Of a DNA stretch of 64,000 bases, positions 1 to 64,000 are shown in pieces. Each line of letters opens with the position of its first letter. Positions within the stretch are counted from its first letter, which is position 1. The position numbers were made by a program, and so were the translations under genes. Under the pieces are notes generated by a model that ran no database searches, was not told the origin of the DNA, and saw only the letters and a list, made by a program, of their open reading frames with translations. The stretch spans positions 8,148,001 to 8,212,000 of the forward strand of contig NZ_CP139247.1 of the NCBI RefSeq assembly GCF_034087045.1, in the 5' to 3' direction. The DNA is from Chitinophaga sancti. Lineage in GTDB: Bacteria; Bacteroidota; Bacteroidia; Chitinophagales; Chitinophagaceae.

Positions 1-1354
1 CCATGAATGCATCTACCACAGCAGTAGAAGGCTGTGTTACAGATTCATACTGGGTAGTATTGGTGGAGTGCAGGTAATATTGGAACGCAATGGACTGACG
101 GATCGCCAGTTCATAACTCGCTGCCGCAGTACCGCCAGTCAGACCCCAACGTTCAAAAGCTTCCGCTTTCAGGAAGTTGGTCTCAGCTGCACTCATCATA
201 ATACCTGGCAGGTGAGAGTTGAAACGGTAAGTAGTGGAGTCAATGGTAGAGTAGTTATTAATACTGTCCCCCTGCATCGTTGAAGTCCACTGTTGTGACA
301 TGGCTCTGTAAGTTGCATTCGGAACAAATACACCATTTACAGTAGCCCCAAATTTATCAAACATCAGCGGAATACGTGGATCATCCACAGGCAACATCAC
401 CGTATTCAGCATATAGTCCGGCGCTGCATGCGCACTGATTTCGGTGAAGGCACTATTCAGATTGTTCGTATAGGTCGTCAACTGGAATAACAACATATCC
501 GTGTTGTAAGGACTATAGTTATCACCTACCCCATCCCCATCCATCAATGGATACTGTAGTGGGCTGGATAAAATTTCCTGGATCTCAGTCTTAGCTCTTG
601 CCTCATCATAATAAGACTGACGCAGGAGATAGCGGAGACGCAGGGAATTAATATAACGACGCCATTTAGACAGGCTACCATGACCCACATAATCCTGGTT
701 AGCGAAAGCGGAGGAAGCAACCGTATTGAGCGTAGCTGCTGCAAACCAGTCTGCCATTTCTTTCAACTGAGTTAATACGGTATCGTATACTGCAATCTGT
801 GAATCGAATTTAGGATTGGAGATCGTAGCTGTAGCATCCAGGCTACCTGCCTCAGAGTAAGGAATATCTCCGAACATATCTACCATCTGTGCTGCCTGAT
901 CCAACAGCAATACCCTTCCTGCCATCATGAACACCTCCATATTAGGCCGTTCATCTACAGGCAATTCCTTGTACAGGCGCTGCATAGTGCGGTATTGTGC
1001 CATAGGCCCGCTACCACTACCTGCATCATTCGCATTGCTACCCTGGTTATTAGGTGTATAGAAATCATTCCAGCGATCCTCAATATAGTCATCGTTCTGG
1101 GAATAGGTTGTCAGCTCATTTAAAAACGCGGTCATCTGACAATACTTACCCATCTGGTTAAGCTGTAAAGTACGAAGGTCCCAGTACATAGGCCGAATAC
1201 GGTTATTATCCAGGATAGAGGAAAATAACTTCTCAATAGTAGGATCGGTCGTTTTATCGGGATTTGTATAATAGTCTTCAAGTTGCTTCTTACAACCGGT
1301 CATCCCAATGGCCAGTGTAATAATACAACTTATATATAAAAAGTATTTCTTCAT
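1..1354 (-). CDS. SusD/RagB-family nutrient-binding outer-membrane lipoprotein (C-terminus outside window)
   Basis: Reading the minus strand from 1354 gives an open frame to the window edge, about 451 codons; SusD proteins are usually around 500 residues, so only the last part is missing. The start MKKYFLYIS is followed by a hydrophobic stretch and GMTGCKK, a type II signal peptide with lipobox cysteine. An in-frame ATG at 1360 is an alternative start. Interior matches to the SusD_2 type include DMFGDIPYSEA and a late KAEAFERWGLTGG segment. SusD lipoproteins sit on the outer surface over a SusC barrel and capture glycans or peptides. The gene lies 32 bp downstream of the SusC gene in the same operon. 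The substrate cannot be told from the sequence. Confidence 0.93.
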   Translation of the reverse strand, partial: MKKYFLYISCIITLAIGMTGCKKQLEDYYTNPDKTTDPTIEKLFSSILDNNRIRPMYWDLRTLQLNQMGKYCQMTAFLNELTTYSQNDDYIEDRWNDFYTPNNQGSNANDAGSGSGPMAQYRTMQRLYKELPVDERPNMEVFMMAGRVLLLDQAAQMVDMFGDIPYSEAGSLDATATISNPKFDSQIAVYDTVLTQLKEMADWFAAATLNTVASSAFANQDYVGHGSLSKWRRYINSLRLRYLLRQSYYDEARAKTEIQEILSSPLQYPLMDGDGVGDNYSPYNTDMLLFQLTTYTNNLNSAFTEISAHAAPDYMLNTVMLPVDDPRIPLMFDKFGATVNGVFVPNATYRAMSQQWTSTMQGDSINNYSTIDSTTYRFNSHLPGIMMSAAETNFLKAEAFERWGLTGGTAAASYELAIRQSIAFQYYLHSTNTTQYESVTQPSTAVVDAFM

Positions 1355-1386
1355 GATCATGTCTGTTTGTTAGGTCTTCAGAATAG

Positions 1387-4300
1387 TTAGAAACTTGCAT
1401 TTAAACTAAAACCAATACTACGGGTAGCACCGGTAGAGCCTTCATCAACACCCTGGTTTAACCAGCTTTGACCTACAGGAGCCTCAGGGTCAATGTTCTT
1501 CAGCGTTCTGTAGAAGTAAAACAGGTTTCTACCGATCAAAGACAAACGAATATTCTGCATGTGTAATTTCTGGGCAGTACCTCTTGACAAGGCGTAACTC
1601 AATGATACTTCTCTGAATTTAATATAATTGTTCTTGATCACTGCAGGACCGTTATAACCATTTGATGAAGCGTCAAATACAGTCAGGTAATAGTTAGCTG
1701 CTTCTACGATCATATCGTTGTCTGAACCATCAGATTCCTTCTTACCAGGCAGGATGATACCATCATGGTATACTTTACCATATGGAGAAACCGCATTGTG
1801 GCTCGCCAGTCTGGTAGCTACCCCCTGTTCGTTCACATAGTATGGAAGACCCCCATTTGCTTCATCTCTGTATTTCATGGTAGACTTGAACATACCAGCG
1901 TTGGTACCATATTTCTGTGGCATGGACAAAATCTCACCACCAAAGCGGTAGTCGACGGTGATATCCAGTGTCAGCGCTTTGTAGTTGAAGGTATTAGACC
2001 AACCACCCACTACTTTAGGAAGAATATTACCGGCTTTTTCATATTTAGACTTGTCTACATAGTAGAAACCACTGGAGTTCACAAGCTTATTACCCTTCTC
2101 GTCTTTAGCGTAAGGATACATATAGATGTTACCGATAGTCTGTCCTTTTTCTGCTACGATTTCCACGGAGTTGGCATCACCACCCTTAAATACGATCTGG
2201 TTTACACCATCAGCCAGGCTTACCACCTTAGAGTTGTTGAATGCAAAGTTAATGCGGGTGTTCCAGCTTGATTTTGGACGTTTCAGCGGGGTTGCATTGA
2301 AAGCGATTTCAAGACCCTTACTATTCAATTCACCGACGTTGGTAATACGTGTCAATGCACCATTGGATACCGGTGTGGACAAACGCATCAGCAGGTCTTT
2401 TACTTTACTGTTATAAACAGAGATGTCTATACCAATCCTGCTTTGCAGCATTTTGGTTTCGAGACCAAACTCCATTTCAGTTTTCTTTTCAGACTTCAGG
2501 TTCGCATTACCATATGCATTTTGTGCAGTCAGTACAGGCACAGAACCGGTAGTAGTAGCAAGCGGTTTCTGCGTATATACGATATTTGATTCATATGGAG
2601 GAGGCGCATTACCAACCATACCATAAGATGCACGCAGCTTACCATAGTTTAACCATTTGGGCATTTCAAAAGCCTCTGAGAAGATGAATGAAGAGTTCGC
2701 AGAAGGGTAGAAATAATGGTTATTCGCTATAGGCAGCGTAGAAGAATATTCCTGACGGGCAGTACCTTCCAGGAACACAAAGTTTTTATAGCTTAAGTTC
2801 ACGATACCCAGGTAAGCGTATTTCAGCAACTTACTACGTACCTCGGAAGTAGTCTGTGCATTATAAGAGTTATTCAAAGAGAACCAGTTAGCGGTTACCA
2901 GACCACCACTGGTATTGGAAGACTGATCTGTAAAACTCTCCTGACGGCTCTGGAAACCACCGCTGACGCTATAACCAAATACTTTATTCTGGTCATTTGC
3001 ATAGGTGGCTAAGAAGTCCGTATATACAATAGAATAACGGTTTTTGGTAACAGAATATTTACCGGTACTGCTGGTCGTATTGAAAGAGATAGGATATTCG
3101 TTATACTCTTTAGCTTCTGTATTGATGCTGGTAAAATCATTACCCACCCTGGTACGGAGTTTCAATCCCTTTGCCAGATCGATATTAAGTGTTATGCTGG
3201 ACAACAAACGATCCTGGTTTTCCACTTCATTATTCCTCAACTGATACCAAAGGAAGTTCAGCAATTCCGGGCGGATGTTGAACACCAATGCTTCATCCGG
3301 GTTTAATTGGGTATTATTATAGGGAACCCATTTGTAACCTTTAGATGTTTTGTACTTATCGAACACAACAGCCATATCTTCAGAACGACCGAAGAAACCA
3401 TCGAAGGAGTTGAACAGGCGGTTCATCAGACGGGCCCTGTTTGTCACGGTCGTATTCACATAACCACCTACTACATCTAAGCTCACCTTACTATGCAGCT
3501 TGATCGTACTGTTCAGGTTGAAGGTATTTTTACCCTGGTTGGTACCGATCTGGATACCTTTATAATCACCGCGTGTATAACTGAAACGATAATTTGCTTT
3601 TTCGTTCATATTCGAAAGGGATACATTCAAATTTGAATTGTATCCCTTCTGAAACATTTGTTTATAGTTGTTGGGCTGAGGTGAATAGGGATGCATAGAA
3701 CCATCCCACCATGGCACCATCTCACCAGTCATTTTAGGACCGAACTGGCCATAGGCTCTGAAGAAAGGTCGGACCACACCATTACTACCATAAGGTACCC
3801 AACCATCTTCATTAGCACCCAACGAAACGTTGCTCGCTCTGTCATAACCAGGACCGTAAGTGTTCTGGTACTGAGGCGCATTTGCAATTGTTTCTCTTGT
3901 AGTATTGTAGTTTACATCAACACCAAGTCCTCTGCCTTTCTGGCCTTTCTTGGTAGTGATTACAACCACACCACTTGATGCATCAGAACCATACAAGGCT
4001 GTCGCACTCGCGCCTTTCAATACGGTCAGGTTTTCGATGTCAGTAGGGTTAATATCGAGGATACCGTTACCACGGATACGTGGGTCATCCCAATAACCGG
4101 AAGAGTTACCACCTACACCACCGGATTCGTTATTATTTCTGATCTGCACACCATCTACCACATACAACGGCTGAGTACTATAGTTTAGTGAGTTTACACC
4201 ACGAATCTGAACGTTAACGGCACTGGTAGCACCACCTGGCGCTGTGGTGATTTTCACACCCGCCGCCTTACCATATAAGGCGGAAGCGAAGTTGGTGTTA

Positions 4301-5013
4301 CCAGATGCGTTAATTTGTTCGGAAGTAATAGTAGAAACTGAGTAACCAAGCGCTTTTTCTTCTCTCTTGATACCCAGTGCCGTTACTACAAATTCGTTGA
4401 TCATCTTATCTGCAGGTTGCAACGTGATAGTCAACGCAGTCTTTCCGTTCACAGGAACTTCCTGTGTTTTGAAACCTACGTAAGATACCACCAGGATTGC
4501 ATCGTCAGGTACACTTAAAGTAAAACCACCATTTTCATCTGTAGCTACCCCATCCGAAGTTCCTTTGATTTTCACTGAAGCACCAATCAAAGCTTCACCT
4601 GTCTGATCCAATACCTTACCGGTGATCTTCACAGTAGTGATTCTCTCACCCCTGGGCACGATCACAATCAGGTTGTTAGCCAGCTCCTGATAGGTGTATC
4701 CTGAATTGTCCAGGATCATATCCATCACGGTGGAGATTTGTGCATCTTTCACAGATATATCCACTTTGCTTTTGTTAGGGATATTCCTGTTGCTGAACAT
4801 AAAGCGGTAATCGCTCTGGTGTTCGATAATAGAAAGTACCTCCTTAAATTCAACAGAGCGGAGGTTCAGTGTAATCGTTTTTGAGGAAAGAACATTTGCA
4901 ACTACATGCAGATTCAGGAAAAGGATGAACCCTAACGTTAGTTGTAAAATCAGCAATGGCCTTAAAAGCCCGTAAGGGATCTTGACGCCCTTAGGGCGTA
5001 CATAAAAACTCAT
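1387..5013 (-). CDS. SusC/RagA-family TonB-linked outer-membrane receptor with STN domain
   Basis: 1208 residues. After an N-terminal hydrophobic segment (about 17-42) comes an STN domain (about 45-120, the signalling domain that contacts a FecR anti-sigma factor), a carboxypeptidase-regulatory-like domain (about 127-205, with TGKVLDQTGEALIGASVKIK), a plug (about 207-340, with QIRGVNSL and LKGASATALYGSDA) and a 22-strand barrel ending in SIGFSLNASF. It imports a ligand captured by the SusD partner, powered by TonB-ExbBD. The STN domain plus the upstream FecR and ECF sigma genes indicate substrate-induced transcription by trans-envelope signalling. The leader between it and FecR is 294 bp. Confidence 0.95.
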   Translation of the reverse strand: MSFYVRPKGVKIPYGLLRPLLILQLTLGFILFLNLHVVANVLSSKTITLNLRSVEFKEVLSIIEHQSDYRFMFSNRNIPNKSKVDISVKDAQISTVMDMILDNSGYTYQELANNLIVIVPRGERITTVKITGKVLDQTGEALIGASVKIKGTSDGVATDENGGFTLSVPDDAILVVSYVGFKTQEVPVNGKTALTITLQPADKMINEFVVTALGIKREEKALGYSVSTITSEQINASGNTNFASALYGKAAGVKITTAPGGATSAVNVQIRGVNSLNYSTQPLYVVDGVQIRNNNESGGVGGNSSGYWDDPRIRGNGILDINPTDIENLTVLKGASATALYGSDASSGVVVITTKKGQKGRGLGVDVNYNTTRETIANAPQYQNTYGPGYDRASNVSLGANEDGWVPYGSNGVVRPFFRAYGQFGPKMTGEMVPWWDGSMHPYSPQPNNYKQMFQKGYNSNLNVSLSNMNEKANYRFSYTRGDYKGIQIGTNQGKNTFNLNSTIKLHSKVSLDVVGGYVNTTVTNRARLMNRLFNSFDGFFGRSEDMAVVFDKYKTSKGYKWVPYNNTQLNPDEALVFNIRPELLNFLWYQLRNNEVENQDRLLSSITLNIDLAKGLKLRTRVGNDFTSINTEAKEYNEYPISFNTTSSTGKYSVTKNRYSIVYTDFLATYANDQNKVFGYSVSGGFQSRQESFTDQSSNTSGGLVTANWFSLNNSYNAQTTSEVRSKLLKYAYLGIVNLSYKNFVFLEGTARQEYSSTLPIANNHYFYPSANSSFIFSEAFEMPKWLNYGKLRASYGMVGNAPPPYESNIVYTQKPLATTTGSVPVLTAQNAYGNANLKSEKKTEMEFGLETKMLQSRIGIDISVYNSKVKDLLMRLSTPVSNGALTRITNVGELNSKGLEIAFNATPLKRPKSSWNTRINFAFNNSKVVSLADGVNQIVFKGGDANSVEIVAEKGQTIGNIYMYPYAKDEKGNKLVNSSGFYYVDKSKYEKAGNILPKVVGGWSNTFNYKALTLDITVDYRFGGEILSMPQKYGTNAGMFKSTMKYRDEANGGLPYYVNEQGVATRLASHNAVSPYGKVYHDGIILPGKKESDGSDNDMIVEAANYYLTVFDASSNGYNGPAVIKNNYIKFREVSLSYALSRGTAQKLHMQNIRLSLIGRNLFYFYRTLKNIDPEAPVGQSWLNQGVDEGSTGATRSIGFSLNASF

Positions 5014-5307
5014 AACTTAGATGTTAAAGGTGATAAAAGTGTTAAAACGGCAGTACTCGTGCGAAAAGGCCCGCAGTTTTATTGGAATAAGTCATCTTTC
5101 AGCGGGGGTTATTTAAATGATCCCCGCATTTATTCAGTAGTAATCGCTTTCTTTTCCCATAGACAAAATTTTAGTTGTTTTTACTTTGCTTTTGGTGAAA
5201 TGAAAGGGCGATTCCATAGGTATTACACATCATAGGCATCGGCATAGGGTCCTCATCTCACCTTTCACTACTTATGAAAGGAATTTCTTGATTTACCTGG
5301 TTCTTCT
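5014..5307. other. Intergenic leader between FecR and SusC genes
   Basis: 294 bp upstream of the SusC gene on the minus strand. I see no gene or clear hairpin with a T-run. It probably holds the ECF-sigma-dependent promoter of the susCD pair, but I could not pick out a -35/-10 pair with confidence. Confidence 0.4.
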
Positions 5308-6369
5308 TTAATATATTACGATCGTTGAATCTTCAATCTTATAGTTGAAGTTCTCTGTCAGGTGCAATGCATTCAATGCTTCTGCTATTGTCTCCCCTTC
5401 TAAAACACCTGTAAACCGCAACTGTCTGTAGCCAACCCGGTTGAAATGGATACTGATATTGTAATAGCGTTCCATTCTCTTGGCCAGCGTACCAAAATCT
5501 TCGTCCTGGAATACCAGTTTGTTCTGTAACCAGCTGGTTTCCATCACTACCGATGAATCTTTTCTGTCATTCAGGTAGGTCATGGATGTTACACTAGGTA
5601 CATTGGGTACTAAATCTTTTATGCTGACAGCTTTCCTCCTGGTAGAGTCAAAGTTGGTCAGCACCAGTTTCTGAGAAGGTTTCAATATTATTTTCTCAGA
5701 TGGATTGTCAGTCACGGTAACCTCTATCGCCCCTTTAATCAGCGTAGCTTCAGAAGAAGCTTCGTCTGGATAAGATTTTACGTTGAAAGCAGTACCCAGT
5801 ACCTTGATATCCATTTTGGAAGTATGGATGATAAAAGGTTTTTGTGGATCTGCATGTACGTCAAAGAATGCCTCCCCTGTCAGGTATACTTCCCTGTTTT
5901 TAGTCGCAAAGTCGTCGCTATATTCAAGTTTACTGTCCGCATTGAGTGTCACTCTTGTACCATCTTCCATTATAAAAGTGGATTTCTGCCCTTTGGCAGT
6001 CACTTTTTGCATCATGGAGCCGCGCTGATATATATAATAAAAGCCGCCTGCTGTAATAAGGAGTGCCAGTGATGCTGCAGCTGCTACCCAGCGCATACGG
6101 CCTGTATGGTGTACAGGCTTCATCAGTGGCGCCATGACCGGTGTACCTGCTTCTTTTTCCAACTCATTTATCTTTGTCTGCACATTTTCAAAAAGCCTGC
6201 GCCCATCTATATAATCAGTTTGATTCTGAGCCCAGTAGGTACGGAACATGTCATACTGCTTTGCTGAAGCAGTATCCTCACGCATGATATGTTGTAGTTC
6301 CTGGCCTTCTTGAGGTGTGATGTCACCAACCAGGTCCTTTATAACCATTTCAAAAAAACGATCGCTCAT
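5308..6369 (-). CDS. FecR-family anti-sigma factor
   Basis: About 353 residues from the ATG at 6369 (MSDRFFEMVIKDL), the usual FecR-type beginning; the frame is open to an upstream ATG at 6450, but the extra residues look unlike the family. Order: cytoplasmic N-terminal sigma-binding part, one transmembrane helix (MRWVAAAASLALLITAGG), a periplasmic FecR domain (TLNADSKLEY, VYLTGEAFFDV, VLGTAFNVKSY), and a C-terminal DUF4974 domain (FTGVLEGETIAEALNALHLT). It holds the ECF sigma factor inactive until the receptor's STN domain signals. It sits between the sigma gene (95 bp upstream) and SusC. Confidence 0.93.
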   Translation of the reverse strand: MSDRFFEMVIKDLVGDITPQEGQELQHIMREDTASAKQYDMFRTYWAQNQTDYIDGRRLFENVQTKINELEKEAGTPVMAPLMKPVHHTGRMRWVAAAASLALLITAGGFYYIYQRGSMMQKVTAKGQKSTFIMEDGTRVTLNADSKLEYSDDFATKNREVYLTGEAFFDVHADPQKPFIIHTSKMDIKVLGTAFNVKSYPDEASSEATLIKGAIEVTVTDNPSEKIILKPSQKLVLTNFDSTRRKAVSIKDLVPNVPSVTSMTYLNDRKDSSVVMETSWLQNKLVFQDEDFGTLAKRMERYYNISIHFNRVGYRQLRFTGVLEGETIAEALNALHLTENFNYKIEDSTIVIY

Positions 6370-6463
6370 TGTCCGTTGGAATAACCCTTTGTATATAGGA
6401 CAATTTTTTAATGGTAATATGCGTACAAGCTTTAAAAAAAATTTTAACATATAATTCCAAGTC

Positions 6464-7093
6464 CTAATTACCCATAAATATGAATAAAACTAATATAGCA
6501 CTAATGAGATTGTCTGTCGCCTGTCGGTTTACCTTCTTCAAATATGGATCCATCGCCTTACTCATCTTCTTCATAGCCCGGAGCATCTGAGTGTGTACTG
6601 TACGATGTGAAATGTTGAGAATCTCTGCTACCTCCTTGTATTTCATACCATTTTCCTTGATAAGCCGGAATATGATACCACATTGACGGGGAAGTGTACC
6701 AATCGCCTGATCCATTTTGAAAATCAGCTCTTTCTTCTCCAGTTCCAACTCCGGCGAGGCTTCATTAATCAACACTCCGCCTCCGTCATGGTCTTCAATA
6801 TTGACTACCTGTATACTGGAAAAACGTTTATTATAGTTCAGGGCCTGGTTTTTTACAGCAATAAACAGATAGGTTTCGGGCTTTTCTACCGCCTGCATCT
6901 GAACCCTGTCCATCCAGCATTTCACAAAAACATCCGATACTATCTCTTCAGCAACTTGATGATAATGAACGTACAGCTTGCAAAATTTAATGAGTCGCGG
7001 GTTTAATGCATGAAATAAACCCTCAAATGACCGGGCATCACTCACCTTCGTGAAGCGCTCCCATAGATCATTTATATTAACCTCTTTTTGCAT
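6464..7093 (-). CDS. ECF RNA polymerase sigma factor (Bacteroidetes FecI-like)
   Basis: 209 residues. Region 2 is recognisable (AEEIVSDVFVKCWMDR, then YLFIAVKNQALNY), as is region 4 with a helix-turn-helix (LPRQCGIIFRLIKENGMKYKEVAEILNISHRTVHTQ, paraphrased here by its ends LPRQC and HTQM). The C-terminus ends in a hydrophobic tail, ISAILVLFIF, as in many Bacteroidetes sigma factors of this class. It is the first gene of the sigma-FecR-SusC-SusD operon and should direct transcription of the receptor genes, and perhaps itself, when released by FecR. Confidence 0.93.
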   Translation of the reverse strand: MQKEVNINDLWERFTKVSDARSFEGLFHALNPRLIKFCKLYVHYHQVAEEIVSDVFVKCWMDRVQMQAVEKPETYLFIAVKNQALNYNKRFSSIQVVNIEDHDGGGVLINEASPELELEKKELIFKMDQAIGTLPRQCGIIFRLIKENGMKYKEVAEILNISHRTVHTQMLRAMKKMSKAMDPYLKKVNRQATDNLISAILVLFIFMGN

Positions 7094-7230
7094 TCTAACT
7101 TTTCATTATATTTCGGACAGCAATGTAGTAAAAGTATATGGCAAATAAAAATAATAAATCTTTCTGAATTAATTATTTATAATATATATTATTACCGATA
7201 CATTAATATTTACGGGCCTCAGATTAGTGC

Positions 7231-7274
7231 AAAAAAAAGAGGGGGAAGCAGTCCTTTACCGGACTACTTCCCCC
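7231..7274 (-). terminator. Rho-independent terminator after the ferritin gene
   Basis: A 14-bp stem (7241-7254 against 7261-7274, one mismatch) of GGGGGAAG type with a short loop. Read on the minus strand it is followed by a T-run (the A-run at 7231-7238). It lies just past the ferritin stop codon. Confidence 0.88.
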
Positions 7275-7300
7275 TTCTATATCAAGGAGTTATATTTTTC

Positions 7301-7798
7301 CTATTCCTGCTCCATCGTCATTATGTCACGATCGAACAAATAGAGACCACTTTTGTCATCTCCAATCAGTTCCAGCTTATCATTACACTCACGGGCCAGT
7401 CTTTCCTCTTCAATCTGCTCATTTACATACCACTGCAGGAAGTTGTGCGTAGCATAATCTTTCTCCTGCAATGCTATGTCTACCAGTTCATTAATACCCT
7501 CACTTACCTTCACCTCATGGGCAAACAGCTCTTCAAAAGCCTTCTTCAATGATGGGAAGGTCAGCACTGGCTGCGCCAATGCCGGTACGAGGGCAAAACC
7601 TCCACGCTCATTTATATAATGGATCAGTTTCAGCATATGCATCCTCTCTTCGTCACTGTGCTTAAAGAAGAATTTTGTTACTCCTTTCAGACCTGGCTGA
7701 ATGTCCGCCCAGCTACCCATGGCAAGGTAAGCCTGTGATGACTGCGCCTCCATTAAAACCTGCTTGTTCAGCGCTTCCTGCATTCTTTGTGACAACAT
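7301..7798 (-). CDS. ftnA: Ferritin, iron-storage protein
   Basis: 165 residues, the normal length of bacterial non-heme ferritin. Ferroxidase ligands can be read: Glu17, the EERMH segment (Glu50/51 and His54), Glu95 in HEVKVS, and NEQIEEE (Glu127, Gln128). It forms a 24-subunit shell that oxidises Fe(II) and stores Fe(III). It is a single gene between its own terminator and the cupin gene. In a genome segment devoted to heme import it is a logical iron sink, though nothing in the sequence ties its regulation to that locus. Confidence 0.95.
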   Translation of the reverse strand: MLSQRMQEALNKQVLMEAQSSQAYLAMGSWADIQPGLKGVTKFFFKHSDEERMHMLKLIHYINERGGFALVPALAQPVLTFPSLKKAFEELFAHEVKVSEGINELVDIALQEKDYATHNFLQWYVNEQIEEERLARECNDKLELIGDDKSGLYLFDRDIMTMEQE

Positions 7799-7828
7799 AA
7801 TGTTCGCTTTTTGTTGATAAACAATTGA

Positions 7829-8173
7829 TTATCTATGTAAAAAGTCTTCTCTCATGGGATTGAAGACGTCAATAAGTACTCCTTCCTCTTTGCAAACTAC
7901 CCCATGGATGGCCCCAGACGGTACAGAAAATACATCACCTGTCTGCAATATTTTCTTATGGCCGGCTATCTCCACCTCAAACGATCCTTTTTCCACATAC
8001 GACATCTGTAAATGTGGGTGCGCGTGTAACGTACCTACTGCACCAGTTTCGAAAGCCACTTTTACGATCATGAGCTGTTCACTGTATGCCATGACCTTTC
8101 TCTTTACCCCGGGATCCGTTGGCTCCCATGCAATATCAGCATCTAATTTATAAAAAACAGACAAGTCCGCCAT
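7829..8173 (-). CDS. Small single-domain cupin protein
   Basis: 114 residues forming one cupin barrel. Motif 1 is present as HAHPHLQMSYVEKGSFEVE, with three histidines and a glutamate as likely metal ligands, and motif 2 as GDVFSVPSGAIHGV. Such proteins include pectin-degradation KdgF-like sugar-ring-opening enzymes, dioxygenases and binding proteins; the sequence alone does not decide. A TAnnTTTG promoter box lies 19 bp upstream of the start. Confidence 0.85.
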   Translation of the reverse strand: MADLSVFYKLDADIAWEPTDPGVKRKVMAYSEQLMIVKVAFETGAVGTLHAHPHLQMSYVEKGSFEVEIAGHKKILQTGDVFSVPSGAIHGVVCKEEGVLIDVFNPMREDFLHR

Positions 8174-8192
8174 TTGTTGATTGTTATGGAAT

Positions 8193-8200
8193 CAAATATA
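8193..8200 (-). promoter_or_regulatory. -7 promoter box (TATATTTG) of the cupin gene
   Basis: An exact match on the minus strand to the Bacteroidetes -7 consensus TAnnTTTG, ending 19 bp before the ATG at 8173. A convincing -33 TTTG was not seen. Confidence 0.6.
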
Positions 8201-8201
8201 A

Positions 8202-8891
8202 CTATTTCAGGAGCTTTCTAAAGGCTTTCCCCTGCGTACTTGATTTTATCACCGGCGATAACAATTGATACAAAGAATCGGCTTTCGTATCCGGCGCCCC
8301 ATTCGCATACCACTGCAAAGCTACTATGCTGATGATGGAATTGGGATGTGTTGCTGCAAAACTAAGGTACACCTGCTTTTCGTCCTTTCTGGTGATTGTG
8401 TATTCATCCGCGATGGATGACTGAAATGCTGGAAGATGCCGGGCTTCCAGTGGCGCTGATGTATAATCGCGATAGATGCTCTTTTGCTTTTCCCGGATTG
8501 GTTTGAGCCGGGCCTTTAGCTCCTGGTATTCCTGGTTTACAGGACCGGCAGTAAAGGTGGCCGTTATCAGCGAATCCCTGCCAGTGAGTTCCATCGTCCC
8601 TTTTTCTATGTAAAAGAGAATAGCATCCAATGGAAGAGCAGCCATATTTTGTGGGGTTGTCAACATCAGCAACGCATCGGAAACCTCATTGATGGTGCCT
8701 TTGAATTCAAATTTTCCATCCTGCAAATGTACACTGTCACTGATTTCCTTTCCATTGGAAAGATAGGTCAGGAATAATTGACAGTCAGGCCCGAGATGGC
8801 CAATCTGTCCTTTCAGAACAAAGGGAGTTTGCTGGGCGCCTACCGTGAGGGGAAACAGTAGGGCAAAGAGTAGTTGCTTCATGCGTGGCAA
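8202..8891 (-). CDS. DUF4369-containing secreted protein
   Basis: 229 residues with an N-terminal signal peptide (MPRMKQLLFALLFPLTVGAQ). The first part (about 22-120) matches the DUF4369 type found at the N-terminus of Bacteroidetes thiol-disulfide proteins (FVLKGQIGHL, LQDGKFEFKGTI). Here the thioredoxin domain that usually follows is absent: the protein ends after an alpha-helical middle segment (KPIREKQKSIYRDY) that normally connects the two, and I find no CxxC motif. It may be a stand-alone envelope protein or a shortened relative. Its function is unknown. Confidence 0.8.
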   Translation of the reverse strand: MPRMKQLLFALLFPLTVGAQQTPFVLKGQIGHLGPDCQLFLTYLSNGKEISDSVHLQDGKFEFKGTINEVSDALLMLTTPQNMAALPLDAILFYIEKGTMELTGRDSLITATFTAGPVNQEYQELKARLKPIREKQKSIYRDYTSAPLEARHLPAFQSSIADEYTITRKDEKQVYLSFAATHPNSIISIVALQWYANGAPDTKADSLYQLLSPVIKSSTQGKAFRKLLK

Positions 8892-8963
8892 GGGTTAATG
8901 ATTTCTAATTTAATCAAAATTCGGTTACGTTCCTGCCCGCCGCTGGCGCTGTAAACAAAAAAA

Positions 8964-8993
8964 GGGGGTGTATCTGTCTGTTGATACACCCCC
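8964..8993. terminator. Bidirectional terminator (GGGGGTGTATC stem)
   Basis: Perfect 11-bp stem 8964-8974/8983-8993 with an 8-nt loop, flanked by A-run on the left and T-run on the right, so it can act in both directions. It follows the sugar-porter gene on the minus strand. Confidence 0.92.
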
Positions 8994-9014
8994 TCTTTTT
9001 GAGTATTTGAAAAA

Positions 9015-10331
9015 TTACCTGATCCCCAACTCTTTTTGAATCGCCTCCAATGACTTACCCTTCGTCTCTGGCATCATTTTCAGTATAAACAACAACTGCA
9101 ACAACATCATCACACTATAGAATACAAATGAGTAGAAACCGCCATGCTCACTGCCTTCCACAATGATCGGAAACGTCCAGGAAATGATCGCCGCCATAAT
9201 CCAATGTGTAAAACTACCCAGTGATCCCCCCTGTGAACGTACAGAATTCGGGAAGATCTCTGAAATAAACACCCAGATCACCGCACCCTGTGAGAAGGCA
9301 AAGAATGCAATAAACCCAATCAGGTAAATCAATACATTACTATTCGCAGCATGCGCATCCCTGAAAGCATAAGCCGTCAGCCCCAGGAAAACAATCATAC
9401 CTACTGACCCGATTAACATCAACGTCTTTCGACCAAATTTGTCAATCACCGTCATCGCCAGCATGGTAAACAGGAGATTCGCCGCACCAATGTACACAGG
9501 TTGCAAATAGGCTTTGCTTTCATCAAATCCTGCCATTTCAAATATGCGTGGTGCATAATACAGGATCGCATTGATACCTGACAACTGGTTGAACATCGCC
9601 AGCAATACCGCATACATCACAGGTTTCATATACCTGCGCTGGAACAGCTTTTCCTGGTGTGCCTGCACAGATTCTTTGATGGATTGTATCGCACCATTGA
9701 CATCCGTTTCCAGTAAACGGTTCATAATAGGAATCGCCTCTGCCTCCCGGTTGTTAAGGATCAGCCAGCGGGGACTCTCAGGTATAGAACGAAGCAAAAC
9801 CCAGAAGAGGGCAGAAGGAAACACCATTATTCCCAGCATCCAGCGCCATGCATGATCTCCTAAACCTATAAAGAGGAAATTAGTGAGATAAGCGATAAAG
9901 ATACCAGCTACAATGTTTAACTGAAACATACCTGCCAGCCTGCCCCTGAGATGTGCAGGCGCTATTTCAGAAATGTACATAGGCCCGACTACTGAGGAGG
10001 CCCCTACTGCAAATCCACTGGTAAAACGGAAGAATACAAACAGGAACCATGCAGAGACAGAAGCACAGCCAATAGACGAGATCACGAAAATAACGGCAAT
10101 AGTGAGCAAAACTTTTTTACGGCCATGATTGCGGGCCGGACCGCCTACAACCAATGAACCGATGACAGTACCGATCAGACTGGCGGCCACCGTGAAGCCA
10201 TGCCAGAATGAATCGAGTGACCATAATTGTTGGATGGTTTTTTCCGCACCTGAAATAACGGCTGTTTCAAAGCCGAAAAGAAAACCGCCAAGGGCGGCAA
10301 TCAGGGCGATACGTACAGGATAAGAAAGCAT
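9015..10331 (-). CDS. MFS sugar porter (XylE/GLUT type)
   Basis: About 438 residues from the ATG at 10331 (MLSYPVRIALIAALGG); the longer open frame to 10397 adds a segment unlike the family. Sugar-porter signatures are all there: GGFLFGFETAVISGA in TM1, GRKKVLL in the TM2-3 loop, PESPRWL after TM6, QLSGINAILYYAP in TM7, DKFGRKTL in the second half, and PETKGKSLE at the C-terminus. It imports a monosaccharide by proton symport across the inner membrane. It is last in a run of minus-strand carbohydrate genes, so it may take up sugars released by the GH95/GH43 enzymes. Confidence 0.93.
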   Translation of the reverse strand: MLSYPVRIALIAALGGFLFGFETAVISGAEKTIQQLWSLDSFWHGFTVAASLIGTVIGSLVVGGPARNHGRKKVLLTIAVIFVISSIGCASVSAWFLFVFFRFTSGFAVGASSVVGPMYISEIAPAHLRGRLAGMFQLNIVAGIFIAYLTNFLFIGLGDHAWRWMLGIMVFPSALFWVLLRSIPESPRWLILNNREAEAIPIMNRLLETDVNGAIQSIKESVQAHQEKLFQRRYMKPVMYAVLLAMFNQLSGINAILYYAPRIFEMAGFDESKAYLQPVYIGAANLLFTMLAMTVIDKFGRKTLMLIGSVGMIVFLGLTAYAFRDAHAANSNVLIYLIGFIAFFAFSQGAVIWVFISEIFPNSVRSQGGSLGSFTHWIMAAIISWTFPIIVEGSEHGGFYSFVFYSVMMLLQLLFILKMMPETKGKSLEAIQKELGIR

Positions 10332-10477
10332 ATTGGACAGAGTAACGTGGTTAAAAAAATAAATATAATATGCTTTTTTCGTAAAGAGAAATCCCAAACG
10401 ATTTCACCTTCTGTAAAAACGTTTGGGATCTCGTAATATGGCCCACGGCCCGGCTTTATCTGGCGGCCAGCCGGCTT

Positions 10478-11308
10478 TTATTTTGATAATTCATCAAATT
10501 CCTCTGCTGTCAATTCCACCTCAGCAGCTTTCAGATTCTCCTCCAAATGCGCTACTGACTTGGTTCCCGGAATCAGCAATATATTATCTGCCCGCTTCAG
10601 CAACCACGCCAATGCGATCTGCGCCGTTGTTGCCTGATGCTTATCAGCAATTGCCTTGATCTTGTCCGCCATTTTTTGCGGACCAGATGCCAGCGGGTAC
10701 CAGGGAATAAATGCCAGGTTCTGTTCCGTAGTATAATCCAGCACATCTTCCCACTTCCTTTCACCCAGGTTATACAGGTTCTGTACAGACACGATCGGCA
10801 GTATCTGCTGCACCTGTTTGATCTGGTCTATTGTCACTTCCGATAAACCTACATAACGGATCTTTCCTGCCTTTACCGCTTCTATCACCGGTTGCAACGT
10901 CTCTTCCACAGGCGTTTTCGGATCAATTCGGTGTAACTGCCACAAATCTATCGTATCTACTTTCAGCCTTTCCAGACTGCCTTCAATATTCTCCCGAATA
11001 AAATCAGGTTTACCATTCGGCACCCAGTTATCAGGACCCGGACGTACAAAACCACCTTTGGTAGCTATAACCAGGTCTGATTTATACGGATGCAGGGCAT
11101 CTGCAATCAGTGTTTCATTCGTCTTTGGACCATATGCTTCCGCTGTATCAATGAAATTTACACCACCTGCCACAGCCGCCTGCAATACCTTCTTTGCATT
11201 CTCACGGTCATCCACCTCTCCAAATACGCCCTTACCTGTAAGTTGCATACCACCATAACCAAGACGGTTTATTTCCAGTGTTCCTCCAAGTTTAAATGTT
11301 GTTGCCAT
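10478..11308 (-). CDS. Aldo/keto reductase
   Basis: 276 residues of the (beta/alpha)8 NADPH-dependent oxidoreductase family. The catalytic tetrad can be placed: Asp and Tyr in FIDTAEAYGP, Lys in VIATKGG, His in LWQLHRID. The late LLIPGTKSVAHLEENLKA segment is the cofactor-binding loop. It lies 22 bp after a second aldo/keto reductase gene, in the same direction. Substrate is not evident; YdbC/YajO-like relatives act on sugar aldehydes or pyridoxal. Confidence 0.93.
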   Translation of the reverse strand: MATTFKLGGTLEINRLGYGGMQLTGKGVFGEVDDRENAKKVLQAAVAGGVNFIDTAEAYGPKTNETLIADALHPYKSDLVIATKGGFVRPGPDNWVPNGKPDFIRENIEGSLERLKVDTIDLWQLHRIDPKTPVEETLQPVIEAVKAGKIRYVGLSEVTIDQIKQVQQILPIVSVQNLYNLGERKWEDVLDYTTEQNLAFIPWYPLASGPQKMADKIKAIADKHQATTAQIALAWLLKRADNILLIPGTKSVAHLEENLKAAEVELTAEEFDELSK

Positions 11309-11330
11309 TTTTACGTGCTTTTAATTTGGG

Positions 11331-12311
11331 TTAATTATTCGCCATTTTCTCCTGTATTTCCGTATACCTGGCGCCGGTATCCGGATACTTTTTCAGTAAT
11401 GCCTCCAGTGCAGACAGGTCCTCAGTTGTGAGATCCAGGTCTACTGCTGCTGCATTTTCCTCCAGGTACTTCCGCTTCTTTGTACCGGGAATCGGGATGA
11501 TGTTCGCTCCCTGTGCCAGTACCCATGCCAGTGCCAGCTGTGCAGGCGTCGCGTTTTTACCAGCAGCTAATGCTGCAAAACCGCCTGCCAGCTTCGCATT
11601 GTTATCCGCATATTCCTGTTGATAACGGGGAATACCTTTGCGGAAATCACCTTCCGGCAGTGTACTTACATCCAGGGTATTAGTAACCAGCCCCCTGGCC
11701 AGTGGACTGAATGGCACAAAAGTGATGCCCAGCTCCTGGCAGAGCGGCAGGATCTCCTTTTCCACATTTCTCGTGAGTAAAGAGTATTCACTCTGCAAAG
11801 CAGTAACTGGGTGTACTGCATGGGCTTTGCGGATAGAAGCAGGAGAAGCTTCGGAAAGACCAATGTACTTTACCTTTCCTTCTTTCACCAGTTCAGCCAT
11901 TGCCCCTACCGTTTCCTCAATGGGAACATTGGGATCTACTCTATGTGCATAATAAAGGTCAATATGATCTACCTGCAGGCGTTGCAGACTCTTCTCTACA
12001 GCAGTTTTCATGTAAGCCGGCGAACCGTCGAAAACCTGTTTACCATGACCCAGCGATTTAAAGCCAAACTTGGTGGCGATAAATATCTTGTCGCGGTTGG
12101 GTACCAATACCTGGGAAATGAGTTTCTCATTCTCTCCATCACCATATACATCCGCAGTATCCCAGAAATTGATACCCAGTTCAAGTGCGCGGTGTAAAGT
12201 TGCGATTGATTCTTTGTCATCGGGAACACCATATGATTGGCTCATTCCCATGCAGCCCAGTCCGATAGCAGATAATGATTCTCCTGTAGTGCCTAGTTTC
12301 CTGTATTTCAT
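11331..12311 (-). CDS. Aldo/keto reductase (YajO/PLP-reductase-like group)
   Basis: About 326 residues starting at 12311 ([11 protein letters not shown]), the canonical beginning for the family; an ATG at 12317 adds two residues. The reported longer frame would run through a terminator hairpin at 12346-12382, so it is rejected. Tetrad: Asp/Tyr in [14 protein letters not shown], Lys in IATKFG, His in LYYAHRVDP. The cofactor loop [18 protein letters not shown] is intact. It is the first gene of a pair of reductases with overlapping roles. Confidence 0.93.
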
Positions 12312-12345
12312 TGTCATTAATTTTGGAGTTATACAAAATAAAAGC

Positions 12346-12382
12346 AAAATAGGATGCACTCTTTTTGAATGCATCCTATTTT
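12346..12382. terminator. Terminator hairpin between GH43 and aldo/keto reductase genes
   Basis: Perfect 13-bp stem, AAAATAGGATGCA at 12346-12358 against 12370-12382, loop 11 nt, T/A-rich on both sides. It ends the glycosidase transcript on the minus strand and separates it from the reductases. Confidence 0.8.
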
Positions 12383-12492
12383 TAAAGATAGTACGAAAAT
12401 CATCTCCGGCTTAGACAGAAGCTCTTTATAAGAAGTTGGTTTTCTTAAGTGGCCATGCAGCCGGCTTATTGAGTTAGTGAACTGGAACCAAC

Positions 12493-13419
12493 TTATTGTG
12501 TTAGTAAATTGCCGAACTCTTTCTCTGTCACCGTAAAGATCGTTCCATGCCTGATCCCTTTCGGTAAACTGACCTGGTCTGAAACATCTTTCCACACCTT
12601 CCCATCTGTAGAGCTGATCGCCCCATATTTATGCTCTGTATACTTATCAAAATAGATCAGCCAGGTGTTCCCGATCTGCATCGTAGTAGGCCCCTCTGCC
12701 CAGTATTTACCTGTAATAGAAGGCCCTGCCTTGGTATACGGTCCTGTTAGTTTACTACTATATGCCACACGCAGGTATTTGGCAGGTGGTTCAATAGTCT
12801 CATCTTTCATCACCATCATATACTTTGAACCGTCTTTTACAATCGTTGCATCAATTACATTAAAACCCGGATCATATAACAATTTAGTAGCCGAATACTT
12901 TTTAAAATCTTTAGTAGTCACATAATACATGCGGTGATTATACCCACTCTCTTTCGCTGCCGCTGTTTCTTTATACTGACCTGAAATAGTCGTGGCCCAG
13001 TAAATCATATACGTCTTTGAGGCCGCATCATACGTGATCTCCGGCGCCCAGCAGTTCCTCGCACTATCTTCTTTCGCCATCACAGGTATAAACTCCTGCT
13101 CAGACCAGTGAACCAGATCTTTTGACGAAGCATAGCCAATGCCTTTATCATTCCAGCTCACTGTCCATACCATGTGAAACAACCCATCTCCTCCCCTGAT
13201 GATACAGGGATCCCGCATCAGTTTATCCTTACTTACCAACGGTGTTAAAAAAGAAGAATCACCCTTTAATGCCGACCATTTATAACCATCTTTGCTGTAT
13301 GCAAGATGCAACCCATCTTCACCATTTCCCTTGAAATATGCGAACAGGTATACGTTTTGAGACATGCCGGTGAGTGCCTGCAGCATGCAAAGGCATGATA
13401 GTAATGTACGTTTGACCAT
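12493..13419 (-). CDS. Secreted glycoside hydrolase family 43-like enzyme
   Basis: 308 residues with a signal peptide (TLLSCLCMLQALTGMSQ). The five-bladed propeller pattern of GH43 is suggested by repeated LHLAYSKDGYKWS, VWTVSWNDKGIGYASSKDL and YSSKLTGPYTKA segments. Candidate catalytic carboxylates lie in MRDPCII (Asp), WAPEITYD and AEGPTTM (Glu). GH43 enzymes remove arabinofuranose or xylose side chains from plant polysaccharides. It follows GH95 by 17 bp, so the two are cotranscribed and act on the same glycan. Confidence 0.85.
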   Translation of the reverse strand: MVKRTLLSCLCMLQALTGMSQNVYLFAYFKGNGEDGLHLAYSKDGYKWSALKGDSSFLTPLVSKDKLMRDPCIIRGGDGLFHMVWTVSWNDKGIGYASSKDLVHWSEQEFIPVMAKEDSARNCWAPEITYDAASKTYMIYWATTISGQYKETAAAKESGYNHRMYYVTTKDFKKYSATKLLYDPGFNVIDATIVKDGSKYMMVMKDETIEPPAKYLRVAYSSKLTGPYTKAGPSITGKYWAEGPTTMQIGNTWLIYFDKYTEHKYGAISSTDGKVWKDVSDQVSLPKGIRHGTIFTVTEKEFGNLLTQ

Positions 13420-13436
13420 AATAGAAAAATAAGCAA

Positions 13437-15869
13437 TTAATTTGTAAGTACATACGTTTTGCCCTTTTGTGTCGGCAAATCATATAGTTGTGTAGATGAA
13501 ATCTGCATAGGCGAAACCTTCGTGGCATTTTTTACAATCGGCTGTGCAATCTCCACTACCTCGTAAAATGGATTCGGGTTTTCCCCATTCGCTGTCACCA
13601 AACCCTTTCCCTTCAAAGCATTCGGCACTCGGATCCGGCAATTACCACCTAGGGTTGACAATATCTTCAGCTTCACCACTTTCCCATCTTTCCACTCCAA
13701 CGCTGTAATGGTAAACCCACCCCTCGCCCTCAATCCATTCACATGGCCCTGCTTCCACTCCACCGGCAATGCGGGCAATAGCTGTATCGCCCCATCATGA
13801 CTCTGCATCAGCATTTCCGTAATACCTGAGGTACAACCAAAATTACCGTCAATCTGGAAAGGTGCATGCGCATCAAACAGGTTGGTATAAGTACCCCCAC
13901 CATGCTCCCCTACGGGTGACAACTGGTTTCTGATCAATTGCAATGCATGCGCACTATTCTGCAATCTCGCCCACCAGTTTACCTTCCAGCCCATACTCCA
14001 ACCGGTGGATACGTCTCCCCTTTCCAGCAAAGTAGTATTTGCGGCACTATACAATTCAGGATGCCTGTAAGGAGAAATCTGGGCAGCAGGAAACAACCCA
14101 TATAAATGAGAAATATGCCTGTGATGATCCTCCGGATTATCCAGGTCTTCCATCCATTCCTGCAACTGGCCATACTGCCCCACCTGCATAGGTGGCAGCT
14201 TACGTCTCACCATTTGTAAAGTATCGGTAAAAGCAGCATCCAGCTTCAATATAGTCGCAGCACGGATCGCTGCACTCAATGCATCAAATACAATCTGGTT
14301 ATCCATCGTACACCCTGCATCAAAAGATACACCCGGTCTGATCTTCGGCGCATTCTCAGGCGAAGTACCGGGATTGATCACCAGCCAGTGATGTACAGGA
14401 TCCTCCACCAGGTCATCTACAAAAAACAAAGCGGCTCCCTTTATTGCAGGATATACATCCCGCAAATAAACAGTATCACCATTGTATAAAAAACGATCCC
14501 AGAGGTGCTGACTCAACCACGCTCCTCCCATACTCCACACACCCCAGAATATTCTGTCTACAGGCCCTGTAATCCTCCACAGATCAGTGTTATGATGCGC
14601 TACCCATCCCCGCGCACCATACATAGTCCGCGCAGTATGCTGCCCTGTGACAGACAGTTCCTTCACCATTTGAATCAATGGCGTATGCATCTCCGGCAGA
14701 TTATCTTTTTCTGCCGGCCAGTAATTCATTTCAGTATTGATATTGATCGTGTACTTGCTGTCCCATGGCGGCCGCATTTCCGCATTCCAGATGCCCTGCA
14801 GGTTAGCAGGTTGTCCACCAGGTTGTGAACAGGAAATGAGCAGATAACGTCCAAACTGGAAATACAATGCTACAAACTGCGGATCGTAAGTATGCGCGAA
14901 GTTTTTCAACCTTACATCAGTCGGCTCATTCGCCGCTGGCGATGTACCCAGGTCAATTGAGACCCTGCTAAAATAATGTTGATAAGCTGCTACATGCTCC
15001 TGCAATAACGCCGGAAATCCTTTAGTACTGGCGTGTTTCAGATAAACACCTGCTTTCGCTACCGCATCCCCGCTGATATCATTGTAGTTGATATAGTTGG
15101 TCGCAATAGAGATATAAATCAACGCCGTCGTTGCGCCGCTGACTGTGATAGCCGTATCATTCGCTGTGAGTTTTCCATTGGTCACAATCTTTGAGATCCC
15201 ATAGAACACGACCTTTCCTTCTACGCCTTCATGACTATTGGTAATACCATGAATGGTCAGGGTATCGCCCCCTGCTTTGACAGGTGCATTTGGCTGTAAT
15301 GTGGATAAGTATGCACTGAATGACAGACTACCTGCCTTACTACTGCTCAGTTGTACGACAATCGCCTGTGCTGGTACGCTGGCAAAGACTTCGCGGGTAT
15401 AGGTCACACCATTTACGGTATAACGTGTAGTAGCTACAGCACGATCCAGATCCAGCTCCCTGTAATAACCGGTAAACTGGTCATGACCGGGAAAGGTTAA
15501 ATTCAGATTGCCTACTGGCTGAAACATTTGCCCACTGCTGGTTTTGCATTGCATTTTTTCAGCAGCAAGGTCCTGTGCTTCTTTTTGCTTACCTTCAAAA
15601 ATCAATCGCCTGATGGCTGGCAATGCAGCCAAAGCATCGGGGTTGTCGTTGTTGTTCGGACTGCCTGTCCATACAGTTGATTCGTTGAGCTGAATGATTT
15701 CATGAGCAGGATTGCCATAGACCATTCCACCCAGACGACCATTGCCGACAGGTAAGGCAGCTGTCCATACATTTCCGGCTGGTTGACGATACCAGAGTTT
15801 GAGACCAGGTTGCTGGGCAAAGGTTTGTAAGGCGAACAGACTGCTGAGTAGCAGAAATAGTTTTTTCAT
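13437..15869 (-). CDS. Secreted glycoside hydrolase family 95 (alpha-L-fucosidase/galactosidase type)
   Basis: 810 residues with a signal peptide (KKLFLLLSSLFALQTFAQ), the standard length for GH95. N-terminal beta-sandwich (LKLWYRQPAGNVWTAALPVG, NESTVWTGSP), then an (alpha/alpha)6 barrel. Family catalytic elements can be placed: Asn-x-Asn in INTEMNYWP (about residue 377), Glu in NPGTSPEN (about 505) and Asp in QIDGNFGC (about 673). GH95 enzymes are inverting 1,2-alpha-L-fucosidases, with some alpha-L-galactosidases. Its partners point to side-chain removal from a plant cell-wall glycan such as xyloglucan or pectin. Confidence 0.94.
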   Translation of the reverse strand: MKKLFLLLSSLFALQTFAQQPGLKLWYRQPAGNVWTAALPVGNGRLGGMVYGNPAHEIIQLNESTVWTGSPNNNDNPDALAALPAIRRLIFEGKQKEAQDLAAEKMQCKTSSGQMFQPVGNLNLTFPGHDQFTGYYRELDLDRAVATTRYTVNGVTYTREVFASVPAQAIVVQLSSSKAGSLSFSAYLSTLQPNAPVKAGGDTLTIHGITNSHEGVEGKVVFYGISKIVTNGKLTANDTAITVSGATTALIYISIATNYINYNDISGDAVAKAGVYLKHASTKGFPALLQEHVAAYQHYFSRVSIDLGTSPAANEPTDVRLKNFAHTYDPQFVALYFQFGRYLLISCSQPGGQPANLQGIWNAEMRPPWDSKYTININTEMNYWPAEKDNLPEMHTPLIQMVKELSVTGQHTARTMYGARGWVAHHNTDLWRITGPVDRIFWGVWSMGGAWLSQHLWDRFLYNGDTVYLRDVYPAIKGAALFFVDDLVEDPVHHWLVINPGTSPENAPKIRPGVSFDAGCTMDNQIVFDALSAAIRAATILKLDAAFTDTLQMVRRKLPPMQVGQYGQLQEWMEDLDNPEDHHRHISHLYGLFPAAQISPYRHPELYSAANTTLLERGDVSTGWSMGWKVNWWARLQNSAHALQLIRNQLSPVGEHGGGTYTNLFDAHAPFQIDGNFGCTSGITEMLMQSHDGAIQLLPALPVEWKQGHVNGLRARGGFTITALEWKDGKVVKLKILSTLGGNCRIRVPNALKGKGLVTANGENPNPFYEVVEIAQPIVKNATKVSPMQISSTQLYDLPTQKGKTYVLTN

Positions 15870-15991
15870 AACGCATGGATATGCGTATAAAAATAACCCA
15901 TATTGTCAAAATGACAATATAAAAAGGATGAACGTCAACAATATCAATAAGCCGCCTTCATTTTTCGCACGAAATAAAGACAGACCTTTAT

Positions 15992-17539
15992 CTATTTAGA
16001 CAATTCATCAATCAATACCACATCCCAGGGCGCCAGGTTCTTCTCTATATACAACACACCGGCTGCACTGGATAAAACCTGCTCTTCATTCAACCCATTG
16101 GCTACCTGTTTCATTACTTCCACCTGGTCTCTGTTCAATGGCTCCGGACTACCGGCCTTCGTCCATTGAAAGATGGCATTACCATCTTCTTTTGACAAGA
16201 TATCCACATTGAAACGGGCATCAGGATGCATATTTTGAATCTTGAATGAATATAATTTTGTCTCTCCCTTTGACATCATTGCAGTCACTGCTGCCCTATC
16301 TCCTCCAGATACGCCGGTTGTCACTGTCACAGGAATATTATAAAGAATGGCGCTGATCTTCTTTGAATCTTTATGACGGGTCACGACTATGCCATCTTTA
16401 TTATACAACAACTCTTCGCCCAGCGCATTTAACATACGATAAGCATGGAATGCTGGTTTTGCAATACCATTGGCATTCATCAAGCCCTGACCGCCATGGA
16501 AAGTATCTTTGAGCTCCTCAGGTCCGTCTATGAATGAACTATAGAACACACCATTCACTAATCCAACAGCATCCACATTCTCTTTCACGATAAAAGCCGC
16601 TGCTGGCAAATCGTCACGCACCGCATCAGAAGCTATGGGGCTGGTGCTCCACCTGGTCACAAAGATTTCTGCCTGTGGAAAATTTCTGATCACCGTACCA
16701 CGCAATGCTGTCAGATCCTTTGCCGTAGCGCCTAATTCACGGGGCTTACCAGCACTGTCTGATGGATATGGATGCGCTGTCACGAAATCAACTGCCAGTT
16801 GTTCCTGTCTGCAATAGCCCAGGAATTCATCCAGCCATGCCCCCTGTGTATCGCCAGAAAGCCCGCTGGTAGCAGGGCCGCCCACTTTAACTTTAGGCAC
16901 TACCGCCTTCATGGCGGTTACGGTTGTTTTGTATAAAGTAAAATATTGTGTTTTGGTTCCATCCCAGAATGTACGCAGATCCGGTTCATTCCATGCTTCG
17001 AAATACCATTTATTCACTTCCTCTTCACCATACTTGCCCACAATGTGTTTGGTAAATTCTGTGATAAGGTCATTCCATTTTGTAAAATCTGTAGGTGGCA
17101 CTACCCTTGCTTTCCAGCTGAACTGGGTAGCATCGCTGCCGGCGATATCTTTTGGAAAGAAGCTGAATGCAATAAATGGCTTCACACCCGCTTTGAGCGT
17201 TTTATCAAGCAGGTCGTCTACCAGGGTCCAGTTATACAGCCCCCCGTTATACACCCCCATGTCATCGTGAAAAATGCCTGTGAAACGTGCATACTTAAAG
17301 CCACAGGCTTTGGCCGCCACCGAAAGCTGGTCCCCCCAGACTGGTCTTGAAGCATCATTGGCCCTGCCGGCGCCAACCCCTTTGTTCCAGTGTGGTTCAA
17401 AGAATTTTCCAGGATTCTTAGCATCGATAATAAACGGAGGTTGTTCTTCCCATAATGCCATGCTTTTCACAGTTCCGGGCAAGACTGCACTGCCTGCTAC
17501 AGTGATCAATGCCTGCTTTAAAAAATTTCTTCTTTCCAT
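15992..17539 (-). CDS. GH39-like secreted glycosidase with altered nucleophile site
   Basis: 515 residues from the ATG at 17539 (MERRNFLKQALITVAGSAVL), which begins a twin-arginine-like signal; the frame is open to 17584. The fold and motifs are those of GH39 (xylosidase/iduronidase type): GFKYARFTGIFHDDMGVYN, and the acid/base Glu in YFEAWNEPDLRTFW. At the place where GH39 enzymes carry the nucleophile Glu in a TEW/TEF-x-TS motif, this protein reads VTRWSTSP, with Arg at residue 296 (codon at 16652-16654). A C-terminal beta domain follows. It heads the GH39-GH95-GH43 cluster and might be a binding or inactive relative. Confidence 0.82.
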   Translation of the reverse strand: MERRNFLKQALITVAGSAVLPGTVKSMALWEEQPPFIIDAKNPGKFFEPHWNKGVGAGRANDASRPVWGDQLSVAAKACGFKYARFTGIFHDDMGVYNGGLYNWTLVDDLLDKTLKAGVKPFIAFSFFPKDIAGSDATQFSWKARVVPPTDFTKWNDLITEFTKHIVGKYGEEEVNKWYFEAWNEPDLRTFWDGTKTQYFTLYKTTVTAMKAVVPKVKVGGPATSGLSGDTQGAWLDEFLGYCRQEQLAVDFVTAHPYPSDSAGKPRELGATAKDLTALRGTVIRNFPQAEIFVTRWSTSPIASDAVRDDLPAAAFIVKENVDAVGLVNGVFYSSFIDGPEELKDTFHGGQGLMNANGIAKPAFHAYRMLNALGEELLYNKDGIVVTRHKDSKKISAILYNIPVTVTTGVSGGDRAAVTAMMSKGETKLYSFKIQNMHPDARFNVDILSKEDGNAIFQWTKAGSPEPLNRDQVEVMKQVANGLNEEQVLSSAAGVLYIEKNLAPWDVVLIDELSK

Positions 17540-18047
17540 ACGAATAGGGTTCTTTAGTGCTTTGGTCCCCCTGGTTGTGGCCATAGTTTTTCATGGGAAT
17601 GCTGTTGGCGGCCGGGGTTCCAGTTCTATATTGCTTAATATATAATGATACTAAAGCCAATATGATATTAAATATACAGCTTTTTATTTACCACACAAGG
17701 GGCTTCACAAAATATTGGTTACTACTGTAATATGATAAATTATATTATTAAGTTATGACAGGTTAGGGCATAGAATGGTTAAAATAATATTATTAGGAAT
17801 AAGGGAGGTTATTTACTGGTTTAAGTACTTTCTCTTTTAAAGCAGGGCGCCTGCCAGCAGGTGATCCAGTTCAATATTATTGTCTTCATCCAGGCCTGCC
17901 GGCAGTGGAAATATTTTAAATCATTCTATTCATCCAGGCCCCGGCCCCCCACGCATTCCTACTGCCGCCTTCCGCAAAGTGCATGGCATATTGCCAGCCA
18001 GCCTGAAAAATTAACAACGTGGTGTAATTTTTGCCGCTTGTATTCGC
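17540..18047. other. Divergent intergenic region, no gene seen
   Basis: About 508 bp between the GH39-like gene (minus) and the ABC exporter (plus). It must carry both promoters. Short CTGCCGGCAG-type dyads occur near 17890-17910, but I see no long hairpin, RNA gene or clear promoter. A near match TAATTTTTG lies just before the ABC start. Confidence 0.4.
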
Positions 18048-19799
18048 ATGAAAATTTTCTGGCAATACATGCGCCCTCATCGCTGGATGATCGTGCTTTC
18101 GCTGGTGCTGGCAGGCATCGCCCAGGTGGCCACCATGTATGACCCCATTATCTTTGGTAAAATCATCGACAATTATGCATTGCACCCCGGTGACAGAACG
18201 GAAACCGTTCTAGTCAAAGGTGTGCTGTTCTGGCTGACCATCGCTATTTCAATAGCCATGGTTGCCAGGTTAGCCCGTTCCCTGCAGGACTTTGTGATGC
18301 GCCTTATCGTACAGCGCTTTGGTATGCAGATCTTCAACGATGGCCTGAAACAAACACTACGCCTCTCTTTCCAGGAGTTTGAAGAACAACGGAGCGGTGA
18401 AACTGTTGTACTACTTCAAAAAGTAAGAAACGATACTGAACGGTTTTTCAATGCGTTTATCAACATCCTGTTTTCATCTGTAGTAGGTGTAGGGGTACTC
18501 ACCTGGTATGCCCTGCATAAAAACTGGATGCTGGTACCTGTGTTTTTCGTAGGCGTGGGTGTGTTAGGTACACTGACAAGTGCACTGAGCAGGAAGATGA
18601 AAAAAATTCAGCGCAGCATCAACAAAGAAACCTTAAAACTTTCCGGTTCCATCACAGAATCACTGCGCAACATCGAGCTCGTTAAGAGCCTTGGTCTTAC
18701 CTTTCCGGAAATCAGAAGATTGCGAACATTTACTAAGAATATCTTCGACCTGGAAATGAAAAAAGTAAAACAGGTCAGAACCCTTTCATTCCTGCAAGGT
18801 ACTACACTGAACATCCTGCGTCAATCTATTCTCTTCATTTTACTATGGCTTATCTTTCATAAAGTATTGAGTACAGGAGAACTGATTGCCATGCAGTTTA
18901 TTTCCACTACCATCTTCGGACCATTGCAGGAGTTGGGAAATATTATTCTCTTTTACAGGGAAGCAGAAGGCTCCTTACTGTTATTTGATCAGCTCATGCA
19001 GAAACCTGTGGAAGATAAACCTGACACCCCGGTCACTTTAGGACCACTGGAAAATATCCGCTTTGATCACATTGTATTCCGCCACCAGACAGCAGAACAA
19101 AACGCCCTGGATGATATCAGTTTTGACGCCCAACTGGGAGAAACCATTGCCTTTGTAGGCCCTTCAGGATCTGGTAAATCAACACTGGTGAAACTATTAC
19201 TGGGACTTTATCAGCCCGTATCTGGTCATATCTATTTCAACGAGGTGGCATCAGATGAAATTCATTACAACCAGCTGCGCAGACAGATTGGATTTGTATC
19301 GCAGGAAACACAATTGTTTGCAGGGACATTCAGAGACAATTTATTGTTTGTAAAACCCGATGCAACGGAAGAAGAAATGATCGAAGCCCTGCACAAGGCA
19401 GCTGCAACCCCCTTGCTCACACGCTCTTCACAGGGCCTGAATACCTTGCTGGGTGAAGGAGGACTAAAACTATCAGGCGGGGAAAAACAACGTATTTCCA
19501 TCGCCCGGTCATTGATCCGGCATCCGCGATTATTGATTTTTGACGAAGCTACATCGGCACTGGACTCGCTCACAGAAGAAGCAATTACCGAAACAGTCAG
19601 GTCTATATCGGCCAGCAGAGAGCAGTTGAACATACTCATCGCACACAGGTTATCCACAATTATGCATGCAGATACCATCTACGTGCTGGAAAAAGGGAAG
19701 ATCGTAGAGACAGGCACACATGACCACTTATTGACAATCAAAGGATTATACTACGCTATGTGGAGACAACAGATTGGGGAAAGGAGAGTGGTCAGCTGA
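18048..19799 (+). CDS. ABC exporter, fused permease/ATPase half-transporter (MsbA-like)
   Basis: 583 residues. N-terminal six-helix type I exporter domain (about 1-310), then the nucleotide-binding domain: Walker A GPSGSGKST, Q-loop VSQETQ, signature LSGGEKQR, Walker B LLIFDEATSALD and H-loop IAHRLST. It works as a homodimer or with a partner to export lipids, peptides or drugs. No partner half-transporter or membrane-fusion gene is adjacent, so homodimer is likely. It is followed 36 bp later by the TPR regulator with its own promoter. Confidence 0.93.
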   Translation: MKIFWQYMRPHRWMIVLSLVLAGIAQVATMYDPIIFGKIIDNYALHPGDRTETVLVKGVLFWLTIAISIAMVARLARSLQDFVMRLIVQRFGMQIFNDGLKQTLRLSFQEFEEQRSGETVVLLQKVRNDTERFFNAFINILFSSVVGVGVLTWYALHKNWMLVPVFFVGVGVLGTLTSALSRKMKKIQRSINKETLKLSGSITESLRNIELVKSLGLTFPEIRRLRTFTKNIFDLEMKKVKQVRTLSFLQGTTLNILRQSILFILLWLIFHKVLSTGELIAMQFISTTIFGPLQELGNIILFYREAEGSLLLFDQLMQKPVEDKPDTPVTLGPLENIRFDHIVFRHQTAEQNALDDISFDAQLGETIAFVGPSGSGKSTLVKLLLGLYQPVSGHIYFNEVASDEIHYNQLRRQIGFVSQETQLFAGTFRDNLLFVKPDATEEEMIEALHKAAATPLLTRSSQGLNTLLGEGGLKLSGGEKQRISIARSLIRHPRLLIFDEATSALDSLTEEAITETVRSISASREQLNILIAHRLSTIMHADTIYVLEKGKIVETGTHDHLLTIKGLYYAMWRQQIGERRVVS

Positions 19800-19823
19800 G
19801 TAAGAATACTCGCGAATACTCAT

Positions 19824-19831
19824 TATTTTTG
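19824..19831 (+). promoter_or_regulatory. -7 promoter box (TATTTTTG), leaderless start
   Basis: Exact TAnnTTTG match ending 4 bp before the ATG at 19836. Transcription from it would begin at or next to the start codon, giving a leaderless mRNA. Confidence 0.6.
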
Positions 19832-19835
19832 CTAA

Positions 19836-21701
19836 ATGACCCAAAAAAGAATATACCTTATCCTGTTGATTGTATCACTGTGTCTGCCAATGCCAGCTTA
19901 TGCACAGTCAATCCTCATTGATTCACTACAAAACCTATTGTCCCGCAAGGACTTACCGCTGGAAGACCGGATAACCAGCACCATGATGATGGCGCGGATT
20001 ACCGGGAATAAAGACATGAAAGCAGCCATCGTACTCAATCAGCAGGCGCTGGCCATGAGCACTGGCCTGAAAGACCTGAAATACCGGGCAAATATATTCA
20101 GCAATCTTACACAGCAATATGCGCTCGATGACAGCTTTTCATTAGCTACAAAAGCAATGGATAGCGCCTTATATCTCGCACGTAAATCGGGCGATAAGCA
20201 GGCACTGGGATTAGCATATTACCGCAAAGGATGGCTACATATCATAGAACAGCAGGAAGACAGTGCAACCCACTATTTCTTTGAAGCATTGCGGGTATTG
20301 GATGGACAAAAGAAATTAACCTGCGAGCCGGCCATCTATTACTTCACAGCTGCCACCTACGGCGACTGGAATGACCTGGATGCACAGGAAAAATATGCAA
20401 GGTTATCTCTCTCCACAGCCATGCAAACCCAAAAGCCGGATGACCTGGTGAATGGATACCAGGCATTGGGCACCTACCTGGAATACAAATACAGGTCGAA
20501 GATGAATGATACCTCCAAATACCTTCTTGACTCAGCGTTGTATTGCAACAGGATGGCATTGCTCATCATTAAAGCTGAGAATGGAAGATTGGTAACCCGA
20601 AGTGCACCCGCGTTATTATCGCTGAACACCGCCAATATGTTTGCAGAATACTGGCCGGAGCAAAAGGATAGTATCATGCATTATCTGTACATGGCCACTG
20701 AATATGCAAAGATCACGGAGCAGCAGGAAATACTGGCCAATTGCTATGGTATGCTAAGTGATATTGCAGTACACGATGGCAACCTGAAAGAGGCGGAAAA
20801 CTTATTATTAACCGCCTTTTACACAGTAGAAAGTTATCCTGCAGGTGGCGCTCAGGTTAAATCTCATATCATGCAGGCACTGGCGAATGTGGCGGAGAAA
20901 CAAGGCAATACGGCAAAGGCTTTAAAGTATTACAAACAATACGTTGATTTCTACCAACAGGCTTTTGACAAAGAAAGATTGTCTACCGCAAAACGCTTAG
21001 GTGCACAATACGAAGCAGAGAAAAAAGATAAGGAGTTACAGCTATTACAACAGAAAGCTTCCTTCAATAATGAATTGAATTTCTTCTACATTTCTTTAGC
21101 TATCGCTGCTATACTGGCCCTGATCTTCTTTTTCAGATCATATCATTTCCGTTTAAGAGCCAGCTTACAAAACCAGCAATTGTTAGAATTAGAAAAACAT
21201 GATACGCAATTGCAACTTAAATTGGAAGCAGAAGAAAGAGCGAGATTAGAAACAGAGCAATTGCTCATGCAGGAAAGACAGGAACGATTACAAAAAGAAT
21301 TGCTGGCCGGCGCCTTGCAGGTGGAAGAGAAGAATGAATTGTTGCAATCCTTACAAAAAAAGATCACCACCATATCCGGCACTGATCCGCTCTTGCGACA
21401 AATGGATCGCATCATTACTGATAGCCGGAAAATGGATGAAGAATTCGAAGCAGCAAAAGCTGATTTCAAAGAAATAGATCCTGAGTTCTTCAATCGCTTA
21501 CAGCAAAAAGCAAAAGAGAACCTCACAAGATTAGATCTAAAATATTGTTCCTACATAAGAATGGGGCTCACCAACAAAGAGATTGCTTCCCGCCTGGCCG
21601 TAGAAGCGAAGAGTATCAGAATGGCACGCTACCGCTTAAAACAAAAACTAAATTTACCTAAAGAAGAAAGCCTCGACTTATTTCTTACCACCCTAATTTA
21701 A
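19836..21701 (+). CDS. TPR-repeat membrane sensor with C-terminal HTH domain
   Basis: 621 residues. Signal peptide (LILLIVSLCLPMPAYAQ), then tetratricopeptide helical repeats over about 30-400 (for example DKQALGLAYYRKGWLHIIEQ and a later KALKYYKQYVDFY), one transmembrane helix (FYISLAIAAILALIFFF, about 415-431), a long charged coiled coil (LEAEERARLETEQLLMQER), and a C-terminal helix-turn-helix (LTNKEIASRLAVEAKSIRMA). This is the Bacteroidetes one-component layout in which periplasmic TPRs sense a signal and a cytoplasmic LuxR-like HTH binds DNA. Its ligand and targets are unknown. Confidence 0.88.
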   Translation: MTQKRIYLILLIVSLCLPMPAYAQSILIDSLQNLLSRKDLPLEDRITSTMMMARITGNKDMKAAIVLNQQALAMSTGLKDLKYRANIFSNLTQQYALDDSFSLATKAMDSALYLARKSGDKQALGLAYYRKGWLHIIEQQEDSATHYFFEALRVLDGQKKLTCEPAIYYFTAATYGDWNDLDAQEKYARLSLSTAMQTQKPDDLVNGYQALGTYLEYKYRSKMNDTSKYLLDSALYCNRMALLIIKAENGRLVTRSAPALLSLNTANMFAEYWPEQKDSIMHYLYMATEYAKITEQQEILANCYGMLSDIAVHDGNLKEAENLLLTAFYTVESYPAGGAQVKSHIMQALANVAEKQGNTAKALKYYKQYVDFYQQAFDKERLSTAKRLGAQYEAEKKDKELQLLQQKASFNNELNFFYISLAIAAILALIFFFRSYHFRLRASLQNQQLLELEKHDTQLQLKLEAEERARLETEQLLMQERQERLQKELLAGALQVEEKNELLQSLQKKITTISGTDPLLRQMDRIITDSRKMDEEFEAAKADFKEIDPEFFNRLQQKAKENLTRLDLKYCSYIRMGLTNKEIASRLAVEAKSIRMARYRLKQKLNLPKEESLDLFLTTLI

Positions 21702-21783
21702 GCAGCCAGCATTGGAACCTAAGCAGCCCGGTTGCGCTTAATACGCTTCATTCTTTCAGCCGGCCGCAGGCCAACAAACGCCC

Positions 21784-21823
21784 AAAAAAATCGCTTTTGC
21801 CGAAGGTAAAAGCGATTTTTTTT
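21784..21823 (+). terminator. Rho-independent terminator after TPR regulator
   Basis: Stem AAATCGCTTTT/AAAAGCGATTT around a short loop, followed by a run of nine T. A-run on the other side makes it potentially bidirectional. Confidence 0.88.
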
Positions 21824-21853
21824 CACCCTCCTATACAACAAACCTTCCAAACA

Positions 21854-21877
21854 AAAAATAGGCGATCGCCTATTTTT
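21854..21877. repeat. 24-bp perfect palindrome centred on GGCGATCGCC
   Basis: AAAAATA-GGCGATCGCC-TATTTTT is its own reverse complement. With no loop it is more like an operator or a cruciform than a terminator. It lies in the gap between the TPR regulator and xseA. Confidence 0.6.
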
Positions 21878-22040
21878 ACCCCCACAGCCCCGCCCGCTGC
21901 TCGTAAATAATATGTTAATGCTGAATACTTTAACTAGCCATTAACTGATTTAAGTAACCATCTTCCTAATATTGTTAAAATAATAAAAAGCAGCCTGAAG
22001 CTTTTTATGGATTTGTTTTCATAACGTGGAATTATTATAA

Positions 22041-22069
22041 ACGACTGCCTTTCCAGGCAGTCGTTTTTG
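22041..22069 (+). terminator. Rho-independent terminator upstream of xseA
   Basis: Perfect 10-bp stem ACGACTGCCT/AGGCAGTCGT with TTCC loop and a TTTTTGTTT tail. It overlaps the longest possible xseA start (TTG at 22067), which argues for the later start at 22091. Confidence 0.9.
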
Positions 22070-22074
22070 TTTAC

Positions 22075-22082
22075 TACCTTTG
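22075..22082 (+). promoter_or_regulatory. -7 promoter box (TACCTTTG) of xseAB
   Basis: Exact TAnnTTTG match, 8 bp before the TTG codon at 22091. It follows a terminator, as expected of a new transcription unit. Confidence 0.6.
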
Positions 22083-22090
22083 TCCTCACT

Positions 22091-23527
22091 TTGAGTACGC
22101 AACAATACATAACGTTATCACAACTGGCCGCCCACATCCAGGGTACCATCAAAAACGCCTTCTCCCGTCAAAGTAGCTGGATCGTGGCCGACATTACCAG
22201 CCACTCCTTCTACCCTGCCAAAGGCTACCATTACTTTGACCTGGTCGAAAAAGATCCCCGTACCCACCAGCTCACCGCCAAAATCTCCGCCACTGCATGG
22301 GGAAACGGCAGCCTGCGGATCAGGGATTTCGAAGCCACCACCGGTCAGCGTTTTGGCAATGACATGCATGTATTGCTACAGGTACAGGTCGAATACCACG
22401 CCGTATACGGCCTCAAATTGTCCGTGCTGGATATAGATCCCAGCTTCACCATCGGACAACTGGAACAGCAGAAACAAGCCACCCTGCAGCGCCTCGTGAC
22501 TGAGTGTGGAGATATTGTTCAACAAATACCGGAAGGCTACCTGACCCGCAATAAAAAACTCTCCCTCAGCGCTGTCATGCAAAAGATCGCCGTCATCTCC
22601 TCCCCTTCGTCTGCCGGCTACCAGGATTTCATGCATACCCTCCAGGCCAACGCCCACGGGTATATTTTCCATACGGACAATTATTTCACGACCGTTCAGG
22701 GCGAAGCCAATGCCGCACAGGTATGTGCACAACTCCAGGCAGTCGAAGATGCAGGAAAACACTACGATGCAGTAGTCATCATCAGGGGCGGGGGCGCACA
22801 AACAGATTTATTACTCTTTGATCAGTACCAGCTGGGTAAGGCTGTAGCAGGATTTCCTATTCCTGTCATCACCGGTATCGGCCACCATAAGAATGAAACC
22901 ATCACGGATATGATGGCCCATACTGCCACCAAAACCCCTACCCGCGCGGCAGAACTGATCATCGCCCATAACAGGCAGTTTGAAGATGCCATGATCAGTA
23001 CACAAAAACAACTGATCATCCGGCTCCAACAATCCGTCTCTGGCAAACAACAACAATTGTCTGCCCTCAACAATGCAATTATCAACAGAAGCAGGGATGT
23101 GCTGATCCGGCAAAAAGAAAGCCTGATCAGGTATAACCAGTTATTACCACAGCAAGCCCGAAACCTGTTACTTAAACAACGAAACGGGATGATACAACTG
23201 TCAGCACAGATATTATCCAAGCCTAAACAATTAACGGCCTCGAGACTACAGGACCTGTCCTACCTCCGCCAAAACTTACATAGCTTCAGCCGTAAATTGC
23301 TGCAACAGCAGCAGCAAAAGCTGCAACATCACGAAACGGTTGTACGCCTCATGAGCCCAACGGCCTTATTACAAAAGGGGTTTGCACTGGTTTACTACCA
23401 GGGCAAACTGATTACAACTGCCACCGCCTTACAATCAGGAGAAGACATCACCGTACAAATGGCTGATGCCTCCGTACAGGCCACTATTCACACAATTAAC
23501 TCAGATGGAAACGAATCTCACATATGA
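22091..23527 (+). CDS. xseA: Exodeoxyribonuclease VII large subunit
   Basis: About 478 residues. The N-terminal OB-fold domain starts YITLSQLAAHIQ; the nuclease domain carries ISSPSSAGYQDF, VIIRGGGAQTDLLLFDQ and ITGIGHHKNETITDMMAH, all typical of XseA; a long helical region (about 300-420) follows. With XseB it degrades single-stranded DNA to oligonucleotides. No ATG lies before the conserved N-terminus: the only candidates are TTG codons at 22067 and 22091. I chose 22091 because the earlier one sits in a terminator and before the promoter box. xseB overlaps its 3' end. Confidence 0.93.
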   Translation: MSTQQYITLSQLAAHIQGTIKNAFSRQSSWIVADITSHSFYPAKGYHYFDLVEKDPRTHQLTAKISATAWGNGSLRIRDFEATTGQRFGNDMHVLLQVQVEYHAVYGLKLSVLDIDPSFTIGQLEQQKQATLQRLVTECGDIVQQIPEGYLTRNKKLSLSAVMQKIAVISSPSSAGYQDFMHTLQANAHGYIFHTDNYFTTVQGEANAAQVCAQLQAVEDAGKHYDAVVIIRGGGAQTDLLLFDQYQLGKAVAGFPIPVITGIGHHKNETITDMMAHTATKTPTRAAELIIAHNRQFEDAMISTQKQLIIRLQQSVSGKQQQLSALNNAIINRSRDVLIRQKESLIRYNQLLPQQARNLLLKQRNGMIQLSAQILSKPKQLTASRLQDLSYLRQNLHSFSRKLLQQQQQKLQHHETVVRLMSPTALLQKGFALVYYQGKLITTATALQSGEDITVQMADASVQATIHTINSDGNESHI

Positions 23528-23708
23528 AGCGGCTTATAAAGAGCTGCAACAAATAGCCAGGGAAATAGAAACGGAATCCGTTTCTGTGGATGTGCTCGCA
23601 GCAAGAGTAAAGCGGGCTTCAGAACTGATCACTTTTTGCCAGACCAGGTTACGCGCCACCGAGGCAGAAGTTGAAAACATCATCCAGCAAATGACAATCT
23701 CCCAATAA
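23505..23708 (+). CDS. xseB: Exodeoxyribonuclease VII small subunit
   Basis: 67 residues from METNLTYEAAYKELQQIARE, which matches the family start; an upstream in-frame ATG at 23466 is inside xseA and less likely. The ORF begins 23 bp before the xseA stop, so the two are translationally coupled. The helical hairpin (ELQQIAREIETESVSVDVLA, then a second helix ending EAEVENIIQQ) is the typical XseB layout. It binds in several copies to the XseA coiled coil. Confidence 0.94.
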   Translation: METNLTYEAAYKELQQIAREIETESVSVDVLAARVKRASELITFCQTRLRATEAEVENIIQQMTISQ

Positions 23709-23755
23709 GCCAGTAGCCATTTTCCGCCTGCCTTCGGCCGCCGAAAACAATCCCC

Positions 23756-23798
23756 CCGGATCTAAGAGATTTGCCTTCGACAAATCTCTTAGATCCGG
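23756..23798. repeat. 18-bp perfect inverted repeat
   Basis: CCGGATCTAAGAGATTTG at 23756-23773 is exactly inverted at 23781-23798 around a 7-bp loop. A further degenerate arm follows (GCATAGATCCG, about 23804-23815). It is 48 bp after xseB. There is no T-run, so it may be a repetitive palindromic element rather than a simple terminator. The rest of the xseB-TolC gap (to 24047) is C/A-rich with no gene. Confidence 0.75.
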
Positions 23799-24047
23799 CA
23801 AATCGCATAGATCCGCCAATTTCCCCTCAAAAAGGTAACCCTACCCTATTCCATTTTTAAGCTTCCCCCACTCCCACCAACATTACCAATTCCACTCCCA
23901 CCAAACATTTTCCCCACAAATTCTGTTATTCCCTTTTTAATAATTTCATTAAAAACGGGTTAAAATCAACCGCCCGTCTTTAAACCATTCTCCCCATTAT
24001 TGAAATTTGCAATTATTGACAAATAAAATGCGGACAAACAGCATCAC

Positions 24048-25304
24048 ATGAAGAAGCTCTTCCTATTGGCTGTAGTAACCAGTGTACTCACATGTATACA
24101 CTACGTTGCTGTCGCCCAAACCAACTTCACCCTGGCAGCGGCTATCGATACCGCCAGAACTAACAGCCCGGTGCTTAAGGCCCAGTACATGAACATCGCC
24201 GCCGCACAGGCAGATGTCACTACCGCCAAACTCCGGCCTAATCCCAACCTGAATAACCAGACCTTACAACTGGCCAATTCTGCTCACTTCGCCCCCAATA
24301 CCCGTTGGTCTTCCAACTCAAACCGACAGGTATGGTATCAGCTCACGAAACCTATTCAGTGGCCCAACCAGCGTAAGTACAAAATTGAAACAGCCTCAAA
24401 GGATGTTACAGTGGCGGACAATGAATACCAGGAAAACGTACGCAACCTCTCTCTCAACGTCGGTAACAGCTGGATCACCTGCTGGGTGCTCAAAAAACGG
24501 CTCGCCCTCCTGCAAGACAGCAAAGGCAACCTCGATACCCTCGTTAAGATCAATGAGCTGCGCTACAAAAACCAGGTGATCACTCAAACTGACCTCGCCC
24601 GTACAAAGGTGCTGCTGGATCAGTACAACCTACAACTCAGCGTATTCCAGCAAGATTACATGAATGAGTTACAAAACCTGCGCCTCCTTACCGGAATCCC
24701 TTCCAGTGTGGATATCGATACCCTGAGCGATGTACAGACTCTTGCCCCCAGCGCTACACTGGACAGCCTCATTGCCCAGACTATGGACAACCGCTCAGAC
24801 GTCGCCCTTGTAAAAAGTGCCATCGACGAGCGCAACAGCAATGTGAAATACCAGAAAACACTCGCTGTACCACAACCCCAGTTAGGTATCATCTACAACC
24901 CGCAGAACGCTGTGCCTTACATCGGCTTCTATGCTGCAATCGATCTTCCCTTCTTTAACAGGAACCAGGGTGAGATCAAAAAGGCATACATACAGGCACA
25001 ACAGGCAAACCAGGAACTGAATACCACCCAGCGTACGATCCAGACAGAAGTAACCACCGCTTACAATACTTACCAGCTGCAAAAGCAAAACCTGGCTAAG
25101 TTCAGCGGCATCCTCTCCCAGTCTCAACAGATCCTCGACAATGTAAAGTATGCTTACCTCCGCGGTGGCACCACCATCATTGACTTCCTGGATGCACAGC
25201 GTAACTGGTACGATACCCGACTGCTGTACTACGATGGACTGCAATCTTACTATCAAAGCTATATTCAACTCTTATTCGCTACGGGCCTTATAAACCAATT
25301 ATAA
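24048..25304 (+). CDS. TolC-family outer-membrane channel of metal efflux (CusC/CzcC-like)
   Basis: 418 residues with a signal peptide (MKKLFLLAVVTSVLTCIHYV, cleaved near VAQ). Two outer-membrane-efflux repeats are seen: the first with AAAQADVTTAKLRPNPNLNN, the second with QPQLGIIYNPQNA and FFNRNQGEIKKAYIQAQQAN. The second ends in NVKYAYLRGGTTIIDFLDAQ, typical of CzcC proteins. It forms the trimeric channel through the outer membrane. First gene of the RND operon, with the next start 2 bp after its stop. Confidence 0.9.
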   Translation: MKKLFLLAVVTSVLTCIHYVAVAQTNFTLAAAIDTARTNSPVLKAQYMNIAAAQADVTTAKLRPNPNLNNQTLQLANSAHFAPNTRWSSNSNRQVWYQLTKPIQWPNQRKYKIETASKDVTVADNEYQENVRNLSLNVGNSWITCWVLKKRLALLQDSKGNLDTLVKINELRYKNQVITQTDLARTKVLLDQYNLQLSVFQQDYMNELQNLRLLTGIPSSVDIDTLSDVQTLAPSATLDSLIAQTMDNRSDVALVKSAIDERNSNVKYQKTLAVPQPQLGIIYNPQNAVPYIGFYAAIDLPFFNRNQGEIKKAYIQAQQANQELNTTQRTIQTEVTTAYNTYQLQKQNLAKFSGILSQSQQILDNVKYAYLRGGTTIIDFLDAQRNWYDTRLLYYDGLQSYYQSYIQLLFATGLINQL

Positions 25305-25306
25305 TT

Positions 25307-26329
25307 ATGCAACGCATTACCGGATATTTTTTAGTGGCCTCCCTCCTGCTGGCAGGATGTGGTCAGAAAGAACACAAAAAAGAAGTGACGGACGATCCCG
25401 GTCCTGCCATTACCAACAATGGACAGCAGATCACCTTCCCGGATACTGCTTCGGCCAACTTCTTCACTACCGAACCTGTAGGTGACTCTGCCCTGAGTGG
25501 TACCCTGCACGCCCCCGGCAAGGTGGCGGCAACTGTAATCCGCTCCCAGGAAGGTGCGCAAAACGTTGTGTTGTTCGACAATCCAGACCTGGAAAGTGAT
25601 TATACACAATTGGTACAACACAAGATCAATGTCAATCATATCGAAGAGATCAATATCAAGCAACGTAAAATAGAACTGGACCGTACACAGGACCTCTACG
25701 ATCACGGTGCCGCCTCCGGCAAAGATCTGCTGGAAGCTAAATCCAGCCTGGCAATGGAACAAACCAACCTGGCAAATGAAAAAGCACAGCTGGTAGAACA
25801 CGAATCCGGTCTGAAAGCGGGTGGTTTCGATCCTGAAATCCTGCGCGCTACCGCTCCTGGCAATGCCTTCGTGATCTGCGACATCCCCGAAACACAATTG
25901 ACCAACGTAAGTAAAGGAACTGCCTGCACTGTTATACTATCCTCATTTCCCGATAAACCACTTGCCGGGAAAGTAGAGGCCATCGCCGATGTAATCGACA
26001 ACGTTACCCGCATGGTGAAACTGCGTATCCGGCTCTCAGCCCCGGATTCAGAGATCCGCGCGGGTATGTTTGCGATGGTGAACTTCACCGTTACTGGTAA
26101 TACGAAAACAGGTACAGGCTCCATCAATGTAATAAGAGATGCCCTCATCACTGCCGAAGGCCAGAACTATGTGTTTGTAAAAACAACACCTACCACTTTC
26201 GTTAGAAAACAGGTGAGCACTGGTCAGCAGATCGGTGACCGTATTTCAGTATATAATGGCCTTCAGAATGGCGACAATGTGGTGATCAAAGGTGTGATGC
26301 AGCTGAAAGGTTTAAGTTTCGGATACTAA
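25307..26329 (+). CDS. RND efflux periplasmic adaptor lipoprotein (CusB/CzcB-like)
   Basis: 340 residues. Lipobox LLAGC at about residue 18 anchors it to a membrane. The helical hairpin (about 100-165: RKIELDRTQDLYDHGAASGK, LLEAKSSLAMEQTNLANEKA), lipoyl and beta-barrel parts (GNAFVICDIPETQLTNVSKG, KLRIRLSAPDSEIRAGMFA) are in the usual order. It links the inner-membrane pump to the TolC-like channel. No methionine- or histidine-rich tail was seen that would name the metal. Confidence 0.9.
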   Translation: MQRITGYFLVASLLLAGCGQKEHKKEVTDDPGPAITNNGQQITFPDTASANFFTTEPVGDSALSGTLHAPGKVAATVIRSQEGAQNVVLFDNPDLESDYTQLVQHKINVNHIEEINIKQRKIELDRTQDLYDHGAASGKDLLEAKSSLAMEQTNLANEKAQLVEHESGLKAGGFDPEILRATAPGNAFVICDIPETQLTNVSKGTACTVILSSFPDKPLAGKVEAIADVIDNVTRMVKLRIRLSAPDSEIRAGMFAMVNFTVTGNTKTGTGSINVIRDALITAEGQNYVFVKTTPTTFVRKQVSTGQQIGDRISVYNGLQNGDNVVIKGVMQLKGLSFGY

Positions 26330-26346
26330 TAAAACCCTTAACCACA

Positions 26347-26652
26347 ATGTTACAAGCACAGATCTATATAGATAAGGATGAAGTTCATGGCGCTCAGCCA
26401 CTGTACGAATACATCGTACAGTTCCTCCTCAAGCAAAAGGTAGCCGGCGCTACTGCTTTTCGTGGAGTGATCGGATTTGGGGAACATCATCAGATGAAAC
26501 GCCCTGACAGCATCTTCAGCTTCGATGAACCACCTATCATGATCACCTTCATCGATGAAGAAGAAAAAGTGCTGCACACACTGAAAGAACTGCGCAAGCG
26601 GATCACCAGTGGGTTCATCATCACCACCAAAGTAGAACGATTCCAGATTTGA
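26347..26652 (+). CDS. DUF190 family protein
   Basis: 101 residues, full length for DUF190: LQAQIYIDKDEVHGAQPLYE at the start, AGATAFRGVIGFGEHHQ in the middle and ITFIDEEEKVL before the C-terminal helix. DUF190 proteins have a ferredoxin-like, PII-resembling fold and are often encoded beside CrcB fluoride channels or RND pumps. Its position between adaptor and pump, 17 bp from each, suggests a regulatory or nucleotide-sensing role for the pump. The role is inferred from context. Confidence 0.9.
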   Translation: MLQAQIYIDKDEVHGAQPLYEYIVQFLLKQKVAGATAFRGVIGFGEHHQMKRPDSIFSFDEPPIMITFIDEEEKVLHTLKELRKRITSGFIITTKVERFQI

Positions 26653-26668
26653 CCGAAATAATCCGACA

Positions 26669-29600
26669 ATGATTCGTAACCTTTTAATATTTTCTCTAAA
26701 AAACAGGTGGGTGGTCATCCTCATGGGACTTGGCCTGATGGGTATCGGCTACTGGTGTTTTACCCAGCTCAAGATTGAAGCCTACCCGGATATTGCTGAT
26801 ACCAACGTTATCATCGTGGCGCAGTATCCTGGCCGCGCTGCTGAAGAGGTTGAGCAACAAGTGACCATCCCCATCGAAAGAGCGCTGCAAAATACGCCAA
26901 ATGTACTTGACCGCCGTAGCCGTACTATCTTCGGCCTCAGCGTTGTACAACTTACCTTCACCGATGGTACGGACGATTACTTCGCCCGCCAGCAGGTGAA
27001 TGAAAGACTGGCTGCCGCCGAACTCCCGGATGGCGTAACCCCGGAACTGGCACCCCTTACTACTGCCGTAGGTGAAATCCTCCGTTATGTAGTGGAAGCT
27101 CCTCCCGGTTATACACCCACCGAAATCCGTGACCTGCAGGATTGGGTCATCAAACCCTACCTGTTACAGGTACCCGGTATCGCGGATATCACCACTTTCG
27201 GTGGACCGCTCAAACAGTTTCATATCTTAACCGCTCCTGATAAACTGCGTAAATACGATCTCACCTTACAGGATGTGATCGATGCCGTACAAAAGAATAA
27301 CCAGAATACAGGCGGTAACGTAATCAGCCGCGGTGAACAGGGATTTGCCGTACGTGGTCTGGGTGCTGTAAAGACAGAAGCCGACATTCGTAATATCGTA
27401 CTCAAAGCAGCTAACGGTAACCCCGTTTACCTGCGTGATGTAGCTACGGTTGAAGTAGCCCCACCGCCACCAAGCGGTGTAATGGGCTATACTTTCAACG
27501 CTACGAAAACCAATGTGAGCAATGGCGTGGAAGGTATCATTCTGCTGCGCAGGTATGAGAACCCCAGTGAAGTGTTGAAGATTCTGAAAGATAGGATCAA
27601 GGACCTGGAAAGAGATGAACTGCCCAAAGGCGTACACCTCCGTACCCTGTATGACCGTAGCTTCCTCATCGATCACTCGCTGGAAACCGTAGGTCATACC
27701 CTGTTAGAAGGGGTATCTATCGTTGTGATCATCCTCATCTTCTTCCTGGGTAGCCTGAGAAGTGCACTGGTAGTAGCACTCACCATTCCGTTCTCCCTCC
27801 TCTTCGCATTTATACTGATGCGGTTAACCGGTATTCCGGCGAACCTCTTATCACTCGGTGCGATCGACTTCGGTATCATCGTGGATGGGGCCTGCGTAAT
27901 GGCGGAACACCTGATACGAACGTATCGAACGGCGCCACCAGAAGAAAAGAAACGGGGTATCATTGCATTGACCCTCCGCTCTTCGCAGGAAGTAGGCCGT
28001 GAGATCTTCTTCTCCGTAACCATCATCATCCTGGCTTATATGCCTATCCTGCTGATGACACGTGTAGAAGGTAAACTGTTCTCTCCAATGGCGCTGACCC
28101 TGGCATTTGCAGTGATCGGCTCTATGCTGGCTGCACTCACACTCATACCAGTACTGATCTCCTTCGCCTTTAAGAAAGCATTTAATAATACAGATAAGCC
28201 TATGAAGGAGCACAAAAATATTGTGCTGGACTTCCTGAGCAAACAGTATGGTAAATTATTAAGCAAGACCCTGAAACGTCCGAAAACGACGGTGCTGGCA
28301 GGTTTTGCAGTCGTAGTGGTACTGGTATTATTCGGTGCGAACTTAGGTTCTGAATTCTTACCGGAACTGGATGAAGGTTCTATTTTCCTCCGTGGTAACT
28401 TCCCCGCTGGTATTACCATCCAGGAGAATGCGAAGTACTCTCCGAAGATCAGGGAAGTCATCGCTAAATATCCACAGATCGCCTTCGTTATCACCCAGGC
28501 AGGTCGTAATGACGATGGTACGGATCCTTTCCCAACCAACCGTAACGAAATCCTGGTAGGTCTGAAAGAATACAAACTGTGGAGCGATACCATTTCTAAA
28601 AAACAACTGGTTACTGATATCAGGCATGACCTGGAAAAAGCCATGCCTTCTGTGAAGTTCTCTTCCGGTCAGCCGATCATTGACCAGGTAATGGAAATTG
28701 TAACCGGTAGTGCGGCGGATCTCGCTATCTCTATCGTAGGTGACGACCTCACCATGATGCGTGCAAAGGCTGATACGATTGCTGATATCGTCAAACACAT
28801 GCAGGGCTCTGAATCTGTGAATATTGAGCAGGAAGGCCCGCAGGAGCAGATTGCGATCAATATAAACCGTGAAAACGCCGCCCGTTTCGGTATCAACGTA
28901 GCAGATATCCAGGGTATGATCGAAGCAGCGATTGGGGGTAGAACCATCTCTACATTGTACGATGGAACCAAACGTTATGACCTCGTCATCCGCTATACGC
29001 CTGGTGAACGTAGTACGATCGAGTCCCTGAAAAACTTACAGGTACCATCCGCTACCGGTGCATTGATTCCAATGAACCAACTGGCAGATATCAGCTATGT
29101 ACAGGGTCAGACGAACATCTATCGTTACAATAGTAAACGTATGGTGACGGTGAGAACAAATATCCGTGGTCGTGACCAGGGCGGTTTTGTAAGTGAAGTA
29201 GGTCAGAAGATCAATGCACAATTGCATATACCAAAAGGCTACTCCATTATCTATGGTGGTCAGTATGAAAACCTGGAACGTGCAGGTAAGCAATTGTCAT
29301 TCACTATTCCACTTACGATCGTGATGGTGTTCTTAGTACTGTTTATCCTCTTCAGAAATATGCCGCAAACTGTTGTAACCGTAAGTTGTATCCTCTTTGC
29401 ACTGGCTGGCGGTATCGTCGCCCTGCTGATCCGTGGGTATCACTTTAACGTATCGGCAGGTGTGGGCTTCGTAAGTATTTTCGGTATCTCTGTTATGGCA
29501 GGTGTACTTCTCGTTTCGGCTATCAACCGGCTACGGGAGAAACCGGATCATACCCTGCAGGACAGCGTATTCCTGGGTGCAAAAGAGCAGTTGAGCGCAT

Positions 29601-29818
29601 TGTTATCTATCCTGATCGTAGCGATTGCGGGTCTGATTCCGGCAGCTACCTCTTCAGGTATCGGTTCTGATGTTCAGCGTCCTTTGGCAACAGTGATCAT
29701 CGGTGGTCTGACAAGTACCTTGATCTTTGCACCACTGTTAATACCACCACTGTATGCATGGGTGGAAAGAAACAGGAAAGCCAAGACAGTGAATAAGGAA
29801 GATGAAGAACTAGAGTAA
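26669..29818 (+). CDS. Heavy-metal efflux RND pump (CusA/CzcA family)
   Basis: 1049 residues, with 12 expected TM helices and two large periplasmic loops. Hallmarks are the N-terminal LKIEAYPDIADTNVIIVAQY and the TM4 motif AIDFGIIVDGACVMAEH, whose two Asp and one Glu match the proton-relay residues of the heavy-metal branch. Others are GSEFLPELDEGSIFLRGN and, near the end, GIGSDVQRPLATVIIGG. It exports metal cations by proton antiport through the TolC-like channel. The metal (Co/Zn/Cd, Ni or Cu/Ag) is not decided. Confidence 0.94.
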   Translation: MIRNLLIFSLKNRWVVILMGLGLMGIGYWCFTQLKIEAYPDIADTNVIIVAQYPGRAAEEVEQQVTIPIERALQNTPNVLDRRSRTIFGLSVVQLTFTDGTDDYFARQQVNERLAAAELPDGVTPELAPLTTAVGEILRYVVEAPPGYTPTEIRDLQDWVIKPYLLQVPGIADITTFGGPLKQFHILTAPDKLRKYDLTLQDVIDAVQKNNQNTGGNVISRGEQGFAVRGLGAVKTEADIRNIVLKAANGNPVYLRDVATVEVAPPPPSGVMGYTFNATKTNVSNGVEGIILLRRYENPSEVLKILKDRIKDLERDELPKGVHLRTLYDRSFLIDHSLETVGHTLLEGVSIVVIILIFFLGSLRSALVVALTIPFSLLFAFILMRLTGIPANLLSLGAIDFGIIVDGACVMAEHLIRTYRTAPPEEKKRGIIALTLRSSQEVGREIFFSVTIIILAYMPILLMTRVEGKLFSPMALTLAFAVIGSMLAALTLIPVLISFAFKKAFNNTDKPMKEHKNIVLDFLSKQYGKLLSKTLKRPKTTVLAGFAVVVVLVLFGANLGSEFLPELDEGSIFLRGNFPAGITIQENAKYSPKIREVIAKYPQIAFVITQAGRNDDGTDPFPTNRNEILVGLKEYKLWSDTISKKQLVTDIRHDLEKAMPSVKFSSGQPIIDQVMEIVTGSAADLAISIVGDDLTMMRAKADTIADIVKHMQGSESVNIEQEGPQEQIAININRENAARFGINVADIQGMIEAAIGGRTISTLYDGTKRYDLVIRYTPGERSTIESLKNLQVPSATGALIPMNQLADISYVQGQTNIYRYNSKRMVTVRTNIRGRDQGGFVSEVGQKINAQLHIPKGYSIIYGGQYENLERAGKQLSFTIPLTIVMVFLVLFILFRNMPQTVVTVSCILFALAGGIVALLIRGYHFNVSAGVGFVSIFGISVMAGVLLVSAINRLREKPDHTLQDSVFLGAKEQLSALLSILIVAIAGLIPAATSSGIGSDVQRPLATVIIGGLTSTLIFAPLLIPPLYAWVERNRKAKTVNKEDEELE

Positions 29819-29845
29819 GTGTTAAAATGAGCAATACGGGGAACG

Positions 29846-29875
29846 GCCGCTTCGAAAGGAGCGGCTTTCCTTTTT
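29846..29875 (+). terminator. Terminator of the RND efflux operon
   Basis: Stem GCCGCT/AGCGGC (29846-29851 and 29860-29865) with a T-rich tail to 29875, 27 bp after the pump stop codon. Confidence 0.85.
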
Positions 29876-29936
29876 AGCCCAATAAAACTTTCATGAAAGA
29901 AGGAATTCTCCAACGGGGGATGAAAACTATTATCAG

Positions 29937-29970
29937 AAAAAAGCCCCTCGTATTAATACGAAGGGCTTTT
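29937..29970. terminator. Bidirectional terminator before the CsgG-like gene end
   Basis: AAAAGCCC-TCGTAT stem around a TA-rich loop, one mismatch, with A- and T-runs on both sides. It lies between convergent transcription units. Confidence 0.88.
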
Positions 29971-29992
29971 CTAATTAAATCCTTTAAACTTA

Positions 29993-30802
29993 TTAGTTCT
30001 TCTTCCAGAATAACCCTGAAGGCTCACTCTCCAGCTCACATTTCAAATTCGCTTTATCTCCTACCTTCTTTGTAATATCAACGCCTCCTTCTGTTACATT
30101 CGCCACTGAAAAATTCTCATCTTCTACTTTAGTAACGACGATCTTACCCAGGGTCTTCTTCCGCTGCATCACCTTATCATTCACCGTAATCTCCGTCACC
30201 TCGTACACCCTGAATTCATCATTCACCTTCAGGCCCAGCAATGTACCTCCTGCTATCAACACCGAAGTGGCTGCACCCAGGCTATTCTTATCTTCGATCT
30301 CCGCTATGCTCACCGTCAGCTTAAAGTTCTCTTTCATAAACTTCTCTACCTGTGATTTCGCATCACTGATCGCCCCATCATATGCATTTTTCCCCTTACC
30401 ACTCACATTCACGGTCGTAGTAGCAATCACTTCGCCACGCCCTGCATCTGTCACATTCAGTGTAAACGAGATCTCCGCCACATTCGTATTGGTCGTACCT
30501 ACTATCGGTACATTGGTCTGTCTCATCTCCATGGTCGCTTTCGCAATACTTCCGGAGATAATAAATTGAGCACCAGCCGATTTGGATTGTTCAAAAGAAG
30601 TATCAGTTTGACCAACCACTGCTAAACGCTTGTTTTTCAGGAATACATCTGCCACCGCATCCTGGATAGCGGTTACATTGTTCGTATTCTGAGAAGCGTT
30701 GGACTGAAAACGGAGGATTCCCACCGTAGTTTTACTCTGAGCAAAAGCCGAAGCTCCAAAAATAAAGCTGGCAAATGTGAAAATTACACTCTTCTTTGTC
30801 AT
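29993..30802 (-). CDS. Secreted CsgG/LpoB-like protein
   Basis: 269 residues with a cleavable signal peptide (FASFIFGASAFAQ). The core KTTVGILRFQ followed by AIQDAVADVFLKNKRLAVVG and AGAQFIISGSIAKA resembles the CsgG/LpoB/TolB-N fold. The later EISFTLNVTDAGRGEVIATT is also typical. There is no lipobox, so it is probably periplasmic rather than a CsgG pore. A C-terminal beta domain (LGLKVNDEFRVYEV) resembles the outer-membrane-associated flagellar or curli assembly factors. Function unknown; the family link is moderately secure. Confidence 0.7.
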   Translation of the reverse strand: MTKKSVIFTFASFIFGASAFAQSKTTVGILRFQSNASQNTNNVTAIQDAVADVFLKNKRLAVVGQTDTSFEQSKSAGAQFIISGSIAKATMEMRQTNVPIVGTTNTNVAEISFTLNVTDAGRGEVIATTTVNVSGKGKNAYDGAISDAKSQVEKFMKENFKLTVSIAEIEDKNSLGAATSVLIAGGTLLGLKVNDEFRVYEVTEITVNDKVMQRKKTLGKIVVTKVEDENFSVANVTEGGVDITKKVGDKANLKCELESEPSGLFWKKN

Positions 30803-30806
30803 GGTT

Positions 30807-30814
30807 CAAAAATA
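30807..30814 (-). promoter_or_regulatory. -7 promoter box (TATTTTTG) 4 bp from the CsgG-like start
   Basis: Exact TAnnTTTG on the minus strand, ending 4 bp before the ATG at 30802; predicts a leaderless or nearly leaderless transcript. Confidence 0.6.
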
Positions 30815-30849
30815 AGGACTTCTATTAATATGTTGGCATTAAAATAAGA

Positions 30850-33800
30850 TCATCCTATCTCCTGATCCTGCTTTACAGGCAGTATAATAGTAAACGTCGC
30901 CCCCTCTTTTTCACGGCTTTGCGCCGTAATAATTCCGTGGTGTTTTTCAATGATCTTACGCGTAACCGCAAGTCCTATGCCAGTTCCCTCATATTTGTCC
31001 TTAGTATGTAAACGTTGGAAGAGTACAAAAATTTTATCCAGGTATTTCTCATCGAACCCGATCCCATTGTCAGAAATGGTCACACAGACATATTTGCCCT
31101 CCGGATCGGCAATACTGTCAAACCGTTTTTCAGCAATCCGGGTTGCCATAATACTGATCATTGGCTGTACATCCTTGCGGGAGAACTTAAAGGCATTGCT
31201 CAGCAGGTTCTGGAATACCTGCCGGATCTGGCTGGGTACCGCCTCGATTGTAGGCAGCTGCCCCACTGTCACGATAGCATTCTTTTCCTGTATCAATACC
31301 TCCAGGTCAGAGAGTATATCCCTGATTATTGTTTCCAAAGGCACCTTTTCGAAGAAATTCATTTGTGACAACCGGGAAAATCTTAACAAATCATTGATCA
31401 GGTTTGTCATCCTGCTCGATGAATTGATGATCCTGTTCAGGTAATCTACCGCCTTTTCTTCCATCTGATCCTGGTACCGCTCCCTGAGCATATTTCCAAA
31501 CATGTGGATCTTGCGCAAAGGTTCTTTCAGGTCATGCGATGCCACAAAGGCATATTGCTGCAGCTCCGCATTGCTCGATTCCAGCTCATAATTCGCCTTT
31601 TGCAGGGCATTGGTACGTTCCTGTACCCGCTGTTCCATCAGTTCTGCCAGCATCTTCTGCTCGTGGATATCGGTATTCGTACCCACCCACAGCATCGCTG
31701 CGCCGTTCAGATCACGCTGTACCCGGGTACGCAACAGGAACCAGTGAAATTGTCCGTCATTTCTACGGATCCGTAATTCCAGCGAAAAGTCCTGCTTATT
31801 TCGGAGGGCATTACTCCAGGTACGGCTCCATACCGGCACATCATCGGGATGTAATATGCTTTCCCAACCGGCATCACTGATTTTCTCAAGGGTCAGACCG
31901 GTATAGGAAGTAAATTGTTGATTCACAAAATTGATCTCGCCATTCGGCCATGCCGTCCAGAGGATCAATGGCATAGACTCTGCCAGGAAGCGTTTTTCTT
32001 CCATACTCATTACCGCCTGCTCCTCTGCTGCCCGCAAATTCGTTACATCCAGCATAGACCCCAGCATACGATAAGGAGTGGCATATTCATCCTGCAACAG
32101 ATACCCCCTGTCCAGGATATGTGCATAAGTGCCATCTGCCCTTAGCAAACGATACCCTTCTGACCACTGACTCTGTTTTGTATTCACCGCACGGCTAATG
32201 CTTTCCTGCACCCGCACCCTGTCATCCGGATGCACTTTCTCCATCCAGAAAGTTCTGCTGAAAGACTCTTTATCAGGACTATACCCGTAAATATTAAAGA
32301 AGTTGTCACTCCACCACACAGTATTGTTGGTGAGGTTCCAGTCCCAGATAGAATCATTGGTGGCTTTGGAAACTAAACGGAATCGCTCTTCACTCTGTGT
32401 GAGCTCACGGGTACGTTCCAGCACTTTATCTTCCAGTGCAGCATTCAGGTTTCGGAGACTTTCACGCGCCTGTATCAATTCATTATAGTTACGGCGTAAA
32501 CGTTCTTCCGCATCTTTCTTTTCTGTCACATCAGAGCAGGTGATCACAATGCCATCCGCTGTTTTCACGGCAGACATTTCATACCAGACATCCTCTTCAT
32601 TATGGTTCACCAATACCTCTGTATGTAATACCGAACCATCCTGTACCACCTGCACATATTTCTCAAATAACCCCTGCTGCATCAGTTGCGGCATAGATTG
32701 CTTCATAGAAGGCGCTTTGAGGGCAATCACATCATGGCCCAGCAAATTTGCAGCTGCACTGTTAGATGTCAGCAACCGGAAATCAGATACATTTCCATTA
32801 TTGCTCATCACCACCTTAAAGGCCATGATCAGACTGGTACTGGCATTGAACACACCTTTCAACAGCATATCCAGCTCCTTGATGGCCGTGATATCCACAA
32901 AGGTGATCACTACGCCATCGGTCTGTTTATCCTGCCTGATATAAGGCATTATTTTCATCAGGTGCATATTGCCATTGCTCAGCACCATTTCTTTCTCTAA
33001 TATATTTTTATTGCGCAGGACCGCATTAATATCATCCAGTAAACTATCCTGCTGAATATTCGTAGAGATATGACTGATAGGCCGCCCAATATCAGCAGGG
33101 ATCAGGTTGATCATCTTCACTGCCGCGGGATTGAACTTGCGGATCTGCATCCGGCCATCCACAAATACCTGACCGATGTCGGTACTACGGAAGTAGTTGT
33201 CCATATCATCATTCAGCTCCATCAGCTCTTTGATTTTGAGCTGGTGTTCTGTATTCAAGGTATGCAACTCCTCATTGAGTGATTGCAACTCTTCATTGCT
33301 GGATTGTAATTCTTCATTGGCAGAGAGCAACTCTTCATTACTACTTTGCAGTTCTTCGTTGGAAGTCTCCAAACCTTCAATGGCCATCTGCAAATTCGTA
33401 CGCGTCTCCCCCAGCTCCGCTTCCAGCGACATGATGTGTTCATTCACACCTGCAGGATAAGTCAGTTCCTCTTTCTGCTCTGACAACAATGCCGCTCTTT
33501 CCGGTTCTTCACCAAATACGATGAGGGTATATTGTCCATTACCAGTATCCGGTTTAATCAACAGGTTCACTAACCGGAGCCCCTCTTTTGTATTCAGTTT
33601 AATGCCTCTCAGCGTCGCCTTCTGCGTAGTTTTCCCTGCCTGTCGCAATGCCATGTTCAATACCATGGACAAGTCATTGGGCACCATTTTCAGCAGGTTC
33701 AGGTTCAGCTTTTTATCAGGCAGAGAAAGGAATTTTTTATAATTACCTGTCGCTTCCCTGATCTCATAATTCTTGTCAATGTACACCGCGGCATAACCAT

Positions 33801-35352
33801 ATTCTTCCGAGAGCACATTCCTGAATTCATCTGCCAGATCTATTGCCAGTCGCTTCTCCTGTCCTAACAAACTGCCTGCATTCGGACGCATTTCTCTTGA
33901 CTGGCGAATGTATTCCAGTGGACTATACAGGTTATCCGGTGGTGCAGAACGGGCTGCATCCGTCTTACGATAGAGCTTCCATTTTGCATTGATTTCTTCC
34001 AGCCCGCTTCTGATCAATGCTGCAGATTCGCTGGTGCCTAAGAATAAATACCCCCCTGTATTCAATGCAAAATGCAGTGACGCCAATACCTGTCTTTGCA
34101 GCACATTGTCCATATAAATGAGCATGTTCCTGCAACTCACCAGATCATTCTTTATGAATGGAGGATCTTTCAGAATATTATGCCTGGCAAACACAATTTG
34201 TTTACGCAGTCGTGATACAATCTGGTAATGCTTTTCTTCCTTCAGAAAATATTTCTTCACCACCGACGGCTCCACATCTTTCAATACAGCAGTTGGATAC
34301 ACACCTTTGGCAGCATACTCTATGGCATTGCTGTCTATATCTGTTGCAAAGATCTTCACATCCAACCACTTGCCTTTCTTTTGTAGTATCTGGTCTACCA
34401 GGATAGCCATTGAGTAGGCTTCCTCTCCTGTGCTACAGGCAGTGACCCATATTTTCAGGATTGCGCCTTCCTCTTTGCTATCGATCAACTTGTCCAATAC
34501 CTGGTCTCTCAGTACTTCAAAAGCGGTCGTATCCCTGAAGAAACGGGTCACCCCGATCAGGAAATCTTTGGCTAATAACTTACCCTCTTCAGGATTCTGC
34601 CGGAGCAATGCCAGGTAATCTTCTAATGTCTTGTAGTTGAACTGCGCCATACGTTTTGCAATACGGCGCGTGATAGTAGGAGACTTGTAATGATGGAAAT
34701 CCTGACCGCTGTTTTCCTGTACCAGTTTGAATACTTCCGGCAACAGGTGTTCTTCAATTTTACCATTGAAAACATGCAGCGGCAGGTCCTGTATATAATT
34801 GAAAATCTCGCCCGGCATAAATTCCGGTGCGAGTATATAATCTATATTGTCTGAGGCGATGGCGCTGCGTGGCATGCCATCGAACTTGGCGGTTTCAGGA
34901 TCCTGTACCATCACCATGCCTCCTGCCTTCTTGATAGCTCCTGCACCACGAGTACCATCAGTACCCGTACCAGAGAGGATGATGCAAATGGCCTCACGGC
35001 CCTTATCTTTTGCCAGTGAAAATAAGAAGGTATCGATGGCTGTATTTGGCGCTTTTTCAACAGGTTTCTGCATCAACCGCAGCCGGCCTTTTTCAATGAT
35101 GATGTCCCTATTGTTTGGAATCACATATACGCAATCGTTATCCACAGGCATATCTTCCTCTACCTCACGCACCTGCATATGGGTATGCTTGGATACCAGC
35201 TCCACCAACAGGCTCTTATAGTCCGATGACAGATGCTGTATAATCACGAATGATAGGTTGCCGTACTCCGGCATGTTATCGAAAAATTCATGAATTGCTT
35301 CCAGTCCACCGGCAGATGCCCCAATTGCCACTATGTAATTCGCTTTCTTCAT
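30850..35352 (-). CDS. CheB/CheR-fused multi-PAS histidine kinase
   Basis: 1500 residues. CheB methylesterase domain (about 1-190) with the triad Ser13 (GASAGG), His40 (QHLS) and Asp132 (GTGTDGT). CheR methyltransferase domain (about 205-475; CSTGEEAYSMAI). A coiled coil of repeated SSNEEL/SLNEEL heptads follows, then several PAS domains (for example FRLVSKATNDSIWDWN and FVNQQFTSYTGLT). HisKA has phospho-acceptor His in VASHDLKEP (about 1270), and HATPase has NLLSNAFKFS, DNGIGFD and GTGIGL. No receiver or REC-coupled CheB regulator domain is present. It is the last gene of the response-regulator/heme-oxygenase/phytochrome operon, 42 bp after the phytochrome gene. Confidence 0.94.
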   Translation of the reverse strand: MKKANYIVAIGASAGGLEAIHEFFDNMPEYGNLSFVIIQHLSSDYKSLLVELVSKHTHMQVREVEEDMPVDNDCVYVIPNNRDIIIEKGRLRLMQKPVEKAPNTAIDTFLFSLAKDKGREAICIILSGTGTDGTRGAGAIKKAGGMVMVQDPETAKFDGMPRSAIASDNIDYILAPEFMPGEIFNYIQDLPLHVFNGKIEEHLLPEVFKLVQENSGQDFHHYKSPTITRRIAKRMAQFNYKTLEDYLALLRQNPEEGKLLAKDFLIGVTRFFRDTTAFEVLRDQVLDKLIDSKEEGAILKIWVTACSTGEEAYSMAILVDQILQKKGKWLDVKIFATDIDSNAIEYAAKGVYPTAVLKDVEPSVVKKYFLKEEKHYQIVSRLRKQIVFARHNILKDPPFIKNDLVSCRNMLIYMDNVLQRQVLASLHFALNTGGYLFLGTSESAALIRSGLEEINAKWKLYRKTDAARSAPPDNLYSPLEYIRQSREMRPNAGSLLGQEKRLAIDLADEFRNVLSEEYGYAAVYIDKNYEIREATGNYKKFLSLPDKKLNLNLLKMVPNDLSMVLNMALRQAGKTTQKATLRGIKLNTKEGLRLVNLLIKPDTGNGQYTLIVFGEEPERAALLSEQKEELTYPAGVNEHIMSLEAELGETRTNLQMAIEGLETSNEELQSSNEELLSANEELQSSNEELQSLNEELHTLNTEHQLKIKELMELNDDMDNYFRSTDIGQVFVDGRMQIRKFNPAAVKMINLIPADIGRPISHISTNIQQDSLLDDINAVLRNKNILEKEMVLSNGNMHLMKIMPYIRQDKQTDGVVITFVDITAIKELDMLLKGVFNASTSLIMAFKVVMSNNGNVSDFRLLTSNSAAANLLGHDVIALKAPSMKQSMPQLMQQGLFEKYVQVVQDGSVLHTEVLVNHNEEDVWYEMSAVKTADGIVITCSDVTEKKDAEERLRRNYNELIQARESLRNLNAALEDKVLERTRELTQSEERFRLVSKATNDSIWDWNLTNNTVWWSDNFFNIYGYSPDKESFSRTFWMEKVHPDDRVRVQESISRAVNTKQSQWSEGYRLLRADGTYAHILDRGYLLQDEYATPYRMLGSMLDVTNLRAAEEQAVMSMEEKRFLAESMPLILWTAWPNGEINFVNQQFTSYTGLTLEKISDAGWESILHPDDVPVWSRTWSNALRNKQDFSLELRIRRNDGQFHWFLLRTRVQRDLNGAAMLWVGTNTDIHEQKMLAELMEQRVQERTNALQKANYELESSNAELQQYAFVASHDLKEPLRKIHMFGNMLRERYQDQMEEKAVDYLNRIINSSSRMTNLINDLLRFSRLSQMNFFEKVPLETIIRDILSDLEVLIQEKNAIVTVGQLPTIEAVPSQIRQVFQNLLSNAFKFSRKDVQPMISIMATRIAEKRFDSIADPEGKYVCVTISDNGIGFDEKYLDKIFVLFQRLHTKDKYEGTGIGLAVTRKIIEKHHGIITAQSREKEGATFTIILPVKQDQEIG

Positions 35353-35394
35353 CTAAAGGTTTTATACCATAAACAAATGATGGGCCGGAAAGCC

Positions 35395-36906
35395 TCAATC
35401 CATTGCCTTCACTATGTACTCCAATATAAAATTTCGCAGGTGTTCCGCCATTGTCAGTTCCGTCTCACGCCAGGGCAGCGCTGTATTCCGTACCTGTTGC
35501 TGCCAGATGCTAAACGAGTTTCGGGGGTGGTATTGTATATTATCCTTTTCGAAACGAATCGCTTCATCCGGGTTACCTCCCCACTTCACCTCCCTGATTA
35601 CCTCCGGACGGAACAGTACCAAAAAGTCCCCTTTTTGTGGTTGTATACTGATGACCAGAATTCCACTGGCGTTTTTAGCATAGCTCACGAAAGGTTCATA
35701 CACTGCCGGCAGACTCAGTTCCTGGTACACACTTTTCTCCGCTGTACTCTGGAGCCAGAGCAACAGATCTTTGAGAGCATGTTTATCGGGCACAGTTCCA
35801 ATGCTTTCCATTCTTTTATTAAATACCATGGCGGCGCCGGTGGCATTAAAGAGCTGGAGTACATTGGTGGTATTCCCAAATAAACCAGTTAGCAGGTCGT
35901 TGGAAATGTATACCTGTTCTACCAGCCTGGTCTGAATGTCATGTAGATCGGCATATTCATCGCTTTCTTCCTTATACTGAAGAGATATAATACGTGCTGA
36001 AATGATGTCCGACAGCAGTTCAAAAAGCGCCCTCCCTTCGTATGGCAGATAGAAAGGGGTACGATGATGACAGGAAAACAGTCCCCATAGCTGCCCGTCT
36101 TTTAATATACGACAAGACATGGATGTCATGATTTCCATGTTCTTCATATATTCCAGGTGCACGGCAGGTACAGAGCGCAGGTTGCAACCAGACAGATCAG
36201 TAAATGCATTCGTGAGGGGGTTGATGATAGGATACAGGCTCACCGGCACATAATCTCTGTTGGGAATCAGGCGGTAAGGGTTCTTGAGGTACATGGCCCT
36301 TGCCTGCTTTGGAATATCAGAAGCAGGGAAAGTCAACCCCAGGTACTTTTCCATTTCCGGTACAGCATCCTCTGCTAACACAGTACCATTCCAGTTGTTG
36401 TCAAACTGGTACACCATCACTTTATCGTAACCAGATAGCTCTTTCAGCTGCGAAGCGGCTATCTGGCAGGCTTCCCCAATAGAGGGAGCTGCATTAATGG
36501 CCGCCATAGCGTATTTGAGTTGCTGGTAAATGGTAATAAACGAGTTTTGGGTAGTAGGCGTGCTTTGTGCCTCCATTTCCAGTATCACGGATTCACCGTT
36601 TACCTGCATCAGTACCAGGTAGTCTTTATTTGAAAAAGACAAAGTAAATGGTACCGTTTCAACGATACCTTCATTCACTCTCTTTTGCAATTGTTCCAGC
36701 TGGGTGGCAGGTATATACCTGGACAGTAGCGTATTCACAACTTCTGCAGGTGGCAGTTCCAGCGCTTGCCCGATATTCTCACTTACCTGCACGATTTTGT
36801 AATCACTCCTTTGCAGTATGAGCAATATTCCATAGGGTTGTATCAGGTTAATCTGATGTAAAGGAACACTGCCACAAAAGGTGGAGTCGTAGTTCTTTGT
36901 TTGCAT
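35395..36906 (-). CDS. Bacteriophytochrome photosensory module (PAS-GAF-PHY) without kinase
   Basis: 503 residues made only of the light-sensing core. Cys11 lies five residues before His17 in CGSVPLHQINLIQPYG, the spacing of the biliverdin-binding Cys in bacteriophytochromes. GAF markers are LTFPASDIPKQARAMY, NLRSVPAVHLEYMKNM and LWGLFSCHHRTP, which keep the Asp and both pocket histidines. PHY carries the tongue motif PRNSF (about 461-465), followed by W at 468. The protein stops at the end of PHY, so it has no output domain of its own. It lies 39 bp after a heme oxygenase gene that can make its chromophore. Confidence 0.94.
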   Translation of the reverse strand: MQTKNYDSTFCGSVPLHQINLIQPYGILLILQRSDYKIVQVSENIGQALELPPAEVVNTLLSRYIPATQLEQLQKRVNEGIVETVPFTLSFSNKDYLVLMQVNGESVILEMEAQSTPTTQNSFITIYQQLKYAMAAINAAPSIGEACQIAASQLKELSGYDKVMVYQFDNNWNGTVLAEDAVPEMEKYLGLTFPASDIPKQARAMYLKNPYRLIPNRDYVPVSLYPIINPLTNAFTDLSGCNLRSVPAVHLEYMKNMEIMTSMSCRILKDGQLWGLFSCHHRTPFYLPYEGRALFELLSDIISARIISLQYKEESDEYADLHDIQTRLVEQVYISNDLLTGLFGNTTNVLQLFNATGAAMVFNKRMESIGTVPDKHALKDLLLWLQSTAEKSVYQELSLPAVYEPFVSYAKNASGILVISIQPQKGDFLVLFRPEVIREVKWGGNPDEAIRFEKDNIQYHPRNSFSIWQQQVRNTALPWRETELTMAEHLRNFILEYIVKAMD

Positions 36907-36945
36907 AAAGACAGGTTATTCCAGTATATATTAAGTTGAAATGGA

Positions 36946-37515
36946 TCAGGCGTTGGCTTGCGCCCAAACTTTGAATTGCCTGAAGGTATTGGCAGCGGCT
37001 TCCACTAACCGTTTTTTTTGTTCATCAGTTCCGTGGTATCCTTCGAGGTAGAGTACGAAGCTGTCCCATTTAGCGCGGGTTTCTTCACCATAACCGTTTA
37101 AAAAAGATAACGCCTTTGTAATTTCTGGCAAAGGGAGGTTTCGTTGTATAATCTGGCAAATGACCTGTCCGCCAAGGGTGGAGCCTTCCAGTACATACAT
37201 AGCTCCAAGCGCCTGTCCGTTATCATTAATTTCTGGTATATCGGTACACGTAGGTGGGGGATCCAGTGGTGAACCGTTGATCACGTTGATGTCCTGCAAT
37301 AACAAAGCAGCCTTGCGGCGGTTATCAAATCCACCGGGGAAGGATGTATCAATATGCGCTGCAATGTATTGTTCCAGCGGATAATAGTATCCGTAAAACA
37401 ATTGCAGTAACCTGATGTATGCCTCAGGGGAATTGGCTTGTTTAATCACCGGGATCAGGGTCCTTTCCAGGTCCTGATGTAGTGCCGCTGTACTTTCTCT
37501 TAACTGTTCAATCAT
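36946..37515 (-). CDS. Heme oxygenase, biliverdin-producing
   Basis: 189 residues, typical of the bacterial (BphO-like) family. The proximal heme ligand is His13 in RESTAALHQDLE; the distal helix and GAMYVLEGSTLGGQ segment are conserved. It opens heme to biliverdin, iron and CO, using reduced ferredoxin or similar. Lying just before a biliverdin-binding phytochrome it most likely supplies chromophore. It may also serve to free iron from imported heme, because a heme-region-type promoter precedes its operon. Confidence 0.94.
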   Translation of the reverse strand: MIEQLRESTAALHQDLERTLIPVIKQANSPEAYIRLLQLFYGYYYPLEQYIAAHIDTSFPGGFDNRRKAALLLQDINVINGSPLDPPPTCTDIPEINDNGQALGAMYVLEGSTLGGQVICQIIQRNLPLPEITKALSFLNGYGEETRAKWDSFVLYLEGYHGTDEQKKRLVEAAANTFRQFKVWAQANA

Positions 37516-37581
37516 TATCTAGTATATGTGACAATGATTAAAAGTACTATGAATATTGATTGGCCGCGTGTGGAATTAATT

Positions 37582-38031
37582 CTACGGCAATTGCACCACT
37601 GTAAACCAATAGGTATGCAGCATGCGGGTAAATGAGACCAGGTCTGAAAAATTGGAAGGCTTGATGGTATAACTATTCACCCCCAATTCATAGCATTTGG
37701 AAATATCCTTTGCCTCTGTAGAAGTAGTCAGAATAATGATGGGCAGCCACTTAAGATTTGCATGTTCCTTAATTTCACGTAATGCTTCCCTACCGTCTTT
37801 ACGAGGCATGTTCAGGTCAAGTAAGATAATACTTGGGAAAGGGTATTTTTCTTCGTCCGCATATTTTCCCTGCCTGTTCAGGTAATACATTAATTCTTCT
37901 CCATTCTCAACAAAACGCAATTCAGTTTCAGTCCCACTCTCCTCAAAAGCCACCTTTATAAGCTCCCGGTCGTCTGCGTCATCGTCAGCAACCAGTATAC
38001 ATTTTCTGGTACGTTGCGCCTTCTTGATCAT
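37582..38031 (-). CDS. Single-domain response regulator (Rcp1-like)
   Basis: 149 residues with only a receiver domain: acidic pocket VADDDADD, phospho-acceptor Asp in IILLDLNMP, Thr in IIILTTS, Lys in YTIKPS. The FxDLVxFxxMLHxYW tail is as in Rcp1-type partners of phytochromes. It probably takes phosphate from the CheB/CheR hybrid kinase of the same operon and passes the signal by protein contact, since it has no DNA-binding domain. First gene of the operon. Confidence 0.92.
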   Translation of the reverse strand: MIKKAQRTRKCILVADDDADDRELIKVAFEESGTETELRFVENGEELMYYLNRQGKYADEEKYPFPSIILLDLNMPRKDGREALREIKEHANLKWLPIIILTTSTEAKDISKCYELGVNSYTIKPSNFSDLVSFTRMLHTYWFTVVQLP

Positions 38032-38132
38032 CCAGATTTAAATTTGACGGATAAAATTACTTAAATATTGTTGCATATTTCCAAGAATGCACAGAATAAG
38101 GCTTTTTATTGACAAAATTCTCAGAATAGCGC

Positions 38133-38160
38133 CTACCACCCCGTTAAAACAGGATGGTAG
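38133..38160 (-). other. Hairpin in the long leader of the phytochrome operon
   Basis: CTACCA at 38133-38138 pairs with TGGTAG at 38155-38160. Read on the minus strand it lies about 75 nt into a roughly 200-nt leader running from the promoter at 38241 to the start codon at 38031. There is no T-run directly after it. Confidence 0.45.
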
Positions 38161-38240
38161 GACTTGGTACTTTTTAAAGAGATCTATGCTTGTGTAGTTT
38201 TTTGGGTGTTAACAAACAGCAATTTGATAAGGAAGCTTCA

Positions 38241-38307
38241 CAAATGTACGCCTGTTCTCATTTGTAGACAGATCGGATCGGGAAAAGAAAATACGCGATC
38301 GGGAAAA
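38241..38307 (-). promoter_or_regulatory. Heme-region promoter E: operator boxes plus -7 box before the phytochrome operon
   Basis: Forward coordinates, minus-strand use. -7 box TACATTTG at 38241-38248, 31 nt, then GGGAAAA at 38280, ACGC at 38293 and GGGAAAA at 38301. The two GGGAAAA boxes are 21 bp apart, like two direct half-sites on the same helix face. The same layout precedes four other genes in the heme region. It ends 9 bp before the stop of the S41 peptidase gene and faces the response regulator. Confidence 0.8.
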
Positions 38308-38315
38308 AATGAGCG

Positions 38316-39836
38316 TTATTTTGTGTGCAATCTATCCTCTATCATACCGGAAAATGAGGTCGGTCCCATGTGTATCAACGGCGTTACCGTTGTTGTAACA
38401 CCCGTTTTTCCGGACCCGGCCAGATAACCCAAAGCTGCTGCTATACAGGTCTCATTTGCATCTCCGAAATCATGCGTCACATCATCACTGGCAGCAATAT
38501 CAGGAGTCATACCCTGAAAATAATCACCATCCCCATTTGCATTCTGCATATAGAAGTTTGACATGTAAACTGTATAGGCGTCGATTTTAACACCAAAGAA
38601 ACCCACTGGCTTTCCATAGGTTTGACTACCTACCAGCTTCACGGTCAGGTAAGGTTTTAAACTGTTGATCACGAGTTCACTCGCAGAAGCAGTATTACCA
38701 CTTACGATGAAAACGACCTGCTTCACACTGTTCAAACTCCCTGCCTTACTGAATTTGTAAGTGTTACCACTTACTGAATAATCCAGATCAGCATAGGTAG
38801 CTGTATGACCATTATATTGAACAGTATTACCATTGGCATCCAGGTAAGTCTGTTGTTTTAAGATTGTTGCTTTACCATCCTGTAGCAGTTGATTGAAGTA
38901 TTCAGTATACATCACCTTATCTTTCAGAGAAGAAGGTGCAATGAGGTTGACCAGCTCTTCAGCAGTAGTCGTATACCCACCACCATTATATCGTAAGTCG
39001 ATGATGAGTGAGGTCACACCAGCGGCGGCAAACTTGCTGAATGCATTTTCCAGCGGCGTCTGCGAACTGGACAATACGGAGAAACGGCTATAGGCCAGGT
39101 ACCCCACTTTTGAAGAGCCGGCGGTCAGGACAGTATCCTTCATCACCGGACTTGTTGAGTAATTTGATTTCGTCAGATTCACCGTACCTGTCATTCCATT
39201 ATTGTCCACAATAGTCATGGATATTGAATTGCTGTTGAGTGCAGATTCAATAAAGGAAGTATTGGAAGTAGATACAGCAGTACCATTGATCTGTGTCACT
39301 TTGAAACCTCTCTGTAACCCGGCCAGTGCTGCAGGAGATTTGGGATTCACATACCGGATGCGGATGTCGGTGCTTGCGCTGAGACTCAGGCCGAAATCAT
39401 CCCCTTTATCCGTCAGGGAAACAGTAGCCAGCCGGTTACTGCCGGTCAGCGCAACACTACCACGGCGGCCACCGGTGAGTGAACCATCGTCAATAAAGGA
39501 ATATTTTGGCGTGCCGGCATAGCCAGAGTACTCATATGAGTAGCCGGTACTGGGATTGGTTTTTAACTGGGTAATGGCATACAGTTCCTTCTCGTAATTA
39601 GTCAATACACTACTGCCGGTAGCATACTGACGGGGATTGAAGGTAGTATAGTCAGGCAAAGCATCGTACCACAGGTATATCTGCTTTGCATAGAGATAAA
39701 TGGAGTCGAGCGTGAATTGCTCACGGGTGCCTGTAGTCGGGGATACGGGTGTTTCAGTATCAGTATCGTGGTCCTTACGACAGGCTACGAATATAGTGGC
39801 ACAGGATAGGAGTGCAATAAGAATGGGTTGTTTCAC
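38316..39836 (-). CDS. S41 family peptidase lipoprotein
   Basis: 506 residues with a lipoprotein signal (LLSCATIFVAC). A PDZ-like segment (LQRGFKVTQINGTAVS) precedes the tail-specific-protease core. The catalytic Ser is in SGNTASASE (about 382) and the Lys in TYGKPVG (about 408); the substrate-contacting VTSLIIDLRYNGGG is intact. C-terminal processing peptidases act in the periplasm or at the cell surface. It is downstream of the HmuY-like genes but behind a terminator. A role in processing heme-carrier proteins is speculation from its position. Confidence 0.92.
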   Translation of the reverse strand: MKQPILIALLSCATIFVACRKDHDTDTETPVSPTTGTREQFTLDSIYLYAKQIYLWYDALPDYTTFNPRQYATGSSVLTNYEKELYAITQLKTNPSTGYSYEYSGYAGTPKYSFIDDGSLTGGRRGSVALTGSNRLATVSLTDKGDDFGLSLSASTDIRIRYVNPKSPAALAGLQRGFKVTQINGTAVSTSNTSFIESALNSNSISMTIVDNNGMTGTVNLTKSNYSTSPVMKDTVLTAGSSKVGYLAYSRFSVLSSSQTPLENAFSKFAAAGVTSLIIDLRYNGGGYTTTAEELVNLIAPSSLKDKVMYTEYFNQLLQDGKATILKQQTYLDANGNTVQYNGHTATYADLDYSVSGNTYKFSKAGSLNSVKQVVFIVSGNTASASELVINSLKPYLTVKLVGSQTYGKPVGFFGVKIDAYTVYMSNFYMQNANGDGDYFQGMTPDIAASDDVTHDFGDANETCIAAALGYLAGSGKTGVTTTVTPLIHMGPTSFSGMIEDRLHTK

Positions 39837-39900
39837 CAGAGTGGATTTTAATGGAATTTACAAAAAAAACAACATTTTTGAATTTTTTAGCGGCGCTATC

Positions 39901-39945
39901 CAAAAGACAACAGCTTCCGTCGTAGGCGGAAGCTGTTGTCTTTTG
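39901..39945. terminator. 19-bp perfect hairpin after the HmuY-type gene
   Basis: CAAAAGACAACAGCTTCCG at 39901-39919 is exactly inverted at 39927-39945 around a 7-nt loop, 15 bp after the HmuY-type stop codon on the minus strand. Confidence 0.8.
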
Positions 39946-39960
39946 TCATTTAAAACCTAA

Positions 39961-40662
39961 TTATTTCGTTGTTAAATCTGTACTTCCCTTAGCAGAAATA
40001 AAGTATTTAAACGTCCAATACCCAAAGTCGTTCTGATGAATCGTCACAGTTGGCGTCGCTGGTGCTCCTTTGTAAATACTTACATACTGGAACTTCACAT
40101 ACCTGCCATCATTCAGCTTAAAGACAAACACCGTCGTCTTAGGAAAATTGAAATACATCAAATCCCCTGTTTCAGTATTAAATACCGGTTGAGACACATC
40201 CATACCCACCGTATGAATAAACTCACTCTCCGCAGGTGCAGCCGTGATCTTATCAAATGTCGTATCCTCATACCCCACCACCTTCACATCCGAAGCATTC
40301 ATGGCAAACTTATCCACGCCATCCCAGTAATTAGGCGCGGTACCTCCCCAATTGGGAGCCATACTCAAACCAGACCCCTGGAAAGCCAGATCCCATGAAG
40401 CCGTATTAATACTATCCTCCCCTGCACCAACCAATCCCATTTTCGCAAAACTAAACAGATTATAATCCAGTGTAGATGCTGTAGGTACAGGCAGACTATT
40501 CACCTCTACCACTCCACTCACTTTGATAGTTACATATTCATTCACAATCGAATCTTTCTTTTCCTCCACAGGTGTCACATCCGTGTCTTTATCATCTTTA
40601 CAGGCGAAGATAGCCCCTGTCAGACACAGTGTTAAAAAAGCATACTTGAATTGCAGTTTCAT
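39961..40662 (-). CDS. HmuY-family lipoprotein
   Basis: 233 residues with a lipoprotein signal (LTLCLTGAIFACKDD). HmuY signatures: a WDLAF-type strand (SWDLAFQGSGLSM), the FKLNDGRYVKFQYVSIYKG strand pair, and a closing WTFKYFISAKGSTDLTT. HmuY proteins bind heme on the cell surface and pass it to a TonB receptor. This is the last of five lipoprotein genes that follow the TonB receptor at 43825-46020. Confidence 0.9.
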   Translation of the reverse strand: MKLQFKYAFLTLCLTGAIFACKDDKDTDVTPVEEKKDSIVNEYVTIKVSGVVEVNSLPVPTASTLDYNLFSFAKMGLVGAGEDSINTASWDLAFQGSGLSMAPNWGGTAPNYWDGVDKFAMNASDVKVVGYEDTTFDKITAAPAESEFIHTVGMDVSQPVFNTETGDLMYFNFPKTTVFVFKLNDGRYVKFQYVSIYKGAPATPTVTIHQNDFGYWTFKYFISAKGSTDLTTK

Positions 40663-40718
40663 TTCATTATTTGTTTAAAAAAATACAGGAAAACGGCCTC
40701 CCGGCTATACCTCACCCC

Positions 40719-41450
40719 TTACAGTGCCTGGTACTGGAAGTTATAGTATGGATAGTTGGTAGCAGAGCTACCTGCATTAGGTGTGCTGTTGGAATAAATG
40801 CTGGTGATGCTCACCTTCCATACAGCTTTACCAGTAGTACGATCTTTCAGGATCAGTGTACGTGGTTGATGTGCAGTTACAATATGGCTGGAAATATCAT
40901 AATCATACCAGCCGGTACCAGCGCTCACAAGTACAGCGCCCATGTAAATATTGTTTGTACCCAGTTTACCACCCGGAGCAGCAATCGTAGTTACACCTTT
41001 GGCAGTAGCGAAAGCAGTATCCTGGTAGTTCAGCGTATAAGTGCTGGAATAAGCATAGATATCACCATTTGCACTACCGGTGAAACGCAGGGTATAACTC
41101 ACAGTAGTCGCATTTACTGAGTCACCACCTACGTTGGTAGCCAGGTTGAAATAATAAGTGCTCGCGACATTTGACCATTGTGTGCTGTCAGCTGGCGCAG
41201 TTACAGTACCCTGGGCAAAGTTGGTAACAGTGTATACTGATCCGGATCTGGATACAGTACCTTTTGTTTTGCTGGCATACGGACCAGCTACGGACAGATC
41301 AATAGAACCACCATCTGGTACCGTTACAGCCAGACCACCACCTACAGTGAGGCCGCTGTTAGGTGTAGTTACGTCATCTTTTTGGCAGGAAGAAAATAAA
41401 GCAATAGTTCCCGCTACCAGCAGGGCAGCGCTAAAACGAAGTGTTTTCAT
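40719..41450 (-). CDS. Lipoprotein, distantly HmuY-related
   Basis: 243 residues with lipoprotein signal (TIALFSSCQKDD). It is beta-rich and shares the end-strand pattern of its neighbours (KAVWKVSITSIYSN, then YPYYNFQYQAL). It lacks the WDLAF strand and is Gly/Thr-rich in the middle. Its N-terminal part resembles that of the 46334-47350 lipoprotein. Position in the run makes a role in heme capture or hand-over likely, but the family call is weaker than for the others. There is a 176-bp gap to the gene upstream. Confidence 0.7.
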   Translation of the reverse strand: MKTLRFSAALLVAGTIALFSSCQKDDVTTPNSGLTVGGGLAVTVPDGGSIDLSVAGPYASKTKGTVSRSGSVYTVTNFAQGTVTAPADSTQWSNVASTYYFNLATNVGGDSVNATTVSYTLRFTGSANGDIYAYSSTYTLNYQDTAFATAKGVTTIAAPGGKLGTNNIYMGAVLVSAGTGWYDYDISSHIVTAHQPRTLILKDRTTGKAVWKVSITSIYSNSTPNAGSSATNYPYYNFQYQAL

Positions 41451-41626
41451 TAGATTTGTATTTTAAGAATTTTCAATAGTATGGCATCTTGTGTGGGACA
41501 GCATTTTCCCGGGCGCTATCAGGACCGTCACATCCAGCGTCTGTGGTGAATGCAGCCTGCATAAGGCCATACTTCTTTTTCCAATTAGTGGTTATTCCCG
41601 GTCACCGGCCGTTTCCTGTATAGTAT

Positions 41627-42367
41627 TTATTTTGTGTTTGTCTTCAAATTCAAATCCCCCTTCGTCTCCTGCACATAATATCTAAAATTAAACCAGGGCG
41701 CCAGGTTCTTCGTATGCTCATCTTTATAATCAGGCGCTGTCGCCGGGTTATCCTTATACAAATTCACCAGCTCCACCTTCACATACCTGTTATCCTTCAA
41801 CAAAAAGATCAAAGACCTATCCTTATAAGGCACCAACGAATGATCACTAAACTGATAATACCCCCAGCTATCAATCACATCATTTATATCAAAAGAAATC
41901 GGCACACTATTCCTGATCATAGAATCCGCCGGCGCTGCTGTCAACTCATCAAACGCAGTTCTCACCACCCTGATCTTCCCCAATCCATTCTTCCCCTCAG
42001 CGGTAGCCGCATCCGCATTTATCTGTGAGTTATAAATGCTGTTGAACATGATATGCCATGTCGCTTCACCATCCACCGCAGCAGCACTATCCACTGCCTT
42101 GTGCGTATCAAAATTAAAATACCATGCACGATGCCCTTCTGATGCACCATGCCCTACATCCGGAGCGGGGTAATTCACCACATATACCACATTGTATTGC
42201 TCATCCAGGTAAATATGTTCATCCAATTGCTTCACACGGCTGGGTACCCAGTTGGTCCCTTCTAAATAAGTTTCTGCAGGTGTAGTCGTATCATTGTACT
42301 TTCCACAGGAGCAAACAAAGAACAGTGTCAGTGCCAGCAAACTATTGGTTAAATGTCTTATCGCCAT
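41627..42367 (-). CDS. HmuY-family lipoprotein
   Basis: 246 residues with signal and lipobox (LTLFFVCSCGKYND). The HmuY pattern is clear: WHIMFNSIYNSQINADAA, SWGYYQFSDHSLVPYKDRSL and FLLKDNRYVKVELVNLYKD. Its start lies 26 bp inside the 3' end of the preceding paralog, so the genes are translationally coupled. The paralogs differ strongly in loops, which suggests different heme-carrier or heme ligands. Confidence 0.9.
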   Translation of the reverse strand: MAIRHLTNSLLALTLFFVCSCGKYNDTTTPAETYLEGTNWVPSRVKQLDEHIYLDEQYNVVYVVNYPAPDVGHGASEGHRAWYFNFDTHKAVDSAAAVDGEATWHIMFNSIYNSQINADAATAEGKNGLGKIRVVRTAFDELTAAPADSMIRNSVPISFDINDVIDSWGYYQFSDHSLVPYKDRSLIFLLKDNRYVKVELVNLYKDNPATAPDYKDEHTKNLAPWFNFRYYVQETKGDLNLKTNTK

Positions 42368-43127
42368 CTTTATTGATCGTGTATTTAAAAGTGATATAAG
42401 GTGCAGCAGTATGAATATCCGGGTTGGCCGGGTTATCTTTATAAAAACTATAGATCATCAGTTTTGCATAATTCCCCTTCGCTGTTTTAATAATAATAGT
42501 ACGTGGCAACCCATACACCACATGGGCTTTCTCACTATCACCCGGATACATCTGTCCATAGAAATCATAAAAGGCATATCCATTTGTACTCCCATTAAAA
42601 TGATCCAAAGTGAGATAACCATTTATCAACAGATCAGCATCTGCCACAGGAACATTCGTCACTTTATTAAACGCCTCTTCCATTAAACTCTCAGCAATAG
42701 GTACAGCAGCAGGGCGCTGGTTTTCATAATCGAAATATTGCTTATCAATCGCACTATCTACCACCAGGTAAATGCCCCCTTGGCCAGGTCCACCCTTACC
42801 AGGATTGTAAGTAGCCGTACCATTATTCGCCCATACACTACTGTTGTAAATGCTGGCAAATGCAATGTCCCATTTATCAGTTGCGGCATAAGCATCGGGT
42901 ATCACACGGCCATCTTCCAGGCTATAGTATACAGTTTTGAAAGCAGCGCTACCACCTGCTCTCGCTACAGTATCGCCCGCCAGGTTATGCACAGTATACG
43001 TACCACTGGCAGTCACAGTCACCGCAGGTAAATCAGGTAAAGCAGGATCGTCCTTTTTATCCTTATCCGAACAGGATGCGAATAAAAAGGCGGTTAACAG
43101 CAAGAAAGATATACGCATTAGTATCAA
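42342..43127 (-). CDS. HmuY-family lipoprotein
   Basis: 261 residues, signal and lipobox (LLTAFLFASCSDKD). Carries WDIAFASIYNSSVWANN, a glycine-rich loop (YNPGKGGPGQGGIYLV) shared with the upstream paralog, YAFYDFYGQM and IIIKTAKGNYAKLMIYSFYK. It overlaps the upstream gene by 4 bp and the downstream gene by 26 bp. HmuY-type heme-binding surface protein by family; its own ligands were not identified. Confidence 0.92.
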   Translation of the reverse strand: MILMRISFLLLTAFLFASCSDKDKKDDPALPDLPAVTVTASGTYTVHNLAGDTVARAGGSAAFKTVYYSLEDGRVIPDAYAATDKWDIAFASIYNSSVWANNGTATYNPGKGGPGQGGIYLVVDSAIDKQYFDYENQRPAAVPIAESLMEEAFNKVTNVPVADADLLINGYLTLDHFNGSTNGYAFYDFYGQMYPGDSEKAHVVYGLPRTIIIKTAKGNYAKLMIYSFYKDNPANPDIHTAAPYITFKYTINKDGDKTFNQ

Positions 43128-43819
43128 GGTGTTTTCAGGTTATGACTACCATCCTGCTGTACAAAATAGCGGAAGGTGAAATAGGGTGCCGGCCAGAAAA
43201 GATCAGTCACAGCAGGAGGATTTCCCTGGTATACATTGATCAGTTCCAGCTTTCCATATTTACCATCTGCTGTGCGGATGATAAACGTGCGGTTCTTAAT
43301 AGGCACAGCCAGGTGTGTGTTCAGCGAATAGAAATACCAGCCGGTATTATAAGGTTGTGGATAACCATCCCATCCTGCAAAACGAAGATTCCCCGTTTCG
43401 AATGCATCCTCTTCGGGAGCTGTCGTCACTTTGCTATAAGCAGTATCTACAGCGATGATCAGTCCCTTTCCGGAACCACCTTTTCCAGGTCCTTCTCCAC
43501 TACCATTATTCACATATACGAGGGCGTTATAGATATCTGTAAAAGCAAGATCCCAGTTACTACTTTGCTTAAAGGTATTGCTGCTATCCCATGATTGCAG
43601 TTTGGCAGACAGCTTGAAATAAAAACTCCTGAACGGGCGTTTCTCTTTTCCTTCCACACCATCCGCCACAGAGGCTTCAGTATCGCCGGCAAGGTCGTAG
43701 ATGACAGTGCTCACGCCATCTTCATAATTTAGTTTGGTAACGTTGTTGTCATCTTTCTTACAGGCCATAGTCAGCAGTACGATGGCTGCTAACCATTGCC
43801 ATTGGGCTCGCTTGTACAT
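43124..43819 (-). CDS. HmuY-family lipoprotein
   Basis: 231 residues with signal and lipobox (IVLLTMACKKDD). Carries WDLAFTDIYNALVYVNN, a glycine-rich loop (EGPGKGGSGKGLIIAV), WYFYSLNTH and FIIRTADGKYGKLELINVYQ. It begins 5 bp after the TonB receptor stop and overlaps the next paralog by 4 bp. It is the paralog directly coupled to the receptor and so the best candidate for the receptor's primary heme carrier. Confidence 0.93.
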   Translation of the reverse strand: MYKRAQWQWLAAIVLLTMACKKDDNNVTKLNYEDGVSTVIYDLAGDTEASVADGVEGKEKRPFRSFYFKLSAKLQSWDSSNTFKQSSNWDLAFTDIYNALVYVNNGSGEGPGKGGSGKGLIIAVDTAYSKVTTAPEEDAFETGNLRFAGWDGYPQPYNTGWYFYSLNTHLAVPIKNRTFIIRTADGKYGKLELINVYQGNPPAVTDLFWPAPYFTFRYFVQQDGSHNLKTP

Positions 43820-43824
43820 ATTGG

Positions 43825-46020
43825 TTATTGTTTAAACAGTCGCCATTTTAACCCGGCCATCAAAATTCGTCCGGGTTGTCCTGGCATCAACATATCGGTG
43901 TAATTCATGAGGTTGTCTGCTGTGATCTGAACAGCCAGGTGACCTTTGCAAAGCTTCTTTTCGATAGAAGCATATACCAGGCAGTAGGCATCAATGAATG
44001 TATCGTAGGTATCCAGAAACCGGTTATTGTTTGCATCATCATAGCCAGACCTGCTCTTATAATTCGCACGTAAAGTAGTGTTGATGCCCCAGGGAGCATA
44101 TTCATAAAACACACGTAGGTTGAGCATATGCCGGGATCGGTTTTCAAGACCTATGTAATCACTAACTTTGGATGCCCTCGTTTCTCCTGTATTATTGTTA
44201 CGTATCTTATTGTATGGATAGGCGCCGGTCCTGATAGAATCCATGATACCTTTATCCTTTGCATACAGTAACTGGTAGCCGAAAGATACTTCCAGTCCTT
44301 TCAGTACATGTGTACTGACACTGGCTTCTACACCACCGGTAAAAGATCTGTCAAGATTGATATAGGAATAAACAGGTTGAAAATTTGTGCGGGTCGCAAT
44401 CTGAACAGTGTTGATAAAGTTGTGCAGCTGGTTGTAAAAGCCATTCACATTCATGCGGATGTTTTTAACAGGTGCATAACTCATTCCAACATTGTAAGAG
44501 ACAGCCATTTCAGGTTTCAGTGCAGCACTGATATCTTTTGCCACAGGTCTTACCTCACTGATCAAACCTGCTGCCTGCATGGTGGCTAACTGAGTAGCCA
44601 CTTCTTCCACACCCAATACGGTATATCCTGCCTGTGGATTGGTAAACACCTGGTATCTCTTCTGAAAATCAGGTGTTTTATAACCAGTACCAAAAGCAGC
44701 GGTCAATGCTATTTTTTCTGACAGGCTATAATTCAATCCAGCGCTGGGATTAAGTCTGCCGCCATAAAAATCAGAATGGTCATAGCGGAAACCCAAACGG
44801 GAACTCAGGCGGTCATTTACTTTCCAGTCTCCTTGTGCATAGGCATACTCACTTTTTAAATCATTCCCATCCATCACTTCGAGATTACCTCCTATGCCAC
44901 CGGTAAATGATAACTGATTGGAAACAACATACTGCACCTGCTCCTCAAAGCGATGATAGTATTGCGTAAAATCATTTGAGCTCAGTTGTGCAGACTTACC
45001 TGTACTTACATCCTGTGTAGTGCTATATCTTGTCAGGTAGTACTGTGTTTTTAGTAGCCAGCCTTTATTCGGGTTAGCTGTCCGGCCTTTATCCTTGTTA
45101 GCTATCCGGCCTTTATTCAGGTTAGCTATCCTACCTTCATCCTGGTTAGCCCTACGACCTTTACTCAGGTTAGTCTGCCAGACGATCGATCCATTCACAT
45201 CAGTTTCATGCAGTACATCCCTGGTGGTATTCGTCACCTGGCTACTGCTATAGACAGATTCATTGATTGAATTACGGAGTGCCCATCGACCGGCGATGTT
45301 CAAGGAATTGTTAGCATTCAATTTATACCGAAGCCGGCCCTGCAGACTATAACTATCATAGGGAGGTGCGGTCGCACCTTTGCTCAGGAATGAATTCACA
45401 TTGTAGCCATCGGTATGATAATAATTACCGGATAGGTTGAGGGAACCGTTTTTATCATCAAATGGTGTTTCCCCTTCCAAAGTAAAATCCTGCGTATGCT
45501 GCGAGCCATATCTTACAATAGCCTGCCCCTGTGCTGCATCAATATGTTGGCGGGTAATAATATTCACAACCCCTCCCAACGCCTCACTCCCAAACAAACT
45601 CGAGCTGGCTCCCTTCACAATTTCAATTCTTTCAATATCAGCAACAGTAATCCTTGATAAATCGAAATTACCTGCATTTCTACCTATCATAGGTTGACCA
45701 TCAATTAAAATCAGGATATAATCAGCGCTAAAACCCTGTAGTTGCATACCAATTGCCCTCGACCCTGCAGAGACATCATTGACAATCGCAATACCCGTCT
45801 GTTCCCGCATCACCTCATCCAGTCGGCGGCTACCCATCATTTCCAGTGTCTTGCGACTAATCACAGTCACAGGCATGGCAGCTCTGCTGGTAAGTGTTTC
45901 CAGGTGCACGGCTTTGACTTCCACACTTTTTAAAGTACGGGAGGTATCGGATTGACTAAAGGCACACAAACTGCTACAACACAATATGAAGAGCGTGTAT
46001 AAATCTTTGCTGGTACGCAT
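43825..46020 (-). CDS. TonB-dependent receptor, heme-uptake (HmuR/BtuB-like)
   Basis: 731 residues. Signal peptide (LFILCCSSLCAFSQ), TonB box region near SVEVKAV, plug with SLFGSEALGGVVNIITRQ, and a 22-strand barrel ending MAGLKWRLF. There is no STN or regulatory-like N-terminal domain. It lies directly upstream of HmuY-type genes, as hmuR does in Porphyromonas. A run of 8-residue repeats (about residues 281-319: KGRRANQD, EGRIANLN, KGRIANKD, KGRTANPN) is inserted between two barrel strands. Promoter A lies 72-138 bp upstream. Confidence 0.92.
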   Translation of the reverse strand: MRTSKDLYTLFILCCSSLCAFSQSDTSRTLKSVEVKAVHLETLTSRAAMPVTVISRKTLEMMGSRRLDEVMREQTGIAIVNDVSAGSRAIGMQLQGFSADYILILIDGQPMIGRNAGNFDLSRITVADIERIEIVKGASSSLFGSEALGGVVNIITRQHIDAAQGQAIVRYGSQHTQDFTLEGETPFDDKNGSLNLSGNYYHTDGYNVNSFLSKGATAPPYDSYSLQGRLRYKLNANNSLNIAGRWALRNSINESVYSSSQVTNTTRDVLHETDVNGSIVWQTNLSKGRRANQDEGRIANLNKGRIANKDKGRTANPNKGWLLKTQYYLTRYSTTQDVSTGKSAQLSSNDFTQYYHRFEEQVQYVVSNQLSFTGGIGGNLEVMDGNDLKSEYAYAQGDWKVNDRLSSRLGFRYDHSDFYGGRLNPSAGLNYSLSEKIALTAAFGTGYKTPDFQKRYQVFTNPQAGYTVLGVEEVATQLATMQAAGLISEVRPVAKDISAALKPEMAVSYNVGMSYAPVKNIRMNVNGFYNQLHNFINTVQIATRTNFQPVYSYINLDRSFTGGVEASVSTHVLKGLEVSFGYQLLYAKDKGIMDSIRTGAYPYNKIRNNNTGETRASKVSDYIGLENRSRHMLNLRVFYEYAPWGINTTLRANYKSRSGYDDANNNRFLDTYDTFIDAYCLVYASIEKKLCKGHLAVQITADNLMNYTDMLMPGQPGRILMAGLKWRLFKQ
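45062..45177 (-). repeat. 24-bp in-frame tandem repeat inside the TonB receptor gene
   Basis: About 4.8 copies of a 24-bp unit (forward consensus CCTTTATTCAGGTTAGCTAT plus four more bases). It encodes 8-residue repeats of the type KGRIANKD between two beta strands, probably lengthening a loop. Confidence 0.85.
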
Positions 46021-46091
46021 GAAAATTGAAGGATACTGCTATCTACAGCATATCGGGTACAATAATATATTTGGTTCGGGGCGGAGTGGTG

Positions 46092-46158
46092 TAAAAGTAG
46101 GAAGGGAATGTGACAGGGAAGTGACGAAAAGGGAAAACAATTTACGCAATCAGGAAAA
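46092..46158 (-). promoter_or_regulatory. Heme-region promoter A (TonB receptor at 43825-46020)
   Basis: -7 box TACTTTTA (46092-46099, one mismatch to TAnnTTTG), 31 nt, then GGGAAAA at 46131, ACGC at 46144 and AGGAAAA at 46152; boxes 21 bp apart. The ACTCCGCC motif is in the leader at 46080-46087. Confidence 0.78.
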
Positions 46159-46245
46159 TAAGGAGTGCTTATTAAAAAATAGATGGATGATGATTTCCGC
46201 TTTCGCGAAAAACGAAGGCTGCGGCGGCTCGCTTCCGCAAAAACC

Positions 46246-46285
46246 GAAAGTTCTGAGGTGCGCTTTCGCGCACCTCAGAACTTTC
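46246..46285. repeat. 18-bp perfect hairpin
   Basis: Stem 46246-46263/46268-46285 with a TTTC loop. It is one of two strong adjacent hairpins between the HmuY-like gene at 46334 and the TonB receptor. A third weaker dyad (TGCGG/CCGCA) lies at about 46220-46239. The cluster is REP-like. Confidence 0.75.
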
Positions 46286-46290
46286 ACCCT

Positions 46291-46333
46291 GCTAATTTTT
46301 TGAGGTTTGCGAAGCAAGCCTCAAAAAATTAGC
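46291..46333 (-). terminator. 20-bp hairpin abutting the HmuY-like stop codon
   Basis: Stem 46291-46310 against 46314-46333 with a GAA loop; the stem ends one base before the stop codon at 46334. An internal AT-rich tract (TTTTTT/AAAAAA) lies in the stem. Probable terminator or mRNA 3' stabiliser. Confidence 0.75.
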
Positions 46334-47350
46334 CTATTCTTTAATTAACGCATACTCCACAACCGGATACCCTCTCTCACCACCATCATTAATCCCCATA
46401 CTCACAAACTTCAGCTTATAATAATTACCAGCCGGATCTCTCACGATATAATAATATTGCTTGTAAATACCACTGCTGGTAGACCTCCAGCTACTACCAA
46501 TCGCATCTCTCTTAGAAGAGAAAGTCAGTGAAGCCGTATCCGCCTTCGTAAAGCTTGAATACCCAACCACAGTAGAATCCACCTTGGCAGCAGACACACC
46601 AGCATACTGATTGATCACCACAAAATCAGAGAAGAAATAAGGAATAGTAGCAGTATAATACGCTGCATAGGACCATGCAAAATCCCACTCCGCTTTCTTA
46701 GGCTCTACACTCACCGTAGCATTTGTAGCAAATGAGAAGAACACAAAGTTATAACTGGAATTTTTGGTAATAGTAACAGAATTAATAGTAGTAGCACCCA
46801 GCAAAGCATATTGTAAAGTATAACCAGTAGTACCATTACGTGTAATTTTCACTTTATACCAGGTAGCAGGATCGGTAGTACCATCTTCTGGTTTCACCAG
46901 GTATACATAGTTCGCATCAGCAGTAGCAGATACTTCAGCAATCACAGTAGCACTCAGATCACCATATACATCATCGATCATGCTAAGTGTACCCTGACCC
47001 TGGCCAATCGCCATACTTACACCGCTGGCATCATCAGTAGTTACCGCAGTAATATCAGTTTTGGTAGTCACTTTCGCACTCATAGCGCTAAAGCCATTCA
47101 GAATAACTCTGTAATCACTACCGCTATAAAAACCCAGTGACCAGCTAAGGCGTTTTACAGCAGTCGCTGAGTCAGTACTCATATCAACATATACAGTGTT
47201 TGGTGAGCCAGTACCGCCACCACCATTTAAAGTTAATTCGGATCCATCAGAAGGAGCAATCACCACAGTGGCATCATCATCTTTACTACATGCACTAAAT
47301 AAACCAGTAGTAGCAATCGCGAGCACGAGTAAAAGTCTGCTTAATTTCAT
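46334..47350 (-). CDS. HmuY-like lipoprotein
   Basis: 338 residues, longer than the other paralogs; signal and lipobox (LAIATTGLFSACSKDD). The N-terminal half (RLSWSLGFYSGSDYRVILNG) and C-terminal half (KAEWDFAWSYAAYYT, YYYIVRDPAGNYYKLKFVSM) each resemble a HmuY-type beta fold, which suggests an internal duplication. It begins 42 bp after the TonB receptor stop and should be that receptor's surface partner. Confidence 0.85.
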   Translation of the reverse strand: MKLSRLLLVLAIATTGLFSACSKDDDATVVIAPSDGSELTLNGGGGTGSPNTVYVDMSTDSATAVKRLSWSLGFYSGSDYRVILNGFSAMSAKVTTKTDITAVTTDDASGVSMAIGQGQGTLSMIDDVYGDLSATVIAEVSATADANYVYLVKPEDGTTDPATWYKVKITRNGTTGYTLQYALLGATTINSVTITKNSSYNFVFFSFATNATVSVEPKKAEWDFAWSYAAYYTATIPYFFSDFVVINQYAGVSAAKVDSTVVGYSSFTKADTASLTFSSKRDAIGSSWRSTSSGIYKQYYYIVRDPAGNYYKLKFVSMGINDGGERGYPVVEYALIKE

Positions 47351-47391
47351 AGAGTTTTAAATTTTTTAATTGTATTTTATGAGCAATTGAA

Positions 47392-49452
47392 TTATTTCCT
47401 GTTCCACGTAAAACTCACCCCCAAAAAGTAACTCCTCCCATACCACATTGGCAACTGCGTCCCCGCACTATGTGCCACTCCACTATTCACCGTACTATTA
47501 TTAATATTCGTCACATTGAATATATTCCTCACCCCTGCATTAATATTGAACAACTTTGTCAACGACTTCACCACTGTAAAATCAGCCATATGATAAGCCG
47601 CCGACTTCACCTGGTGCAAATAAGTGGTACCATCCGTAGCCGTCGCCGACTCATACGTAGGTCTCACACCATTATATTTATAAGACAGGTTCAGCGTAGT
47701 CCCAATCTTCCTCATATTATAAGTAACATTCCCATTCAGCTCCGGCGTCCACATAAAAGTTGGCGTAGGATCTAACGTTTTGTAAGTATCATCATCAGAG
47801 AATTCATTGTATCTACCAATGTAAGAAGCCCCTACACTCACATCCAGGTTTTTCCAATTGAGCTTTCCCATCAGCGTTCCACCCGTAGTTTTAAATTTGG
47901 CAATATTCACATAAGTCATCGTATCACTATTCGCCACATACGCATAGTCAATCATGTTATCAAAGTCATTATAGAAACCGGTCGCAGTTACATTCAATTT
48001 CACGTTCCCTGCCTGAATCGCCTGCCAGCTCAATGATCCCGTAAAACTGTTAGAATATTCCGCCTTCAGGTTAGTATTCCCTTTAATAGCATGACTCGCA
48101 TCAAAGAAATTAAAATACAACTCACGCAAAGCCGGCGCCCTAAAACCACGGGCATACGACAACCGCAGATCCAATGTCTTAGACAATGCAAATTTTACAT
48201 TCAAAGAAGGTATCACCGGGGGCGCATCGTAAATAGAATTCTTACTAAATCGAACACCCGGGCGGATGTTGATACCTCTGGTTGGTTTTAATTCAGCAGA
48301 AGCAAAAAGGGAATAGTTAGAAATACTGGGCGTACCATCTATACGCTGTCCGGAAGAGGCATCACGACTATATTCAACACCCGGCTGAAAAGACAAATGA
48401 GCATTCAGGGAATACTGCGCTGTACTTCTAAAGAACAAAGCATTGTATTTAGTCACATCCTGCGTACCGGAAGCGGTAGATAAAGTCTCCGTCCCATCGG
48501 TAAAGTTTTTAATAGTAGTACGTGTATGTCTATTGTAATCCTGGTAAGACATAGCACCATTAATACTCAGGTCATCATTCACCTGCCACATCGCCTGTGC
48601 CTGGTGTGTATATCTTTTAGTCAGATAATGAGCATCTGTCGCTTTTCCATTATCATAATTAATATCTCCTTTTGCAGCCAGGTCTTCATCCAGGTAATCA
48701 AGACGATACCAGGCCTTCACATTTTTCCTGTCAATACCCACTGTACCATAAGTCATCAACTGATCCTTCGGATGCCAAGCCTTGGCGCGTCCAGTCAGTG
48801 TATCACTCCATCCGCCAAAATTATTTCCCGTAATACCTGCACCTGCAAAATAACCATGATCACTCCAGCGCAATCCCAACGATGCATTGTGTTGACCGTT
48901 ACCATCCAGTGCTGCATATTCTTTGCCCACGGTTTCTTCCTGTACACTCGCATTTACAGACAATTGCTTATCGCCATTATACTTCTTTGTAATAATATTA
49001 ATCACACCTGCGAGTGCATCTGTACCATAGACAACAGACATCGGTCCTTCTACAATCTCAATACGTTCAATACTATGTACATCAATCTGGGCAAGGCTCT
49101 GCCGGGTACTTCCACGATCTACCAATGGCACACCATCCAGTAAGATCTTCACTTCTGCACCAGACATTCCCATGAGTTCCACATCAGTTTCGCCCAAAGT
49201 GTTATCATTAGAAAAACGAATACCCAACTGATTATCCAGCACACCTAAAATGTTTGTAGCCCCCCGCATTTTAATATAATCTGCAGTAATGGTCCTCACC
49301 TGGTATACAGAATGCTTTAATGATTGTGGGGTGTATTGTCCTGTCACCACAACATCATTTAGCTGTACCGAATCCATTCCTTTATTAATCTGAGCATTGC
49401 TTTCGTACGAACATGCGAATAGCAAGGCTAATAGAATTACCCTAAACTTCAT
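47392..49452 (-). CDS. TonB-dependent receptor of the heme-uptake region
   Basis: About 686 residues from MKFRVILLALLFACSYESNA (ATG at 49452), a clear signal peptide; the frame stays open to 49656 but that part is leader RNA downstream of promoter B. Plug signatures: SVQLNDVVVTGQYTPQ, EIVEGPMSVVYGTDALAGVI. Barrel ends WYGRSYFLGVSFTWNRK, a normal terminal strand. It pairs with the following HmuY-like lipoprotein. Ligand by context is heme or a hemoprotein. Confidence 0.92.
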   Translation of the reverse strand: MKFRVILLALLFACSYESNAQINKGMDSVQLNDVVVTGQYTPQSLKHSVYQVRTITADYIKMRGATNILGVLDNQLGIRFSNDNTLGETDVELMGMSGAEVKILLDGVPLVDRGSTRQSLAQIDVHSIERIEIVEGPMSVVYGTDALAGVINIITKKYNGDKQLSVNASVQEETVGKEYAALDGNGQHNASLGLRWSDHGYFAGAGITGNNFGGWSDTLTGRAKAWHPKDQLMTYGTVGIDRKNVKAWYRLDYLDEDLAAKGDINYDNGKATDAHYLTKRYTHQAQAMWQVNDDLSINGAMSYQDYNRHTRTTIKNFTDGTETLSTASGTQDVTKYNALFFRSTAQYSLNAHLSFQPGVEYSRDASSGQRIDGTPSISNYSLFASAELKPTRGINIRPGVRFSKNSIYDAPPVIPSLNVKFALSKTLDLRLSYARGFRAPALRELYFNFFDASHAIKGNTNLKAEYSNSFTGSLSWQAIQAGNVKLNVTATGFYNDFDNMIDYAYVANSDTMTYVNIAKFKTTGGTLMGKLNWKNLDVSVGASYIGRYNEFSDDDTYKTLDPTPTFMWTPELNGNVTYNMRKIGTTLNLSYKYNGVRPTYESATATDGTTYLHQVKSAAYHMADFTVVKSLTKLFNINAGVRNIFNVTNINNSTVNSGVAHSAGTQLPMWYGRSYFLGVSFTWNRK

Positions 49453-49628
49453 AAGTATTTTTTGATGGCAGTCGAGGTACCTATCCCAGGCTGCAGGCGG
49501 TGCGAACACAGGCAGATAAGGGACATAGATGTTAGTCCATGATACCGGAAAATAATAAGCTATTGTGTAAGCTGTCGCGGAGAAAACAGTCACACAATAC
49601 AGAACACTGGCGGAGTAAAATTGTGAAG

Positions 49629-49695
49629 CAAAGATCATGAAGAATCTTTGCTTCATATAATCTGATCAGGAAAATGATTTACGCAATAAGGAAAC
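49629..49695 (-). promoter_or_regulatory. Heme-region promoter B (TonB receptor at 47392-49452)
   Basis: -7 box GATCTTTG (49629-49636, one mismatch), 31 nt, then AGGAAAA at 49668, ACGC at 49681 and AGGAAAC at 49689, boxes 21 bp apart. ACTCCGCC is 12 nt after the -7 box (49609-49616). The leader is about 170 nt. Confidence 0.78.
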
Positions 49696-50158
49696 TTTAA
49701 CGAATCGATTCTGAAACTTTAGTCTATCGATTTTGAAATCTTAGTATTCCAATTTCAAAACTTTAACGAATCGATTCTGAAATATTTGTATTCCAATTTT
49801 GAAGCTTTAGCGTATCAATTGTGAATTCTTAGTACTCCAATTTCAAAACTTTAACGAATCAATTCTGAAATCTTAGTATTCCAATTTTGAAACTTCAACT
49901 CATCAATTCTGAAACCTGGCACGTCTATCCAAAAAATTTAACCTGCCAATTCAGCAACCTAGCGTATCAATTCTGAAACCTGGCACGTCTATCCCCAAAA
50001 TTCAACCTGCCAATTCAGCAACCTAGCGTATCAATTCTGAAACCTGGCACGTCTATCCCCAAAATTCAACCTGCCAATTCAGCAACCTAGCGTATCAATT
50101 CTGAAACCTGGCACGTCTATCCCCAAAATTCAACCTGCCAACTCAGCAACCTATCGTA
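49691..50158. repeat. Degenerate 21-bp monomer array with a 64-bp higher-order repeat
   Basis: About 470 bp. Left part (49691-49910): monomers of 21-23 bp of the type AACTTTAACGAATCGATTCTGA alternate. Right part (49911-50158): a 64-bp unit made of three diverged monomers repeats almost without change, with copies starting at 49911, 49975, 50039 and 50103. It lies between the small Cys/His gene and the TonB receptor and reaches the last codons of the former. Confidence 0.92.
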
Positions 50159-50468
50159 TTAATTCATATACCTGCTGTAGCAGTAACGCCTCATCGATCG
50201 CATCTCTGAGGTCATTGAATTCATCCTGGGTAAAAGTGAAGCTGATATCCTTACAAGGAGCATGAATGATGACTCTTTCTTCCCCATCAGGGAATACCAT
50301 ACAACAATCTACAAAGTCTTGTCTATTCATCGTTTCACGAAAGAACTGAAATTCTTGTGGGGAGAAATTGAGTAACAAATTATTATGCCAGATAAAAACC
50401 GTCTGACAGTGCATACAATGGCTAATTTGTGCCGTATTCTTTATACATAAAGTCCTGATGTCACACAT
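50151..50468 (-). CDS. Small Cys/His-containing protein (possibly DUF6686 family)
   Basis: 105 residues, no signal peptide. A possible metal- or heme-binding cluster sits at ISHCMHCQTVFIWHNN, with a further MCDI/CIK pair at the start and CCM and CKD later. The rest is a mixed alpha/beta domain (LLNFSPQEFQFFRET, FTQDEFNDLRDAIDEALL). I believe Bacteroidetes relatives are catalogued as DUF6686, but I cannot verify it. It has an exact heme-region promoter (D) and sits between HemS and the TonB receptor, so a part in heme handling is likely. Confidence 0.8.
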   Translation of the reverse strand: MCDIRTLCIKNTAQISHCMHCQTVFIWHNNLLLNFSPQEFQFFRETMNRQDFVDCCMVFPDGEERVIIHAPCKDISFTFTQDEFNDLRDAIDEALLLQQVYELIR

Positions 50469-50518
50469 ATAATATCTTGTTTAAAAAATAGGGTTTCGTA
50501 GGATATTAATATGTGACA
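50459..50518 (-). promoter_or_regulatory. Inverted repeat over the start codon and promoter of the small Cys/His gene
   Basis: TGTCACACATATAATATC at 50459-50476 is nearly inverted at 50502-50518 (GATATTAATATGTGACA). One arm covers the start codon at 50468; the other touches the -7 box. It could be an operator or an mRNA hairpin hiding the start. Confidence 0.6.
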
Positions 50519-50583
50519 AAAGTAAGCGGGAATAAGAAAGGTGATGGATCGATTCGGGAAAAGGATTTACCTAAACGGGAAAA
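50517..50583 (-). promoter_or_regulatory. Heme-region promoter D (small Cys/His gene)
   Basis: -7 box TACTTTTG (50517-50524, exact), 31 nt, then GGGAAAA at 50556, ACCT in place of ACGC at 50569 and GGGAAAA at 50577; boxes 21 bp apart. Confidence 0.82.
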
Positions 50584-50658
50584 ACTGCCTGCCAGCTCAA
50601 AGCTTTTCTACTATAAAATATAATGTATTCTTTAGCAGGCCGCAGGCCCTGCCCTTCA

Positions 50659-50707
50659 AAATACAAAGGGGGCGTCTTCGAAAACTTCGAGATGCCCCCT
50701 TTGTATT
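50659..50707 (-). terminator. Strong hairpin after the hemS gene
   Basis: Stem AATACAAAGGGGGC with a nearly perfect inverse (50659-50681 against 50686-50707). It is about 100 bp after hemS on the minus strand and probably ends the hmuTUV-hemS transcript. Confidence 0.75.
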
Positions 50708-50804
50708 CGCGTACATGGATGGAGAGAATTTTCGTACATACAATTCTCATGGCCTTCCTGTTACTTATGAGTTCCCCTTTGTATTTTGCTTTTATAGTTT
50801 GCTC

Positions 50805-51839
50805 TTATAGCTTCGCAACCAACTCTCTCCACCCTTCTAACTCCGGATTCCCAGGCTTTCTTTTCCCAAAGAACTGTGCAATCATCTCCCCCTCTGCATC
50901 AAACACTTCTACCGAAGTCACCACACCATCCACACTTGGCTTCTGCACTGCCCAGCTCTGGGCAATATCATCCGTCTTCAAATGCAAATTAAAATCAGCA
51001 TCCATCACATTAATCCATCCTGGAATCTCCACAATCTTCTCCACCTTCCCTGTATGAATCTCAATATTCCCTGGATTACCCACAAACACCATGATCTCCA
51101 AACCACTCGCCGCCGCACGCTCTAATATCGTCTTCACACTTTCCTTACCTATCTTCCGCGTAAACTTCCCATCTCCAATCTCCAGGGCAAACGTGCGTGA
51201 AACTTTGTGTTTCATCAACAAAGGGAAGAAATCATGCGTATCCTGCAAACCAGCCCATCCTTCCAGGAAAGCCGCTTTATCCGCCGTCTCATTCGCATAC
51301 ACAGCCGGCGCCGGAGCAGGCAATACTGTAATTCCCAATGGTTGTTCATCAGCTGTAAACGCTGCTATCAATTTATCCCATGCTGCAATATTTGTCTGTT
51401 CTACTGCATAGATCTTCAAAATCGCATTTCCCTGTGCATCAAAGATCTGGATAGAACGTTTGAACCCGGTTGCCGCATCATCATTCACTGCAAACCCAAA
51501 CTTCCAGCGACCAAAGAACATACGCAGGTCAATATCTTTTCCCAACACAGTACCTACATGTCTGCCAGCAGCATCCACCTGCTCGAACAAACCTTTCCTT
51601 TCAATCACACAATGTTCATTGCGTGTCAGCACCATTACCTTACCCAGGTCAGGCATACGTTCCATCAAATCCGGGAACGCAGCTTTCAGATGTTGAACAG
51701 CCGTACCAGTGCAGGCTGCTACCACCTCTCCCTCACTTACCTGCAATTGTTTTGCCGCATCGCGAATCCTTACTTTAGGATTTTCTGCCCGAAACGCGAT
51801 CCATTGATCTTTAAGAGTTGGTGTTACAATTTCATTCAT
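50805..51839 (-). CDS. hemS: Hemin-degrading factor / heme carrier HemS (ChuS/HmuS)
   Basis: 344 residues: two tandem HemS domains. N-terminal KDQWIAFRAENPKVRIRDAA; first half ends around IYAVEQTNIAAWDKLI. The heme-ligand histidine is expected in the domain-2 region (about 215-230; the visible candidate is HKVSRTFALE). The fold repeats are clear (VLGKDIDLRMFFGRWKFGFA and NVMDADFNLHLKTDDIAQSW). It accepts imported heme in the cytoplasm, and ChuS-type relatives cleave it. Three bases separate it from hmuV. Confidence 0.93.
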   Translation of the reverse strand: MNEIVTPTLKDQWIAFRAENPKVRIRDAAKQLQVSEGEVVAACTGTAVQHLKAAFPDLMERMPDLGKVMVLTRNEHCVIERKGLFEQVDAAGRHVGTVLGKDIDLRMFFGRWKFGFAVNDDAATGFKRSIQIFDAQGNAILKIYAVEQTNIAAWDKLIAAFTADEQPLGITVLPAPAPAVYANETADKAAFLEGWAGLQDTHDFFPLLMKHKVSRTFALEIGDGKFTRKIGKESVKTILERAAASGLEIMVFVGNPGNIEIHTGKVEKIVEIPGWINVMDADFNLHLKTDDIAQSWAVQKPSVDGVVTSVEVFDAEGEMIAQFFGKRKPGNPELEGWRELVAKL

Positions 51840-51842
51840 TTT

Positions 51843-52688
51843 TTAAAAAACATTTAATGCCTTCCTGGCAGGTGATTGAAATAAACCAGTGGTAGCGGCG
51901 GTAACCACCAGCGGATAATTACATTGTGGATGCGACAATATTGACACCTCCACACCAAAACTATTTTTAATATGCGCAGAAGTAAACACGTCATCCACAG
52001 TACCCTGTGTATACAATGTTCCTTCTTTTAATAATATTATACGATGTGCAAATGCAGCGGCCAACTGAAAATCATGCAATACAGCCACCACCAATACCCC
52101 GGCAGCAGTCAGTTTCGTCGCTAGTTGCAAAGCCAGCTGTTCATGCAAAATATCCATTCCAGTCACTGGCTCATCCAACAACAACATTTTTTTACCAGTA
52201 TAATCCAGCTCCTGCAAACCCGGTGCCTCCAGCAACTGCGCTAATACTCTCGCCAACTGCACACGTTGCTTTTGCCCACCGGACAAGGTTGGATAAGCCC
52301 TGTCTTTCAGGTCATAGACTTGCATGATCTGCAATGCACTCTTCACAATTTCCTTATCCAGTGATTCCAAATTCCTGCTATATACATACCTTCCCATTGC
52401 TGCTACATCCTGCACAGAAAATGCCTGGTTCAATGTCACGTGCTGTGATAGTACAGCCCTGGTAGTAGCTTGCCTGGCAATTGGTATATTACGCAGTGCC
52501 TGCCCGGCAATCATCACGTCTCCTCTATAAGTTGGGTACTCACCGGCAACCACTTTCAGCAATGTCGATTTTCCTGCTCCATTGGCTCCCATGATTACAC
52601 AAAGCTCTCCTGCCGATGCATCAAAGCTGATCCCCTTGAGTATTGGCATTTTTCCCAGTGTGAGCGATATGTTTTTAATGTGCAACAT
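51843..52688 (-). CDS. hmuV: Heme ABC transporter ATPase HmuV
   Basis: 281 residues. Walker A GANGAGKSTLLK, Q-loop RAVLSQH, signature LSGGQKQRVQLARVL, Walker B KMLLLDEPVTGMD, H-loop VLHDFQLA. It is FecE/BtuD-like and powers the HmuU permease. It is close to hemS (3 bp) and separated from hmuU by an intergenic array of 47-bp repeats. Confidence 0.94.
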   Translation of the reverse strand: MLHIKNISLTLGKMPILKGISFDASAGELCVIMGANGAGKSTLLKVVAGEYPTYRGDVMIAGQALRNIPIARQATTRAVLSQHVTLNQAFSVQDVAAMGRYVYSRNLESLDKEIVKSALQIMQVYDLKDRAYPTLSGGQKQRVQLARVLAQLLEAPGLQELDYTGKKMLLLDEPVTGMDILHEQLALQLATKLTAAGVLVVAVLHDFQLAAAFAHRIILLKEGTLYTQGTVDDVFTSAHIKNSFGVEVSILSHPQCNYPLVVTAATTGLFQSPARKALNVF

Positions 52689-52770
52689 TATTCCAGTATT
52701 GTCTTCTTTCTTTTACGATGAGTGATAACAGGGTAAGGAAAGTATTGTCTTCTTTTTATTTATGATGATC

Positions 52771-52910
52771 AATAACAACATCATGCCAGTATCATCTTCT
52801 GCTCCTTTGCAATCAGCAATAACAACATCACGCCAGTATCATCTTCTGCTCATTTACTAATCTGCAATAACAACATCAAGCCATTATCATTCTCTTCTCC
52901 TTTACAATCA
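52771..52910. repeat. 47-bp tandem repeat (three copies) between hmuU and hmuV
   Basis: Copies of AATAACAACATCACGCCAGT type start at 52771, 52818 and 52866 (47 and 48 bp apart). The last copy enters the 3' end of hmuU, whose stop is at 52876. Confidence 0.88.
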
Positions 52911-53931
52911 GCCAAATAAAAAACGGCGCACCAATCACAGCCGTAATAATCCCCACCGGCAATTCTGCAGGTGCAATCATCGTCCTACACAACAAATCGG
53001 CAATCGTAAGCAACACCGCACCTGACAACGCAGCACCAGGTATTAAAATTCTATAATCCGGCCCTGTAAACTGCCTCACAATATGCGGCACTATCAACCC
53101 AATAAATCCAATAATCCCTGCCACTGCCACGCCTGCCGCCACCGCCATGGTAGCCAATATCACCAACTGCACCTTTAACCGCGCTACCTTCACACCACTA
53201 TGCATCGCTTCTCTTTCACCTAAGGCCAGAAGATTGATCGCAGGCGCCAAACCAGGCAATAATATAACCGGTATTAATATAAAAGGTGTCACCCCCATCA
53301 CCGTCGTCCAACTCGCACCTCCCAAACTTCCCAATGACCAAAACGTAATACTTCTCAACTGTTCATTATTCGCCACATACGTCATCAAACCTGTCACTGA
53401 TTCACACAAAGCTCTCACCGCAATACCTGCCAATAACATAGTAGATATCACTGCCTGTCCGCCATTACGCGCTACTCTAAAAATAAACAGTGTCGTAAGA
53501 ATCGCTCCTGCAAAAGCAGAGAAGTTGAGCGAATAAAAATTCAGTAAGGGAACAGATTGAAATATTGGCAACGAACTTTGTACAATAATCATCACTACAG
53601 CAGCCATCGATGCACCGGAACTAATCCCGATCAAACCCGGATCAGCCAGTGGGTTTCGAAATAGCCCTTGCAGAGAAGCCCCTGCCACACCTAATCCCGC
53701 ACCAATCAACACACCTAATATTACACGCGGCAAGCGGATCATCCACAACACCCCTTCCATATTTTCTTCATAAAATACAGGGATATGGATACCTGCTTTG
53801 TGCAGAAGAATAGCCAGCACCTGCAGCGGTGACATATGCATGGCACCGGTACCTGTCGCAATGAGAATAACCAGTACCAATAGTATGCTAAGCCCACCAA
53901 TGGCACTGATATTCTTAAATATCTTATTCAT
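52876..53931 (-). CDS. hmuU: Heme ABC transporter permease HmuU (FecCD family)
   Basis: 351 residues with about ten TM helices, standard for the FecCD/BtuC family. Signatures: LPRVILGVLIGAGLGVAGAS, FRNPLADPGLIGISSGASMA, GFIGLIVPHIVRQFTGPD, and GELPVGIITAVIG-like AELPVGIITAVIGAPFF. It moves heme across the inner membrane with HmuV and HmuT. The C-terminal few codons fall in the 47-bp repeat array. Confidence 0.94.
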   Translation of the reverse strand: MNKIFKNISAIGGLSILLVLVILIATGTGAMHMSPLQVLAILLHKAGIHIPVFYEENMEGVLWMIRLPRVILGVLIGAGLGVAGASLQGLFRNPLADPGLIGISSGASMAAVVMIIVQSSLPIFQSVPLLNFYSLNFSAFAGAILTTLFIFRVARNGGQAVISTMLLAGIAVRALCESVTGLMTYVANNEQLRSITFWSLGSLGGASWTTVMGVTPFILIPVILLPGLAPAINLLALGEREAMHSGVKVARLKVQLVILATMAVAAGVAVAGIIGFIGLIVPHIVRQFTGPDYRILIPGAALSGAVLLTIADLLCRTMIAPAELPVGIITAVIGAPFFIWLIVKEKRMIMA

Positions 53932-53957
53932 TAACTATTCTGTTTAATAGCACGGTT

Positions 53958-54198
53958 ATTCCTGAAAATCTTAGTCATTAACTTTCCAGTTTCCTAAGCA
54001 GAAATCCTTGAACGTCTTAATTACTACCTTTCCTGCTACCAACTCCGACATTCCTGAACATCTTAGTCATTAACTTTCCAGTTTCCCTAAGCCGAAATCC
54101 TTGAACGTCTTGATTACTACCTTTCCAGCTACCAACTCCGACATTCCTGAACGTTTTAGTCATTAACTTTCCAGTTTCCCTAAGCCGAAATCCCTAAC
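53958..54198. repeat. 92/93-bp tandem repeat between hmuT and hmuU
   Basis: Copies start at 53958, 54050 and 54143 (92 and 93 bp), with the third copy partial. Each copy consists of two diverged halves of about 46 bp sharing TGAAC-TCTT-ACTTTCCAG positions, so it is itself an old duplication. Confidence 0.9.
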
Positions 54199-54232
54199 AT
54201 TAATCATTAATCTTCCTGAAAATCCTCCCTTC

Positions 54233-55048
54233 CTAACTATTCAACTTCCCAGCCAATTCCTTCACTGCACTTATCACCCTGGGCCCAAAACCCGTCAACA
54301 AAGCCCCATCCATCACCACCACCTTCTTCTCCTTCCCGGCAGTCGTTTGCTGCACTCCCTGCACCTTCAGCAACCCATCAACTCCACCCATACTCTTCAA
54401 CCCATCATCAAACATCAAAATAATATCCGGATTAGCCGTCACCAACGCCTCCGGTGTCAATGGTTTAAAATCATTAAAACTATTAGCAGCATTCTGTGCT
54501 CCTGCCAGACTAATCATTTTTTCCGTAGGGGTTCCTGTACCCGCTACCAACATAGTCCCCGCACCACGTGCATATATAAATAACACCTTCTTACCAGTTG
54601 ACTTTATCTTCAATGCCGCCTGCTCTTTCTCCAATTGTTTAACAAGTGCAACACCTTTTGCCGGCACCTGCAACGCATCAGCCACTTCAGTAATCAACTT
54701 CTTAGTCCCTTCAATAGAAAATTCCTGTTTGAAAATCTGTGTCTTCACTCCCACAGTTTTAAACTGTTCAATCACAGCCGGCTGTAAAAAATTATCCGTC
54801 CCCAAAATCAGATCAGGATTAAGCGCCAACACTGGCTCTGCAGAGATATTTCTATTATGCCCTACTTTGGCAACCTGTTGCATGCTGGCAGGATAAGTAC
54901 TGGTTACATCCACCCCCACAATATTTTTCTCAAAACCCAATGCAACAACAATTTCAGTAACGGCGCCATTCAGGGAAACAATTCTCTTCTGGGCAAAAGT
55001 ATTCATCGCCACAAGTAATGTAGCGGTCAGGACGATCAAGCGGTTCAT
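54233..55048 (-). CDS. hmuT: Heme ABC transporter substrate-binding protein HmuT
   Basis: 271 residues with signal peptide (VLTATLLVAMNTFAQ). Two-lobed periplasmic-binding fold: KRIVSLNGAVTEIVVALGFE, NPDLILGTDNFLQPAVIEQF, GAGTMLVAGTGTPTEKM, and FGPRVISAVKELA. It carries heme from the outer-membrane receptors to HmuUV. First gene of the hmuTUV-hemS run. Its long leader has promoter C, an sORF and a terminator hairpin. Intergenic repeats separate it from hmuU by 301 bp. Confidence 0.93.
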   Translation of the reverse strand: MNRLIVLTATLLVAMNTFAQKRIVSLNGAVTEIVVALGFEKNIVGVDVTSTYPASMQQVAKVGHNRNISAEPVLALNPDLILGTDNFLQPAVIEQFKTVGVKTQIFKQEFSIEGTKKLITEVADALQVPAKGVALVKQLEKEQAALKIKSTGKKVLFIYARGAGTMLVAGTGTPTEKMISLAGAQNAANSFNDFKPLTPEALVTANPDIILMFDDGLKSMGGVDGLLKVQGVQQTTAGKEKKVVVMDGALLTGFGPRVISAVKELAGKLNS

Positions 55049-55071
55049 AAAATCTTTAAATAAGTTGATAG

Positions 55072-55114
55072 AAAAAATAATGGTTGACCCTACCCGGGGT
55101 TACGGGCCAACCAT
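55072..55114 (-). terminator. Terminator/attenuator hairpin in the hmuT leader
   Basis: ATGGTTG (55080-55086) pairs with CAACCAT (55108-55114) with CCC/GGG pairing inside; read on the minus strand it is followed by TATTTTTTC. It lies between promoter C and hmuT, so it could stop transcription before the structural genes. Confidence 0.7.
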
Positions 55115-55117
55115 CGC

Positions 55118-55198
55118 TCACCGGAAGCACTTTACTCCGCCATGCTCCGGCAAGGTTTCTTTAATATGTTTATTACAGTCAGGACATAGAAAACCCAT
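55118..55198 (-). CDS. Small ORF in hmuT leader with CPDC motif
   Basis: 26 codons from the ATG at 55198: it reads MGFLCPDCNKHIKETLPEHG and ends GVKCFR. Two cysteines as CxxC and a third near the end could bind metal. The frame is open upstream to near the predicted transcript start (no earlier ATG; a TTG gives about 44 residues). It ends 4 bp before the terminator hairpin. It might be a leader peptide or a small metal-binding protein. Coding status is uncertain. Confidence 0.4.
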   Translation of the reverse strand: MGFLCPDCNKHIKETLPEHGGVKCFR

Positions 55199-55320
55199 GA
55201 GGATATCAGTATCCCCTGACAGTAATTCAAGCCAATAAATATTGATTATCAACCAGCCTGAATGGTATGCGGAGATATACCAGAAAGGTCGATGATGTGC
55301 GGCGGAGTATTTGAGTAATG

Positions 55321-55396
55321 CAAAGCTATGTCATAGAAATGTAAAGCACTAATCGAATCGGGAAAATTTTATGACAATCTTTACGCAAAAAGAAAA
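55321..55396 (-). promoter_or_regulatory. Heme-region promoter C (hmuT)
   Basis: -7 box TAGCTTTG (55321-55328, exact), 31 nt, then GGGAAAA at 55360, ACGC at 55383 and AAGAAAA at about 55390. Box spacing is about 30 bp rather than 21, an added turn of helix. ACTCCGCC follows the -7 box by 12 nt (55301-55308). Confidence 0.78.
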
Positions 55397-55476
55397 TAAG
55401 GATGAGCGGTGATTTCGGTTTTCCTGCAAAATTTTATGCTGGCCGCAAGCTATTGTCACACAAATGAAATGCTCCT

Positions 55477-55640
55477 GCTATTTGCTTTTGTTAGCAAATC
55501 GCGCCACATCCGAAAAACAAAAAATGCCGCTGCTATCTGTATCCATTAGCAAACTGCCCCTCACCTAAAAATCAAAAAAACTGTTGCTATCTGCATCTAT
55601 TAGCAATCTGCGCCCCCTCCCGAAAAAAGCAAAACACCTC
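55477..55640. repeat. 54/55-bp degenerate tandem repeat upstream of hmuT promoter
   Basis: Three copies starting at about 55477, 55532 and 55586 with GCTAT-TGC...TTAGCAAA elements that form small dyads (TTTGC/GCAAA). Rest of the 55402-55775 gap is A/C-rich with no gene. Confidence 0.8.
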
Positions 55641-55775
55641 CATTAAAAGTTGATGTTTTTTTTATGACAATGCCAAAATCAAAAAAACAACTACTCAATT
55701 TGCATAATCGTTAAACCAAACCATCAAATCTATTGTTTTAATATTTATTACCTGTCACCGGAAAAATTTAAGCCC

Positions 55776-56027
55776 ATGGATTGGGAAGAAATGCTGAATC
55801 CATTATCGCCGTACTATCAAAATACTATGCGCGAACAAACACAAATCGTCAATCTCCAGGATGGATTGATCACTGCGGCAAAACGCCTCATGGCTTCACT
55901 CTATCCTCAATTGTACGAATTAGAATCAGCTGGGTACACCGAACTGGATAGTACCATTATTTCAGAATGTGTAAAGCTATCGTGTCGATTAAATGAAATC
56001 GTCTCGAAATACCAGATTGAAAAGTAA
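55776..56027 (+). CDS. Hypothetical small helical protein
   Basis: 83 residues, no signal peptide or TM segment, mostly predicted helix (LQDGLITAAKRLMASLYPQL, STIISECVKLSCRLNEIVSK). I do not recognise a family. It is convergent with the DUF4249 gene, stops separated by 5 bp, and is the only plus-strand gene here. Upstream is AT-rich without an exact TAnnTTTG. Coding status is likely but not proven. Confidence 0.6.
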   Translation: MDWEEMLNPLSPYYQNTMREQTQIVNLQDGLITAAKRLMASLYPQLYELESAGYTELDSTIISECVKLSCRLNEIVSKYQIEK

Positions 56028-56032
56028 GGGAG

Positions 56033-56887
56033 TTATTCTACAGTAAAGAGGAGCCTTGCCGCATTAATGCCAGCAACAATACCATATCCGTTTTCTACAT
56101 TGGAATAAACGTTTTCCGGATCAAGGGAAATGTTTTGCGAATCGCTCAATCTTTGAGATGATGTAGACTGTAAGTACTGCCAGGCTGCAGGAGTAAGCGC
56201 GCTTACTTCTATGATCATGTGCGTGCTACTGACTTCCTTCTGGGTCTGTAGTACAAACTGTATGGTTTTACCATTGAAATTTGCATCCGTTATGATGTAC
56301 TCACTATTGTAATCATTGGTGATGATGTCAGGCAGATCATTATTCAATGCAGGGTCAAGTCTGAAGTGAAGGGTATCGCTATTGTCAATTACCCATTTGC
56401 CATCGACAGAATCTGCGTTGAAGATCCGTAAACGATAATAGTCGGAGGTAGCACCATTTTCCTTCAGGGTAAAGCGCACCCTGTTGAATGTACGTTGTGC
56501 ATACCCGTCGCTGATCAACGGGCTGGTTGGTGTGCTGTCACCTGCACTCACAGAAGTTAATCCATCATTTTCCACATGAATGGAATAATGACTACCAATC
56601 TTTGCAACAGCGTGCGATACGTAATATCCTAACCCATTTATCAATGTGTAAGTAGGAGTAGGCAGGGTGATGCCGTCTTCTGTCAATACAACGGTAGCGG
56701 AGTCTAATGGGTCAAATTGATATTCCGTGACCTGCTTACTGCTGGTAACACGGATATAGATCAGGCTGTCGGGTTGAATCAGACTGTTTACAACGATCTT
56801 GTCACCGGCATAAGGGATTTCAATTCTTGATTCCTTTACGCAGGAGATCGATGTTATGATGATAAGGGAAATTAAAAGTTTCCGCAT
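56033..56887 (-). CDS. DUF4249 outer-membrane lipoprotein
   Basis: 284 residues; short lipoprotein signal (ISLIIITSISCVKES). DUF4249 pattern is present: GDKIVVNSLIQPDSLIYIRV, VVLTEDG and YRLRIFNADS, with a C-terminal SDSQNISLDPENVYSNVENG. DUF4249 genes are regularly next to TonB receptors with STN and regulatory-like domains, and their products are thought to be surface partners of the receptor. It follows its receptor by 153 bp that contains a 74-bp tandem repeat. Confidence 0.9.
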   Translation of the reverse strand: MRKLLISLIIITSISCVKESRIEIPYAGDKIVVNSLIQPDSLIYIRVTSSKQVTEYQFDPLDSATVVLTEDGITLPTPTYTLINGLGYYVSHAVAKIGSHYSIHVENDGLTSVSAGDSTPTSPLISDGYAQRTFNRVRFTLKENGATSDYYRLRIFNADSVDGKWVIDNSDTLHFRLDPALNNDLPDIITNDYNSEYIITDANFNGKTIQFVLQTQKEVSSTHMIIEVSALTPAAWQYLQSTSSQRLSDSQNISLDPENVYSNVENGYGIVAGINAARLLFTVE

Positions 56888-56910
56888 GGTGTTAAAATTT
56901 GATTGAAAAA

Positions 56911-57068
56911 GTTACACACTGAAAAAAACTACACCCACACTATCCCCTCCACCCTTCCTCACGATATTAAACTTAATAGAAAATGTCACACACTGAAAAA
57001 AACTACTCCTACACCATCCCATCCACCCTTCCTCACTTTATTAAAACTTAATAGAAAATGCCACACTC
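56911..57068. repeat. 74/75-bp tandem repeat copying the 3' end of the TonB receptor gene
   Basis: Copies start at 56911, 56985 and 57060. The unit includes the last codons of the receptor at 57041 (minus strand, reading IKF then stop) and repeats them downstream, with further decay in the outermost copy. Confidence 0.85.
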
Positions 57069-59650
57069 GGCAGTATCGGCAAAATACTAATCTCCTGCAG
57101 GTACCGCTTCTCATTCTTCTTATCCGTCACAATCGAATACAAAAACGGATTTGCATGATTATAAGCATTAAACAAACTAATCGTCCAGCTCCTGCTCCCC
57201 CACGGCTTCTCCTTCGTATGCGTCGCACTCAGATCCAATCTATGTATCACACTCGTCCTATACTGATTCCTATTACTCAACTGATCCAATACCGGGAAAC
57301 TACTTCCCCCATCATAAGGCGAAGAATTATTCACCCCTTCAAAACTCGCCACCGGCAATGTCAACGGCAATCCTGAATTATAATGCCAGTTCGCCGCCAA
57401 CTCCCATCGCTTCCCTACCTGCTGCATCAACATCACCTTTATATCATGCCTCCCATCATAATTATAAGGATACGACTCCCCATTATTCACATTCGGAAAC
57501 CGCCTGTACGCCCACGAAAGCGTATATGCTATCCACCCTTTCAACTTCCCTTTCCGCTTCTCCAACATTACCTCCCCACCATAACTCTTTCCCGTACCCA
57601 CCTCTACATAATCATCCCAATTCTTACTTGCCGAGTTGAAAATCTTACTATTATCCTTATACTCAATCACATTTTTCATACTCTTATAATAAGCTTCCAG
57701 TGAAAGCGCATACCGCTGATCTTTCAATAACTTATTCACCCCAAAACTAAACTGCCTTGAAAACATCGGCCTTACCTTCTTTGTAGAAGGTACCCACAAA
57801 TCCATCGGCAGACTCGAATTCGACACACTCAATACATGCAGGTACTGGTTCATATGTGTATGCGCCAGCATCAGCGTCCAATGGTGCGGTAACTGATACC
57901 TCGCCTGCAACCTCGGTTGCAAAGATGAATAGAACTTTCCCGGCACCAGAAATTCTGAAGCATGTAAACCTATATTTACCCGCAGTGCATCCGTAACTGT
58001 CCAGTCATCCTCCGCATATAGCAAAGCCTCTCCACCTGTAGAAGTCGCCTGATTATAAGACGTATCCAACAAAGCTTTAGACTGTGAATAATCCTGAAAT
58101 GCCGAAACCCCGGGATTAAATTTGTGAATAATTCCACCCACGCCAAATTTGAATATATGATTCGGAGAAGGAATAAATTCTACATCCGTTCTCAACATCA
58201 GATCCTGCACCATTGAATAGTATTTCCCATACAAATGAATAGAATCAGTACTCTTCGAAGGCTCGTAATAATAATTATAATCGATATTGAAATAATACTG
58301 TGAATAATTCAAGGTCGTATTCATAAACAACTTCGGATTAAACACATGGTTCCATCTCAATGCACTCGTATGATTCCCCCAACTCAATTTCGTAACAGTG
58401 CTCTCTTTAAAAGGATTTGAAGCAGTCGTACTATCCGCATTATTTTGCAATGTCAATCCAAGGTTATCATTACCTGTATAACTACTGAAGTAAAGCCGGT
58501 CCTTAGGAGAAAAAATGTGATTTATTTTCAGATTGACATCATGAAAAACAAGGTTCACCTTTGTCCCTTTCTCCTTTTGAATTTCCTCATAAATATTATC
58601 CAGAAAAGGTTCTAAAATAGACCTGCGGGCAGAAACAACGAACGACGTCTTATCTTTTTTAATAGGTCCTTCCACCATTCCTCTTACAGCAATCACACCC
58701 GCAGAAGCCTCCCCATGATATTCCTTCATATCCCCATCTTTCGTAGAAATATCAATCACAGAAGAAAGCCGGCCTGCATAGCGTGCAGGAAATCCACCTT
58801 TATAAAAGTCTGCACTTTTCACAATATCCGGATTGAACACAGAGAACAATCCAAACAGATGCGAAGAATTAAAAACTGGTGAACCATCCAGCAAAATGAG
58901 GTTCTGGTCAGAACCACCCCCTCTTACACTTGTCACCGTACCTCCATCTACCCCACCTGATACACCTGGCAAAGTCGCAATCGCACGCATCACATCAGAC
59001 TCACCCAATAACCTGGGCATCGCCTTTACATCTGCCGGTGATACATGCAAGGCGCTCATCTGCCGGTTAGATTGCGCAGAGTCAGATACCGTGAACTCCT
59101 GCAAACTATTAGAAGGTTGCAATCCTATGATGACAAATGATTTCCTGGTAGACGAAAGTCTTTCCGGGTTATAACCGATATAACTTACCCACAGACTACA
59201 GGAATCTTTTGGAATGGTCAGACTGAAAAAACCGAACTGGTTGGTAGTAGCCCCTGCCTGTTGACTGGGAGCATATATCGTAGCACCAATAAGTCTTTCA
59301 CCATTGCGCGCGTCCTGCACATAACCATAGATAGTGATGTTGTGAGTTTTTTTTACGGTCAGCACAATTTGTTCACCAATGCGGGCGAAGCGAATATCAA
59401 AAGGAGAAAAGAGTTCCTCCAGGGCTCTTTTCAGGGGTTTGTTTTGAAAATTGACTGTTACCCGGCGGGAAAGGTCTACTATCTCCCTGCTATAGGAGAA
59501 GTGGATGCCGTACTGAGATTCCAGTTGTCCGCAGATAACGGAAAGCGGCTGATTATTTACGGCGACAGTGATCCGGGTATGCCAGTCCCAGCCTAACACC
59601 TGCAGGGGAATTAGTAACATTCCCAGCAGCATTCTTCCGAGCAATGACAT
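57041..59650 (-). CDS. TonB-dependent receptor with STN and regulatory-like domains
   Basis: 869 residues. Signal segment (MLLGMLLIPLQVLGWDWH), STN domain (about 28-110: VAVNNQPLSVICGQLESQYG), carboxypeptidase-regulatory-like domain (about 112-200: ITIYGYVQDARNGERLIGAT), plug (about 210-330: SVRGGGSDQNLILLDGSPVF), and a barrel ending VAFSIKF. The STN domain with upstream FecR and sigma shows signal-transducing uptake. Together with DUF4249 it forms a non-SusD receptor system; the ligand is not evident, though siderophore-like or metal ligands are usual. Confidence 0.93.
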   Translation of the reverse strand: MSLLGRMLLGMLLIPLQVLGWDWHTRITVAVNNQPLSVICGQLESQYGIHFSYSREIVDLSRRVTVNFQNKPLKRALEELFSPFDIRFARIGEQIVLTVKKTHNITIYGYVQDARNGERLIGATIYAPSQQAGATTNQFGFFSLTIPKDSCSLWVSYIGYNPERLSSTRKSFVIIGLQPSNSLQEFTVSDSAQSNRQMSALHVSPADVKAMPRLLGESDVMRAIATLPGVSGGVDGGTVTSVRGGGSDQNLILLDGSPVFNSSHLFGLFSVFNPDIVKSADFYKGGFPARYAGRLSSVIDISTKDGDMKEYHGEASAGVIAVRGMVEGPIKKDKTSFVVSARRSILEPFLDNIYEEIQKEKGTKVNLVFHDVNLKINHIFSPKDRLYFSSYTGNDNLGLTLQNNADSTTASNPFKESTVTKLSWGNHTSALRWNHVFNPKLFMNTTLNYSQYYFNIDYNYYYEPSKSTDSIHLYGKYYSMVQDLMLRTDVEFIPSPNHIFKFGVGGIIHKFNPGVSAFQDYSQSKALLDTSYNQATSTGGEALLYAEDDWTVTDALRVNIGLHASEFLVPGKFYSSLQPRLQARYQLPHHWTLMLAHTHMNQYLHVLSVSNSSLPMDLWVPSTKKVRPMFSRQFSFGVNKLLKDQRYALSLEAYYKSMKNVIEYKDNSKIFNSASKNWDDYVEVGTGKSYGGEVMLEKRKGKLKGWIAYTLSWAYRRFPNVNNGESYPYNYDGRHDIKVMLMQQVGKRWELAANWHYNSGLPLTLPVASFEGVNNSSPYDGGSSFPVLDQLSNRNQYRTSVIHRLDLSATHTKEKPWGSRSWTISLFNAYNHANPFLYSIVTDKKNEKRYLQEISILPILPSVAFSIKF

Positions 59651-59733
59651 AGAGTGATTTAAAAAAATGGCTTTTCAGCCTTCTTGATTGAAATACTTTC
59701 TGGACTTCTTTAATGTGGTGCTTCTTAATTGAA

Positions 59734-60729
59734 TTAATCCTGCGGCCTCAACTCATAATCAGCACCCTTATTAATTACATTTGAATTCGTCGAATAAGCA
59801 ATGGCATCTAATACATTCTTCACTGGTTCCCCTGTATAAGTGCCAGTAACCGGTAGTTCCAGTAATGCTGCATCTGCAGTTACATTTATATGATACAGCA
59901 CATGAATGGTCTGCAACACCTCCCGCAAAGGAGTATCTTTAAAGACTACAGCACGGGTTTCAACATCACGAATATGTGCGCCAACCTGGTAATGCTGCTT
60001 GCTGGAATCTTCCTGCAACAACATGCCAGCAGTTAAAATTACACTATCCTGCTGGCGGGTCACTTTAATTTTCCCTGAATGAATGAAGACACGCAGCTGA
60101 CTGCTGTTATCCACACTAAAACGGGTACCCAAAACAGTTATCGCCTGATTGCCCAGGTCAATAATAAACGGATGAAAGGCATCGGTAGTTACATCAAAGG
60201 TGGCTTTTCCTTTCAGGATAACCTTACGATCTTTTTTGCCAAATCCAGGAAGTACCTGTAATTGTGCGGCGGGCTCCAGCTGGATGCTGGAGCCATCATC
60301 CAGTTTCACCAGCTGGGCGCCGTTATAGTTGATTTGCCTTTCGTTTTGATGCGTAATGTACCAGAGGCCTGCGCTGATCAGGAGGAAAACAGCAGCTGCA
60401 GCTGCCATCCACCTGGTACGGATTACACCATTTCCGCCCCCCTGCTCCCACTTATCACTCATTCCCCGTTGGGCCCTTCCACCACTTCCCTCTTGTAGCT
60501 CCATCCGCTCACTCAGCAACCTCCAGGCCGTCTCCGTATCCATTCTTCCCGCTTCCGACTGCTCAGGTGCTGTACGTAACAACTTATCCAGAGAAGCCAG
60601 CAATACGGGATGCTCAGGATTCGCCTGCAACCACGTATTCACCCATCGCTGCTCATTGCTATCCGCTTCCTTCAGCAGATACTTGCATAGGAGTGCATAT
60701 AATGCCTCATCTGGTGTAAGCATAGTCAT
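59734..60729 (-). CDS. FecR-family anti-sigma factor
   Basis: 331 residues: cytoplasmic sigma-binding N-terminus (ALYALLCKYLLKEADSNEQR), a TM helix (WMAAAAAVFLLISAGLWYI, about 106-124), a periplasmic FecR domain (VKLDDGSSIQLEPAAQLQVL, KATFDVTTDAFHPFII, VLGTRFSVDN) and a DUF4974 end (LPVTGTYTGEPVKNVLDAIA). It controls the adjacent sigma factor and relays the state of the STN receptor encoded 84 bp downstream. Confidence 0.93.
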   Translation of the reverse strand: MTMLTPDEALYALLCKYLLKEADSNEQRWVNTWLQANPEHPVLLASLDKLLRTAPEQSEAGRMDTETAWRLLSERMELQEGSGGRAQRGMSDKWEQGGGNGVIRTRWMAAAAAVFLLISAGLWYITHQNERQINYNGAQLVKLDDGSSIQLEPAAQLQVLPGFGKKDRKVILKGKATFDVTTDAFHPFIIDLGNQAITVLGTRFSVDNSSQLRVFIHSGKIKVTRQQDSVILTAGMLLQEDSSKQHYQVGAHIRDVETRAVVFKDTPLREVLQTIHVLYHINVTADAALLELPVTGTYTGEPVKNVLDAIAYSTNSNVINKGADYELRPQD

Positions 60730-60848
60730 GTACAGTTAGTAGATTTACAGATTTGCCGGGCAAAAATAACATTTGCCGGTATGATAAATGACGCGTGCGG
60801 AAGGAGGACTCCCCTATTGTGGTAAATAAATTATATCGTGCAACCTGC

Positions 60849-61358
60849 CTATAAAAACAGGAACATCCCCAAATAATCCCTCAATTCTTTATGCATATGC
60901 TTCAGCGCTTTCCCCATTTGATTTTCGACAGTCTTTACCGAAATATTCATCAGGGTCGCAATCTCCGCATATTTTAATTGCTGCTGCCGGCTCAATACAA
61001 ACACTTCCCTACATCTCTCCGGTAACTTCTCCAATGCCTGCTGGTACAATTTTTCCAGCTCCCATGCCTGGGACGACGTCACAGATGGGGATAACTCATA
61101 TCCTGAAGCCAGCTCTTTTTCAGACCTGACGGTATCTTTCCGCCAGTTACTAATCGCTGTATTCCGGATAGCGGCAAAAAGATAAGACTTCACCATTCCG
61201 GTAATATCCACACTCTCCCGTTTCTCCCAAAGCTTGAGAAAAACCTGCTGTACTACCTCTTCACCATCATGTACATCTCCGGTATAATGCACGGCAAATG
61301 CCACACACTGGGCATGGTACTCCTTAAAAATGGCTTCTAATGTCTGGCGGTCTAGCAT
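60849..61358 (-). CDS. ECF RNA polymerase sigma factor
   Basis: 169 residues. Region 2: GEEVVQQVFLKLWEKRES and MVKSYLFAAIRNTAISNWRK; region 4: LPERCREVFVLSRQQQLKYA and ISVKTVENQMGKALKHMHKE. First gene of the sigma-FecR-TonB-DUF4249 operon, with a TAnnTTTG promoter box 11 bp upstream. Confidence 0.93.
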   Translation of the reverse strand: MLDRQTLEAIFKEYHAQCVAFAVHYTGDVHDGEEVVQQVFLKLWEKRESVDITGMVKSYLFAAIRNTAISNWRKDTVRSEKELASGYELSPSVTSSQAWELEKLYQQALEKLPERCREVFVLSRQQQLKYAEIATLMNISVKTVENQMGKALKHMHKELRDYLGMFLFL

Positions 61359-61369
61359 GATATCGGTTA

Positions 61370-61377
61370 CAAAAATA
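61370..61377 (-). promoter_or_regulatory. -7 promoter box (TATTTTTG) of the ECF sigma gene
   Basis: Exact TAnnTTTG on the minus strand, 11 bp before the ATG at 61358. This is a housekeeping-type promoter, so basal sigma-factor expression is expected. Confidence 0.6.
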
Positions 61378-61478
61378 GTATTCCCGAATGAAGATCAATG
61401 CAATTATAAATAATAAAAGTTTCATTGTGACAACATGGAAATGACGAGGATCTGTCTTTTGCTTTTCTGGTTTAACAT

Positions 61479-61486
61479 TATCTTTG
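61479..61486 (+). promoter_or_regulatory. -7 promoter box (TATCTTTG) of pyrD
   Basis: Exact TAnnTTTG; TTTG at 61458-61461 may be the -33 element. It ends 6 bp before the ATG at 61493, so the transcript should be leaderless. Confidence 0.65.
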
Positions 61487-61492
61487 TGCCGC

Positions 61493-62515
61493 ATGTATAA
61501 TTTAATCAAAAAGGTGTTTTTCCGTTTTCCGCCGGAAAAAATCCACTATCAGGTAATGAAAGGCCTGCAGATATTGCATGGCGTTCCAATGGGCAAGCGT
61601 ATCCTCCATTCATTTTGTATGCCTAAAAAGACCGGGCTGGAACGGACTTTATGGGGACTGACCTTTAAAAACCCCGTTGGTTTGGCAGCAGGGTTTGACA
61701 AGGATGCGAAGTATACAGATGAATTGGCTAGTCTGGGGTTTGGATTTGTTGAAATTGGGACTGTAACACCGGTGGCTCAGCCGGGTAATGACCAACCCCG
61801 TTTGTTCCGTTTGCCTATGGATAAGGCACTGATCAACAGGATGGGATTTAATAATGGCGGCGCCGTTCCGGCAGCAAAACGACTGCAGAAACGGAAGTCG
61901 GATATTATTATTGGAGGCAACATTGGGAAGAACAAAATCACACCAAATGAAGAGGCGATTAGTGATTATGAAAAGTGCTTTCAGGCGCTTTTTGATGTGG
62001 TGGACTACTTTGTAGTCAACGTCAGCTCCCCCAATACGCCTAACTTAAGGGCTTTGCAGGAAAAAGAACCGCTGAAACAGTTATTGCATCATTTGCAGAT
62101 GCTGAATGAGCAGAAGGCGAAGCCAAAGCCGATTTTATTAAAAATAGCACCGGATCTGACGGATAGTCAGCTGGATGATATTATAGAGATTGTTACAGAA
62201 ACAAAACTGGCAGGGCTGGTAGCTACGAATACGACGATTTCAAGAGAAGGATTACAGACTCCTCCCGATGAAGTGGAGGCGATTGGTGCGGGTGGTTTGA
62301 GTGGTTTGCCGGTTAAGGAGAAGGCAACGGAGGTGATTCGGTATATTTCTAAGAAGACGAAGGGGAGTATTCCGATTATTGCGGTTGGAGGGATTTTTAC
62401 GGCGGCAGATGCGCAGGAGAAGTTGGATGCGGGAGCGAGTTTGGTGCAGGTGTATACAGGGTTTATTTATGAGGGGCCGGCGATAGCGAAGAAGATATGT
62501 GATGGGTTGAAGTAA
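61493..62515 (+). CDS. pyrD: Dihydroorotate dehydrogenase (quinone), class 2
   Basis: 340 residues from [16 protein letters not shown] (ATG at 61493; an earlier TTG at 61484 lies in the promoter). N-terminal membrane-associating helices, then the FMN barrel: [58 protein letters not shown] with the class 2 catalytic Ser, [19 protein letters not shown], and [15 protein letters not shown]. It oxidises dihydroorotate to orotate in pyrimidine synthesis, passing electrons to quinone. The last third has unusually G-rich codons. Confidence 0.95.
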
Positions 62516-62525
62516 AAAGATTGAA

Positions 62526-62555
62526 AAGGCTGTTCTAAAAGAACAGCCTTTTTTA
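62526..62555. terminator. Bidirectional terminator between pyrD and abi
   Basis: Perfect 11-bp stem AAGGCTGTTCT/AGAACAGCCTT with an AAA loop and T-run; A-run on the left. It serves pyrD and the convergent abi gene. Confidence 0.92.
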
Positions 62556-63461
62556 TTGCCACAAATCTTCTTCATCCCAATTTTCCGGAAATCCCATACG
62601 TTCCAGGTCAATTCCTCTATATTTTACTAACAACTCCATTAGTTTGTAACTAAAATCATTTCCCGGGCTGGCGGTGTGTAATAGATAGCGAACGATACAT
62701 AATTGGTAGTATAATCTTTCACTCTCTACACTTCCAGTTGGAGGTATGTTATTAATCCAGCGTAATTTAACATGTCGTATTTCTCTCGGGAGGAACGAAA
62801 ATATTCTGTAGCAAATTAATGAGTGATGGGCACAATAATTTCTAAGCATTGATACAACCTGTATCCATGACTGGAACCATTTGTCTTTAGAAATCCCGTA
62901 TACATTAGCTATTATCTTTTTTTCTTTAACATCACTTCGGATATTTCTATAGATCTTGGATAATGTACCGAAAGAAAGTATATGTAATGTTTTCCAGGCT
63001 GGAGGATGTTCATATTTGCTATTTCTTCTATCATGCTGCTTTATGAAGTCTTCATCAGATCGTTCAAGCTCACGATTAATCGTTTCGATTACTTCATTCA
63101 CTCTTTCTTCACTAAAAAATACAGACTTATTTGCAAACCAGTTCGAACCATAAGAGGGGCACATCATATTGATCAGGATTGCACGAAAAGAGACCTCTAT
63201 ACGCTCAATAGCGTCCATTATTAATAGTCGGAGTTCACGATCAAAATTATAGAGTTCAATAACATGATCGAATGAAGTACCAGTCATAAATGTATTACTG
63301 ACTTGGCTTTTCTGTAAATATTTCCAGTAACCTGATAATCTGTAAAATCCTACATGGGTTAAATAATGAATTGACTCATCAGAACTACTAATTATTAAAC
63401 CGCGTTGTTCAAGGATTTTTATTTGGTCTGGTAACGTGAATGGTCTTTCAATGGAATTCAT
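62553..63461 (-). CDS. Abi_2 (AbiD/AbiF-like) abortive-infection protein, HEPN type
   Basis: 302 residues. N-terminal PFTLPDQIKILEQRGLIIS and FYRLSGYWKYL, then YNFDRELRLLIMDAIERIEV, the usual Abi_2 pattern. An Arg-x4-His motif (RNYCAH, residues 207-212) is the HEPN ribonuclease signature, so it probably cleaves RNA to stop phage growth. It is AT-rich compared with its neighbours and sits alone, signs of transfer. The start ATG (63461) comes two bases after the T-run of a leader hairpin. Neighbouring DNA holds the relic of a second copy. Confidence 0.9.
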   Translation of the reverse strand: MNSIERPFTLPDQIKILEQRGLIISSSDESIHYLTHVGFYRLSGYWKYLQKSQVSNTFMTGTSFDHVIELYNFDRELRLLIMDAIERIEVSFRAILINMMCPSYGSNWFANKSVFFSEERVNEVIETINRELERSDEDFIKQHDRRNSKYEHPPAWKTLHILSFGTLSKIYRNIRSDVKEKKIIANVYGISKDKWFQSWIQVVSMLRNYCAHHSLICYRIFSFLPREIRHVKLRWINNIPPTGSVESERLYYQLCIVRYLLHTASPGNDFSYKLMELLVKYRGIDLERMGFPENWDEEDLWQ

Positions 63462-63463
63462 AT

Positions 63464-63521
63464 AAAAAAAATGCCCCGCCTCGGGTGCGCTGATCTAACG
63501 GGAAGCGTGGCGGGTTCTGTT
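63464..63521 (-). ncRNA. Structured leader RNA, copy 1 (upstream of abi)
   Basis: Minus-strand transcript, about 58 nt. P1 pairs CCCGCC (63509-63514) with GGCGGG (63475-63480); P2 pairs CGCT (63504-63507) with AGCG (63488-63491). The 5' end CTAAC (63519-63523) can pair with GTTAG (63495-63499) in the loop, giving a pseudoknot. An eight-T run (63464-63471) follows, so the RNA can end just before the abi start codon. An RNA-antitoxin or attenuator role is inferred. Confidence 0.65.
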
Positions 63522-63525
63522 AGCA

Positions 63526-63558
63526 CAAATATACTTTCATTTATTCAAAAAAAACAAA
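63526..63558 (-). promoter_or_regulatory. Promoter of leader RNA copy 1
   Basis: -7 box TATATTTG (63526-63533, exact) and TTTG (63555-63558) as -33 element, 21 nt between. Copy 2 has the same arrangement with its -7 box at 63853-63860. Confidence 0.75.
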
Positions 63559-63689
63559 TTTTCACCTATCTAAAAAAGCATTTTTCATTAATTGATTGCT
63601 ACATTATTTGATTGCTATTATTTTTCTCATCTATACAAAAATCGAACCTTCTTAATTCCTCGATTTTCTTCAATCACAACAAACTAAAT

Positions 63690-63789
63690 AACGATTCGTT
63701 TTCTTCGAATCATTTATTATTTAAGCGTGTTTTCTAAGGATTCTAATATGATGAAGTTATAACGTGAATAGTCTTCCAGTGGAGTTCAT
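63690..63789 (-). pseudogene. Relic of a second abi gene 5' end
   Basis: From an ATG at 63789 the frame reads MNSTGRLFTL then a stop at 63757-63759, against MNSIERPFTL in the intact gene. Beyond the stop, homology continues with many changes (for example ATTAGAATCCTTAGAAAACA against the gene's ATAAAAATCCTTGAACAACG), then fades near 63690. It is a decayed, truncated copy. Confidence 0.8.
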
Positions 63790-63791
63790 AT

Positions 63792-63848
63792 AAAAAAATG
63801 CCCCGCCTCTGGTACGCTGATCTTACGAGAAGCGCGGCGGGGACTGTT
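63792..63848 (-). ncRNA. Structured leader RNA, copy 2
   Basis: Same structure as copy 1 in diverged sequence: P1 is a 7-bp stem CCCCGCC/GGCGGGG (63836-63842 with 63801-63807), P2 keeps CGCT/AGCG, and a T-run of seven follows. The pseudoknot is weaker here (TTAAC against GTAAG). Its -7 box is TATATTTG at 63853-63860. It now precedes only the relic gene. Confidence 0.6.
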
Positions 63849-64000
63849 AACACAAATATACTTTCATTTATTCAAAAAAAACAAATTTTCAGTTGTCTAA
63901 AAAAGCATTTTTCATTAGTTGATTCCTACATTATTTGATTGCTATTATTATTCTAATCTATACAAAAACAAACCTTCTTAATTCCTCGATTTTCTTCAAT

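Follow-up and report, generated by a model that had tools for sequence, protein, structure and literature searches.

A shared direct-repeat operator points to a genus-wide iron/heme-acquisition regulon in Chitinophaga, with a candidate AraC-family activator and putative small RNA genes

Bacterial iron uptake is usually controlled by Fur. At individual siderophore loci, AraC-type activators such as PchR, AlcR and YbtA act through a box of direct repeats in front of TonB receptor genes, each running a single locus and needing the siderophore of that locus. RirA and IscR are Fe-S-sensing regulators of the Rrf2 fold, and small RNAs of the RyhB type respond to iron through derepression from Fur. 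In the portions of PMC9478572 and PMC10434189 drawn on here, the mechanisms of iron homeostasis in Bacteroidota are termed largely unknown, and little is said to be understood of how they are regulated. The cited excerpts describe MliR of Bizionia as a non-Fur activator of iron uptake in this phylum (PMC9478572) and link CdhR and PgFur of Porphyromonas to hmuYR or heme (PMC10434189, PMC6613475, PMC4222909), with the mechanism of CdhR termed unclear (PMC10434189).

The system that we describe here resembles that of PchR, AlcR and YbtA in its AraC-family candidate regulator and its direct-repeat box ahead of TonB receptor genes, but the operator serves about 14 places in its own genome, RNA genes included, and the candidate carries a cluster of cysteines. 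RirA and IscR are likewise regulators of iron genes with conserved cysteines, whereas the fold of the candidate is that of AraC and its Fe-S binding is predicted. Like MliR, the candidate would be an activator of iron uptake in Bacteroidota other than Fur; MliR, in contrast, is MerR-like and is described in the excerpts of PMC9478572 without conserved metal-binding sites, and in the cited excerpts neither CdhR nor PgFur is presented as an AraC-family regulator using this operator. As with RyhB, putative small RNAs stand under the same control site as iron-uptake genes, but those found here (S1, S2 and S3) reach the gathering score of no Rfam family and, if our reading is right, would be activated rather than Fur-derepressed. 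Among the papers listed in a literature search on AraC-family Fe-S sensing, none was on this system by title and abstract start.

The window, a stretch of 64,000 nucleotides of the Chitinophaga sancti genome (8148001-8212000), had been predicted to contain five minus-strand promoters with one operator-promoter layout. We found this layout at all five: a TTTTCCC or TTTTCCT box is separated from a -7 box by exactly 31 nt. The -7 boxes read on the minus strand are TACATTTG (38241), TACTTTTA (46092), GATCTTTG (49629), TACTTTTG (50517) and TAGCTTTG (55321), three of them exact and two with one mismatch, in agreement with the original prediction. The second TTTTCC box likewise lies where it had been placed, 21 bp further upstream at four sites, and the reported ACGC element is present (as GCGT on the other strand) in three of these, with AGGT (ACCT) in the fourth. 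Operator-promoter 1 (38241..38307) comprises a distal TTTTCC (38302-38307), a proximal TTTTCCC (38280-38286) and its -7 box (38241-38248), and scores 43.6 bits with the R1 model, whose training set includes this sequence; pattern scans placed operator-promoters 2, 3 and 4 at 46092..46158, 49629..49695 and 50517..50583, all on the minus strand. When we scanned the window for TTTTCC-N32-TANNTTTG with at most one mismatch, we obtained six matches, the five promoters and one at 8316; shuffled sequences gave a mean of 0.65, and 0 of 100 reached six. A scan for the 21-bp-spaced TTTTCC pair also gave six matches in the window (0.46 expected), two of which lie elsewhere (56091 and 56112).

The genome-wide consensus, TTTTCCC-nnTTGCGTAAA-nnn-TTTTCCC-N31-TAnnTTTG, has two direct half-sites about 21 bp apart near a promoter, as is typical of AraC/XylS proteins, by which it is predicted to be bound. 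The half-sites consist of TTTTCCC with TGCGTAAA one turn on, and of TTTTCCCGATnnGAT. The operator reaches to about -35 and so directly adjoins the -33 region of a promoter of the Bacteroidota type in which the -7 box is kept, so that a bound dimer would recruit RNA polymerase. Our main reading, to which we assign a probability of roughly 0.72 from sequence comparison, is that a single AraC-family activator controls the five promoters as part of one regulon for iron and heme acquisition that extends across the genus.

All genes assigned to these promoters lie on the minus strand. The same-strand run under promoter 1 begins with a receiver-domain response regulator (37582..38031; Pfam Response_reg 2e-19), continues with a heme oxygenase (36946..37515; Heme_oxygenase 2.4e-18) and a PAS_2-GAF-PHY bacteriophytochrome (35395..36906; PHY 2.8e-46), and ends with a CheB/CheR-PAS-histidine kinase (30850..35352; CheR, CheB, PAS, HATPase_c). 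Promoter 2 precedes a TonB-dependent receptor (43825..46020; TonB_dep_Rec 2.4e-34, Plug 4.8e-22) and five further genes (39961..43819), four with Pfam HmuY matches, two of these just under the cut-off; the gene at 40719-41450 has no Pfam match. Under promoter 3 lie another TonB-dependent receptor (47392..49452; barrel 1.7e-33, Plug 1.5e-20), whose top NCBIfam match, TonB-hemin (9e-37), is under its cut-off, and an HmuY-family protein (46334..47350; HmuY 3e-19). A 754-aa ORF called at 49656 overlaps the promoter at 49629, and its true start is likely a later ATG near 49452. Promoter 4 serves a 105-aa DUF6686 protein (50151..50468; DUF6686 8.9e-7).

The suggestion of a heme/iron regulon held up in a genome scan of the kind originally proposed. 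Random placement without a link to iron or heme was not seen, because the sites are genus-wide and stand in front of iron/heme uptake genes, with TonB receptors, PepSY_TM proteins, hmu genes and heme oxygenase downstream. Best operator E values per genome ranged from 1.5e-7 to 1.3e-13 in 18 of 18 congeners searched, and from 0.004 to 0.12 in 11 genomes of other families. The own-genome pattern search that recovered the other window sites missed hmuT. A search with the operator alone gave three own-genome sites at which a -7 box with one mismatch follows after exactly 31 nt. Own-genome matches at 3362464, 1553066 and 6810049 were taken as chance because they lie inside ORFs. The 80 congener loci examined for spacing had been chosen with a model of which the -7 box is a part. 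Among their 101 operator-only matches scoring at least 14, this box is found at 31 nt in 76 cases and at 32 nt in 9, and 11 have no -7 box matching 5/6 positions. The S1 loci described below and the three own-genome sites found with the operator alone are less biased tests of the spacing. The first genes at 93 congener sites encode 43 TonB receptors, 12 PepSY_TM proteins, 6 DUF6686 proteins, 1 HmuT and 3 response regulators of the phytochrome/heme-oxygenase run; 10 sites have no ORF and 18 have other genes, and Pfam searches of 10 of these 18 gave two more TonB receptors and one HmuY protein. One regulon member, the methionine sulfoxide reductase SelR, is no obvious iron gene. Taken from sequence, the evidence for the operator, the regulon and the RNA genes is strong.

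No AraC HTH_18 match occurs within the window, consistent with the earlier statement that it contains no regulator, and a search for a regulator adjoining any strong own-genome site found none. The best candidate activator is an AraC protein encoded at 838799-839719 (G000:C1, minus strand), near gyrB, 7.3 Mb from the window by coordinate, a distance that shrinks to about 0.95 Mb on a circular contig; it would bind the operator and respond to iron or heme starvation. The early suggestion of an AraC-type regulator is strengthened by gene order, as an AraC-family gene with an operator downstream is present in 19 of 19 Chitinophaga genomes and at 6 of 28 loci in other genera. In 18 of the 19 Chitinophaga genomes, 4-187 bp separate the stop codon of the AraC gene from the operator, and in one the distance is 1001 bp. 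The six loci from other genera have a match of at least 15 (matrix score) on the AraC strand downstream of the gene, and the other 22 of 28 have no such match after it. By Pfam, the next gene at the six encodes a TonB receptor in five and a DUF6686 protein in one; an arrangement that may recall PchR-type loci, with an operator and a TonB receptor after the regulator gene, is seen at 5 of the 28 loci, and the neighbour in Chitinophaga is the S3 RNA. The candidate matches HTH_18 at 71.2 bits (cut-off 33.6) and has a C-terminal double HTH. The model of a 98% identical homolog combines a cupin-like domain with an AraC HTH, and its Foldseek matches are led by Rns, CsvR and ToxT and also include AraC, MarA and SoxS. 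We consider this conserved AraC gene, standing beside operators, the likely switch of the regulon, an identity based on gene neighbourhood.

Another AraC paralog, for example a PchR-like one beside individual receptors, could control the regulon and leave the conserved AraC a mere neighbour or target. The genome has 129 HTH_18 matches, and in genome G001 the gene of the AraC protein L115, next to one for a TonB receptor, is equipped with an operator itself; the protein that actually binds could thus be a paralog. In addition, the middle box of the S3 operator is CGATCATT as opposed to TGCGTAAA at most sites, and in 19 of 19 genomes the -7 box of S3 deviates by one letter in its first TA; the neighbouring AraC might therefore bind a related, non-identical site. 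We nevertheless judge control by a paralog unlikely, as relatives of L115 (53-72% identical) occur in 7 other congeners, or 8 of 19 genomes in all, whereas the cysteine-cluster AraC is present in 19 of 19 with an operator after each, and it recurs ahead of operators in other genera. L115 itself was dropped as a master regulator because its close relatives are patchy.

The cysteine cluster of the conserved AraC may sense iron status, as an Fe-S cluster or a bound metal. The putative ligands, N-domain cysteines 74, 81, 91 and 98, are kept in 29 of 29 family members; among 55 homologs, cysteines 74, 81 and 91 are present in all and C86 in 90% or more, while C98 is absent from the 90%-conserved columns of the alignment. 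Cysteines 195, 236 and 301 of the DNA-binding half are equally conserved, and model segments 87-90 and 92-97 have pLDDT values below 50, making the cysteine loop one of low confidence. Zinc or structural roles are therefore possible. We tentatively suggest, and regard as open to considerable doubt, that in Chitinophagaceae this protein, and not Fur, acts as the master iron sensor. With its Fe-S or metal site unoccupied, it would activate roughly a dozen uptake operons and, within Chitinophaga, up to three iron-sparing small RNAs. If the cluster does sense iron, it would make this protein an AraC-family iron sensor.

Three apparently non-coding segments (S1, S2 and S3) follow operator copies, which would drive their transcription. 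S1, found by its RNA core alone (a core supplied by 6 of the positive genomes), is present in 27 of 60 Chitinophaga genomes, with the operator in 27 of 27 and the -7 box at 31 nt in 26 and 32 nt in 1. S2 occurs in 4 genomes of this sample, and S3 (198-223 nt) lies directly downstream of the AraC gene in 19 of 19 genomes. A predicted operator, promoter and terminator are present, and the segments may be transcribed as independent short RNAs in the manner of RyhB. Rfam searches gave sub-gathering matches only for the S1 and S2 loci and no match at gathering for three S3 loci. These putative RNA genes are not known to have been described before.

It is improbable that the segments are untranslated stubs or very short peptide genes rather than regulatory RNAs. 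The small number of genomes with S2 and the slight covariation of S1 would fit such an origin, but parts of S3 are identical in 19 of 19 genomes, its length varies by steps other than multiples of three, and its terminator shows compensatory changes, and S1 retains GAGTTGGTCGTACAA (a 15-mer that served as search key and is invariant by construction) while its 5' part diverges. We propose that S1, S2 and S3 form a post-transcriptional, iron-sparing arm of the regulon. RNAs with this role would be a RyhB analogue in Bacteroidota, of which none appeared among the papers listed in literature searches, and would provide an activator-driven counterpart of the Fur-RyhB circuit. Now that a candidate for the regulator, the exact operator, its targets and conserved putative small RNA genes can be named, iron control in Bacteroidota becomes directly testable in a soil genus.

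LytTR response regulators bind direct repeats about 21 bp apart, so the period of the operator would suit such a protein too, and a MerR-type MliR homolog might also be considered, MliR being an iron activator in a Bacteroidetes species in the excerpts of PMC9478572. We find binding by either very unlikely in view of operator-promoter 5 at hmuT (55318..55397, minus strand; -7 box 55321-55328, proximal TTTTCCC 55360-55366). Here the second box had been placed about 30 bp off and ACGC one turn later, and we find that the whole distal half-site (TTTTC..TTGCGTAAAG) lies 10 bp further out; among the five loci examined, the shift is also 10 bp in 3 congeners and is 9 bp in a fourth. The half-site is thus displaced as a whole by roughly one turn of the helix, which a flexibly linked AraC dimer would be expected to allow, and the gene that recurs beside operators is an AraC gene. 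Control by Fur, with the repeat incidental, is very improbable: Fur usually governs iron uptake and there are two PF01475 matches (45.7 and 42 bits, cut-off 23.1 bits), but the window has 0 matches to the classical Fur box GATAATGATAATCATTATC with up to 3 mismatches (a diverged box would escape), and one of the two Fur-superfamily genes appears by eye to adjoin a CobW-like GTPase, a frequent neighbour of Zur genes.

The preferred reading, a single AraC-family activator, extends at hmuT to a set of heme-uptake genes. The 5' leader ahead of hmuT (55065..55318, minus strand), without an Rfam match at E <= 1, contains a long-range helix that is conserved (UACUCCGCC/GGCGGAGUA) and a hairpin resembling a terminator. 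On the same strand follow the periplasmic binding protein HmuT (54233..55048; Peripla_BP_2 2.2e-37), the FecCD permease HmuU (52876..53931; FecCD 7e-91), the heme ABC ATPase HmuV (51843..52688; Pfam ABC_tran, and NCBIfam heme ABC transporter ATP-binding protein at 263.5 bits, cut-off 261) and a HemS/ChuX heme-handling protein (50805..51839; HemS 5e-81).

Five minus-strand promoters in the window, at 38241, 46092, 49629, 50517 and 55321, have a common layout in which a TTTTCCC or TTTTCCT box is followed after exactly 31 nt by a TAnnTTTG-type -7 box, and the original prediction of this shared layout proved right in all details that we checked. Searching the window for the pair of boxes with up to one mismatch, we found six occurrences, the five promoters and one at 8316, where 0.65 were expected; 0 of 100 shuffled sequences reached six. 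The 21-bp repeat also occurred six times (four of the five promoters and two positions elsewhere) versus 0.46 expected. The promoter at 38241 heads a same-strand run encoding a response regulator, a heme oxygenase, a bacteriophytochrome and a CheB/CheR-PAS kinase, those at 46092 and 49629 each head TonB receptor and HmuY-type genes, that at 50517 heads a DUF6686 protein gene, and that at 55321 heads HmuT-HmuU-HmuV-HemS.

We extended the search to the whole C. sancti genome (8.32 Mb, single contig; the window is G000:C1:8148001-8212000). The pattern TTTTCC-N15-TTTTCCC-N5-GAT-N23-TANNTTTG, with at most three mismatches, gave nine matches, four of them window sites, and its reversed control gave 0. 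Four of the five new matches carry TTGCGTAAA between the boxes, though it was unspecified in the pattern; the fifth lies within an ORF. When the -7 box was left out of a second pattern, there were 12 matches (control 0), and the new intergenic ones at 24133, 2061096 and 2837070 are all followed after exactly 31 nt by a -7 box with a single mismatch. Two further matches inside ORFs were set aside as chance-like. R1, a sequence-only model built from 11 sites, necessarily recovered its training sites and also found the hmuT site with its longer gap (27.2 bits) and an additional site at 6317997 (27.9 bits). Among 40 R1 matches at E ≤ 10 (150 of 2576 first-look candidates scored), the sole other one below 0.001 was partial: a half-length operator match (G000:C1:5632592-5632621, E 8e-4) that lies upstream of a gene resembling, by eye, a TonB receptor, but is oriented the other way. 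Targets outside the window are TonB receptors (1502635, 2837070 and 4844414), a PepSY_TM gene (24133) and a SelR protein (431343), while the sites at 2061096 and 5779496 have a terminator-like hairpin and no ORF downstream.

All 18 congeners carry strong R1 sites, their best E values ranging from 1.5e-7 to 1.3e-13. Of 60 same-family genomes, 43 had a match at E ≤ 0.01 and 17 had none at that level, and all 11 genomes from other families of the order had a match at E ≤ 1, the best at 0.004 and the rest at 0.01 or weaker. When 80 loci from 14 of the 18 congeners, drawn from the R1 match list, were scanned using just the operator portion of the matrix, 114 matches scored at least 11 in 0.99 Mb, compared with 4 (maximum 18.4) in reversed sequence. 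Of the 101 matches scoring at least 14, 76 have their best -7 box 31 nt away, 9 have it 32 nt away and 11 have no box fitting 5 of 6 positions; the remaining distances were scattered, none being seen more than four times, and one row may count at two distances. Because the -7 box was part of the model used to pick these loci, their spacing is not independent of it. Among the best R1 sites from 28 genomes of other genera, one per genome, 17 have their best -7 box after 31 nt and 9 after 32 nt.

A test closer to independent came from S1, an apparently non-coding segment downstream of an operator copy (5779388-5779490, minus strand); a second such segment, S2, lies at about 2061166-2061245 on the plus strand. 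In the loci first examined, S1 occurred in 6 genomes and S2 in 4. Using as key a 15-nt S1 core without any operator letters, we searched 60 Chitinophaga genomes; 27 have one copy each, and the reversed control gave no match. Every one of the 27, among them the 6 genomes from which the core was taken, carries an operator upstream of S1 (scores 26.7-42.1), and the -7 box follows after 31 nt in 26 of them and after 32 nt in the other; of 400 random windows, taken from loci that hold real sites, 2 scored at least 20. The automatic terminator call for S1 was weak or failed in 5 of 27 loci (L340, L343, L344, L350 and L355), and covariation was weak, with 3 of 10 predicted pairs changed on both sides among 21 of the 27 sequences.

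The first gene after 93 congener sites scoring at least 24 was a TonB receptor in 43, PepSY_TM in 12, DUF6686 in 6, the phytochrome-run response regulator in 3 and HmuT in 1; 10 sites had no ORF, 7 of these being S1 or S2, and 18 had other genes. Pfam searches of ten of these 18 identified two TonB receptors, one HmuY protein, one ECF sigma factor, a pyridine-nucleotide oxidoreductase, two DUF4198-type proteins (one below cut-off) and three proteins whose TauD matches fall below cut-off. Two more are the AraC-family gene of genome G001 and an ABM-family protein, and at least two of the six beyond these look like spurious ORFs. The 28 other-genus sites precede 15 TonB receptors, 1 DUF6686 gene and 12 genes that this test left unassigned. 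The ECF sigma factor gene (L129 7403-7972, minus strand, in G007) comes first after its operator copy, hinting at a FecI-type layer beneath the regulon.

In G001, an AraC gene (L115 4593-5582, minus strand) lies beside a TonB receptor and has its own operator copy; among the other congeners searched, 7 have relatives 53-72% identical to it. With this protein as query we found a second AraC gene, the candidate regulator (G000:C1 838799-839719, minus strand), in 19 of 19 Chitinophaga genomes at 75-99.7% identity to the C. sancti copy. Beyond the start of this gene lies gyrB in all 19, and in 16 the retrieved stretch also includes ileS on the opposite side. An alignment search of 198 genomes of the order found, among the matches listed, 35 same-family genomes at E ≤ 1e-20, with an E value no higher than 4e-73 in 31 of these; matches in other families reached 2.8e-45 at best and begin at residue 85 or later.

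Six of 28 AraC loci from other genera of the family have an operator match of at least 15 downstream of the gene on its strand (L226, 38.6; L233, 36.4; L227, 25.7; L230, 18.0; L228, 17.7; L223, 15.0), starting 10-66 nt past the end of the AraC match in five and 612 nt past it in L228. Pfam assigns the next gene to the TonB receptors in five loci and, in L230, to DUF6686, the family of the gene under window promoter 50517. L231 has a weaker match (10.4) ahead of a PepSY_TM gene, L247 has a match of 22.5, but within the AraC gene, and the matrix scan found no match of at least 15 in 21 of the 28. Genome-wide R1 searches independently put a site right behind the AraC gene of G131 (the L223 locus; E 9e-4) and that of G038 (L232, matrix score only 10.2; E 3e-4).

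Within Chitinophaga, the AraC gene is followed on the same strand in 19 of 19 genomes by a variant of the operator (TTTTCC, mostly CGATCATT or similar, TTTTCCC), 4-187 bp past the stop codon in 18 and 1001 bp past it in one. After 31 nt its -7 box ends in TTTG, but has CA or TT instead of TA in all 19. The segment beyond this box, S3, spans 198-223 nt, includes a terminator hairpin and contains the invariant blocks AAGCTTCCTTAT-AGATTTGACC, GTAAAGCCAT and ACACCA (19 of 19). RNAalifold paired the terminator and a short 5' hairpin; for 8 of the 11 pairs, one or more sequences differ at both positions. In a family sample, allowing up to two mismatches, the S3 core turned up in all 6 Chitinophaga genomes and in none of the 288 others. 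In a named collection the exact core occurs in 50 records, of which 49 have Chitinophaga in the title and the remaining one is [Flexibacter] sp. ATCC 35208.

The AraC protein has an HTH_18 domain at residues 227-302, and an AlphaFold2 model of a 98% identical homolog (mean pLDDT 81, pTM 0.54) predicts a beta-rich, cupin-like N-domain, a helical linker and HTH domains. The top Foldseek matches were Rns, CsvR and ToxT, followed by AraC-type DNA-binding domains; as the whole-chain TM-scores of the top matches are about 0.3 and their rmsd near 19 Å, the likeness to Rns, CsvR and ToxT is at the domain level. All 29 aligned family members have cysteines at positions 74, 81, 91 and 98, and most have a further one at 86-88. 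Across 55 homologs C74, C81, C91, C195 and C301 do not vary, and C86 and C236 reach at least 90% conservation. This N-terminal cluster, whose loop segments 87-90 and 92-97 fall under pLDDT 50 in the model, might bind iron or an Fe-S cluster.

The AraC dimer has flexibly linked DNA-binding domains. In the hmuT promoter the distal half-site sits 10 bp (C. sancti, G014, G007 and G015) or 9 bp (G008) further out than usual, while the proximal half-site and the -7 spacing are unchanged. This displacement argues that each half-site forms one unit and fits a putative dimer with domains linked as in AraC. All five genomes examined conserve the hmuT leader (window 55065-55318, minus strand), which has a terminator-like hairpin just ahead of hmuT and a long-range helix in which 8 of 9 pairs are identical in all five genomes, so that covariation is absent. 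An Rfam search of this leader gave no match at E ≤ 1; the leader may control the heme transport operon as an attenuator or riboswitch.

These promoters retain the TAnnTTTG -7 box that Flavobacterium has at -12 to -5 (PMC9723704). With the box in this position the operator would end at about -35, and activation would be the natural reading of the promoter layout. From the gene functions, we infer that the signal is iron or heme limitation. No description of this operator, regulator or RNAs was found among the open-licence papers listed by the literature searches. We found no classical Fur box within the window, and the genome has two Fur-superfamily genes (L250 and L251, at G000:C1:986344 and 4637953; Pfam FUR 45.7 and 42 bits, cut-off 23.1). 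By eye, a CobW-type GTPase gene adjoins one of them, suggesting zinc rather than iron control.

The iron/heme promoter at 38241 would be common to the bacteriophytochrome, its heme oxygenase, the response regulator and the CheB/CheR-PAS kinase (window 30850-38031, minus strand). This arrangement suggests that light sensing is tied to heme supply, and the operator together with the response regulator of this run also occurs in G014, G013 and G007.
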